Shown piece by piece: positions 1 to 42,019 of a stretch of 42,019 nt of DNA. How positions within the stretch are numbered: the first letter of the stretch is position 1; each line of letters begins with the position of its first letter. Made by a program: the position numbers and the translations under genes. Where the stretch lies: contig JAFRXO010000008.1 of NCBI GenBank assembly GCA_017443465.1, positions 1 to 42,019 of the forward strand. The letters run 5' to 3'. Under the pieces are notes generated by a model. It ran no database searches, was not told where the DNA came from, and saw nothing but the letters and a program-made list of their open reading frames with translations. Source of the stretch: Bacteroidales bacterium. Lineage in GTDB: Bacteria; Bacteroidota; Bacteroidia; Bacteroidales; UBA932.

Positions 1-98
1 GGCGGGGAACCACCTCTTCCCATCCCGAACAGAGAAGTTAAGCCCGCTTGCGCCGATGGTACTGACCCACCAGTTGGGAGAGTAGGCAGCTGCCGTTT
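1..98 (+). rRNA. rrf: 5S ribosomal RNA, 3' portion
   Basis: The window opens inside a 5S rRNA. The conserved blocks CCGAACAGAGAAGTTAAGCCC, GCGCCGATGGTACTG and GAGAGTAGG are present in the right order and spacing. The 5' end lies outside the window; the 3' end is placed near 98 by comparison with typical 5S length, and could be off by a few bases. It is followed immediately by an intrinsic terminator, so this is the end of a ribosomal RNA operon. Confidence 0.93.
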
Positions 99-102
99 TT
101 CG

Positions 103-140
103 AACGCCCGGACGTCACGACGACGCCCGGGCGTTTTTTT
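103..140 (+). terminator. Intrinsic terminator of the rRNA operon
   Basis: A perfect 9-bp stem (AACGCCCGG at 103-111 pairing with CCGGGCGTT at 127-135) is followed by a run of T. It sits just after the 5S rRNA and before gpmA. Confidence 0.92.
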
Positions 141-157
141 TATATCATGAAAATGAC

Positions 158-165
158 TATCTTTG
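158..165 (+). promoter_or_regulatory. Candidate -7 box of gpmA-eno
   Basis: TATCTTTG matches the Bacteroidota -7 consensus TAnnTTTG and lies 34 bases before the gpmA ATG. No clear TTTG -33 element is seen; that position falls in the terminator T tract. The box is repeated in inverted form (CAAAGATA, 190-197) around a smaller hairpin (AAGATT/AATCTT, 166-181), so the leader could fold. Confidence 0.5.
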
Positions 166-199
166 AAGATTGAAAAATCTTAACATTTCCAAAGATATC

Positions 200-2282
<2,083 letters not shown>

Positions 2283-2301
2283 TCCTTCTTGCAAGTAAAA
2301 G

Positions 2302-2336
2302 AAAGACCTCATGGCCAGATGGCTGTGAGGTCTTTT
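2302..2336 (+). terminator. Intrinsic terminator of gpmA-eno
   Basis: A perfect 10-bp stem, AAAGACCTCA (2302-2311) with TGAGGTCTTT (2326-2335), is followed by a T-rich stretch, 20 bases after the eno stop. Confidence 0.92.
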
Positions 2337-2350
2337 TATTTCTGATGGTG

Positions 2351-2483
2351 TTCCGCGGTGCAGGGTGTTGCCTGCGGACGCCCTCGCTTCGCTCATCCTT
2401 CCCACCGCTTCGCGGCGGGCCCCTCCCATTTACGCGGCCATGGGTGGCCACGGGCTCCGCAGGCAACACCCTGCACCGCGGAA
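2351..2483. repeat. Palindromic structured element, copy 1 (intergenic)
   Basis: A perfect 28-bp inverted repeat (2351-2378 and 2456-2483) encloses a 77-base core. The core holds TCGCTTCGCTC (2384-2394), a hairpin with an 8-bp stem carrying one mismatch (2401-2419), the motif GGGCCCCTCCC (2417-2427) and a small CCCAT/ATGGG hairpin (2425-2444). A second copy at 30293-30442 shares the two motifs and the same layout, although all stem sequences differ. It lies in the convergent gap between eno and the PorV-like gene and ends 10 bases from the latter's stop codon, so it may also end transcription on one or both strands. I do not recognise the family. Confidence 0.85.
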
Positions 2484-2493
2484 AGGGACAGGC

Positions 2494-3405
2494 CTAGAAG
2501 CAGTAGCCGAGGCCTATGGTCATGCTGTTTTTAAGGAGGTCAGAGCCAAAGAGATACGACATGCCAACCTTGACTCTATAGAACTTGACACCGACTCCGA
2601 CACTGGCGTAATCGGGGATGACGGACTTTCCGCCATATCTTGCACCTGCCCGGACGAAGACCATGTCATTGTAGCCATACTGCACACCGACGGCCGCCGA
2701 AAGCGCCCCGGAGAGCCACCAGTCAGCATCCAGGTCGCCCTCGATCGAATGGACCTCTGCGAAATCATATGCATATGCCAGTCCGAAAGCGATCGAAGTG
2801 GGGAGGCTGAAGCTGGCCCCGCTGTTGTCGGTGATGCTCGCTCCTATGGACCTAACTCCCAGGGCGACGTTCAGTCCCTTGTACTGTCCGGTAACGAACA
2901 CATCCCCTCCGAAAGCGGAATAAGAATAGTTCTCCAGCACCTTGGAGCTTGCGTACCTGAGGTTGACTCCCACTGACAGGAAATCGGCGACCCTGTAGGC
3001 TCCTCCACCGTTGACCTGGAGATCCGACGGAGTAAATGATGTACCGCTGACCTTCTCTCCAGCCTTTCCCGAAGAGAATCCAAGTGTCAGGCCGAAATTT
3101 CCGCTGTTGTAGGTACCGGCGAAATTATAGTAATCGGTAGGGAATGTCTCAGGCATCCATCTCAGCCATGTGCCCTCGATGTCAAGTTTCTTCTTCGAGA
3201 ACGGGATAGCTGCCGGATTCCCGAAAGAGGCATATGCCATATTTGAAGAAGAAGCGATCCCCGCACCGGCGAGGGAAGACTCGGCCAGGCCGCGCTCGAA
3301 CCTGATGAACGGAAGAGCCTCGCTGCCCGGTTCCACGGCAGCAGCCGCAGCTCCGACAGACAGGGCCGCAAGAGCGGACAATATATGTATAAGACTGATT
3401 CTCAT
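2494..3405 (-). CDS. PorV/PorQ-like outer-membrane beta-barrel protein
   Basis: This is a predicted outer-membrane barrel. The N-terminus is a signal peptide (residues 1-22, alanine-rich before VEPG). The rest is built of alternating amphipathic strands with many Gly, Tyr and Ala, ending in the aromatic tail GLGYCF that suits barrel assembly. The motif ASFGNPAAIPF near residue 60 resembles the NPA(G/A)L segment of PorV/PorQ and FadL-like proteins of Bacteroidota, where PorV is a type IX secretion shuttle. At 303 residues it is shorter than classical PorV (about 390), so I call it PorV/PorQ-like rather than PorV. It starts 5 bases after the stop of the upstream protease gene, which carries a type IX-like tail, so the two may act together. 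The start codon is embedded in CATATG. Confidence 0.72.
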   Translation of the reverse strand: MRISLIHILSALAALSVGAAAAAVEPGSEALPFIRFERGLAESSLAGAGIASSSNMAYASFGNPAAIPFSKKKLDIEGTWLRWMPETFPTDYYNFAGTYNSGNFGLTLGFSSGKAGEKVSGTSFTPSDLQVNGGGAYRVADFLSVGVNLRYASSKVLENYSYSAFGGDVFVTGQYKGLNVALGVRSIGASITDNSGASFSLPTSIAFGLAYAYDFAEVHSIEGDLDADWWLSGALSAAVGVQYGYNDMVFVRAGARYGGKSVIPDYASVGVGVKFYRVKVGMSYLFGSDLLKNSMTIGLGYCF

Positions 3406-3410
3406 ATGCT

Positions 3411-5927
3411 TCAGATTTTCGTTATGATCTTCTTGTACTCCTTCCCTCCCATTCTCACGATCAGGCTATAGCGCCCCGGAGCACAATCTTTCATATCAAT
3501 CTCCAGAGGCTCGAAGCCGCTGAACGTGCGAGTCTCTTCATATACGATCTTTCCGCTCGAAGACAGGATCCTTACATATGTTTCAGCCGGTTCGGCGGTC
3601 CGGATGGTTAGGGTGGAAGTCACCGCGGCAGGGATGGTTTCGACCGGATCGGCACTGTTCTTCACCAGTACCCTGAAACTGAACGAACCGGACTTCCCGT
3701 CCTCGTCGGTAGCGGTTATGGTGATGGATGAAAGACCGTAATCGACGGACCTGACCATCATCTCAGTAGTCTCATTGTTAATGCTGACGAAGGTCATCGA
3801 AGTGTTCTCCATGGCGAAACTGAAGGTTATCGGATCCTCGTCAGGATCAGCCATATAGGAAGAAAGGACCTCCGAGAATGAAGTGTTCTTGTCCCACAGG
3901 ATGCGGTCTTCGAACGGAGCGGTCTGCTGCGGGGCCCTGTTCTCCGGAGTAGCCACCGGTTTGACAGGCGAACTATCCGAGTACTTCATATGCGAGTCAT
4001 ATGCATAGACTGCGGCATAGTACTGGGTTGCATATTTAAGTCCCTGTATCTTCATGCTGACAGGGCTTCCTACCGGCAGGGTAGCGACTGACATCCTGGA
4101 GGTTATGAGGCTTGCATCCGGGGATATGGGGTTGCAGTTCTCCACGACGCTCCTGTCGGTCCCCAGGATGCAGAGCACTCCGAGGGCCTTTTCGTCATCC
4201 TCGTCGGCTGGCGTGTTGAAGGAGAAAGTGACGGTCTTGCGGTCCGGGGTGACGGTGAAATCCTCGATGCGGTCCGGGGCTATGTCATCCTTGAAGTCTA
4301 TTTCGATTCCGGCCTGTTCGAAGGCACCTGCTGCATCCAGCGCCGGTCCGACAGGATAGCGGCTGCTGATGTAGTCAGAGTTTGCTCCCTTGACGAGAGC
4401 GTCCTCCAGGTCCTTGTTGGTGAAATCAGGACCACCGAAGAGGGAAAGCACCAGGGCGGCTACGCCGGAAACATGAGGACAGGCCATTGACGTTCCGCCC
4501 ATGTAACCATAGCTTTTCCCGGAATACGGGTCATCGATGTTCATAGTCGGGGAGTAAGTGCTGAGGATGCTTCCGCGGCTGTATATGCCGTCATTCTCGC
4601 TGCCCCAGCCGGCACCGTAGTTGTCCCCTCCGGGAGCGCATATGTCCACCCAGTCCCCGTAGTTAGTATACCATGTCGGAAGCCAGTCGGGACCGATGGC
4701 GCCGACTGCGATTATCGGGTCGTAGTTGGCTGGGGCTCCGTTGGCTATCTGGTCGTTTCCTGCGGCGAAAATAACCACTCCGCCTTTCATCGGGGAATCC
4801 GGAAGCTGGTTGCCGTCATCGTCACAGCCGGCATATTTGATGAAATAGTCCACCGCAGCCTTGTCGACATCGGAAATCTTGTCTGCGAGGGCTTCTCTCC
4901 GTCCCTTTTCGGTCAGTTCCCCGTAGTCATCGCGATCGTAATCATAGCCCCAGCTGTTCTGGGAGATCACAGCCCCGTGGTCGGCTCCCCATTTGATGGC
5001 GTTGGCGGTACAATATTCATATGCATCGCTGTTATAGTAGGAATTGCCGAGGTCTTCATTTGGATCCTCGAAGATCTGGCAGCTCATCAGCTTGACTCCG
5101 CCCCTGCCTGCGGCATAGTCACCGCCTGCTATCCCCGCGATTCCGACCCCGTTGTTCCTGATGGCAGAGATTACTCCGGCGACGTGGGTCCCGTGGTCGC
5201 CCGGAGTGACCTTGTAGTAATTCTTCGGTTTGTCAGTAGCGAAATTGCGGCTGCCGTTCTCTCCTGCAGGGATGCAGTTTGCCATGAGGTCGGTGTGCTC
5301 CAGTTCTATTCCTTCGTCCACCACAGACACTATTACAGAAGGATTTCCGGTGGTGTAAGCTTCCCACACGTCCTTGATGTTTATGTCACAGCCCTCATTG
5401 GAAGACAGTATCCTGGAGCCGGAACGGATCGTAAGGTTCAGGGACTTGTCGTTGTAAATGTTCCACTGCCATTTGAAAAGAGGATCGTCCGGAAGGGCCA
5501 GTTTGCGGATCTTGCGCGGTTTTTCCACGGAAACCACTCCCGGAAGGGAATTCAGGGCAGTCTCCGCCTTGGTGACCTGGACGGCATCGGAGTACTTGAT
5601 GGTGTACCACCTGTGAAGACCTTCGCGCCTCGTACGTCCTTCATATTTTCCGGCATACGGGAAGACCCTCTCGTAGGAAACCACTCCCAATTCGTCTATG
5701 ACGTTGTTCACATCCATCGACCTGGTCATTACCTTTCCGTTCCCGGCAGCCTCTTCCAGCATGGAGACGGTCCGGTCATCGAAAAGGACGACCGAGCAGT
5801 CAGTCATGGTGACAACGGACTTTTCTTCCACCGCTTCGGGGACCGCGGCCAGTTCCTCCTTGGCGCACGAGGCAGCCAGGAGAATCATCAGCGCGGCCGA
5901 AGCATATGTTTTCATTCCAAATTTCAT
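3411..5927 (-). CDS. Subtilisin-like (S8) serine protease lipoprotein with type IX-like C-terminal domain
   Basis: A predicted surface or periplasmic serine endopeptidase of 838 residues. Residues 1-21 form a lipoprotein signal with the candidate lipid-bearing Cys21 in LLAASCAKEE. An inhibitor-I9-like propeptide follows (about 80-140), then the S8 catalytic domain with Asp204 (VVDEGIE), His245 (GDHGTHVAG), the oxyanion Asn391 (AAGND) and Ser480 (GGTSMACPH), so all catalytic residues are present. A fibronectin-III-like region (about 550-660) and a cadherin-like region (about 670-760) follow. The last 70 residues, ending GRYSLIVRMGGKEYKKIITKI, look like a type A sorting domain of the type IX system. 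Combining a lipobox and such a tail is unusual. It sits 5 bases after thiN and just before a PorV-like gene. Confidence 0.9.
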   Translation of the reverse strand: MKFGMKTYASAALMILLAASCAKEELAAVPEAVEEKSVVTMTDCSVVLFDDRTVSMLEEAAGNGKVMTRSMDVNNVIDELGVVSYERVFPYAGKYEGRTRREGLHRWYTIKYSDAVQVTKAETALNSLPGVVSVEKPRKIRKLALPDDPLFKWQWNIYNDKSLNLTIRSGSRILSSNEGCDINIKDVWEAYTTGNPSVIVSVVDEGIELEHTDLMANCIPAGENGSRNFATDKPKNYYKVTPGDHGTHVAGVISAIRNNGVGIAGIAGGDYAAGRGGVKLMSCQIFEDPNEDLGNSYYNSDAYEYCTANAIKWGADHGAVISQNSWGYDYDRDDYGELTEKGRREALADKISDVDKAAVDYFIKYAGCDDDGNQLPDSPMKGGVVIFAAGNDQIANGAPANYDPIIAVGAIGPDWLPTWYTNYGDWVDICAPGGDNYGAGWGSENDGIYSRGSILSTYSPTMNIDDPYSGKSYGYMGGTSMACPHVSGVAALVLSLFGGPDFTNKDLEDALVKGANSDYISSRYPVGPALDAAGAFEQAGIEIDFKDDIAPDRIEDFTVTPDRKTVTFSFNTPADEDDEKALGVLCILGTDRSVVENCNPISPDASLITSRMSVATLPVGSPVSMKIQGLKYATQYYAAVYAYDSHMKYSDSSPVKPVATPENRAPQQTAPFEDRILWDKNTSFSEVLSSYMADPDEDPITFSFAMENTSMTFVSINNETTEMMVRSVDYGLSSITITATDEDGKSGSFSFRVLVKNSADPVETIPAAVTSTLTIRTAEPAETYVRILSSSGKIVYEETRTFSGFEPLEIDMKDCAPGRYSLIVRMGGKEYKKIITKI

Positions 5928-5932
5928 TTCGC

Positions 5933-6595
5933 TTACGTGAGAATTATCAGGGCCATGCTCCTGTGGCTGAATTTCAGGAACACCCTGTCATCTGTACTTT
6001 TGTTGAGGCTGGCTTTCCACCAGTTGTCAAATACCACCGTCCCTACCTGATACTCAAGTCCTTCCGAGGTGATAGTCAAAGAGTTGTCCGGGGAGAATAT
6101 GGAGACCTGCCGGCCTTTGCCCGGCCAGAATTCCACCGAATCGCTTACCGGGAACGCAGTAGTGTAATCCGAGACCATGTCGATCCGGACCCCCCGCTCT
6201 TCCAAGTCGTACAGCCTGGTGTACTCCATCAACTGGCCCAGGTTGCCGACAGTGTGGTCTTCCCTCTTCCCTCCGGCCCCGAGGAAATGGATCGCCTCCA
6301 CATCCTTCAGGTTGTCCATAGCCCAGCGGAACGCCTTTGTCATGTCATTGTCATCCTGTTCGGCGACACGGAGGATCCGGGAAGCATATGTTTTTTTAAG
6401 GCTTGAGGACAGGGAGTCTATGTCGCCGATCACCAGGTCAGGCTCCCTCAGCCTTCCGAATATCTTCGTGCAGGCGCGCAGGTAGGGCTTCAGCGCTCCG
6501 TCACAGCATATGATGAAATCCGCCCTCGAAATGATATGGCGGGGATATTCCCGGCGAGGAAACTCGCCATCACATATGATTACGACTTCCATCAT
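5933..6595 (-). CDS. thiN: Thiamine diphosphokinase
   Basis: It transfers pyrophosphate from ATP to thiamine, giving the cofactor thiamine diphosphate. The 220-residue protein has the family motifs in order: CDGAL (about 31-35), the metal- and nucleotide-binding VIGDIDS (about 55-61), EQDDNDMTKA (about 79-88), and GAGGKREDHTVGNL (about 106-119), followed by the C-terminal thiamine-binding half with SLTITSEGLEY. The start overlaps the stop of the upstream LptF/G-Fmt gene as ATGA (6592-6595), which implies translational coupling. A second Met directly follows the first and could be used instead. It belongs to the alaS operon. Confidence 0.93.
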   Translation of the reverse strand: MMEVVIICDGEFPRREYPRHIISRADFIICCDGALKPYLRACTKIFGRLREPDLVIGDIDSLSSSLKKTYASRILRVAEQDDNDMTKAFRWAMDNLKDVEAIHFLGAGGKREDHTVGNLGQLMEYTRLYDLEERGVRIDMVSDYTTAFPVSDSVEFWPGKGRQVSIFSPDNSLTITSEGLEYQVGTVVFDNWWKASLNKSTDDRVFLKFSHRSMALIILT

Positions 6596-9036
6596 TGTCT
6601 GGTTTTAAGGATTTCAGCCTTGGATGTGCCCTTTGTGGCGGAGTAGGAGTCCGGTTCGCGGAAGCCGGCGAGGAAGGCCTTGACGGGCATCCGTTTCTTA
6701 CCTGAAAGCTGGACATCTTCGAGAAGGAGGGCACCGTCAGCGGTAGAAACCGCCATCCAGCTCTTTCCGTCTGAGGATATGCTTCCCGGGGCCAGGCCCT
6801 CAGGCACTAGGCCTTCAGGAGCTACTGAAGCAGAGTAGATCTTCAGCTGTACAGGGGCGGAACCATCTCTTACCAGCTCGGTGAATGCACACGGAAGGGG
6901 ACTCAGGCCTCGTATCAGGTTGTCGATCTGCCTTGCGGAGTCATCCCAGTCGATGTGGCAGAGTTCACGGGTCAGCTTGGGAGCCGGTTTCAGCACCTCT
7001 GCTCCCTGGATGAAGCTCCTCTGGATCCTGGTTTCCACATTGTGCTCTATGATTCCGGTGACAGTCTGTACCACCAGTTCGGAGCCGATTTCCATAAGGT
7101 GGTCATGGAGGGTCCCGGCGTTTTCCCGTTCATCCATGAGATATTCCTGGCGGAGTATGATTCCGCCGGTGTCTATGCTCTTGTCGATCATGAAGGTGGT
7201 GACTCCGGTCTGCCTCTCTCCGTTGATTATGCTCCAGTTGATCGGGGCGGCGCCACGATATTGCGGCAGGAGGGCGGCGTGGAGGTTGAATGTCCCCAGC
7301 TTGGGCATCTTCCAGACAGCTTCGGGAAGCATCCTGAAGGCTACTACCACGAAAATGTCACCCTTGAGGGCACTGAGTTCGGCGAGGAAACCTTCATCCT
7401 TGAGTTTCTCAGGCTGCATGACTTTCAGGCCATGCTCCACGGCATATTTCTTCACCGCGCTCTCATTCATCTTCAGCCCCCTTCCGACAGGCTTGTCAGG
7501 AACTGTTACGACACCGACAACCTTGTGTCCTGCCTTGACTAGGGCGTCGAGAGACGCGACTGCGAAGTCCGGAGTTCCGAAGAAGACTATCTTCTTCTTG
7601 ACTATCAGGCCTGCTACGCGGCTCTTGATCTGCCTCCATTTGGACTTGAAGCCCTCACCGGAGAACACTGCCGAGTCGTTCACCGCTTTCCATGTCAGGT
7701 AGAGTCCGGCCAGCATCAGGACGACACAGGCGGCGAAGGCTCCCGCGGCAGCGGAAACGGCTCCGTCCCTCGCCAGTTTGCTGCCGGTGATGTCCACTAC
7801 CCAGTAGAGCACGAAGAAGAGGATGGACGTGATAGCGGAAGAACCGAGCCCGCCCTTTCCGATCAGGGCTCCCAGCGGAGCTCCGATGAAGAACAGCACC
7901 AGGCATGCCAGCGCCCCTGAGAATTTCTTGAGGATCTCGAGGTCGCTCCTGCGGAGGACATATGTGTACTCATATACATCCCTGCCGTCGCTTTCCAGGA
8001 TGGAGGCGAGTCCGGAGGCTTTGCTGGACGCTTCGTTCAGCGCGTCCTGCTTCTGCTTCACGCTGTTCCACTCCATGAACTTCTCATCTTCGTAGGAACT
8101 CTGTACGCGGGCAGTCCACGCCGTGTCCAGCTGATTGCGGAACAAGAGCTCCTCGGCTCTCGCCACTCTGTCCATCTGGGCGGATTTTGCTGAGTCCTTA
8201 AGCACTGACAGTGAGTCGCTTCCATGGATAAGATTCTTCAGCGGCATGGTCTTCACCGCGTCGCTGTAGCGGGTGTCCTCAGACTTCTGGAAGGTGTAGT
8301 TCTTGAGCGGGATGATCAGGGTCTGGCGGTCGAAGAATATCCTCTGCATCTGCCGCGTGGTGTCCCTGTACTTCTGGACGTTGGTCTCCTCGTAATCCGC
8401 GCCGCTGTAGAGTTCGAAAGTCAGATAATCCTTACGCTTGGACATCTTCATGATGGCCGAGTCAGCAAGTACGAGAGAACTGTTCCCCTTGTTTCCGGTG
8501 TGGTCATAGACCATCACCCCGTACATCATTCCGGTCTTGTCGCTGTGGAAATCCACCCGGAGGATGTAGCCTTCGATGCCGTCGTAGAATGTTCCTGCCG
8601 GAATCTTGATCTCTTCCTTGGTCCTTCCGATGTCGTCCCTGAGGGTGTAGATCTTGTTGTAAGAGATCGGGACGAGGTTGTTCGCGGCAAAGAACGCCAG
8701 ACCGCATATGGCAAGGCAGGATGCGAAGATAGGGACCAGGACCCTTGTCAGCGGGACTCCCGCGGCCTTTATGGCTATGAGCTCATTGTTCTCGGTCATG
8801 CTTCCTACCGTCATCACGGAAGCCAGCATGGTGGCCAGGGGGAGTGCCGTGGGGAGGATCGTGCAGCTTCCCCACATTATGAACTCCAGGATGACACCCA
8901 GGGAGAGTCCCTTCCCGACCAGTTCGTCTATGTAAAGCCACAGGAATTGCATCATCAGGATGAAGATGACAATCATGAGGATTGCCACGAACGGCCCGAT
9001 GAAGGCTTTGAGGATGAACAGGTCGAGTTTCTTCAA
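6592..9036 (-). CDS. LptF/LptG-family permease fused to methionyl-tRNA formyltransferase
   Basis: A single 814-residue frame joins two normally separate proteins. Residues 1 to about 470 are a YjgP/YjgQ permease (LptF/G), a membrane part of the ABC machine that lifts LPS from the inner membrane: three N-terminal membrane segments, a periplasmic jellyroll-like middle, and three C-terminal membrane segments. From residue 479 (VKKKIVFFGTPDFAVASL) it is Fmt, which formylates initiator Met-tRNA, with HAALLPQYRGAAPINW and the catalytic aspartate in DKSIDTGG. The codon where Fmt normally begins is GTC, and the next Met is inside the folded domain, so separate initiation looks unlikely. The LptF/G C-terminus is cytoplasmic in the family, which places Fmt correctly. 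The next gene, thiN, overlaps by ATGA. Confidence 0.88.
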   Translation of the reverse strand: MKKLDLFILKAFIGPFVAILMIVIFILMMQFLWLYIDELVGKGLSLGVILEFIMWGSCTILPTALPLATMLASVMTVGSMTENNELIAIKAAGVPLTRVLVPIFASCLAICGLAFFAANNLVPISYNKIYTLRDDIGRTKEEIKIPAGTFYDGIEGYILRVDFHSDKTGMMYGVMVYDHTGNKGNSSLVLADSAIMKMSKRKDYLTFELYSGADYEETNVQKYRDTTRQMQRIFFDRQTLIIPLKNYTFQKSEDTRYSDAVKTMPLKNLIHGSDSLSVLKDSAKSAQMDRVARAEELLFRNQLDTAWTARVQSSYEDEKFMEWNSVKQKQDALNEASSKASGLASILESDGRDVYEYTYVLRRSDLEILKKFSGALACLVLFFIGAPLGALIGKGGLGSSAITSILFFVLYWVVDITGSKLARDGAVSAAAGAFAACVVLMLAGLYLTWKAVNDSAVFSGEGFKSKWRQIKSRVAGLIVKKKIVFFGTPDFAVASLDALVKAGHKVVGVVTVPDKPVGRGLKMNESAVKKYAVEHGLKVMQPEKLKDEGFLAELSALKGDIFVVVAFRMLPEAVWKMPKLGTFNLHAALLPQYRGAAPINWSIINGERQTGVTTFMIDKSIDTGGIILRQEYLMDERENAGTLHDHLMEIGSELVVQTVTGIIEHNVETRIQRSFIQGAEVLKPAPKLTRELCHIDWDDSARQIDNLIRGLSPLPCAFTELVRDGSAPVQLKIYSASVAPEGLVPEGLAPGSISSDGKSWMAVSTADGALLLEDVQLSGKKRMPVKAFLAGFREPDSYSATKGTSKAEILKTRQ

Positions 9037-9057
9037 ATCAGTCTGTTATTGGTCAGG

Positions 9058-11679
9058 TTACCTTGTGGATATGTCTACCATTGCCTCCAAGGCGTCCTTA
9101 AGCCCTGCAGAATTCTTGCCACCGGCGGTAGCGAGTCCGTTCTGGCCCCCGCCGCCGCCCTGGATGAACTTCGCAGCCTCGCGGATATCCTTTCCGGCAT
9201 TGTGTCCTGCATCCACCAGATCCTGTGTGTAGGCCAGCAGCAGGTTCGGCTTTCCGCCGTACTCATATGCGGCAGCGAAGACTGTGTTCTTGCAGAGCTT
9301 CACAAGTGCAAGGGCCATCTCCCTTACCCTCTGCGGGTCCTGTGTGAGGGTGAACCGGATGACATCGGTTCCGCCTATGTTCTCGGCGAGCTTCTTCATC
9401 TCCTCGGCAGCCCTTTCAGCGGCTTTCCTGGAGTATTCTTCCAGCTCTTTCTTGTAGCCCGAGTTCTGCTCGATGACTTTGGCGATGGCAGAAGTGATGT
9501 CCGGGACGTTGTTGAACAGTTCGCGGATGGACTTGAGGGTCTTGATTGCGGCGCGGACAGTACCTTCAGCCTTTGCTCCCGTCACAGCCTCGATCCTGCG
9601 GACTCCTGCTGCGATGGCGCTCTCGGAGATTATCTTGAAGAGGCCGATCTGTCCGGTAGCACTTGCATGGCATCCGCCGCAGAGTTCCACCGAATCCCCG
9701 AACTTGACGACACGCACCTTGTCACCGTATTTCTCGCCGAAGAGGGCGATAGCTCCCATGTCCTGTGCCTCGTCCATGCTCGCGTCACGCTTTTCCCAAA
9801 GCATATGATTGGCACGGATCTGCTCATTCACAAGATCTTCTACCTTGTCAATCTCTTCTTCGGTCATCTTCGAGAAGTGAGAGAAGTCGAAACGGAGGTA
9901 GTCCGGTCCCACGAAGGAGCCTTTCTGCTCCACATGCTTTCCGAGGACCTCTCGGAGGGCGTGGTCCAGAAGGTGGGTGGCAGTGTGGTTGCCGGCGATG
10001 TTCCGGCGCCTTTGCACATCGATGTTGAGCTTGAAGGGATGGGTGCAGTCGTCGGGGAGTTTCTCAGCGATGTGGACGGTGAGTTCGTTCTCCTTGACTG
10101 TGTTGAGGATCTTGATCTTCTCTCCGTCCCCGGCCTCGATCCAGCCGGTATCTCCGACCTCGCCGCCCATTTCGGCATAGAACGGGGTGCGGTCGAACAC
10201 CAGTTGGACCATCTCCTTGTTCTTCTGCTTTACAGTACGGTGCTTGATCAGGTTCACGTTGTCGAGGGAAGTGAAATCGTATCCGAGGAAGTGGACTTCC
10301 GCATCATCCTGGTAAACGGTCCAGTCGCCGAACTCGTTCGCGGTGGCGTTCCTGGCGCGCTCCTTCTGCTTCTGGAGTTCTGCTGCGAAGCCTTCCATGT
10401 CCACCTTGTAACCGTGCTCCGTGGCGATCAGTTCGGTCAGGTCCACCGGGAATCCGAAGGTGTCGTAGAGGACGAAGGCGTCGGTTCCGGGGATGAGTTT
10501 GTCGGCTGAATTCTTCTGGAGGACGTCGTCCAGGAGGACCATGCCCCTGTCGAGGGTGCGGAGGAATGCCATTTCCTCTTCCCTGACCACGCTCTCGATG
10601 AGTTTCTGCTGGCTCTTGAGTTCGGGATAGGCTCCGCCCATGTCTTCAACCAGCTGAGGGATGAGACGGCACAGGAACGGGTCCTTGAAACCCAGGAAGG
10701 TGTAACCGTAGCGGACTGCACGGCGAAGGATCCTGCGGATTACATATCCGGCCTTCACGTTAGAAGGCAGCTGGCCGTCGGCGATGGAGAAGGCGATTGC
10801 CCTGACGTGGTCGGCTATGACCCTGAAGGCTACGTCTTTCTCTTCGTCCGCGTGGTACTTCTCGCCGGAGAGTTCTTCGATTTTTCCGATAAGGCCGCTG
10901 AAAACATCCGTGTCGTAGTTGCTGGTCTTGCCTTCGAGCACCATGCAGAGCCTCTCGAAGCCCATTCCGGTGTCGATGTTCTTTGCCGGGAGCGGTTCGA
11001 GATGGCCGTCGGCCTTGCGCTCGTACTGCATGAAGACCAGGTTCCAGATTTCGATTACATATGGATCGTCTGTGTTGACGAGCTTCTCTCCTGGTACAGC
11101 GGCGCGCTCTGCATCGCTGCGGAGGTCTATGTGGATCTCGCTGCAGGGACCGCAGGGACCGGTGTCTCCCATCTCCCAGAAGTTGTCGTGCTTGTTGCCG
11201 AGGACGATATGGTTCTCAGGCATATGCTTGAGCCATGCTTCCTTCGCTTCTGCGTCCATTTTGGTCCCGTCATCAGCGGAGCCCTCGAACACGGTTGCGT
11301 AAAGCTTCGAAGGATCTATGCCGTAAATCCTGGTCAGGAGCTCCCATGCCCAGTCTATGGCCTCTTTCTTGAAGTAGTCTCCGAAGCTCCAGTTTCCGAG
11401 CATCTCGAACATGGTGTGATGCCTGCCGTCGTGTCCTACTGCCTCGAGGTCATTATGCTTTCCGCTGACCCTGAGACATTTCTGGGAGTCCGTGGCTCGT
11501 TTTGACTTGGGAGTGGAGTTGCCGAGGAAGATGTCCTTGAACTGGTTCATTCCGGCGTTGGTGAACATGAGGGTAGGGTCATGCTTTACCACCATGGGAG
11601 CCGAAGGTACTATGGTGTGTCCTTTGGATGCGAAGAAATCCAGGAAGGTCTGTCTGATTTCGTTTGCTGTCAATGCCAT
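9058..11679 (-). CDS. alaS: Alanine--tRNA ligase
   Basis: It charges tRNA-Ala and hydrolyses mischarged Ser/Gly-tRNA-Ala. The 873 residues cover the whole family architecture: the class II catalytic domain (residues 1-250, with RHHTMFEMLGNWSFGDYFKKE and GDTGPCGPCSEIH), the tRNA-recognition region, the editing domain with zinc ligands HTATH near 565 and CGGCH near 667, and the C-Ala domain ending in a glycine-rich GGGGGQNGLATAGG block near 840. The ATG at 11679 gives the standard MALTANEIRQTFLDFFASKGH start. It is the first gene of a five-gene minus-strand operon, with 21 bases to the LptF/G-Fmt gene. A -7 box lies at 11714-11721. Confidence 0.98.
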   Translation of the reverse strand: MALTANEIRQTFLDFFASKGHTIVPSAPMVVKHDPTLMFTNAGMNQFKDIFLGNSTPKSKRATDSQKCLRVSGKHNDLEAVGHDGRHHTMFEMLGNWSFGDYFKKEAIDWAWELLTRIYGIDPSKLYATVFEGSADDGTKMDAEAKEAWLKHMPENHIVLGNKHDNFWEMGDTGPCGPCSEIHIDLRSDAERAAVPGEKLVNTDDPYVIEIWNLVFMQYERKADGHLEPLPAKNIDTGMGFERLCMVLEGKTSNYDTDVFSGLIGKIEELSGEKYHADEEKDVAFRVIADHVRAIAFSIADGQLPSNVKAGYVIRRILRRAVRYGYTFLGFKDPFLCRLIPQLVEDMGGAYPELKSQQKLIESVVREEEMAFLRTLDRGMVLLDDVLQKNSADKLIPGTDAFVLYDTFGFPVDLTELIATEHGYKVDMEGFAAELQKQKERARNATANEFGDWTVYQDDAEVHFLGYDFTSLDNVNLIKHRTVKQKNKEMVQLVFDRTPFYAEMGGEVGDTGWIEAGDGEKIKILNTVKENELTVHIAEKLPDDCTHPFKLNIDVQRRRNIAGNHTATHLLDHALREVLGKHVEQKGSFVGPDYLRFDFSHFSKMTEEEIDKVEDLVNEQIRANHMLWEKRDASMDEAQDMGAIALFGEKYGDKVRVVKFGDSVELCGGCHASATGQIGLFKIISESAIAAGVRRIEAVTGAKAEGTVRAAIKTLKSIRELFNNVPDITSAIAKVIEQNSGYKKELEEYSRKAAERAAEEMKKLAENIGGTDVIRFTLTQDPQRVREMALALVKLCKNTVFAAAYEYGGKPNLLLAYTQDLVDAGHNAGKDIREAAKFIQGGGGGQNGLATAGGKNSAGLKDALEAMVDISTR

Positions 11680-11713
11680 TGTTTAGTGACTTTTCAGGTG
11701 TTCTTAAAGTTTG

Positions 11714-11721
11714 CAAAAATA
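11714..11721 (-). promoter_or_regulatory. Candidate -7 box of the alaS operon
   Basis: Read on the minus strand, TATTTTTG fits TAnnTTTG, 35 bases upstream of the alaS start. No convincing -33 TTTG is seen. The divergent gene's box lies about 22 bases away, so the two promoters face outward from the same AT-rich patch. Confidence 0.5.
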
Positions 11722-11743
11722 CAACTTTTTAGGGAGAAAACAG

Positions 11744-11751
11744 TATATTTG
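11744..11751 (+). promoter_or_regulatory. Candidate -7 box of the M23 peptidase operon
   Basis: TATATTTG fits TAnnTTTG and lies 26 bases before the ATG at 11778. The nearest upstream TTTG (11710-11713) is 30 bases away, too far for the usual spacing, so only the -7 element is supported. Confidence 0.5.
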
Positions 11752-11777
11752 TAACCTTATATATAAGCATTAGCCAC

Positions 11778-12791
11778 ATGTCCAGCCAGGGGAACTACAG
11801 AATCAATCCCGAGACCTTGATGTATGAATTCAGGGCCTCCTCGGGTTGGAAGCGGTTCTTCAAGGTTGCGGCCACCTTCCTTGCAAGTGTGGCGCTGGCC
11901 CTCTTCCTGTTCTGGTTCGTGGCCATAGTCCTGGGAAAAGATCTCCCCAAGACATTGTATCTCAAGCGTCAGAACATCAGGTGGACGTCCCGGATCGAAG
12001 TCATGAACCGCCGGCTCGACCAGTACGAAGCTGTCCTGTCCGGCCTCGAGAAACGCGACGAAGACATCTACCGCTCGATATTCGGAATGGACAGCATCCC
12101 TTCCAGGGAGCGTAATGCCGGGCTGGTCTCAGCAAGCATGCTTGCCGCGATTGAAGCCGAAGGCGGGAGCGGAGTGCTCCAGTCTACCGCATACAGACTC
12201 GGAGGGCTTGCCAAGAAGGCCACCGTCCAGAGTTCCTCTTTCGATGAGGTCGGGAAGAAGGCCTCCCTTGCCGGGGACATGGCCTCGTGCATCCCTGCGA
12301 TCCTTCCCATGATGCCTGGCCGTTTCGTCCTTACCAGTCCTTTCGGCTATCGTACCGACCCCATAAACGGCACTTCGAAGATGCACACCGGAATGGACTT
12401 TTCCTGCCCTCCGGGCAATCCGGTGTACGCTACCGGGGACGGGGTCGTGGAATCGGTCCAGTTCGAATTCTTCGGCTACGGGAACCATCTGGTCATTGAC
12501 CATGGCTTCGGTTACAAGACCCATTACGCTCATATGAAGACTATCAACGTAGTCGAGAACATGAAGGTGAAGAGGGGTGACCAGATAGGGGAGAGCGGCA
12601 AGTCCGGAAGGGCTACAGGGCCCCATCTGCATTACGAGGTCTTCTACAGGGACGCTTTCGTCAATCCCGCCAATTTCCTGGACACTACCATGCCGGCCGA
12701 AGAGTACCAGGCACTGATCCGCAAGAGGGAGGAAGAGCATCAGGAGGTACTTGGCCAGCCATTCAGCCTTAGGAGGAGGCAGCAGAAATAG
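11778..12791 (+). CDS. M23-family (LytM-type) peptidase, membrane-anchored
   Basis: A predicted peptidoglycan endopeptidase, 337 residues long. It has a short cytoplasmic N-terminus, one membrane segment (about residues 30-53), a periplasmic helical region rich in Arg and Glu (about 60-110), and a C-terminal M23 domain (about 195-310). Zinc ligands are visible in the motifs HTGMDF and HLHYEV, and YAHM supplies the usual third histidine motif, so the domain should be active. The gene begins the plus-strand block; a second M23 gene of the same layout starts 2 bases after its stop. The pair probably acts together in cell-wall remodelling or division. Confidence 0.9.
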   Translation: MSSQGNYRINPETLMYEFRASSGWKRFFKVAATFLASVALALFLFWFVAIVLGKDLPKTLYLKRQNIRWTSRIEVMNRRLDQYEAVLSGLEKRDEDIYRSIFGMDSIPSRERNAGLVSASMLAAIEAEGGSGVLQSTAYRLGGLAKKATVQSSSFDEVGKKASLAGDMASCIPAILPMMPGRFVLTSPFGYRTDPINGTSKMHTGMDFSCPPGNPVYATGDGVVESVQFEFFGYGNHLVIDHGFGYKTHYAHMKTINVVENMKVKRGDQIGESGKSGRATGPHLHYEVFYRDAFVNPANFLDTTMPAEEYQALIRKREEEHQEVLGQPFSLRRRQQK

Positions 12792-12793
12792 CC

Positions 12794-13744
12794 ATGGCGG
12801 GACGTTATGTATTCGACAAGGAAAGCTTCAGCTTCAAGAAGGTTACTTACTCCGTATGGGGAGTCGTAAGGACCGTCCTGAAGTACTCCATCGCCATAAT
12901 CACCCTTTCGGTAATCTACTATGTCGTAGGCAGCCTCTTCATATCTACCGACATGGAGAAGCGCCTCCGCAGGGAGAACCGGGCATATGAGAAAGAGTAC
13001 GCCCGGATGAGGGAGGAGGAGAGGCTTCTCGCCGACGTGGTAAAGGGCCTGCAGGTAAAGGACGACGGCATATATGAGCAGATCTTCCACACTTCCGCCC
13101 CTATGGCCAGTCCGTCCGCCGTCACCGATTATTCCGCTGCTGCGGACACTGTCCCTGACAGGGACCTTGTGAGTTTTACCGCGGAGAAGGCTTCAAGGCT
13201 GGTGGCTTCCGCTGCCGAGATCGAGGCTTCGCTCCAGGGCTTCACCGAGTCTGTCCTTTCCGAGGACTTCGTGTGCCCGCCCCTCGGAATCCCGGTCAAG
13301 GGCCTGTCCTACTCCCAGATAGGAGCCTCCGTCGGGATGAAGATCAATCCTTTCTACAAGGTTCCTGTCCAGCACAACGGCCTGGACCTCCTGATGCCGC
13401 AGGGAACCGACGTGTTCTCCACTGCCGCCGGTACTGTTACCGAGGTGGAACACTCCCGCCAGGGACAGGGCAATGTGGTTGCCCTGGACCATGGGAACGG
13501 CTGGGTCACCCGTTATTCCCACCTGGCGGACATCAGCGTCTCCAGGGGGCAGAAGGTCCAGAAAGGCAAAAAGATAGGAACGGTCGGAATGACCGGTTCT
13601 TCTTTCGCTCCCCACCTTCACTACGAGGTGATCTTCAATGGAACGTACTGCGATCCGGTCTGCTATTTGCTTGACGGCGTCGGGATGGAAGAATATGCGG
13701 ACAATGTTTATATGTCGATAAACACTGAACAATCAATGGATTAA
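12794..13744 (+). CDS. M23-family peptidase, second tandem copy
   Basis: This 316-residue protein has the same design as its upstream neighbour: one membrane segment (about residues 28-52), a charged coiled region (RRENRAYEKEYARMREEERL), and a C-terminal M23 domain with HNGLDL, YSHL and HLHYEV, so metal ligands are retained. The two proteins share architecture but differ along most of their length, which suggests an old duplication with specialisation. It starts 2 bases after the first copy and is followed after 4 bases by a MerR-type gene. The substrate is inferred to be peptide cross-bridges of peptidoglycan. Confidence 0.88.
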   Translation: MAGRYVFDKESFSFKKVTYSVWGVVRTVLKYSIAIITLSVIYYVVGSLFISTDMEKRLRRENRAYEKEYARMREEERLLADVVKGLQVKDDGIYEQIFHTSAPMASPSAVTDYSAAADTVPDRDLVSFTAEKASRLVASAAEIEASLQGFTESVLSEDFVCPPLGIPVKGLSYSQIGASVGMKINPFYKVPVQHNGLDLLMPQGTDVFSTAAGTVTEVEHSRQGQGNVVALDHGNGWVTRYSHLADISVSRGQKVQKGKKIGTVGMTGSSFAPHLHYEVIFNGTYCDPVCYLLDGVGMEEYADNVYMSINTEQSMD

Positions 13745-13748
13745 ACAT

Positions 13749-14063
13749 ATGGAAAAATTGTATTACACAATCGGGGAAGTGGCTGAGATGCTGGGAGAGA
13801 ACGTCTCTCTCGTACGCTTCTGGTCGAATTATTTCACTTTCCTCAAGCCCACTCGCAACGCAAAGGGTAACCGCCTGTACACCAAGGAGGATCTTGAGAC
13901 TTTCCGCCAGATCCATATGCTGATCAAGGATCAGGGAATGACCCTGGACGGCGCTGCGAAGCGGTTCCGGGCCGACAGGCGTCCGGTAGAGGCGAAGGTG
14001 AAGGTCCTTGACAGCCTCAAGTCTATCCGGGCACAACTTGACGAAGTACGTAAAAGCTTGTAG
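13749..14063 (+). CDS. MerR-family transcriptional regulator, short form
   Basis: A 104-residue DNA-binding protein. Residues 1-70 form a MerR winged helix: YYTIGEVAEMLGENVSLVRFW is the recognition segment, and the wing contains NAKGNRLYTKEDLETFRQIH. The remainder is a charged helix (about 75-104) that would dimerise the protein. There is no effector-binding domain and no cysteine cluster, so a metal-sensing role is not supported. Such short MerR proteins are common in Bacteroidota next to cell-wall genes. Its start codon lies within CATATG, 4 bases after the preceding stop. Its targets cannot be told from this sequence. Confidence 0.85.
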   Translation: MEKLYYTIGEVAEMLGENVSLVRFWSNYFTFLKPTRNAKGNRLYTKEDLETFRQIHMLIKDQGMTLDGAAKRFRADRRPVEAKVKVLDSLKSIRAQLDEVRKSL

Positions 14064-14070
14064 CCTAACA

Positions 14071-14102
14071 TTTCCCTCATAGGAAAAAAATGATTAAATT
14101 TG
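14071..14102 (+). promoter_or_regulatory. Candidate promoter of the zinc-ribbon protein/dnaB
   Basis: The -7 box TAAATTTG (14095-14102) is 22 bases before the ATG at 14125. A near match to the -33 element, TTTC (14071-14074), sits 20 bases upstream. It would start a transcript inside the long plus-strand block. Confidence 0.55.
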
Positions 14103-14124
14103 CAGTCCTTTATACAATTTGAAA

Positions 14125-14937
14125 ATGGCAACAAAGAAAGTTAAAAAAGTAGAAGTCCCTATCGATCAGAGGGAGACCTTCGTTTCACTTCAGAAGAATT
14201 TCGCTGAGGGAGAGGACAGGGTTGAGGAAAAACTCAAACTGCTCTACAATCTCCAGAAGGCCGACTCGGAGATAGACAAGATCATACAGCTCAGGGGTGA
14301 GCTTCCTGCCGAGGTCGAGGAACTCGAGGCTGAACTCGCAGCCCTGAGGACCCAGAGCGCAGATATTTCCGCATTCATCATCGCGCTCAACCAGTCCATC
14401 ACCGACAACAAGCAGAACATCCTGGACTGCGACGATCAGATCACCAAGTACCAGGGTCAGCTCCAGGGCGTTACCAACAGCCGTGAGTTCGACTCCATCA
14501 ACAAGGAGATCGAGAACCAGAACCTGCTCAGGCAGATCGCCGAGAAGAACATCTATGAGACCAAGGCCAAGGTAGTCGAGAAGAAAGACGAACTCGAGGA
14601 TGTAAAGGCCCGCATCAGCGAAAGGAGCGAGGACCTCAAGCTCAAGAAGCAGGAACTCGAGACCATAGTTGAGTCCACCGCCAAGGAGGAGACCACCCTC
14701 AAGGCAAGGAGAGACTCCATCGCCAAGAAGCTCGACGAGAGGACGATGAGTGCATATGAGCGCATCCGCGCCAGCGTTCACAACCACCTTGCAGTAGTGG
14801 GAGTGTACAACGAGAACGCCTGCGGTGGCTGCTTCAGCATCATCACCCCGCAGAGGCTTGTGGACATCGCTTCCGACAAGAAGCTTGTCATATGCGAGCA
14901 CTGCGGCCGTATCATAGTTGACCCTGATTTCGAATAA
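14125..14937 (+). CDS. Coiled-coil C4 zinc-ribbon protein (DUF164/CT398-like)
   Basis: A 270-residue protein of a widespread but poorly understood family. A lysine-rich N-terminus is followed by a long antiparallel coiled coil (about residues 30-215, with heptads such as EVEELEAELAALR) and a C-terminal C4 zinc ribbon formed by NACGGC and ICEHCG. Related proteins (CT398, HP0958/FlgZ) act as adaptors for RNA, sigma-54 or secretion proteins, but nothing here allows a specific role. The ATG at 14125 was preferred over the TTG two codons earlier. It has its own candidate promoter and is followed closely by dnaB. Confidence 0.85.
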   Translation: MATKKVKKVEVPIDQRETFVSLQKNFAEGEDRVEEKLKLLYNLQKADSEIDKIIQLRGELPAEVEELEAELAALRTQSADISAFIIALNQSITDNKQNILDCDDQITKYQGQLQGVTNSREFDSINKEIENQNLLRQIAEKNIYETKAKVVEKKDELEDVKARISERSEDLKLKKQELETIVESTAKEETTLKARRDSIAKKLDERTMSAYERIRASVHNHLAVVGVYNENACGGCFSIITPQRLVDIASDKKLVICEHCGRIIVDPDFE

Positions 14938-14944
14938 GATTCCG

Positions 14945-16441
14945 ATGCCTGCCGCCAGCAGAAAGAAAAAGCAGGATCAGGCAGCCAACCTGGAACAGAT
15001 AGGGCTTGAGGTAGGGAACAAACCACCTCAGGCCTTAGACGTTGAAGAGGCAGTCCTTGGTGCAATGCTTGTGGAGCCTTCCACGGTCGACGAGGCCATG
15101 GAAGAGCTCTCTCCTTCGTGTTTCTATTCGCCTCAGAACCAGATGATTTTCGCGGCGATAAGCCGCCTGGTCCTCGAGCATGCCCCGATTGACATCATTT
15201 CGGTCAGCTCAGCTCTCAAGGCGCAGGGGAACCTCGAAGACATAGGCGGGGCCGTGACCCTGGTGAACCTTTCCCAGAAGGTCGGCGCCGCCGCCAACAT
15301 CGAGTACTACATCAAGATACTCAAGCAGAAAGCGATCCAGAGGGACCTCATCAAAGCCTCCTTCGACATCCTCAAGCAGTCATATGACGACTCGGTAAAG
15401 GTCGATGACCTCATCGACACCGCCCAGTCGAGGATATTCGACGCCGTCCAGAACAGCACCAAGAAGGATGTACAGCAGATCGGAACGGTAATCAACGAGG
15501 CTCTCGACGACATAGACGCCCACAAGGACAATCCGGGTCTGACCGGAGTGCCGTCGGGCTATGTCTCCATCGACAAGGTCACCATGGGGTGGCAGCCTTC
15601 CGACCTCATCATCCTGGCAGCCCGTCCTTCAGTGGGAAAGACCGCCTTCGCCCTCAACCTGGCGAGGAATGCGGCCGTGGACCACAAGATGCCGGTGGCC
15701 TTTTTCTCTCTCGAGATGTCCGCCCTGCAGCTGGCAAAGAGGCTTATGACCTCGGAATCAGGCATTTCCGCTGACAAGATCAAAGGCGGCTCCGCCCTGA
15801 CCGACAGGGAGTGGCATCAGCTGGAGACCCAGCTCAAGAAGCTGGTTGCATCTCCTCTTTACATTGATGACACCCCCAGCCTTCCGCTCATGGAATTCCG
15901 CACCAAGGCCAAGAACCTTGTGAAGCAGAAAGGAGTCAGGCTGATCGTAGTGGACTACCTGCAGCTCATGCAGGGCCCGTCCGAACTCCGCGGCATGAGG
16001 GAGCAGGAGGTGGCTGCCATCTCCAGGACCCTAAAAGCCACCGCCAAGGAACTTAACGTTCCGATCATCGCCCTTTCGCAGCTCTCCAGGAACGCCGTCC
16101 AGAGGCAGAGCGGCAACGGTAAACCCCAGCTCAGCGACCTCCGCGAGTCCGGAGCCATCGAGCAGGATGCGGACATGGTAGTGTTCATCCACCGTCCCGA
16201 CTATGTAGGACTTTCAGAGAATCCTACCGACAAGGAGAACACCCAGATCATCATCGCCAAGCATCGTAACGGCGAGACCTGCGACATAGATATGCGCTTC
16301 AAGAGCGGCGAGGTCAAGTTCGTCGAAATCGACGACACCCTCGCAGCAGGGATTTCAAACATAGGTTCCGCAATGAATTCCGACTCGGACTACGATCCTT
16401 TCGGAGACACCACCGGACCATTTGACAACCAATCATTCTAG
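14945..16441 (+). CDS. dnaB: Replicative DNA helicase
   Basis: The hexameric 5'-3' helicase that unwinds DNA at the replication fork. The 498 residues comprise the N-terminal helical domain (about 25-130, PPQALDVEEAVLGAMLVEP), a linker, and the RecA-like C-terminal domain with Walker A ARPSVGKTAFALNLA near residue 225, the Walker B segment LIVVDYLQLM, and the arginine-finger region SDLRESGAIEQDADMV. There is no intein. The ATG at 14945 was taken because the upstream extension overlaps the previous gene and is not conserved in character. It is 7 bases downstream of the zinc-ribbon gene. Confidence 0.97.
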   Translation: MPAASRKKKQDQAANLEQIGLEVGNKPPQALDVEEAVLGAMLVEPSTVDEAMEELSPSCFYSPQNQMIFAAISRLVLEHAPIDIISVSSALKAQGNLEDIGGAVTLVNLSQKVGAAANIEYYIKILKQKAIQRDLIKASFDILKQSYDDSVKVDDLIDTAQSRIFDAVQNSTKKDVQQIGTVINEALDDIDAHKDNPGLTGVPSGYVSIDKVTMGWQPSDLIILAARPSVGKTAFALNLARNAAVDHKMPVAFFSLEMSALQLAKRLMTSESGISADKIKGGSALTDREWHQLETQLKKLVASPLYIDDTPSLPLMEFRTKAKNLVKQKGVRLIVVDYLQLMQGPSELRGMREQEVAAISRTLKATAKELNVPIIALSQLSRNAVQRQSGNGKPQLSDLRESGAIEQDADMVVFIHRPDYVGLSENPTDKENTQIIIAKHRNGETCDIDMRFKSGEVKFVEIDDTLAAGISNIGSAMNSDSDYDPFGDTTGPFDNQSF

Positions 16442-16446
16442 ACGAC

Positions 16447-17253
16447 ATGTTGGTAGCCCTTCTTCTTTCCGTGCTTGTGAGCACGATTCCGCTGCGGCCG
16501 GTAACCGAGGCTTCCAATGCCTTCGGAGACGGTGAGAAGCTTTCATTCACCCTTCATTACAACTGGGGGGTGATCAATGCCGACGTGGCAAAGGTTTACG
16601 CCAACTGCGACATCGCAAACGACCTTTGGGGACAGAGGTGCTACCACACACATTTCTGGGGCCGTTCGGCCAGGTTCTTCGATGTCTTCTTCAAGATCAG
16701 GGAAGATTTCCAGTCCTGGTTCACCACCAGTTCCCTGAAGCCCAGCCGGTTCACCCGCAAGACCAACGAGGGTAACTACGTCTGTCACAACGACTACAAC
16801 TACATGTGGGATGAAGGGGTGATCAATGCTACCCTCTATTCCTCGAAGCGTGGGCACAGGAAGATCCAGATCCCTCTCACCAAGGAAGTTTACGACGTCC
16901 CCTGTCTGTTCTACCTCTGCCGCAACCTCGACCTCAACATGGTCCAGGTGGGCAATTCGATCCCTCTGACCTTCGCCATCGATGACGATGTCTACACAAT
17001 CATGCTCAAGAGGGAGAAGGACGAGGTAATCAATGTGGAGGACATAGGGAAAGTCAGCGCGGTGAAATTCATCATAGGGGTAGTTGCCGGAGAAGTATTT
17101 GAAAGTGAGGAGCTGCCCGTGGCAATGTGGTTCTCCAATGACGACAACCGCATCCCGCTGTATTTTGAATGTATGCTGAAGATCGGAGCCATGACCGGGC
17201 ATCTCAGTTCCTATAAGGGACTGATGCATCCTTTCACCGCTCTCCAGAAATAA
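16447..17253 (+). CDS. DUF3108 domain protein, exported
   Basis: A 268-residue protein whose first 22 residues are a hydrophobic export signal (MLVALLLSVLVSTIPLRPV) and whose body is beta-rich. The pattern GEKLSFTLHYNWGVINADVAKV near residue 29, followed by paired strands with FDVFFKIREDFQSWF, matches the DUF3108 family of periplasmic proteins, whose function is not established. It starts 5 bases after dnaB and precedes the RseC-like gene by 9 bases. Nothing in the sequence indicates an enzyme; a carrier or envelope role is only a guess. Confidence 0.8.
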   Translation: MLVALLLSVLVSTIPLRPVTEASNAFGDGEKLSFTLHYNWGVINADVAKVYANCDIANDLWGQRCYHTHFWGRSARFFDVFFKIREDFQSWFTTSSLKPSRFTRKTNEGNYVCHNDYNYMWDEGVINATLYSSKRGHRKIQIPLTKEVYDVPCLFYLCRNLDLNMVQVGNSIPLTFAIDDDVYTIMLKREKDEVINVEDIGKVSAVKFIIGVVAGEVFESEELPVAMWFSNDDNRIPLYFECMLKIGAMTGHLSSYKGLMHPFTALQK

Positions 17254-17262
17254 TAGGCTGAC

Positions 17263-17679
17263 ATGGCAGGTTACGACGAAATTTCACACAAGGGAAGGAT
17301 ATTGAGGGTGACTCCGAGCGAGACCGTCGTCGAGATCATCTCCAAATCCGCCTGCACCGCCTGCCACGCTTCATCCGTCTGCACAGTCGCAGACATAGCC
17401 CGCAAGGAAATAACGGTTCCCACCGATCCTTCTTCCACGCATATGGAAGGGGAAGAGGTCGATGTGGTGATGCGCCAGTCAATGGGGAACAAGGCAGTGT
17501 GGATCGCATATGTGATCCCCCTGGTAATCCTTATCGCCTTCGTGCTGTTTTTCCTTCATTCCGGGATGGGAGAACTCCTTTCCGGGCTCCTCGCCATTTG
17601 CGGCGTCCTTTCGTATTTTTTCATAATATGGCTTCTTCGGGGCAGGCTCTCCGGTGAGGCCGCATTCTACATTAAATAA
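17263..17679 (+). CDS. RseC/MucC-family (SoxR-reducing system) protein
   Basis: A 138-residue inner-membrane protein. The soluble N-terminal part has the cysteine pattern ACTACHASSVC near residues 30-41, and two membrane helices follow (about 80-98 and 103-122). This matches the RseC family, which in E. coli works with the Rsx/Rnf complex to reduce SoxR. It lies directly before rnfB with a 2-base gap, an arrangement common in Bacteroidota. A role linked to electron flow through Rnf is inferred from family and position. Confidence 0.88.
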   Translation: MAGYDEISHKGRILRVTPSETVVEIISKSACTACHASSVCTVADIARKEITVPTDPSSTHMEGEEVDVVMRQSMGNKAVWIAYVIPLVILIAFVLFFLHSGMGELLSGLLAICGVLSYFFIIWLLRGRLSGEAAFYIK

Positions 17680-17681
17680 AC

Positions 17682-18605
17682 ATGTCACAAACAATTATCT
17701 GGACAATCGCAGTACTGACAGTCGTAGGCCTGTTGCTCGCAGTCTTCCTCTGGTTCGTGGCCGAGAAATTCAAGGTCGTAGAGGATCCGCGCATAGACCA
17801 GGTCGAAGGGGTCCTTCCAGGGGCCAACTGTGGTGGATGCGGTTATGCCGGCTGCCGGGCATTTGCTGAATCGGCGGTCAAGGCCGGCAATCTGGAGCAG
17901 CATTATTGCTCCGTGGGCGGCAACGCGGTGATGAAGCAGATCGCCGACATCCTCGGGATCGCCGCAGTAGAGAAAACCAGGCAGGTGGCAGTGCTCCGCT
18001 GCAACGGCACCTGCGAGGTAAGGCCGACGGCCAACACATATGACGGATGGGCTTCCTGCAATGCCGAGGCCTCCCTCTACACGGGAGAGACCATGTGCGC
18101 ATTCGGATGCCTCGGACTGGGAGACTGCGTGGCCTCCTGCAAGTTCGGCGCCCTCTCCATCGATCCCCAGACCGGTCTTCCGGTAGTGGACCAGGAGAAA
18201 TGCACCGCTTGCGGATCCTGCGTCAAGACCTGTCCCAAGCACCTCTTCGAACTCCGCAACTACGGGCCCAAGGGTATGCGCATGGTTGTGACATGCCGCA
18301 ATGAGGACAAGGGACCGGCCGCCAAGAAGGCTTGCGCCAACGCCTGCATAGGATGCGGAATCTGCGCCAAGACCTGTACCCATGACGCCATCGTGGTCGA
18401 GAACAACAGAGCTTACATCGACTACACCAAGTGCAAACTCTGCCGCGAGTGCGAAGCCCTTTGTCCTACCGGAGCTATCCACGGGGTGAACTTCCCCAAA
18501 CCGCTTGACAAGGAAGCTGTCAAGCAGCGCGTCAACGAGCGCAACCGGAAGGCACGCGAGGCTGCACTGGCTGCCAAATCAGAAAGCAAGGAGGAAACAG
18601 CATGA
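17682..18605 (+). CDS. rnfB: Rnf complex subunit B, iron-sulfur electron entry
   Basis: It is a membrane-anchored ferredoxin-like subunit of the Rnf complex, which couples ferredoxin:NAD+ electron transfer to ion pumping. Residues 5-27 are a membrane anchor. The Fe4S4 domain NCGGCGYAGC (about 50-59) with the later cysteine LEQHYC is followed by ferredoxin-type clusters: CAFGCLGLGDCVASC, CTACGSCVKTCP, CIGCGICAKTC and CKLCRECEALCP. The 307-residue length is usual for the Bacteroidota form. The stop overlaps rnfC's start as ATGA, implying coupled translation. Confidence 0.97.
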   Translation: MSQTIIWTIAVLTVVGLLLAVFLWFVAEKFKVVEDPRIDQVEGVLPGANCGGCGYAGCRAFAESAVKAGNLEQHYCSVGGNAVMKQIADILGIAAVEKTRQVAVLRCNGTCEVRPTANTYDGWASCNAEASLYTGETMCAFGCLGLGDCVASCKFGALSIDPQTGLPVVDQEKCTACGSCVKTCPKHLFELRNYGPKGMRMVVTCRNEDKGPAAKKACANACIGCGICAKTCTHDAIVVENNRAYIDYTKCKLCRECEALCPTGAIHGVNFPKPLDKEAVKQRVNERNRKAREAALAAKSESKEETA

Positions 18606-20005
18606 GCAAACAGACATTCCATATAGGCGGTATCCACCCTGCCGACAAGAAGATCTCCAGGGATTGCGCAATTGAGGCGCTGCCGATTCCGCCGACAGTC
18701 TATATCTCCCTGTCCCAGCATATCGGAGCCCCCGCGAAGCCCATAGTGGCAGTTGGGGACAAGGTCAAGACCGGACAGCCGGTCGCCGAGCCGGGCGGAT
18801 TCGTTTCGGCCTGGATACATTCATCAGTGTCCGGTACGGTCAAGTCCATAGGCCCCCGCAAGGACCTCTCCGGCAAGAGCGTACCTTCGATTGAAATCGC
18901 AGTCGAGGGAGACGAATGGATAGAAGAGGTTGACCTGAGCGACACCCTCGTCACCGAATTTCCGGAAGACAACAAGGCCATAATGGCCAAGATCACCTCC
19001 GGCGGTATCGTAGGCCTGGGCGGAGCTACTTTCCCGACCCACGTCAAGCTCAGCCCTCCTCCGGGACAGAAGTGCGAGCGTCTTATAATCAACGGCTGCG
19101 AGTGTGAGCCCTATCTGACCTGCAACTACCGCTATCTCCTCGAGAGGGGAGAGCAGGTCGCCGTGGGAGTCGCCATCCTGATGCAGGTGCTCGGAGTCAA
19201 GGACGCCACCATCGCCATCGAGGATAACAAGCCCGAAGACATCGCGCATATGAAGGATGTAGTGGCCAAGCTCGCCGCCAAGTCCGACAAATTCCGCGGA
19301 ATCGAGATCATGCCGATGATGACCAAGTATCCGGAAGGTGGTGAGAAACAGCTCATCGATGCTGTTATGAACCGCCAGGTCGCATCCGGCGGCCTCCCGA
19401 TCAGTGTCGGTGCAGTGGTCCAGAATGTAGCTACCGCATATGCGGTTTACGAGGCAGTACAGAAGAACAAGCCCTTGGTCTCCAACACTCTCACCTACAC
19501 CGGAGACTGTGTCGCCACTCAGCATAACTATGAAGTCAGGGTGGGAACTCCTCTCTCCTTCATCATCGAGTGCGCAGGCGGAATGCCCCAGGATGCCGCC
19601 AAGGTAATCAGCGGAGGCCCCATGATGGGTAGAGCCGTCTCTAACCTTGACGCCGCAACCGTAAAGGGAACTTCCGGACTCCTCTTCCTCACTGCCGCTC
19701 AGACCAAGAGGGCTCCCGCCACCGCATGCATCCGCTGCGGAAGCTGCGCAGATGCGTGCCCGATGGGACTCGAGCCATTCCTCCTCAAGAGACTCGCCCT
19801 CGCAGGCGACCTGGATGGCCTCGAGCAGAATGCAATGCAGGACTGCATCAGCTGCGGTTCCTGCCAGTACAGCTGTCCTGCCAGCATCCCGCTGCTCGAC
19901 ATCATGACCCAGGGCAAAGCCAAGGTAATGGGCGTAATGAAGGCCCGCGCGGCCGCCGCTAAAGCGGCAGCCGAGGCCAAGGCTGCGGCAACAAGCGCTA
20001 AATAA
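18602..20005 (+). CDS. rnfC: Rnf complex subunit C
   Basis: A peripheral 467-residue subunit with a NADH/FMN-binding fold and two Fe4S4 clusters. The glycine-rich binding segment GGIVGLGGATFPTHVKLSPP (about residues 133-152) and the NGCECEPYLTCNYR motif are typical, as are the clusters CIRCGSCADACP and CISCGSCQYSCP near the C-terminus. The tail is a low-complexity Ala/Lys stretch (ARAAAAKAAAEAKAAATSAK). It would contact NAD+ on the cytoplasmic side. It overlaps rnfB and is followed after 11 bases by rnfD. Confidence 0.97.
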   Translation: MSKQTFHIGGIHPADKKISRDCAIEALPIPPTVYISLSQHIGAPAKPIVAVGDKVKTGQPVAEPGGFVSAWIHSSVSGTVKSIGPRKDLSGKSVPSIEIAVEGDEWIEEVDLSDTLVTEFPEDNKAIMAKITSGGIVGLGGATFPTHVKLSPPPGQKCERLIINGCECEPYLTCNYRYLLERGEQVAVGVAILMQVLGVKDATIAIEDNKPEDIAHMKDVVAKLAAKSDKFRGIEIMPMMTKYPEGGEKQLIDAVMNRQVASGGLPISVGAVVQNVATAYAVYEAVQKNKPLVSNTLTYTGDCVATQHNYEVRVGTPLSFIIECAGGMPQDAAKVISGGPMMGRAVSNLDAATVKGTSGLLFLTAAQTKRAPATACIRCGSCADACPMGLEPFLLKRLALAGDLDGLEQNAMQDCISCGSCQYSCPASIPLLDIMTQGKAKVMGVMKARAAAAKAAAEAKAAATSAK

Positions 20006-20016
20006 TCGATAGTCAT

Positions 20017-20994
20017 ATGAATAAACTTATAGTTTCCCCGTCCCCGCACATCCACACCGGAGTCTCCACTACTTCGCTTATGCGTGACGTAGTGATAGCC
20101 CTCCTGCCTGCGGTGATTGTTTCCGTGATTTTCTACGGCCTGGGCGAACTGCTCGTGCTGGCGGTAAGCGTCCTCTCCTGCATCCTGCTGGAGTGGGCCA
20201 TCACCAAGTACATGCTCAAGAAGCCCTCGACCATATGCGACATGTCAGCCGTCGTCACCGGCCTGCTGCTGGCAATGAACCTGCCATATACCACTCCCTG
20301 GTGGGTCATAGTCCTCGGCGCCGTCTTCGCCATCGGAGTCGCCAAGATGTCATTCGGAGGCCTCGGCCAGAACCTCTTCAACCCGGCGATCGCCGGCCGT
20401 GTGTTCCTGCTTGTGTCTTTCCCGACCTACATGACCACCTGGAAGATGCCTCAGGGCCTCTTCGGAGCCGACGCGATTTCTGGAGCCACTCCCCTTGGAG
20501 CGATCAATGAAGCCGTCCTCCAGCATCAGAGCATATCCTCGATAGTCTCCTCATATGACTACGGTTCGATGCTGTTCGCCGGCATCGGAGGATCCGCCGG
20601 AGAAATCTCCGCCATCGCACTTCTTGCCGGATTCGTCTATCTGCTTGTCCGCAAGGTGGTCAAGCCCTGGACGACCCTCTCCATCTGGGGAACGGTCGCC
20701 CTGGTCTCCCTTCTCTTCTGGATCGGGAACCCCGACCGCTTCACCGACCCGGTGTTCAACCTCCTTACCGGTGGTATGATCCTCGGCGCCTGCTTCATGG
20801 CAACCGATTACGTCACCTCGCCGATGAGCGCCAAGGGATGTGTCATATATGGCATAGGCATAGGTTTCATCACCCTGATGATCAGGTACTTCGGATCGTA
20901 TCCCGAAGGAATGTCCTTCGCTATCCTCATTATGAACGCTACGGTTCCGCTTCTTAACAGGTGGTTCCATCAGAAAAAATACGGGAGGGCATAA
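20017..20994 (+). CDS. rnfD: Rnf complex subunit D, membrane flavin subunit
   Basis: A 325-residue integral membrane subunit homologous to NqrB, with about eight to ten hydrophobic segments. It opens with SPSPHIHTGVSTTSLMRDV, typical of RnfD. The covalent FMN attachment threonine of this family lies in a S-G-A-T motif, and SGATPLGAI is visible near residue 160. It contributes to the ion-translocating core. The start codon is embedded in CATATG, and rnfG follows after 3 bases. Confidence 0.96.
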   Translation: MNKLIVSPSPHIHTGVSTTSLMRDVVIALLPAVIVSVIFYGLGELLVLAVSVLSCILLEWAITKYMLKKPSTICDMSAVVTGLLLAMNLPYTTPWWVIVLGAVFAIGVAKMSFGGLGQNLFNPAIAGRVFLLVSFPTYMTTWKMPQGLFGADAISGATPLGAINEAVLQHQSISSIVSSYDYGSMLFAGIGGSAGEISAIALLAGFVYLLVRKVVKPWTTLSIWGTVALVSLLFWIGNPDRFTDPVFNLLTGGMILGACFMATDYVTSPMSAKGCVIYGIGIGFITLMIRYFGSYPEGMSFAILIMNATVPLLNRWFHQKKYGRA

Positions 20995-20997
20995 GCA

Positions 20998-21558
20998 ATG
21001 GCTGCAAAATCCAATCTTACCAACATGGCGCTGGTGCTTTCCGCTACCTGCCTTATCTGTGCAGCCATCCTCGGCTGCGTATATGCAGTGACCGCCGCTC
21101 CCATCGCCGAGACTAACGCCAACATCCAGAAGGCCGCAATCGCCGCGGTGCTTCCCGAAGGAGTTGAGGTTTCCGAAGCCGTTCCCATCAAGGTGGGTGG
21201 CGAGGACTCCGAATACTACGTAGGCACAAAGGACGGAGCCCCTGTGGCATATGCCGTCAAATCAACTACTTCCGGTTTCGGCGGAGCCCTGACCCTCATG
21301 GTCGGCCTGACCCCGGACGGAAAGGTTTACAATACTTCGGTCCTGTCTCACACCGAGACCCCGGGCCTCGGAGCCAAGTGCACATCCGACCCCGCCTTCA
21401 CAGCACAGTGGAAAGGGTTCGACACCGGATCGAAGATTCTCTCAGTAAAGAAGGACGGCGGAGACGTGGATGCCATCACTGCTTCCACTATCACCTCGAG
21501 GGCCTACACCCTTGCCGTCAAGAACGCATATGAGGCCGTCAAAGGGCTCGCAAAATAA
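20998..21558 (+). CDS. rnfG: Rnf complex subunit G, covalent FMN protein
   Basis: A 186-residue periplasm-facing flavoprotein with one N-terminal membrane segment (about residues 10-32). The FMN-binding domain shows GFGGALTLMVGLTPDG, the segment SHTETPGLGAKC, and the C-terminal ITASTITSRAYT, whose STIT threonine occupies the place of the flavin-bearing threonine of S/T-G-A-T. The substitution of the Gly-Ala pair is seen in related Bacteroidota proteins to my recollection; I could not check this. It sits between rnfD and rnfE. Confidence 0.94.
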   Translation: MAAKSNLTNMALVLSATCLICAAILGCVYAVTAAPIAETNANIQKAAIAAVLPEGVEVSEAVPIKVGGEDSEYYVGTKDGAPVAYAVKSTTSGFGGALTLMVGLTPDGKVYNTSVLSHTETPGLGAKCTSDPAFTAQWKGFDTGSKILSVKKDGGDVDAITASTITSRAYTLAVKNAYEAVKGLAK

Positions 21559-21573
21559 AGGGAGGAATGCCAT

Positions 21574-22158
21574 ATGTCTAAAATGCAACTCATAACAAAG
21601 GGCTTTGTCAAGGACAATCCTACATTCGTACTCCTCCTTGGAATGTGCCCCACCCTGGCTACCACCACATCGGCAATCAACGGACTGTCGATGGGACTTG
21701 CCACCTTGTTCGTCCTCGTGCTTTCCAACATGGCCATATCACTTGTGGCCAAGGTTACTCCCGACAAGGTACACATCCCGGTTTACATAGTTGTGATCGC
21801 TACCTTCGTTACGGTGCTTCAGCTCCTGATGCAGGCCTTCACCCCGGCGATTTACAGCGCCCTGGGAGTGTTCATCCCCCTGATCGTGGTCAACTGCATC
21901 ATCCTCGGCCGTGCTGAAGCATTTGCCAGCAAGCACAATGTGATCGACTCGGCACTCGACGGAATAGGGGTCGGCCTCGGCTTCGTGGTTTCTCTCACAG
22001 TGATCGGAATCGTCCGCGAAATCCTCGGCAGCGGTTCTGTCTTCGGTTGGAAATTCATCACCGGCGACGGAATCCTCGCCTTCATCATGGCTCCGGGAGC
22101 CTTCCTCGTTCTCGGCTACCTGATGGTCCTGTTCAATAAGTATCTGGCCAAGAAATAA
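21574..22158 (+). CDS. rnfE: Rnf complex subunit E, membrane subunit
   Basis: A 194-residue integral membrane protein with six hydrophobic segments, homologous to NqrD. The early segment NPTFVLLLGMCPTLATTTSAING carries the family's conserved cysteine, and the second half has VVNCIILGRAEAFASKHNV with the partner cysteine; the two help hold the intramembrane Fe2S2 site shared with RnfA. The start codon lies in CATATG. It is followed after 12 bases by rnfA. Confidence 0.96.
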   Translation: MSKMQLITKGFVKDNPTFVLLLGMCPTLATTTSAINGLSMGLATLFVLVLSNMAISLVAKVTPDKVHIPVYIVVIATFVTVLQLLMQAFTPAIYSALGVFIPLIVVNCIILGRAEAFASKHNVIDSALDGIGVGLGFVVSLTVIGIVREILGSGSVFGWKFITGDGILAFIMAPGAFLVLGYLMVLFNKYLAKK

Positions 22159-22170
22159 AGCTGAACCGCT

Positions 22171-22788
22171 ATGATGGAAATACTTCTGATAATCGTATCG
22201 GCGATATTCGTCAATAATGTCGTCCTCGCCCAGTTCCTGGGCATATGCCCCTTCCTCGGAGTCTCCAAGAAGACCTCCACGGCAGCCGGAATGAGTGCGG
22301 CGGTCTGCTTTGTGATCACTTTGGCCACCCTTGTGACCTATCTGCTCAACAAGTACCTGCTTCTGCCCACCGGCATATTCAAGGTTGACCTGACCTTCCT
22401 TCAGACCATCCTGTTCATCCTGGTGATCGCAGCCCTTGTCCAGATGGTTGAGATAGTGCTCAAGAAGAGCGCTCCGTCGCTCTACCAGGCCCTCGGAATC
22501 TACCTTCCGCTCATCACCACCAACTGCGCAGTCCTCGGTGTCGCCATCAATGTTGTGACCAAACAGTTTACATTCGGCGGCGCTCCGCATATGCTCGGTC
22601 TCGGTGACGCGGTTATATATGCCTTCGCTACATCACTGGGCTACGGTCTCGCAATGATCCTGTTCTCGGGTCTCCGCGAGCACCTCGAGCTCAACGATGT
22701 CCCCAAGGAGTTCAAGGGACTTCCGATCGCCCTCATCACCGTCGGCATCCTCGCCATGGCGTTCATGGGCTTCTCTGGAATAGCTTGA
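22171..22788 (+). CDS. rnfA: Rnf complex subunit A, membrane subunit
   Basis: A 205-residue integral membrane protein, homologous to NqrE and paralogous to RnfE with inverted topology. It has the signature FVNNVVLAQFLGICPFLGVS (residues 13-32) and the matching LITTNCAVLGVAI, supplying the remaining cysteines of the shared Fe2S2 centre. It is the last rnf gene. The pigment cluster's ammonia-lyase starts 6 bases after its stop with no room for a separate promoter, so transcription probably continues into that cluster. Confidence 0.97.
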   Translation: MMEILLIIVSAIFVNNVVLAQFLGICPFLGVSKKTSTAAGMSAAVCFVITLATLVTYLLNKYLLLPTGIFKVDLTFLQTILFILVIAALVQMVEIVLKKSAPSLYQALGIYLPLITTNCAVLGVAINVVTKQFTFGGAPHMLGLGDAVIYAFATSLGYGLAMILFSGLREHLELNDVPKEFKGLPIALITVGILAMAFMGFSGIA

Positions 22789-22794
22789 TAGGGG

Positions 22795-24330
22795 ATGGGA
22801 GAGAGCTTCAGAATACCTTTCGACTGCATTCTCGACATAGTCTTCAAAGGGAAGGATATCAGGCTTGATGACCTTCCGATGGACTCTGTCAGGGAGTGCT
22901 ACGATTTCCTTAAGGACTTCGCGTCCGACAAGGTTATCTATGGAATCAACACCGGCTTCGGCCCCATGGCCCAGTGGCGTGTTGACGACAGGTATCTGAC
23001 TGATTTGCAATACAACATTATCCGCAGCCATTCCACCGGAGCGGGAGATGCGCTGGACGATGAATATGTCCGTGCGGCCATGGTGGCCCGCCTGGGCACA
23101 TTCCTCCAGGCCCGTTCAGCCGTCCATCCCGATCTAGTGGAATTGCTGGTCGGAATGATAAATGCCGGCATCTATCCCTTCATCCCGATGCACGGGAGCG
23201 TGGGGGCCAGCGGTGACCTTGTCCAGCTTGCCCATCTGGCGCTTGCCATGATAGGCGAAGGAAAGGTCCATTTCAAGGGAGAGTGGCGTTCTTCCGCCGA
23301 GGTCCTCGGGGAGAACGGCCTCAAGCCTTTCCGGATCCACATCAGGGAAGGCCTCTCCATCACCAACGGGACCTCGTTCATGACCGGCATAGGTATAGTC
23401 AACCAGCGTTATGCCTCGATGCTCCTGGACTGGGCGGTACTGGCTACTGTCTGGATGAACGAGATAGCCTCCTCCTTCGATGACTTCATGGCCGAAGAGC
23501 TTAACGAAGTCCGCCGCCATCCGGGACAGCAGACCATAGCCCGCCGCATGCGCGAACTCGCCCGCGGCAGCAAATGCCTCGAAAAGAGGGAACACGAGCT
23601 GTATGACAACGGCCACAGCGACTCCAAGACCTTCAGCCACAAGGTCCAGGCATATTATTCCCTCCGCTGCGGACCGCAGATCTTCGGGCCCGTCCTGGAG
23701 ACTTTCGACAATGCCCGCAGGGTACTTGAGGAAGAGGTGAACTCCGCATGCGACAATCCAATTGCGGATCCTGTGGCGAAGAATGTCTGGCATGGAGGGA
23801 ATTTCCACGGAGACTATATCTCCCTGGAGGAAGACAAGGTGAAGATCGCCACTGTGCGTCTCGCCATGACAGCGGAAAGGCAGCTCAATTACCTGTTCCA
23901 CGACCGGATCAACGGTATCCTGCCGCCCTTCCTTAACCTTGGAGTCCTCGGACTCAACTACGGGATGCAGGCCTGCCAGTTTACGGCTACGTCCACCACG
24001 GCCGAATGCCAGACACTGGCCATGCCTAATTACGTCCACAGCATCCCCAACAACAACGACAACCAGGACATCGTCTCCATGGGAACAAACACCGCCTTAC
24101 TCACCAAGAAGGTGATAGACAATTGTTTCCAGGTGTTCTCCATCCTCTTCACCGCCCTCGCCCAGGCAACCGACTGCCTGAAAGCGGCCGACCGTCTCGC
24201 CCCGGCAACCCGGAAAGCATATGACAGCGTAAGGGCGATAGTGCCCAAGATCGTGGAGGACGAACCCTTCTACGGCTACATAGCGGAAGTGGAGAAATGG
24301 CTACGCAATAATCCCTTGAATCTGGACTAG
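22795..24330 (+). CDS. Tyrosine ammonia-lyase of the flexirubin/aryl-polyene type (HAL/PAL superfamily)
   Basis: It most likely deaminates tyrosine to 4-coumarate, the aryl starter of the pigment. The 511 residues form a complete HAL/PAL enzyme. The MIO prosthetic group arises from Ala138-Ser139-Gly140 (GSVGASGDLVQLAH). The segments KVIYGINTGFGPMAQWRV, LQYNIIRSHSTG, YHGGNFHGDYISLE-like WHGGNFHGDYISLE and YVHSIPNNNDNQDIVSMGTN closely resemble the Flavobacterium johnsoniae tyrosine ammonia-lyase as I recall it. The substrate-selectivity pair is Ser78-His79, as in that enzyme, although classical histidine ammonia-lyases also have Ser-His, so histidine cannot be ruled out on this pair alone. The cluster context favours tyrosine. 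No hut genes are nearby. Confidence 0.87.
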   Translation: MGESFRIPFDCILDIVFKGKDIRLDDLPMDSVRECYDFLKDFASDKVIYGINTGFGPMAQWRVDDRYLTDLQYNIIRSHSTGAGDALDDEYVRAAMVARLGTFLQARSAVHPDLVELLVGMINAGIYPFIPMHGSVGASGDLVQLAHLALAMIGEGKVHFKGEWRSSAEVLGENGLKPFRIHIREGLSITNGTSFMTGIGIVNQRYASMLLDWAVLATVWMNEIASSFDDFMAEELNEVRRHPGQQTIARRMRELARGSKCLEKREHELYDNGHSDSKTFSHKVQAYYSLRCGPQIFGPVLETFDNARRVLEEEVNSACDNPIADPVAKNVWHGGNFHGDYISLEEDKVKIATVRLAMTAERQLNYLFHDRINGILPPFLNLGVLGLNYGMQACQFTATSTTAECQTLAMPNYVHSIPNNNDNQDIVSMGTNTALLTKKVIDNCFQVFSILFTALAQATDCLKAADRLAPATRKAYDSVRAIVPKIVEDEPFYGYIAEVEKWLRNNPLNLD

Positions 24331-24333
24331 GTT

Positions 24334-25677
24334 ATGGAACTCTTCCCCGATCTTGAAAAGAGGTACACCAAGGATGTGTACTCGGCCCGTGAGGCGCAGC
24401 GGATGGCGGAACTCATCGCATTCGGTCCGGTCGTCTTCCAGGCCTCCCGCCTGATGGTCAAATACGGAATCCTGGACCTGTTGAGGGACGCTCCCGGGGG
24501 ACTTACCCAGGAAGAGATCGCAACGAAGGCAGGAATTTCCCCATATGCAGCCAAATGCCTCCTGGAGGCATCGCTCAGCATAGGCCTGGTCCTGGTGGAC
24601 ACCGCTACCGACCGTTTCACCATCTCCAAGGTCGGCTGGTTCCTCCTGACCGATCCGGCCGCAAGGGTCAACATGGACTTCAACAACGACGTCAACTACG
24701 AAGGTTTCTTCAAACTGGACGAATCTTTCAGGGAAGGCCGTCCGGCCGGACTGGAGCATTTCGGGCCATGGAGCACCATCTACGAAGGACTGTCCCAGCT
24801 TCCGGAGGATGCCAGGAAGAGCTGGTTCGCATTCGACCACTTCTATTCCGACAACTCCTTCGACGCTGCACTGGACATAATCTTCTCCTCCCCGGTGGCG
24901 CATATCCTCGACGTGGGCGGCAACACGGGCCGCTTCGCCCTGAAGTGTACTGCAAGGGATCCGGAAGTGAAAGTGACCATCCTGGACCTTCCGCAGCAGA
25001 TCCGGACCATGCAGCAGGAGACCGCCTCGAAACCCGGAGCTGACCGCATCTCGGGGTATGGGATGGACCTCCTCTCCGACGCTCCTTTCCCCAAGGGAGC
25101 ATATGACGTCATATGGATGAGCCAGTTCCTGGATTGCTTCGCTCCGGACCAGATAGTCTCGATCCTCCGCCGGGCCGCCGACGTCATGACCGAGGACACG
25201 AGGCTCTGTATAATGGAACTGCTCTGGAACCGCCAGCGTTTCGAACCTGCAGCACTCTGCCTTACCCTGACCTCGCTCTATTTCACTGCTATGGCCAACG
25301 GTAACAGCAAGATGTACTACTCCAAGGACCTGACGGACCTTGTGGAAGAGGCGGGACTCGAGGTAGAAGAGATCCATGACGGGATCGGCCAGGGGCACAA
25401 CATCCTGGTCTGCAAAAAGAAAAGTGGAAAAGATATGATATCGCAAAGGGAAATAACCGAGAAAGTAAATGCCTTCTTCGTCGAGGAATTCGAATTGTCC
25501 GAAGAAGAGCTAAAGCCGGAAGCAAATCTGCGCAAGGACCTTGGAATAGACAGCCTTGATGTGGTTGACGTTATAGTCCTCGTGGACAGGGAATTCGGAG
25601 TGAAGATCACCACCGAAGAACTGAAATCACTTGTCACCCTCTCCGACCTTTACGCTTTCATCGGATCCAAACTTTAG
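24334..25677 (+). CDS. SAM methyltransferase fused to acyl carrier protein
   Basis: A 447-residue bifunctional protein. Residues 1 to about 360 are an O-methyltransferase-2-like enzyme: an N-terminal winged-helix dimerisation part (LTQEEIATKAGISPYAAKCLLEA) and a Rossmann SAM-binding domain with motif I ILDVGGNTGRFAL. Residues 368-447 form an acyl carrier protein with the phosphopantetheine serine at Ser407 in LGIDSLDVVDV. In related clusters these are usually separate genes. The ACP part begins at an in-frame Met (25435) after a lysine-rich linker, so internal initiation could also yield a free ACP. The likely role is methylating the aryl ring while the chain is ACP-bound; this is inference. 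It lies 3 bases after the ammonia-lyase gene. Confidence 0.88.
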   Translation: MELFPDLEKRYTKDVYSAREAQRMAELIAFGPVVFQASRLMVKYGILDLLRDAPGGLTQEEIATKAGISPYAAKCLLEASLSIGLVLVDTATDRFTISKVGWFLLTDPAARVNMDFNNDVNYEGFFKLDESFREGRPAGLEHFGPWSTIYEGLSQLPEDARKSWFAFDHFYSDNSFDAALDIIFSSPVAHILDVGGNTGRFALKCTARDPEVKVTILDLPQQIRTMQQETASKPGADRISGYGMDLLSDAPFPKGAYDVIWMSQFLDCFAPDQIVSILRRAADVMTEDTRLCIMELLWNRQRFEPAALCLTLTSLYFTAMANGNSKMYYSKDLTDLVEEAGLEVEEIHDGIGQGHNILVCKKKSGKDMISQREITEKVNAFFVEEFELSEEELKPEANLRKDLGIDSLDVVDVIVLVDREFGVKITTEELKSLVTLSDLYAFIGSKL

Positions 25678-25679
25678 CT

Positions 25680-26558
25680 GTGGAAGCAAAAGAAGTCAAG
25701 TGGCAGGGGAGGACGGACGGAACTCCTTTCATGCACAGGGCCCTTATAGCTTTGTGCAAGGTACTGCCGCTGGAAATAATGTACTTCTTCATGGCCACGG
25801 CCATCCCTTTCTATCTGGTTTTCAACCATAAGGGCTATATCTCCATCTACCATTATTTCCGCCGCAGGCTCGGACGCGGACCCATATGGTCCTTTTTCAG
25901 TGTCTGCTACAACCATCTGGTTTTCGGGAGTGTAGTCATTGACAAGTTCGCCTGCTACGCCGGAAAGCGTTTCAAGACCCGCATCATGCACAAGGAGATC
26001 ATCGACTCCCTCCTGGCTTCTGACAAGGGATTCGTGATGGTAGGCTCCCATGTAGGGAACGGAGAGATGGCAGGCTTTTCTTTCAACTCTCCCAAGAGGG
26101 TCAACTCCCTGGTGTACGCCGGTGAGGCATCCGATGTAATGGCTTCAAGGAGAGATACTTTCGCCGCACACAACGTGCGCATGGTGCCCGTATCCGACGA
26201 CATGTCGCATATGTTCACCCTGTCGTCTGCGATCCGTGACGGAGAGGTCGCATGCATATACGGGGACCGGGTCTTCAGCTCCTCCCGGAATGTGCGCCTG
26301 CCCTTCATGGGCGCTGATGCAGATTTCCCGCAGGGGCCTTTCGCCCTTGCCGCGTCGATGGGCGTCCCGGCCATCTCGGTCTTCGTAATGAAGGAAGGTA
26401 TAAGGAAATACCGCATATGGCTCTATGAGATATCTTCCGGAGGCGGAAGCCGCAGCGATGTGATCGAGGGCATGGCGGACTGCTATGCCGGAGACCTGGA
26501 GGGAGTCCTTCACAAGTATCCTTCGCAGTGGTTCAATTTCTATGAATTCTGGGGATGA
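25680..26558 (+). CDS. LpxL-like lysophospholipid/lipid A acyltransferase
   Basis: A 292-residue membrane-associated acyltransferase. The catalytic H-X4-E motif is seen in GSHVGNGEMAG near residue 122, with the later substrate-binding FPQGPFALAASMGVPAI typical of the lauroyl-acyltransferase family. Such enzymes occur in aryl polyene and flexirubin clusters, where they probably attach the polyene chain to a lipid. The frame starts with GTG at 25680, 2 bases after the preceding stop; the next Met is 17 codons in, still before the core, so the exact start is uncertain. It overlaps the next gene by 4 bases (ATGA). Confidence 0.87.
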   Translation: MEAKEVKWQGRTDGTPFMHRALIALCKVLPLEIMYFFMATAIPFYLVFNHKGYISIYHYFRRRLGRGPIWSFFSVCYNHLVFGSVVIDKFACYAGKRFKTRIMHKEIIDSLLASDKGFVMVGSHVGNGEMAGFSFNSPKRVNSLVYAGEASDVMASRRDTFAAHNVRMVPVSDDMSHMFTLSSAIRDGEVACIYGDRVFSSSRNVRLPFMGADADFPQGPFALAASMGVPAISVFVMKEGIRKYRIWLYEISSGGGSRSDVIEGMADCYAGDLEGVLHKYPSQWFNFYEFWG

Positions 26559-27037
26559 ACGGACTGAGGTACATCGAGGGCGAACCTTTCGACTTCGCCG
26601 CTGTCAGGATCGGGGAAATCCTTCCCCAGCGTCCTCCGGTGCTGGTAGTGAGTTCACTGCTGAGTCACTGCGCGGATGAAACCGTCACTTCTTTCACCGT
26701 AGGGGAGGACAACGTCTTCTTCGACCCCGCGCGGGGATTCTGCGCCGAAGGCCTCATGGAAAATGCGGCCCAGACCTGCTCCGCACGGATAGGCTTCATC
26801 AGCAAGTACGTCGAGAACCGTCCCGTAAGCATAGGCCTGCTCTGCCGCATCCGCAATTTCACAGTCCACTGCCTTCCTTCAGTCGGGGATGCGCTTCTCA
26901 CCAGCGTCAGCGCAACGGCTTCTGTCGGTCAGATGACCATATTCAGGACCAGGACTTTCCGCGGTCCGGAGCTCATTGCCGAAGGCGAACTGGCCGTCGC
27001 CGAGTCCGACCAGGATTCCGAGGAGAGTGCCATATGA
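26555..27037 (+). CDS. Hotdog-fold 3-hydroxyacyl-ACP dehydratase-like protein
   Basis: A 160-residue single-hotdog protein. The central helix segment GLMENAAQTCSARIGF (about residues 65-80) matches the acidic helix of FabZ/FabA enzymes, keeping the glutamate. The usual GHFPxxP loop with the catalytic histidine is absent, replaced by FFDPARGFCAEG. A related non-canonical form occurs in aryl polyene clusters to my knowledge, so I infer that it dehydrates hydroxyacyl-ACP intermediates to make the polyene; it could also be a scaffold or partner. The start overlaps the acyltransferase stop (ATGA), and its own stop overlaps the next start. Confidence 0.8.
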   Translation: MNGLRYIEGEPFDFAAVRIGEILPQRPPVLVVSSLLSHCADETVTSFTVGEDNVFFDPARGFCAEGLMENAAQTCSARIGFISKYVENRPVSIGLLCRIRNFTVHCLPSVGDALLTSVSATASVGQMTIFRTRTFRGPELIAEGELAVAESDQDSEESAI

Positions 27038-28764
27038 AAGGCCGTCCTGCATATATAGTTGCAGACAACATCATATCTCCGCTGGGTACCGGGTCCTCGG
27101 AGAATTACCGCCGGGTGCTCGCAGGTGAATCCGCGCTCAGGCTCCACAGCGGGGTCGGGATAGGAGTCTCGGAAGACTATCAGGCATCCCTCATGGATGA
27201 GGAGTCGGACGGGACCGGCATGATCCCGGGTGATTACACCCTGTTCGAAAAAAGGCTGATCCTCTCGGTTTCCAAAGCCCTTTACAAGGCCGGATGGATC
27301 GAGCCGTCTTCTGACAAGGTCCTCTTCATTGTCTCATCCACGAAGGGCAACATCGGCGGCCTTCTCGGGGAATCCGCCCGCAAGGTTGCCAGATTCTTCG
27401 GGAACAAAGTCTCACCTCTGGTTGTGTCAAATGCCTGTATATCAGGACTCTGCGCTCAGATTGAAGCGATGCGTGCCCTTAGTTCGGGCCGTTTCGACCA
27501 TGTGGTTGTCTGCGGCTCCGACATCCAGTCCAAGTTCATAGTCTCCGGATTCCAGTCCTTCAAGGCTCTTTCTCAGCAGCCATGCCGTCCGTTCGATTCT
27601 TCCCGTGACGGACTCAACCTGGGAGAAGCCGCTGCGACAATGGTATATTCCTCCGTCCTCCCCGACGAGGCATATGCTTCGGCGCCTGGTGGGAAAATCT
27701 GGATTGCGGAAAGGGGAGCGATACGCAATGATGCGAACCACATCTCGGGCCCTTCCAGAACCGGAGAGGGCAGCTACAGGGCCCTGAAGGCAGCATTGGG
27801 AGATTTCCCGGCAGCCGACCTGGCTTTCGTCAACCCCCATGGGACCGCCACGCTCTACAATGACGAGATGGAGTCCATAGCCATCACCCGTGCCTGTCTT
27901 GGAAGCGTTCCGGTCGCAGGATACAAAGGCTATTACGGACACACTATGGGAGCCGCGGGGCTTATCGAGACCATCATTTCGATGAGAGCAGTTGAAAATC
28001 ATATGATTCCGGGGACAAGGGGCTTTAATCAAAACGGGGTCTCATGCCCGCTGGACATTTCATCTTCGCCCCGTCCTACGGACAAGGACTCTTTCGTGAA
28101 GCTCCTGTCCGGATTCGGAGGATGCAATGCTGCAGTCTTGTTCACCCTGGCAGACGCCCATTCTGTTGCCGGGTCACAGTCCGCACCCGTGGCCTCGGCT
28201 CATCCCTCTTTGGAGTACCTTCACAGAGTGCACATATCTCCCGATGGTGTCGAGCTGGACGGAGAGCCACTGGAGGCCGGAGGGAATGGAGAAGAACTGC
28301 TGACCGACATTTACAGGCGCTGCATCGGGGACTATCCGAAATTCTACAAGATGGATCCTCTATGCCGGCTGGGTTTCGTGGCCTCGGAACTGCTTACCTC
28401 CGCTGAAGGGAAATCTCCCGAAGGTCGGGAAGACCGAGCCGTAATCCTCTTCAACAGAAGCGCTTCCCTGGCTGACGACAGGATCTATCTGGACACTGTC
28501 TCCGGCCCGGACAATTATTTCCCGAGCCCCAAGGTCTTCGTCTACACCCTTCCGAACATCGTCACCGGGGAGATCGCCATCCGTAACAAGTATTACGGGG
28601 AAACTTCCTTCCATGTACTGGATGAGAGGGATGATGAGGTAATCGAGAACGTGATCATGCAGGCACTTGCCGAGCCGGGGACAGAATCTGTCCTCGGAGG
28701 GTGGTGCGAGTGTTCCTCCCCGGACGACTTCGAGGCTGACATGTTCATATGCAAAGCTTTGTAA
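27034..28764 (+). CDS. 3-oxoacyl-ACP synthase with extra C-terminal domain
   Basis: A 576-residue protein. Residues 1 to about 385 are a ketosynthase with a full catalytic set: Cys135 (SNACISGLC), His269 (NPHGTATLYND) and His303 (YYGHTMGAAG). Residues from about 405 to 576 form a second region that includes DIYRRCIGDYPKFYKMDPLC, FVYTLPNIVTGEIAIRNKYY and VLGGWCEC; it resembles short ketosynthase-like proteins encoded separately in flexirubin-type clusters, without a second active site I can see. The protein likely extends the aryl-primed chain. Its start lies in CATATG and overlaps the previous stop. A promoter for the next gene overlaps its stop. Confidence 0.87.
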   Translation: MKGRPAYIVADNIISPLGTGSSENYRRVLAGESALRLHSGVGIGVSEDYQASLMDEESDGTGMIPGDYTLFEKRLILSVSKALYKAGWIEPSSDKVLFIVSSTKGNIGGLLGESARKVARFFGNKVSPLVVSNACISGLCAQIEAMRALSSGRFDHVVVCGSDIQSKFIVSGFQSFKALSQQPCRPFDSSRDGLNLGEAAATMVYSSVLPDEAYASAPGGKIWIAERGAIRNDANHISGPSRTGEGSYRALKAALGDFPAADLAFVNPHGTATLYNDEMESIAITRACLGSVPVAGYKGYYGHTMGAAGLIETIISMRAVENHMIPGTRGFNQNGVSCPLDISSSPRPTDKDSFVKLLSGFGGCNAAVLFTLADAHSVAGSQSAPVASAHPSLEYLHRVHISPDGVELDGEPLEAGGNGEELLTDIYRRCIGDYPKFYKMDPLCRLGFVASELLTSAEGKSPEGREDRAVILFNRSASLADDRIYLDTVSGPDNYFPSPKVFVYTLPNIVTGEIAIRNKYYGETSFHVLDERDDEVIENVIMQALAEPGTESVLGGWCECSSPDDFEADMFICKAL

Positions 28765-28789
28765 CGCTGGAATTATTTTGTTATGTTTG
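28758..28789 (+). promoter_or_regulatory. Internal promoter of the pigment cluster
   Basis: A full Bacteroidota promoter: -33 TTTG (28758-28761, touching the ketosynthase stop codon), a 20-base spacer, and -7 TATGTTTG (28782-28789). It precedes the ACP gene by 30 bases and would allow the ACP, ketosynthase fusion and later genes to be expressed apart from the rnf-lyase transcript. Confidence 0.7.
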
Positions 28790-28819
28790 TCCTAAGTGTG
28801 GACATGAAAAACAACTCAT

Positions 28820-29080
28820 ATGGAAGAACTTAAGAACGAACTGAAGCTGAAGATCATCGATGTCCTGAACCTCGTGGATCTCAAGGCGGAGGACATAGTG
28901 GACGATGCCCCTCTGTTCGGGGACCTCGGACTGGGACTGGATTCCATCGATGCCCTTGAACTCATCCTCTTGATGGAGAAGGACTATGGAATCAAGCTCA
29001 AGGACGCCTCAGAAGGCAAGGCTATCTTCCAGTCCATCAACGTGATGGCGGATTATATTATGAAGAACCGCACCCGTTAG
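28820..29080 (+). CDS. Acyl carrier protein
   Basis: An 86-residue free carrier protein with the phosphopantetheine attachment serine Ser42 in GLGLDSIDALEL, in the usual four-helix context (VLNLVDLKAEDIVDDAPLF before it, YGIKLKDASEGKAIFQS after it). It is the second carrier of the cluster, besides the ACP fused to the methyltransferase; two distinct ACPs suggest separate roles such as starter loading and chain extension. The start codon lies in CATATG downstream of a good promoter. The ketosynthase gene follows after 11 bases. Confidence 0.95.
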   Translation: MEELKNELKLKIIDVLNLVDLKAEDIVDDAPLFGDLGLGLDSIDALELILLMEKDYGIKLKDASEGKAIFQSINVMADYIMKNRTR

Positions 29081-29091
29081 AAGGACCTTCG

Positions 29092-31410
29092 ATGCCGCGT
29101 TCTGTCCTGATTACCGGAGCCGGAGTCATTTCGGCCATAGGCACCAGCAAGGGCGAGACTTTTCGGTCACTTACCGAAGAGCGCTCCGGAGTGTCTTTTC
29201 TCAGCGTACTCAGGACCGAGCATTCAGACCTGCCTTGCGGTGAGGTGCAGATGTCCAATGAGGAGATTTCCGAGGCTCTCGGAGTCGGTGGCGGAATTGC
29301 TTCGCGTGCGGCTCTTCTGGGCATATGGGCGGCAAAGGAAGCCCTGATCCAGGCCGGTCTTCTCATTGACGGAGGAATGGATCCGTCAGGACGCCGGGTC
29401 GCTTTTATCAACGCGACTACGGTAGGTGGAATGGACATTACAGAGAAGCATTGGTTGGAGTATCTTGAAGGCCGGGAAGGTTCCTCAAGGCTCGTCCCCC
29501 TTCACGATTGCCGTGGCTGCACCATGCAGATTGCGGATTATTTCGGAGGGTTCAGCTACATTTCAACTGTCTCAACCGCCTGTTCTTCAGCAGCAAACGC
29601 CATAATAATGGCTGCGTCCCTGATACTTAGCGGGAATTTCGACATAGTTGTAGCGGGGGGTACGGAGAGTCTGACCAGGTACCATCTGAACGGCTTCAAT
29701 TCCCTTATGATCCTGGACAGTGAGAGGTGCCGTCCATTCGATGCATCCCGTGCCGGACTGAATCTCGGTGAGGGTGCAGGCTACCTTGTCCTGGAGTCTT
29801 CGGACTCGGCGGCTGGCAGGGGAGCCAGTGTCCTGGCGGAGCTCAGCGGCTGGGGAAATGCGTGCGATGCCTTCCATCAGACGGCTTCTTCGGATGATGG
29901 AGAGGGGGCCTTCAGGGCTATGGAAGAAGCTCTTTCGTCTGCAGGGCTTACTCCGGTCGACATCGGGTACATCAATGCGCACGGGACGGGAACTCCGAAC
30001 AATGATGCGAGCGAGAGCGCTGCTCTGAGACGTGTTTTCGGCGATGAGGTTCCGCCTGTTTCTTCTACGAAGGCCTACACCGGTCACACTACCAGTGCCT
30101 CCGGCGGTATTGAAGCGGTCATATGTCTGCTTGCCCTTGAGAATCAGTTCCTTCCGGTGAATCTGGGTTTCAGTGAAGCTTTCGAAGGGGGCATAGTGCC
30201 GGTTACAGGTTCCGAGGTTTCTGCTCCGCTGAAGCATGTGCTTTGCAATTCTTTCGGTTTCGGCGGAAATGATTCTTCACTGTTGATTTCTGCTGTAGGC
30301 GATTATGGTCCCGGGAGTGCTGTCAGGGGTGTCTCCGGGTCGCTTCGCTCCTCCCTCCCATCCTTCCGGATGGGCCCCTCCCTCTTTGGCCGAGGGCGGA
30401 CAACCATCGACACCCCTGACAGCACTCCCGGGATCGCCACAGGAATCTACATACTCTCCGCCAGCCAGATATCAGCCCAGGAACCACTCTCCGAAGACTG
30501 GATCGACAACCCGGAAATCCCCGAAGGAAAATACGTCCGTGCAAAAGACCCGCAGTGGCGCGACCACCTCAATCCAATGCTCTCCCGAAGGATGGGAATG
30601 CTGATGAAGAGGACCCTCGTAACATCCTTGGCGGCAATGGACGCAGCAGGGAACCGGCAGCCCGACGCCATAATCACCGGAACCGGCCTCGGCTGCATGG
30701 AAAGCACCGAGCGCTTCCTCAGGAAGATGCTCACTGAAGGGGAGTCACTCCTGAGCCCCACCGACTTCATGCAGTCCACCCACAACACCCTGAGCTCCCT
30801 GATCGCCATCCAGACAGGCAACCACGGCTACAACTGCACCTGGTCGCACGGAAACATGTCCTTCGAATCGGCCCTCGTGGATGCTGTGGTCAGGATGCGC
30901 TTAGGACAGACTGGCACCGCTTTGGTAGGATGCCATGACGAATGTACTCCCGACACCTTCAAAGTCCTTGAAAATGCCGGACTTACGGATGGCCTGAACG
31001 TTCCGTGCTCAGAAGGTTCCGCAGCCTTGCTGATCTCCAGTGGAACCGGCGTTGCACCGGAGGGCGCACTGTGCGGGATTGCCGGCCTCACCGTACTGGA
31101 AAATCCCACGGACACCCAGCTGAAGGAAACAGTCGGATTACTCAGTGCAAAGGACGGAGGATTCGATCTTGTGATGACCGGAGAGAACGGGAGGAACGCC
31201 CGGGCATATGACCGGGTCCTGGACATGATCGGGGTCGGCGGCACTTTCAGGTACAAGGCCCTCTTCGGAGAAAGCATGGCCGCATCTGCTCTCGGAACAT
31301 ATGCCGCGGCGAAGCTGATCGCTCGTGGGCAGGCACGCAATGTCCTTCTGGTCAATCAATTTGAGGGAAAAACATGGTCATTCACCCTTCTTAAAACCCT
31401 AGCACGATGA
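29092..31410 (+). CDS. Ketosynthase joined in frame to a chain-length-factor-like ketosynthase by a palindromic element
   Basis: An open frame of 772 residues. Residues 1 to about 402 are a FabF-type ketosynthase with Cys164 (STACSSAANA), His297 (NAHGTGTPNND) and His332 (YTGHTTSASG). Residues 403-450 are encoded by a palindromic repeat (30293-30442) and look like linker. Residues about 452-772 start with IYILSASQISAQEPLSEDW, the usual N-terminus of the separate ketosynthase-like partner in flexirubin/aryl polyene clusters, and lack the Cys-His-His set, as chain-length factors do. No start codon lies at the expected second-gene start; the nearest in-frame ATG (30370) is inside the element. So it is either a true fusion or two proteins with a start inside the repeat. 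Its stop overlaps the next start (ATGA). Confidence 0.85.
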   Translation: MPRSVLITGAGVISAIGTSKGETFRSLTEERSGVSFLSVLRTEHSDLPCGEVQMSNEEISEALGVGGGIASRAALLGIWAAKEALIQAGLLIDGGMDPSGRRVAFINATTVGGMDITEKHWLEYLEGREGSSRLVPLHDCRGCTMQIADYFGGFSYISTVSTACSSAANAIIMAASLILSGNFDIVVAGGTESLTRYHLNGFNSLMILDSERCRPFDASRAGLNLGEGAGYLVLESSDSAAGRGASVLAELSGWGNACDAFHQTASSDDGEGAFRAMEEALSSAGLTPVDIGYINAHGTGTPNNDASESAALRRVFGDEVPPVSSTKAYTGHTTSASGGIEAVICLLALENQFLPVNLGFSEAFEGGIVPVTGSEVSAPLKHVLCNSFGFGGNDSSLLISAVGDYGPGSAVRGVSGSLRSSLPSFRMGPSLFGRGRTTIDTPDSTPGIATGIYILSASQISAQEPLSEDWIDNPEIPEGKYVRAKDPQWRDHLNPMLSRRMGMLMKRTLVTSLAAMDAAGNRQPDAIITGTGLGCMESTERFLRKMLTEGESLLSPTDFMQSTHNTLSSLIAIQTGNHGYNCTWSHGNMSFESALVDAVVRMRLGQTGTALVGCHDECTPDTFKVLENAGLTDGLNVPCSEGSAALLISSGTGVAPEGALCGIAGLTVLENPTDTQLKETVGLLSAKDGGFDLVMTGENGRNARAYDRVLDMIGVGGTFRYKALFGESMAASALGTYAAAKLIARGQARNVLLVNQFEGKTWSFTLLKTLAR
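30293..30442. repeat. Palindromic structured element, copy 2 (in coding sequence)
   Basis: A perfect 24-bp inverted repeat (30310-30333 and 30409-30432) surrounds a 75-base core. Pairing continues outward after a 6-base bulge (GGCGAT 30298-30303 with ATCGCC 30433-30438) and again with CTGT/ACAG. The core shares TCGCTTCGCTC (30340-30350) and GGGCCCCTCCC (30372-30382) with copy 1. Its hairpins CCCATCC-TTCC-GGATGGG and CCCTC/GAGGG occupy the same places as copy 1's hairpins but with different paired bases. It is open in the reading frame of the ketosynthase gene and joins two domains. Confidence 0.85.
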
Positions 31411-32396
31411 TCCCTGAAATCTCTATAGTAATACCTGCATACAAGGCTGTTCCATTCATAGGACGCCTGCTTTCGCAGATCTACGCCCAGGACTTCGACA
31501 AGAACTTCGAATGCATTGTGGTGGACGACTGCAGTCCGGACGACACTCCAGGAGCGTTCCGTAAAGCCGCTGAGTCATGCCCGCCGCACATAGACCTGAA
31601 GTACATCCGCAACGAGGTCAACAGGGGGCCGAGTTTCACTCGTAATGAAGGGATCAGGGCAGCGACAGGGAAGTACATCCTCATGTTCGACTGTGATGAC
31701 GAAATCACCCCTGACTGTCTTTCCGTAATCTGGAACATAGCCGGGAAATACGGATTCCCGGACATGGTAGTCGGAAGCATCATATGCGAAAGTCCGAAAG
31801 TAGGGCAGAGTGACTTCGCTGAAAAGGGGCTGCCTGACTATGTCGGTACCCATGAGGAGGCTAAGGCCTTGGTAATCGACGTCTGGAGCATTCCCCAGAC
31901 TCCGGACAACAAGCTTATCAAGAAGGAACTGTTTGATAGTCATCCGGATATCTACTTCAGGGAAGATGTCAGGATGGCTGAAGACATGTGCTGGACATTC
32001 TATCTCGCAAAAGCGGTAAACACCCTTGCCCTCTCGAAAAAGCCGACATATGTTTACAAACTCGTTCCGACCGGACTGACCCAGACCAACGACCTGAAGC
32101 TTTACAGCAAGAGCTACACTATTATCATGGATGACGTCCTGAAGCATATAGACGACCCGTGCCGGGATGGGCAGCTCAGGCTGGTCAAGAGGTTCTACAA
32201 GGCGTGGGTCTATTTCCACCACAGGTTCAACTGCAGGTACGAGCGAATGATACGCCGCGCTGGCGGACACATCTCCTGGGAGGAGCGTAAGCCAATGCTC
32301 GAGGGCATATGGAGGGTTTACACCCGCCGCAGGTACCCCCTCAACTATCTGAAAAGGCATTTCCCCAAAGTGTTCGGAGCACTCAAAACCAAGTAA
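31407..32396 (+). CDS. Family 2 glycosyltransferase
   Basis: A 329-residue GT-A fold enzyme. It has the family start EISIVIPAYKAVPFIGRLLSQ, the nucleotide-binding VVDDCSPDDT, NRGPSFTRNEGIRAATGKYI, and a DXD-type metal motif in MFDCDDE near residue 94. The C-terminal part is basic (IRRAGG, YTRRRYPLNYLKRHFP), which would suit membrane attachment. There are no membrane helices. Glycosyltransferases accompany flexirubin-type clusters, where they could modify the lipid or polyene; the donor sugar cannot be told. The start overlaps the ketosynthase fusion's stop by ATGA. Confidence 0.9.
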   Translation: MIPEISIVIPAYKAVPFIGRLLSQIYAQDFDKNFECIVVDDCSPDDTPGAFRKAAESCPPHIDLKYIRNEVNRGPSFTRNEGIRAATGKYILMFDCDDEITPDCLSVIWNIAGKYGFPDMVVGSIICESPKVGQSDFAEKGLPDYVGTHEEAKALVIDVWSIPQTPDNKLIKKELFDSHPDIYFREDVRMAEDMCWTFYLAKAVNTLALSKKPTYVYKLVPTGLTQTNDLKLYSKSYTIIMDDVLKHIDDPCRDGQLRLVKRFYKAWVYFHHRFNCRYERMIRRAGGHISWEERKPMLEGIWRVYTRRRYPLNYLKRHFPKVFGALKTK

Positions 32397-32398
32397 TT

Positions 32399-32752
32399 AT
32401 GTGGAAGCTGATTTACCTTGCCGTAGGACAGAGCCTTCTCCTTAGCGGAGGTCAGGTCTTCCTGAAATATGCCCTCGAGCGGATGGGGTCGTTCGAATGG
32501 TCCTGGGCCTTTTTCGGAAGGCTCCTGATCAACTGGCAGTTCCTCCTCTGCGGCATATGCTACGCCGGAGGGACGGTCCTGTGGATGTATATCCTCAAGA
32601 AATTCCCCTTCAGCATGGCCTATCCCATGATCAGCCTCAGCTACGTCTTCGGCATGATTGCTGCTATTGTCTTCTTCCATGAAAGCATCCCCCTGACCCG
32701 ATGGATCGGCGTTTTCCTGATCATAACGGGATGCGTACTTATAGCGAGATGA
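32399..32752 (+). CDS. Small four-helix transporter (SMR/ArnE-like)
   Basis: A 117-residue membrane protein with four hydrophobic helices, the length and layout of small multidrug resistance or ArnE-type flippase subunits (MWKLIYLAVGQSLLLSGGQVFLKYAL, then helices near 38-60, 65-88 and 95-115, ending IGVFLIITGCVLIAR). The conserved acidic residue of EmrE transporters near the N-terminus is not seen, so ArnE-like lipid or substrate movement is a better guess than drug export. The ATG at 32399 is 2 bases after the glycosyltransferase stop; an extension in the same frame upstream is rejected as overlap. It overlaps the next gene by ATGA. Confidence 0.8.
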   Translation: MWKLIYLAVGQSLLLSGGQVFLKYALERMGSFEWSWAFFGRLLINWQFLLCGICYAGGTVLWMYILKKFPFSMAYPMISLSYVFGMIAAIVFFHESIPLTRWIGVFLIITGCVLIAR

Positions 32753-33273
32753 AAAGATTTTCAGCAGTCTGCATATTATTGCTCACCCTCTGCGTGGCAG
32801 CCTTCGCTCAAGGCCAGGATGACAGCCTCGCCCGCCGCCTCAAGGCTGCGGTCACCCAGGTTACATCCCTGACCGCCGACTTCACCCAGGTGCGCGAAAG
32901 CCATATGTTCTCCGAAAAACTGGTGTCCAACGGGAAGATGTGGCTCTATTCCGGCAAGGTGCGCTGGGAATATGTCAATCCCGTCAAACGGGTCAGCATC
33001 TCCGACGGCAGCCGGTTCCTCAAGATACCCGAAAGCGACTTCGGCCTTAATGCATATGAGGTGGATTCCTCAATGGACGGAGTAAGATATATGCTGGAAA
33101 TCAAGCCTTTGCGCCGTGACATGAAGGCCATGTTCGAAGTCGCCTTCCTGAGCTTCGATGCTTCGATGGGCCTCAAAGGAGTCGAGCTCCGCCAGGCCAG
33201 CGGGGACAAGACAGTCCTGACATTCTCTCATGTGAAAGACGGGGCTGAGATCGACCCGTCCCTGTTTCAGTAA
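32749..33273 (+). CDS. LolA-like outer-membrane lipoprotein carrier
   Basis: A 174-residue periplasmic protein with a cleavable signal peptide (residues 1-20, ending AAFAQ). The body has the LolA pattern: VTSLTADFTQVRESHMFSE, then SGKVRWEYVNPVKRVSISDG and the later LEIKPLRRD strand region. Dedicated LolA-like proteins are part of aryl polyene clusters, where they are thought to help carry the product to the outer membrane. It is the last plus-strand gene. Its 3' end overlaps the converging NlpC/P60 gene by 7 bases. Confidence 0.9.
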   Translation: MKRFSAVCILLLTLCVAAFAQGQDDSLARRLKAAVTQVTSLTADFTQVRESHMFSEKLVSNGKMWLYSGKVRWEYVNPVKRVSISDGSRFLKIPESDFGLNAYEVDSSMDGVRYMLEIKPLRRDMKAMFEVAFLSFDASMGLKGVELRQASGDKTVLTFSHVKDGAEIDPSLFQ

Positions 33274-33953
33274 TCCAGGACCCTTCCGAATCCTATAAGC
33301 CTGCTCGAATAGTAGCCGCCGTCCGGGTAGGAATCTATCATCACTCCGCCGCTCACCGTGGCGTGGATCATCTTGAATGTACCCTTCCTGCTCGGGGAGA
33401 CCTCTGTGATCAGGGCCACATGCCCCACGGTGCTTCCTATGCTCCTGCCATTGAAGAAGGCAAGGTCTCCGGGACGGATCTCATCGATTGTGATGCGCTT
33501 GCTCTGCCCGTACTGTTCAGATGTTGTGCGGGGCAGGAAGACCGAATAATGACCGAAAACGAATTCCAGATAGCCTGAACAGTCGAAGCCTGCCGGGGTG
33601 TTGCCGCCGTACTTGTAGCGCGTGCCGGCATATTTCTTGGCATATGCAATGATCTCGGAGGCCTTCTGTGACGGCTTGACCGTGGAGTCCTGGGGCTTTG
33701 TCTGGGGATTATCCTGCTTTGCCTGAGCCGTTTCCAGAGTAGTGGGGCTCTTGAGTTTCTGGGCGGCCCTGCGCTTCTCCCCAAGTCTTGCGGGGCGGGA
33801 AACCTGGCCCCTCGAGCGGGCCGTCCCCGGCATTTCAGCCAGTTTCCTTCCGGCGGAACTGTTGTTTTTCACCGCGGCGCAGGAGCCCGCGAGCAGGCTT
33901 CCGACCAGGAGCATGATTATGAGGATGGAATGATGTGAGTGCCTCGCCATCAC
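33267..33953 (-). CDS. NlpC/P60 cysteine peptidase, lipoprotein
   Basis: A 228-residue predicted lipoprotein: the signal ends in LLAGSCAAV with candidate Cys25, followed by a long basic, Lys/Arg/Pro/Gln-rich linker (about 30-95). The C-terminal NlpC/P60 domain has the catalytic Cys in PAGFDCSGYLEFVF, the His in VGHVALITE, and the third polar residue in MIHATVSGG. Such enzymes cleave peptidoglycan stem peptides. The start overlaps the upstream receiver/ATP-grasp gene by ATGA, so translation is coupled. The 3' end overlaps the LolA-like gene on the other strand. Confidence 0.9.
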   Translation of the reverse strand: MMARHSHHSILIIMLLVGSLLAGSCAAVKNNSSAGRKLAEMPGTARSRGQVSRPARLGEKRRAAQKLKSPTTLETAQAKQDNPQTKPQDSTVKPSQKASEIIAYAKKYAGTRYKYGGNTPAGFDCSGYLEFVFGHYSVFLPRTTSEQYGQSKRITIDEIRPGDLAFFNGRSIGSTVGHVALITEVSPSRKGTFKMIHATVSGGVMIDSYPDGGYYSSRLIGFGRVLDY

Positions 33954-36889
33954 TTGTCTTCAGCGATGAATGCGCGGCTCTTCCGCCCGTCTATGCATAT
34001 GCGGAGCGGCTTTTCAAAACGGACCATGCGGACGTATTCGGATTCATATACTGCCGGCATGGCGTCTAGGATGCTGACATCGAAGCGGTCGTCCCTTGCC
34101 CAGGGATCCACGTTGATATAGCCTACGTTGAAGGAGGTCATGTTCTGGAAGAAATGGGTCCCCTGGCTGGGATCCACCCGGAAATTTTCCAGAGAGCATT
34201 CAACCAGGGCCTTGGTCTCGGAGATGTCACCCCAGCGGACGGGGAGGCCGAGAGAGGGGATGCTGGATCCCCATCTTCCATAGCCGATGAGGACATATCC
34301 CCGGCCCTCGTTGCGCTCCATGGCGTTGAGGTTGGTGATTTCCTCGGCTATCTTGAGGGTGTTCATGGTGTCGAAGTTCTCCGGGCGGAGGTAGATCACA
34401 TCCTGCACTCCTTCAGCCCAGCCAATTCCCAGGGCGCTTGAAGAATCCACTATCGCCCCCTCAGTACTGATCTTGCTCCAGTCCACTTCTGTGGTGCGGC
34501 TGTCAAGGGATATCGGCCTGATCTGCAGGATGTTGAAGATGGATTTGTCGCTTCCGGGGTGGTCCAGGTCGGCGGCGAATTCTATCTCGACCCCGCACTT
34601 CATCTCATCCTGTGCGATGTCCAGGAGGCTGCGGAGGATCTCGGCCAGCGGGAATGTCCCGTAGCGGAGGATGTGGGCGAATGTGATGAATTTCGGACCG
34701 TTGGGGAGAGGCGAATCGACCAGCCTCATCTCCTCTAGGTCATATGTCGAAGCGACATGGCGGAGGTTCCTCATGCCGGTGCAGTCCTCTATCGGGATGC
34801 GCTCCAGGTTGATGGCGTCGTCCACGGAGGTCTTGAACCTGTCCGGGAGGAGGTTCAGCGCGAACATGTATTTCTGGGTGTCCCTCATCGCGAGATCCGG
34901 AGTCGAGGTCTGGAGGGCGCTCTTCGGATAGTCGGGGGAGAAGCGGAGCACCTGCTCGCCGTCTACTACCGCCTTTCCTAGGCCGAAGGCCACCTTGGCG
35001 ACACCTTCTTCGGGCCTCTCATGACCGATGGGGTAGAGGTTCACCGAGCGCACGACTCCCGAGAGGGTCGGGAACCATCTTCCGCCGTCTTCGCTTCCGC
35101 AGATCTCCTGGATGATTATGGCCATCTTCTCTTCGGAGATCACGTTGCCTGTAGCGACTATGTAGGAACGCGATGAGTTGTAGTAAACGCTGGCATAGAC
35201 GCTCTTTATGGCCTTGGAAAGGAGGCGGAGCATCTGGTCCTCGTTCTCCGTGCGGGGGATCATGTAGGTGGAATAGACTCCCGCAAAGGGCTGGTAATAA
35301 GAATCTTCTAGCTTGGAGGATGAGCGTATGGCAAGAGGCCTGTGACTGTGCCTGAGGTAGGTACGCAGGGCATCCATCATGTCCTGCGGAAGGGTGGCCG
35401 AGACGAACTCCGAGAGGATCTCCTGGTCGGAGATGTCGGAGTTGATGACGTACTGGAGACCGTTTTCAAGGATGAAGCGGTCAAAGTAGTCGGTGGTTAT
35501 TACGAGGGTCCTGGGCACAAGTACACGTACGCCTTCCCAGCTGTCGTAAAGGTCGTACTTCTGGAGGATATGGTTCAGGAATGCAAGGCCCCTCGCCTTG
35601 CCGCCGAGGGATCCTTCACCCAGGCGGGCGAAGCGTATGGCGCTGTTGTAGGAATCGTTGTCAAACCGGGCTACGGCACCCAGTCCCTGCCTCATGCGGA
35701 AGTCGTGGATGGCGTCCAGGAAGGTCTTTGCGGCTTCCGGATTACCCTTCATGTTCATGGCCTTGATCTTCTTTCCTACGGAGAAGATACCCCTGGCCAG
35801 GAGCCATTTACTGAGATAGTTCCTCGAGATGAGGGCGTCCAGTTCTTCCTGAGGGATGTCCCTCAGGATCTTCTCGACCCCGTAGAGGTCGGAAGCCCTT
35901 CCAGTCTCCTCGCCGGTCGTGGGATCCTTGACTACGAAGTCCCCGAAACCGAAATTGGCTCCGATGTACTCGGAGACCTCATGGGTCAGGGTCTTGGACT
36001 TCTTCATCACGAATCCGGCCTTAAGCTCGTTGGCGACTGTGCGCATGCTTTCCTGCGAGCTTTGGAGGAGGATCGGCATCTTGGGATCGTCTTCCCTTAC
36101 CATGCGGCAGAGATCCAGTCCGGCATCCAGTTTCTCTTCCGAAGACTTGTCACCCTTGTGGCGGACGAAACCGATGTCGGAGATGATGCCGAGGAGGCTT
36201 TTCCCGTAACGGGTGTAGATCTCCACGGCCTCGTCATAGCAGTTGGCCATCAGGATCTTGGGACGTGCCCTTTTACGGAAGATCTGCTGGCTCTCGTTGA
36301 GGGCGTCCTTGATGGACTCCTTGTTCTGCAGGAGCACGAGACGGTAGAGAAGTGGCAGGTAGGTCGAGTAGTAACGGATCGAATCTTCTACCAGGAGTAT
36401 GGCCTGGACACCGCCTTCGAGGATGTCATGCTCGGCGTTGAGTTTGTCCTCCAGCAGCTTGATAATGGCGATGATAAGGTCCGTGCTGTTGTTCCAGCTG
36501 AAGACGTAGTCAATGCAGGAACTGTCGAGTGAGGCGAGACGTTTGGAGATCTCTTTGGAGTAAGAGGTCAGAAGGACTATAGGCGTCTGCGGGGAAAGTC
36601 CCTTCACCTCGCGGGCGAAGTCGAACACGTCCGCAGCGCCTATGTTGTACATGCTTATTATCAGGTCGAAATCCTCTCCATTCTGGATCAGTGCGAGCGC
36701 CTCGGTGACCGTCTCTGCCCTGGTGATAGCCGGGGGATTGCTCAGTCCGAGGCCGCTGTATTCATATGCGATCTGCTCGTCGATCCTTCCGTCCTCTTCG
36801 AGGGCGAAGGAGTCATAATTGCTGCAAACCAGGAGGATCTTACGGATCCTCCTGGTCATCAAATCCTGGATTTCTTCCTTGATTTTCAT
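33950..36889 (-). CDS. Receiver-domain/PEP-pyruvate-binding ATP-grasp protein
   Basis: A 979-residue cytoplasmic protein. The N-terminus has a degenerate receiver domain (DLIISMYNIG lacks the phosphoacceptor aspartate) and a second, intact receiver (VEDS, GIISDIG, LLQSS, FVMKKS, about residues 165-310). From about 400 it matches the nucleotide-binding domain of pyruvate phosphate dikinase/PEP synthase: LGGKARGLAFLNHIL, SSSKLEDSYYQPFAGVYSTYM and FNILQIRPI. No swivelling phosphohistidine domain (GGxTSH) or PEP-binding barrel is seen, so it should not make PEP alone. The family is common in Bacteroidota, but its function is unknown to me. It follows gdhA by 7 bases and its start is in CATATG. 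Confidence 0.85.
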   Translation of the reverse strand: MKIKEEIQDLMTRRIRKILLVCSNYDSFALEEDGRIDEQIAYEYSGLGLSNPPAITRAETVTEALALIQNGEDFDLIISMYNIGAADVFDFAREVKGLSPQTPIVLLTSYSKEISKRLASLDSSCIDYVFSWNNSTDLIIAIIKLLEDKLNAEHDILEGGVQAILLVEDSIRYYSTYLPLLYRLVLLQNKESIKDALNESQQIFRKRARPKILMANCYDEAVEIYTRYGKSLLGIISDIGFVRHKGDKSSEEKLDAGLDLCRMVREDDPKMPILLQSSQESMRTVANELKAGFVMKKSKTLTHEVSEYIGANFGFGDFVVKDPTTGEETGRASDLYGVEKILRDIPQEELDALISRNYLSKWLLARGIFSVGKKIKAMNMKGNPEAAKTFLDAIHDFRMRQGLGAVARFDNDSYNSAIRFARLGEGSLGGKARGLAFLNHILQKYDLYDSWEGVRVLVPRTLVITTDYFDRFILENGLQYVINSDISDQEILSEFVSATLPQDMMDALRTYLRHSHRPLAIRSSSKLEDSYYQPFAGVYSTYMIPRTENEDQMLRLLSKAIKSVYASVYYNSSRSYIVATGNVISEEKMAIIIQEICGSEDGGRWFPTLSGVVRSVNLYPIGHERPEEGVAKVAFGLGKAVVDGEQVLRFSPDYPKSALQTSTPDLAMRDTQKYMFALNLLPDRFKTSVDDAINLERIPIEDCTGMRNLRHVASTYDLEEMRLVDSPLPNGPKFITFAHILRYGTFPLAEILRSLLDIAQDEMKCGVEIEFAADLDHPGSDKSIFNILQIRPISLDSRTTEVDWSKISTEGAIVDSSSALGIGWAEGVQDVIYLRPENFDTMNTLKIAEEITNLNAMERNEGRGYVLIGYGRWGSSIPSLGLPVRWGDISETKALVECSLENFRVDPSQGTHFFQNMTSFNVGYINVDPWARDDRFDVSILDAMPAVYESEYVRMVRFEKPLRICIDGRKSRAFIAEDK

Positions 36890-36896
36890 ATGTTTA

Positions 36897-38252
36897 CTAC
36901 ACGAGACCCTGGTCCATCATGGCACCGGCGACCTTTATGAAACCGGCGATGTTGGCGCCTTTCACGTAGTCCGTGTTGCCATTCTCGTCGGTACCGTACT
37001 GTACGCAGGCGGAGTGGATGTCATGCATGATGGTGTGGAGGTGGCTGTCGACTTCCTCCCTGGTCCATTTCTGCCTGATGGAGTTCTGGGTCATTTCAAG
37101 TCCCGAGGTAGCTACGCCACCGGCGTTGGAAGCTTTTCCGGGAGAGTAGAGGAGTCCTGCGCCCTGGATTGCGGCGATTGCATCCGGGGTGGTAGGCATG
37201 TTGGCGCCTTCGCAGACACAGCGGCATCCTCCCTCTATGAGGGCTTTGGCGTCATCGATCTCGATCTCGTTCTGGGTGGCGCAGGGAAGTGCGATGTCAC
37301 ACTTGATGCCCCAGGGCCTCTTTCCGGGATAGTAGCTTGCGGTGGGATATTTCTCGGCATATTCGCTGATCCTGCCGCGGCGTGCGTTCTTGAGGAACAT
37401 GACGAATTTCCACTTCTCGTCGTCGAGACCGTCCGGGTCATATATGAAACCGTTGCTGTCGGAGAGGGTAACTACTTTTGCTCCGAGGTCCATAGCCTTG
37501 CGTGCTGCGTACTGTGCTACGTTGCCCGCTCCGGAAACTGCAACCACGCTGTCCTTGAACCCAAGTCCTTTGCTGGCAAGCATTTCCTCAGCGAAATAAC
37601 AAACACCGAATCCGGTAGCTTCCGGACGGAGGAGACTTCCGCCCCATGCGAGTCCCTTTCCGGTGAGGGTGCCGGTGAACTCATTGCGGAGGCGTTTGTA
37701 CTGTCCGAAGAGGTAACCGATCTCCCTTCCGCCGACTCCGATGTCGCCGGCCGGGACGTCGGTGTCCTGTCCGATGTGTTTCTGGAGCTCTGTCATGAAG
37801 CTCTGGCAGAAGCGCATCACTTCATTGTTGGATTTGCCACGCGGGTTGAAATCCGAGCCGCCCTTTGCTCCGCCCATCGGAAGGGTGGTGAGGCTGTTCT
37901 TGAAGGTCTGCTCGAAGGCGAGGAACTTCATGATGCTCAGGTTGACGCTCGGGTGGAAACGGAGACCTCCCTTGTAGGGGCCTATGGCTGAATTCATCTG
38001 AACGCGGAAACCTCTGTTAATCTGGATGTCGCCCCTGTCGTCGATCCAGGGGACCCTGAACATTATTACCCTCTCGGGTTCGGTCATTCTTTCCATGATC
38101 TTCTCTTCGATGAGCCATGGATTCTCAACGATGTAGGGGGCTACGCTTCCTACAACGACTCTCACTGCCTGGTGGAATTCGTTCTCACCCGGGTTCTTCG
38201 CAATGAGGTTGGCCATGAAGGCCTCAATGAATTTGTCTGCGTTCAATGCCAT
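36897..38252 (-). CDS. gdhA: Glutamate dehydrogenase, hexameric NADP/NAD type
   Basis: It interconverts 2-oxoglutarate plus ammonia and glutamate. The 451-residue protein has the family's substrate motifs NSAIGPYKGGLRFHPSV and LPMGGAKGGSDFNPRG with the catalytic lysine, DVPAGDIGVGGREIGYLFG, and the Rossmann segment AVSGAGNVAQYAA. I took the ATG at 38252, which gives MALNADKFIEAF; a TTG two codons upstream is less likely. The gene has the clearest promoter of the window and heads the operon with the receiver/ATP-grasp and NlpC genes. Ammonia released by the nearby ammonia-lyase pathway would meet this enzyme, but that link is speculation. Confidence 0.97.
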   Translation of the reverse strand: MALNADKFIEAFMANLIAKNPGENEFHQAVRVVVGSVAPYIVENPWLIEEKIMERMTEPERVIMFRVPWIDDRGDIQINRGFRVQMNSAIGPYKGGLRFHPSVNLSIMKFLAFEQTFKNSLTTLPMGGAKGGSDFNPRGKSNNEVMRFCQSFMTELQKHIGQDTDVPAGDIGVGGREIGYLFGQYKRLRNEFTGTLTGKGLAWGGSLLRPEATGFGVCYFAEEMLASKGLGFKDSVVAVSGAGNVAQYAARKAMDLGAKVVTLSDSNGFIYDPDGLDDEKWKFVMFLKNARRGRISEYAEKYPTASYYPGKRPWGIKCDIALPCATQNEIEIDDAKALIEGGCRCVCEGANMPTTPDAIAAIQGAGLLYSPGKASNAGGVATSGLEMTQNSIRQKWTREEVDSHLHTIMHDIHSACVQYGTDENGNTDYVKGANIAGFIKVAGAMMDQGLV

Positions 38253-38286
38253 ATGCAATTAGGTTTTTTGGGTTAAACTGCTGTTT

Positions 38287-38317
38287 CAAATTTAAGCAAT
38301 CTAGGTTTTTCTGCAAA
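38287..38317 (-). promoter_or_regulatory. Promoter of gdhA
   Basis: On the minus strand, -33 TTTG (38317-38314), a 19-base spacer and -7 TAAATTTG (38294-38287) give a near-perfect Bacteroidota promoter, about 35 bases before the gdhA ATG. Confidence 0.75.
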
Positions 38318-38377
38318 TAAAATTTTATATAAATCGTTGATAGAGCATTGAAGGACAGGGTTTGAGGCCCTAAAATG

Positions 38378-38414
38378 AGCCCCCCGGGAGTCCTTTCGGA
38401 ACTTCCGGGGGGCT
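38378..38414 (-). terminator. Candidate terminator of pnp
   Basis: A strong stem, AGCCCCCCGGGA with TTCCGGGGGGCT, lies 36 bases beyond the pnp stop. On the minus strand the sequence after it (CATTTTAG) is only weakly T-rich, so termination may be partial. It separates pnp from gdhA. Confidence 0.7.
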
Positions 38415-38449
38415 GAAGCTGCGGGTAATCCTGCCGCTGTTTTCAGCGA

Positions 38450-40846
38450 CTAGAAGTACTCTTCGTCGTTGGTGCGGGGCATGTCGAAGTCCTGGGACTC
38501 GGCATTCCTGCGCTCCTGGTGGTGACGCTCGGCGTTTTTGTCATTGCCGCCGTTCCTGCGGTCGTCGCGGCGCCTGTTGTCACCGTTCCTGCGGTCATCC
38601 CGCGGGCCGCGCCTTTCACCCTGGGGGCCGCCCCTGCGCTCGTCGCGCGGAGCACGCCTTTCGCCCTGGGCACCACCCCTGCGGTCGTTACCGTTTCCAC
38701 GGGGCCTGCGCTCTTCGACGTAGCCTTCCGGCTTCGGGGTGAGAGCCCTCATGGAGAGCCTCATCTTACCACTCTTCTCATCGATCTCGAGGAGTTTGAC
38801 ATCGACTTCCTGGCCTTCCTTGAGCACGTCGGTGACGTTCTCGGTCTTCTCCCAGGAAATCTCGCTCACGTGGAGAAGTCCCTCCTTGCCGGGGAGAATC
38901 TCTACGAATGCGCCGAAGTCGAGGATGGAGACGATCTTGCCGTGGTAAACCTTACCGGCCTCGGGAACCTCGCATATGCTCATGATCCACTTGTAAGCCT
39001 TCTCCATAGCCTCGGCATCGTTGGTAGCGATGTCCACGACACCCTTGCCGTCCACCTCGTCGATGTTGATGATGGCACCGGTCTCTGCCTGGATCTTCTG
39101 GATGGTCTCTCCACCCTTGCCGATGACAGCGCCGATGAATTCCTTGTCGATCTCGAAGGACTTGATCCTCGGAACGAAAGGCTTGTAATCCTCGCGCGGA
39201 GTGTCCATGCACTTGCGCATCTCGCCGAGGATGTGCATACGTCCGTCGTGAGCCTGCTTGAGAGCTTTCTCGAGAACCTCATATGAAAGGCCGTCCACCT
39301 TGATGTCCATCTGGGTAGCGGTGATACCGTCCTCGGTACCTGCAACCTTGAAGTCCATGTCTCCGAGGTGGTCCTCGTCACCGAGGATGTCGGTAAGGAT
39401 GGCATAACGGTCATTGGGACGCTCTGCATCGGTGATGAGGCCCATTGCCACGCCGCTGACCATCTTGCTGATCTTGACGCCGGCGTCCATGAGTGCGAGG
39501 CATCCGCCGCAGATCGAAGCCTGCGAAGAAGAACCGTTGGACTCAAGGATTTCGCTGACGACGCGAAGGGCATACGGGAACTCGGGAGCCGTCGGGATGA
39601 CGGGCTTGAGAGCCCTCATGGCGAGGTTTCCGTGTCCGACCTCACGACGTCCTACACCCCTCTGGGCTTTGGCTTCGCCGGTGGCGAAAGGCGGGAAGTT
39701 GTAGTGGAGCACGAACTGCTGGTCACCCTGGATGAGGACCTCGTCGAGTTCCTTCATATCCTGCTTCGTGCCGAGGGTAACGGTAGCGAGAGACTGGGTC
39801 TCGCCGCGGGTGAAGATAGCTGAACCGTGAACGCAGGGGAGCACGTCGGTCTCGCACCAGATGGGGCGGACCTGGGTGGTCTGCCTTCCGTCAACCCTCA
39901 AGCCCTCATCGAGGACGAGGTTGCGGAGAGCTTCCCTCTGCTCGTGAGCGAAATAGCGGGCTGCCATCGATCCCTTGGCCTCCTGGTCCTCCTCAGAGAG
40001 GGTGGCGAGGAACTCATCGTAGATCTTGGAGAAGCCCTCTTCGCGCTCTTTCTTGGGCTTGGCAGCCTTTGCGAGCTCGTAGCACTTCTGGTAGCAGGCA
40101 TCGTGGACCGCCTTGCGGAGGTCTTCGTCCTGGACGTCGTGGGGATAGTCCCTCTTGACGTCTTTGCCCAGCTCCTTGTTGAGGTCCTTCTGCACGCGGC
40201 AGTGAACCTTGATAGCCTCGTGGGCGGTCTTTATGGCCTCGAGCATAACGCTCTCGGGAACTTCTTTCATTTCGCCCTCGACCATCATTATGTTCTCTTC
40301 GGTAGCTGCGACCATGAGGTCCAGGTCGGCATCAGCCATTTCTGAGAAGTTGGGGTCGATCTTGAACTGCCCGCCTATCCTTGCAACGCGGACCTCGGAA
40401 ATCGGACCGAGGAAGGGGATGTCGCTGGCAGCGAGGGCACTGGATGCCGCAAGGCCTGCGAGTGCATCGGGCTGGATGTCAGCCTCTGCGGAAAGCAGCC
40501 ATATGTTCACAAAGACTGCGAGATGGAAATCATCCGGGAAAAGGGGCCTGAGAGCCCTGTCAACGAGTCGTGCAATGAGCACCTCATAGTCGGATGCCTT
40601 GCCTTCCCTTTTCATGAAGCCTCCGGGATAACGGCCTGCGGAGTAGAATTTTTCTTTGTAGTCCACCTGAAGTGGGAGGAAGTCAGATCCTTCATCTGCT
40701 TCCTTTGCACATGTAACAGTCGCGAGAAGCACCGTGCCTCCCATCCGAACGACTGCGGCACCATCTGCCTGCTTGGCAACCTTGCCAGTCTCGATTTCAA
40801 TTGTCCGACCGTCGGGCAATGAGATTGTCTTTGTGATAACGTTCAT
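38450..40846 (-). CDS. pnp: Polyribonucleotide nucleotidyltransferase (PNPase)
   Basis: A phosphorolytic 3'-5' exoribonuclease of RNA decay. Its 798 residues contain two RNase PH domains (about 10-150 and 330-540, with [12 protein letters not shown] and [13 protein letters not shown]), a KH domain ([25 protein letters not shown], about 565-620), and an S1 domain ([23 protein letters not shown], about 640-710). After about residue 712 comes an 85-residue low-complexity tail of RRGG, QGERR and PRDDRR repeats, ending in an acidic DEEYF. The tail is longer than the roughly 700-residue core of usual PNPases and looks like an RGG-type RNA-binding extension. It is next to rpsO, a classical pairing. 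Confidence 0.97.
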
Positions 40847-40876
40847 TACTTATATCGATTTTCCGAAAATGCAAAG

Positions 40877-40917
40877 AAAAAGGGACGGGAACCCTTGTGG
40901 GAAAACCGTCCCTTTTT
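40877..40917 (-). terminator. Intrinsic terminator between rpsO and pnp
   Basis: AAAAAGGGACGG (40877-40888) pairs perfectly with CCGTCCCTTTTT (40906-40917), a 12-bp stem with T tracts on both strands, just after the rpsO stop. Read-through would supply pnp, for which I found no clear separate promoter. Confidence 0.88.
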
Positions 40918-40924
40918 AAGTGGA

Positions 40925-41200
40925 CTATCGTCTGAGTCCCAGCTCTTTGACGATGCTCCTGTATCGTTCGATGTCAATCTTCTGGAGGTAATCCAGGAGC
41001 TGACGTCTCTTACCTACGAGGCGAAGGAGGGAGCGGCGGGTAACCACGTCCTTCTTGTTCTTCTTCACATGCTCCGTCAGGTGCGCGATACGGTAGGAGA
41101 ATAAAGCAACTTGACTCTCAGGTGAGCCGGTGTCTGTATTGGACTTCCCGTACTTAGCGAAAATCTCTTGCTTCTTTTCTGGCATCAAATACTCAGCCAT
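40925..41200 (-). CDS. rpsO: Small ribosomal subunit protein S15
   Basis: A primary 16S rRNA-binding protein of the small subunit. The 91 residues match S15 in full: [25 protein letters not shown], the RNA-binding loop with [18 protein letters not shown], and [16 protein letters not shown]. Typical S15 is 88-90 residues, so the ATG at 41200 (MAEYL) adds only a few; a start at the inner MPEKK is also possible. A good promoter lies 63 bases upstream and a strong terminator just downstream. The leader (41201-41262) could hold the autoregulatory site known in other S15 genes, but I see no recognised structure. Confidence 0.97.
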
Positions 41201-41262
41201 TGTGCAAAAAATTTAAGTGAATAAAAATTAGCTAATTGCTTTTCCAACTGGAAAAAAGCCTG

Positions 41263-41294
41263 CAAATTTAGGCATAATTCTCGGACAAACCAAA
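41263..41294 (-). promoter_or_regulatory. Promoter of rpsO
   Basis: On the minus strand, -33 TTTG (41294-41291), a 20-base spacer, and -7 TAAATTTG (41270-41263) make a good Bacteroidota promoter. It is followed by a 62-base AT-rich leader. Confidence 0.7.
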
Positions 41295-41303
41295 CTGTTT
41301 TGG

Positions 41304-41323
41304 GAAAAAGTGCCTTTTAGGCA
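41304..41323 (-). terminator. Weak candidate terminator of the YccF gene
   Basis: On the minus strand, TGCC-TAAAA-GGCA is followed by CTTTTT, 45 bases past the YccF stop. The 4-bp stem is short, so this is a tentative call. Confidence 0.4.
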
Positions 41324-41368
41324 TGAAATGCTCAGGTTGAACGGGGGGGACGGGCATTTCCAGGATGG

Positions 41369-41737
41369 TCAGCGGATCTCCTTGCCGAAGGGGAAGACAG
41401 ATGCGATCGCCATCTTGAAGTGCTGTACGCCCCAGGGGATCCCGATTATGGAGATAAAGCATATGAGTGCGCAGAACAGGTGGATGACTGCGATCTCCCA
41501 CCATCCGAGGAGGATCCATATGAGGTTCATCACTACCGAGACGCAGCCCGGCTCATCAGGCCCGTTCACCAGTTCGCGGCCGAACGGCCAGAGGGCATAT
41601 GTCCCCAGTTTGAACAGCTGCAGGCCGAACGGGATGCCGATGAATGTAATGCACATCAGCAGGCCGACCAGGTAGTAGATCAGGGCGATGACAAGGCCGC
41701 CCAGAATGAGCCACAGGATATTCCCCAAAATTTTCAT
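41369..41737 (-). CDS. YccF-family inner-membrane protein
   Basis: A 122-residue membrane protein with two tandem YccF repeats: GIPFGLQLFKLGTYALWPFGRE near residues 34-55 and GIPWGVQHFKMAIASVFPFGKEI near 99-121, each preceded by hydrophobic helices. The family has no established function that I know of. It lies alone between rpsO and the right edge, with its own candidate promoter upstream and a weak hairpin downstream. Confidence 0.88.
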   Translation of the reverse strand: MKILGNILWLILGGLVIALIYYLVGLLMCITFIGIPFGLQLFKLGTYALWPFGRELVNGPDEPGCVSVVMNLIWILLGWWEIAVIHLFCALICFISIIGIPWGVQHFKMAIASVFPFGKEIR

Positions 41738-41777
41738 CTTTTCAGGTCTTTTTTGGTTCTGTCTTTGGTAACGGCTT

Positions 41778-41785
41778 CAAAGATA
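41778..41785 (-). promoter_or_regulatory. Candidate -7 box of the YccF gene
   Basis: On the minus strand the box reads TATCTTTG, identical to the gpmA box, 40 bases upstream of the ATG. A near -33 match, TTTA, sits 21 bases further upstream (41810-41807). Confidence 0.5.
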
Positions 41786-41900
41786 GTAATTTGTCCGGAA
41801 ATGGCCTAAATAACGTGTTGGCTCCGGTGCGGCTGGCTCCACCGTGGATATCGTCCTGCGGTGGCTCTCGCATGGCCATTGTCTTTCCCTGAAAAAAGTT

Positions 41901-41921
41901 GACTCGCAAAACACACGAGTC
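41901..41921. repeat. Short inverted repeat before the edge gene
   Basis: GACTCG (41901-41906) and CGAGTC (41916-41921) form a 6-bp palindrome with a 9-base spacer, directly before the ATG of the edge gene. It could be an operator or part of an insertion-sequence end. Confidence 0.45.
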
Positions 41922-41924
41922 ATA

Positions 41925-42019
41925 ATGTTTCAGTATCAAACAAAGACACGAGATCTTTACTATGACAAAGCGATTGATTTGTATGTAAGAGAGGGCCTCT
42001 CATACAGACAGATTGCCAA
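41925..42019 (+). CDS. Partial protein with N-terminal helix-turn-helix, possibly a transposase
   Basis: Only the first 31 codons are in the window. The product starts MFQYQTKTRDLYYDKA and continues IDLYVREGLSYRQIA, a pattern typical of the first helices of a transposase-type or small regulator HTH. Codons are more AT-rich (TTG, GTA, AGA, AAA, TTT) than in neighbouring genes, and a palindrome sits just before the ATG; both suit a mobile-element origin. With the rest missing, the family cannot be named. The 187 bases between this ATG and the YccF start hold only that promoter and the palindrome. Confidence 0.5.
   Translation, partial: MFQYQTKTRDLYYDKAIDLYVREGLSYRQIA

Follow-up and report, generated by a model that had tools for sequence, protein, structure and literature searches.

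The two palindromic elements in the window, that is, the whole analysed stretch of 42,019 nucleotides of Bacteroidales DNA, were two members of a dispersed repeat, and 24 copies of it were found in the same genome with a covariance model. With a probability of roughly 80%, the element is a non-autonomous mobile palindrome working like the Rickettsia palindromic elements (RPE). The unit was approximately 130 bp long and consisted of a near-perfect outer stem, which varied in sequence from site to site, enclosing a conserved core. As empty and filled alleles of rsmA were both found, the arms and the core together constitute inserted DNA.

Palindromic elements in the window

Seven inverted repeats with arms of at least 18 nt located no more than 300 bases apart were found in the window. 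Copies 1 and 2 ranked at the top, and the remaining five were 74–81% complementary. Table 1 summarizes the features of both copies. Copy 1 agreed with the original prediction in position, in its perfect 28-bp arms, and in its core of 77 bases, and the covariance model matched it at 2367–2467 with 94.2 bits. It was intergenic, lying between the enolase gene (end at 2282, with a terminator-like hairpin after it) and a convergent gene (end at 2494). Copy 2 was diverged, with a covariance-model score of 54.3 bits. It was real and had the expected core of 75 bases, but the range of 30293–30442 given to it earlier was too long at both ends, and its arms were 25 bp rather than 24 bp. The motifs common to both copies and the hairpin pairs changed on both sides matched their earlier description. 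In contrast, ATGGT, which had been taken as a shared trait preceding the element, was located no more than 8 bases from the 5′ end in only 2 of 118 copies.

Table 1. Coordinates of the palindromic elements and their parts in the window
Feature	Position	Strand	Basis or remark
Palindromic element copy 1	2351–2483	+	Sequence, inverted repeat, covariance model
Copy 1, 5′ outer arm, 28 nt	2351–2378	+	Sequence and inverted-repeat search
Copy 1, TCGCTTCGCTC	2384–2394	+	Common in the genus; partly absent in two more distant copies
Copy 1, hairpin 1, CCCACCGC / GCGGCGGG	2401–2419	+	Differs from copy to copy
Copy 1, pseudoknot	2425–2452	+	Read from sequence; covariation
Copy 1, stem S1	2425–2429 with 2440–2444		
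Copy 1, stem S2	2433–2439 with 2446–2452		One mismatch
Copy 1, 3′ outer arm, 28 nt	2456–2483	+	Perfect complement; sequence and inverted-repeat search
Open frame, 772 aa	29092–31410	+	Copy 2 separates its two ketosynthase domains, in frame
Palindromic element copy 2	30309–30433	+	Inverted repeat, covariance model
Copy 2, 5′ outer arm, 25 nt	30309–30333	+	Inverted-repeat search
Copy 2, hairpin 1, CCCATCC / GGATGGG	30357–30374	+	Sequence
Copy 2, pseudoknot	30380–30403	+	S1 30380–30384 with 30392–30396; S2 degraded (one mismatch)
Copy 2, 3′ outer arm, 25 nt	30409–30433	+	Inverted-repeat search

The position of copy 2 within an open frame had been overlooked in the original prediction. The junction was readable in 12 relatives: in nine of them the first ketosynthase had its own stop, and in three (L146, L148, and L149) the ketosynthase frame was continuous without any element. 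As these three were fused in the absence of the element, the idea that copy 2 caused the ketosynthase fusion was weakened.

Size and distribution of the family

In the source genome, the exact two-motif pattern was matched eight times and its reversed-pattern control zero times. Together with the 24 covariance-model matches, this shows that the family is no chance result. The covariance-model search, which had been proposed as a check, also yielded further copies in relatives. Within one Bacteroidales genus of the gut and rumen, the element is widespread: 32 of 37 genomes, the source genome included, were carriers, with 0–41 copies per genome, and none of 24 genomes of other families had it. 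In a survey of Bacteroidales, at least 5 of 393 genomes (again including the source genome) were carriers, four of them outside the genus; this count is a floor, with 10 candidates scored per genome. Since the contig scan demanded exact motifs, the motif invariance in the rows of alignment A1 from L022 on was partly built in, while the copies of the source genome, obtained from BLAST and model searches, were free of this bias.

Phages and plasmids were rejected as vectors, because the exact pattern was found in no viral contig and in no phage, and in plasmids it was found in three records, every one Azospirillum, over 36 bases. When a 60-base core query was used with E up to 1, 554 plasmid records were matched, and the 40 matches listed were from Azospirillum and others at 47–70% cover, plus enterobacterial 23-base matches.

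Conserved fold of the core

The core contained a variable hairpin, GGGCCCCTCCC, and an H-type pseudoknot, and it had a conserved fold with covarying pairs, those of the pseudoknot among them. Across 59 copies, 83.7% of 1985 cells were paired, compared with 37–47% when the pairing was slid, and the covariation score was 0.401 against a slid maximum of 0.140. Stem S1 was paired in every cell, and its pair 65–79 was GC in 37 copies, AU in 16, UA in five, and GU in one. As a matter of structural judgement, S1 and S2 may alternate instead of coexisting, because a one-base loop spans a five-pair stem. The second small hairpin described originally was present, but it was really one half of this pseudoknot, which had been overlooked. 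Moreover, TCGCTTCGCTC, previously regarded as a constant motif, was non-essential, as nine positions there were absent in L352 (genome G524) and L349 (G426); L348, another G524 copy, retained the segment. Stop codons were no rarer in the core than its composition predicts, with 3.93 open frames in each copy compared with 4.03 after shuffling. The proposed conservation of the fold was supported by the covariation in the 59 copies. In the long outer stem, however, covariation is not necessarily a sign of selection on a fold, because template switching homogenises the arms and flips the spacer, and core flips were observed here.

Insertion into genes

All of the 30 best rsmA loci were in frame. 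The core was located in eight of them, four per orientation, and a remnant in one further locus; the script called four forward and one reverse, and three reverse ones were called by eye. In the two-flank test, where the same protein was matched on both sides of a copy, at least 33 of 158 copies lay within conserved genes, in either orientation. Six of the 33 were left out because they were judged solely on the antisense shadow of rsmA, and the 27 assessable on the right strand all kept the frame and were free of stops. The ORF queries of this test were biased toward genes that are in frame somewhere, whereas the rsmA search was free of that bias. With looser settings, 37 copies were obtained. 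Of these, 23 kept the frame and had no stops, and another 10 kept it but had stops; seven of the 10 lay on the rsmA shadow, and the remaining three were stop-free between flanks in the stricter run. The last four were in different frames (three weak matches and one on the rsmA shadow). Among the host genes were those for enzymes that modify rRNA and tRNA, for ATP synthase, and for enzymes of the shikimate pathway, and in RsmA and AtpG one Pfam match each bridged the insert. Intergenic copies, including copy 1, were seen as well. It had previously been overlooked that many copies are in-frame gene inserts.

Some of the in-gene sites recurred across species; thus, the distribution is partly vertical. 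At the site of copy 1, the core motif was absent 3′ of enolase in all 29 other loci, of which four had less than 700 bases downstream and one contained 130 N. The original suggestion of foldback mobile DNA was borne out by the dispersed copies, the empty and filled alleles, and the sites not common to other species. The comparison with empty sites proposed alongside it succeeded in part: empty alleles were found for rsmA, but a DNA-level empty site was not found in a close relative of G016, where the best relative was 75% identical among the matches listed, with 56 genomes unscored. When the G016 copies were inspected by eye, no target-site duplication stood out.

Arm turnover and core flipping

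In rsmA, the core was flipped between related arms (L221 versus L218 and L226), and the inner arm of L221 was like that of L218 at 15 of 18 positions by eye. The core was likewise flipped in ygiQ (L073 versus L120, 15 of 18 alike). In genome G016, the cores of L263 and L263b differed at 3 of 118 inner positions, but the arms were alike at only 9 of 22, with 22 of 22 positions paired within each arm pair. A third G016 copy was less stark, as L264 differed from L263 at 11 of 118 inner positions and the arms were alike at 14–16 of 22. Despite their general variability, arms were common to some sites and subfamilies.

Template switching at inverted repeats is described as homogenising the arms and inverting the spacer (PMC8604942, PMC8794818), and both of these predicted outcomes were found, namely, near-perfect arms and the rsmA and ygiQ flips. 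Core flips and arm turnover look like replication template switching, and they are the surprising part of an otherwise known kind of element. They also warn that covariation in a long stem can reflect mutation bias and not RNA function. Cases that would fit arms derived from the target (EamA L125) were no more than suggestive. A tentative and rather doubtful extension is that the mobile unit is the pseudoknotted core alone, with arms formed anew by template switching at each new site instead of being inherited, and a core that keeps flipping in living genes. If so, the mobile element would be defined by its folded tip and not by its ends, and it would make its own palindrome after landing.

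Mechanism and alternative explanations

For a mobile palindrome of the RPE kind, a putative enzyme acting in trans would recognise the core folded as single-stranded DNA or as RNA and would insert new copies. Insertions that break genes would be lost, while in-frame loops of about 40–50 residues would be tolerated and translated. Replication template switching would keep the drifting arms complementary and could flip the core, and arms would consequently become unrelated between sites with the core unchanged.

Movement as a REP/REPIN-type repeat by a genus-encoded RAYT (Y1 HUH transposase) is unlikely. A RAYT-like ORF was found in the source genome (22.1 bits, cut-off 23) and matched in 29 of 37 genus genomes versus 1 of 24 others, and S2 read GT[AG]G...C[TC]AC in 22 of 59 copies, resembling the "double foot" REPs described for TnpA subclass 2.4 (PMC6006769). 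However, the GT[AG]G tag was paired within S2 with no unpaired foot, and it was located at unit ends in 16 of 118 copies. The 20 RAYT loci had just one strong and one weak element, and RAYTs were present without the element in G009 and G010; G622 and G703 had RAYT-profile matches, with no element found. Among the five element-bearing genus genomes lacking the ORF match, the RAYT profile gave nothing in G013, G030, and G031 and weak matches in G014 and G022, and it matched none of the four element-bearing genomes outside the genus. The Rayt-like partner suggested originally was searched for and fitted poorly, with few elements at RAYT loci and carriers without RAYT. RAYT was rejected as the main mover, given the poor co-occurrence and repeats not flanking RAYT genes, and was kept as a rival. 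A classical MITE, whose terminal inverted repeats are the recognition sites of an IS transposase, would also be small and dispersed with inverted repeats at both ends, but it is very improbable. Contrary to what a MITE would show, conservation was highest in the centre and lowest in the terminal arms, and no obvious target duplication was seen by eye in the G016 copies.

A structured RNA that works as a cis-regulator, small RNA, or ribozyme, with a fold maintained by this function and dispersed copies that are genuine regulatory sites, would agree with the covarying pseudoknot pairs and with several copies of the source genome located, by eye, directly downstream of genes. It is decidedly unlikely, as the positions were not conserved, as seen downstream of enolase, and both orientations were found inside unrelated genes. 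When the whole window was searched with Rfam 15 at gathering score, only 5S rRNA was matched; under a relaxed limit, copy 1 had 10 matches, all far under their cut-offs (the best, a miRNA hairpin, 33.7 versus 98 bits). A known Rfam family was dismissed, as neither copy had a gathering-score match. An insert removed from mRNA or bypassed in translation, and thus silent in the protein (intron- or byp-like), is hardly credible. The folded unit does lie inside conserved genes and its long stem would join its ends, but all eight filled rsmA alleles read and all 27 other assessable copies were in frame and stop-free, which counts against removal because removal would require neither.

Returning to the mobile palindrome, its rsmA site was filled, flipped, decayed, or empty across species, so that movement of the element and its tolerance or use by the host protein become testable by comparison. 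Because its copies often lie in frame within conserved genes, the element is a test case for selfish DNA rewriting proteins.

Comparison with known systems

In-frame mobile palindromes are best known from the intracellular Rickettsia and Wolbachia, and also from enterobacterial repeats and REPs. Judged by description, the closest known kind is the RPE, to which the Wolbachia elements are related. Both are likewise described as dispersed long stem-loops of about 105–150 bp, located between genes and, in frame, inside conserved genes for proteins (PMC10969869, PMC2229807), and in the account of a CGTC-tagged class holding two RPE families, no dedicated transposase was seen (PMC3733652). In contrast, the Bacteroidales element occurs in another phylum, and it has a core with a covarying pseudoknot that flips in place. 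Its arms are unrelated between sites yet pair almost perfectly, while the repeats of Rickettsia elements are said to become less identical over time (PMC6649704). The CGTC tag reported for R. conorii RPEs (PMC3733652) was found near the 5′ end, or as GACG near the 3′ end, in just 12 of 118 copies.

REP/REPIN repeats with RAYT are also palindromic, dispersed, and at times intragenic in frame (PMC6006769), but the present element is longer (about 130 bp versus 20–65 nt), lacks the unpaired foot tag, and does not flank RAYT genes. The coding palindromes of Nematomorpha mitochondria are similar in having perfect inverted repeats within coding genes, with template switching proposed for their upkeep, but as described they apparently lack a shared core and are not a single element present in scattered copies (PMC6649704). 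Template-switch mutations share the arm homogenisation and spacer inversion (PMC8604942); however, they are a mutation process and not an element, and here they would act on a mobile unit.

Structure of the element

Both palindromic elements of the window ranked top among its seven stem-loops with arms of at least 18 nt. Copy 1 was present where it had been predicted, and copy 2 exists, but its boundaries had to be corrected. A covariance model recovered 24 copies in the window's own genome, where the exact two-motif pattern gave eight matches compared with none for the reversed-pattern control. Arms were located in 129 copies, namely, 13 of the 16 anchor-fitting own-genome loci together with every one of 116 strict matches from a genome scan that holds at least that many. 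The element runs from an outer arm of approximately 20–40 nt through TCGCTTCGCTCATCC, hairpin 1, GGGCCCCTCCC, and a pseudoknot (stems S1 and S2) to the complementary arm.

The fold was evaluated on an alignment of 59 of these 129 copies, chosen by excluding near-duplicates and any copy that lacked the standard core end. Paired cells amounted to 83.7%, compared with 37–47% in slid controls. S1 was paired in 100%, with GC, AU, and UA exchanges, followed by S2 (92%), hairpin 1 (84.6%), and the outer helix (73.4%), in which 13 of 14 pairs showed double-sided change in some copy.

Several variants were observed. Nine positions of the TCGCTTCGCTC segment were absent from L352 (genome G524) and L349 (G426), while the segment was present in L348, another G524 copy. 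L047, L053, L086, L101, and L130 all have an additional segment (GTCTCTTCGAGAC..CCCCAGGGGACA..) of approximately 50 bases within the loop of the pseudoknot. Genome G016 contains 16 closely similar, probably recent copies (L248–L262); in this subfamily, hairpin 1 is longer, and the copies often adjoin another GC-rich repeat. The long palindrome around the core of L061, whose arms measure 109 nt or more and are perfect up to the contig end, reflects either an artefact of assembly or outward growth of the arm.

Coordinates of the copies
Feature	Coordinates	Remark
Copy 1	2351–2483	
Copy 2	30309–30433	corrected boundaries
L284, second in-gene copy of the window's own genome	G000:C29:51511–51608	in frame
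L061	L061:1–318	contig start

Insertion into genes

Empty and filled alleles were compared at rsmA. The query was the C-terminal part alone, so the search could not favour any particular state of the N-terminal linker. This query matched 140 of 151 genomes, and the best 30 loci, which were read, were all in frame. The distance from LGQHF to LEIGPG was 81–90 nt in empty alleles and 198–336 nt in eight core-bearing alleles; thus, the arms and core are extra DNA. Four further alleles of 138–156 nt contained a remnant (L228), a second repeat or its traces (L220 and L224), or other sequence (L244). Four forward cores and one reverse core were assigned by script, and three more reverse cores (L231, L241, and L245) and the remnant by eye. 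Breaks in rsmA matches near query residue 138–167 (G069, G109, G009, G070, and G027) suggest further insertions elsewhere in the gene. A second GC-rich palindromic repeat (GAGCGAAGCGACGCAGGGGGTTTCGGGGGGAACGCCCCCC...) occurred once each in nine loci (L219, L223, L224, L039, L048, L056, L060, L127, and L027) from L022–L137 and L218–L247, several copies sitting in frame in the rsmA linker. Downstream of enolase, the site of copy 1, an exact-motif search over at most 700 bases found the core motif in none of 29 other loci, four of which gave just 292–532 downstream bases and one of which contains 130 N.

In-gene insertion was determined for 158 copies (116 of the at least 116 scan matches, 20 of the window's genome, and 22 of G023). 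The same protein flanked both sides in 33. Six of these, assessed solely through a shadow frame antisense to rsmA, were set aside, and all of the other 27 kept the frame without a stop. For L056, L057, L127, and L298, which matched on both strands, the strand of the recognised gene was used. Host genes, as predicted by sequence reading, include aroE, tilS, aroB, ygiQ, hemW, rsmE, trmB, prmC, a SpoU-type methylase, and an EamA transporter. Pfam, run on eight proteins including the window ORF, confirmed RsmA, AtpG, a radical SAM protein, AroE with shikimate kinase, TilS (PP-loop), AroB, ketosynthases, and EamA. Within aroB, L086 apparently holds material from two elements, and L295 a reversed, diverged copy. 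Both orientations occur in genes; thus, the element is read in several frames. No stop depletion of the core was found relative to expectation from composition, and because core stops match composition, tolerance of the insert comes from high GC, not design.

A 772-aa ORF, a predicted fusion protein, carries copy 2 in frame between its two ketosynthase domains. Of 15 loci from relatives, 12 had a readable junction. In nine, the first ketosynthase ends in its own stop; in three (L146, L148, and L149), the ketosynthases are fused in one frame without an element motif within 500 bases. Since these relatives are fused element-free, copy 2 either sits in such a linker or made it.

Arm turnover and the mover

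The original prediction took covariation in the stems as pointing to selection on the fold. Pairing of the outer stem was upheld, but its covariation need not mean selection, as template switching could give the same outcome. At inverted repeats, template switching makes the two arms alike and turns the spacer around (PMC8604942), and it can create and maintain stems (PMC8794818). Accordingly, outer-stem covariation was taken as showing pairing rather than selected function. In rsmA, L218, L221, and L226 have related arms, but the core of L221 is reversed. In ygiQ, L073 is reversed relative to L120 and L108, and 15 of 18 inner arm bases are alike between L073 and L120. In G016, 3 of 118 inner positions separate L263 from L263b, but their arms match at 9 of 22 bases, every arm being fully paired with its partner; the contrast is weaker for a third copy, L264 (11 of 118 differences; arms 14–16 of 22 like L263).

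A RAYT-like protein had also been suggested as a partner to look for. Such a gene occurs in most genomes of the genus (29 of 37), yet 20 of its loci showed no association with the elements, and a RAYT profile matched none of four element-bearing genomes outside the genus.

Distribution and comparison with known repeats

The element was found in 32 of 37 genus genomes, compared with none of 24 from other families. In a Bacteroidales survey, at least 5 of 393 genomes matched, own genome counted, a floor because 10 candidates per genome were scored; two genus genomes scored empty there. Of the carriers beyond the genus, one belonged to another genus within the family and the rest to three further families. 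The exact pattern matched no viral contigs or phages searched. The 80 scan matches listed were Bacteroidales or Bacteroidia MAGs, mostly from rumen and gut, and included Candidatus Cryptobacteroides caccocaballi and Candidatus Cacconaster scatequi; we infer that the window's genus is GTDB Cryptobacteroides.

The family appeared undescribed in the accessible literature on Bacteroidales/Bacteroidetes palindromic elements, in-frame palindromes, Cryptobacteroides repeats, and RAYT/REP, including PMC10969869, PMC6649704, PMC2229807, PMC6006769, and PMC3733652. CGTC repeats are reported in Bacteroidetes (PMC3733652). Intergenic repeats of Azospirillum plasmids (L338–L343; model score 27–37 bits) match hairpin 1 and its flanks at 34 of 36 bases, with no match to the outer arms or pseudoknot, and this likeness reflects either common origin or convergence.
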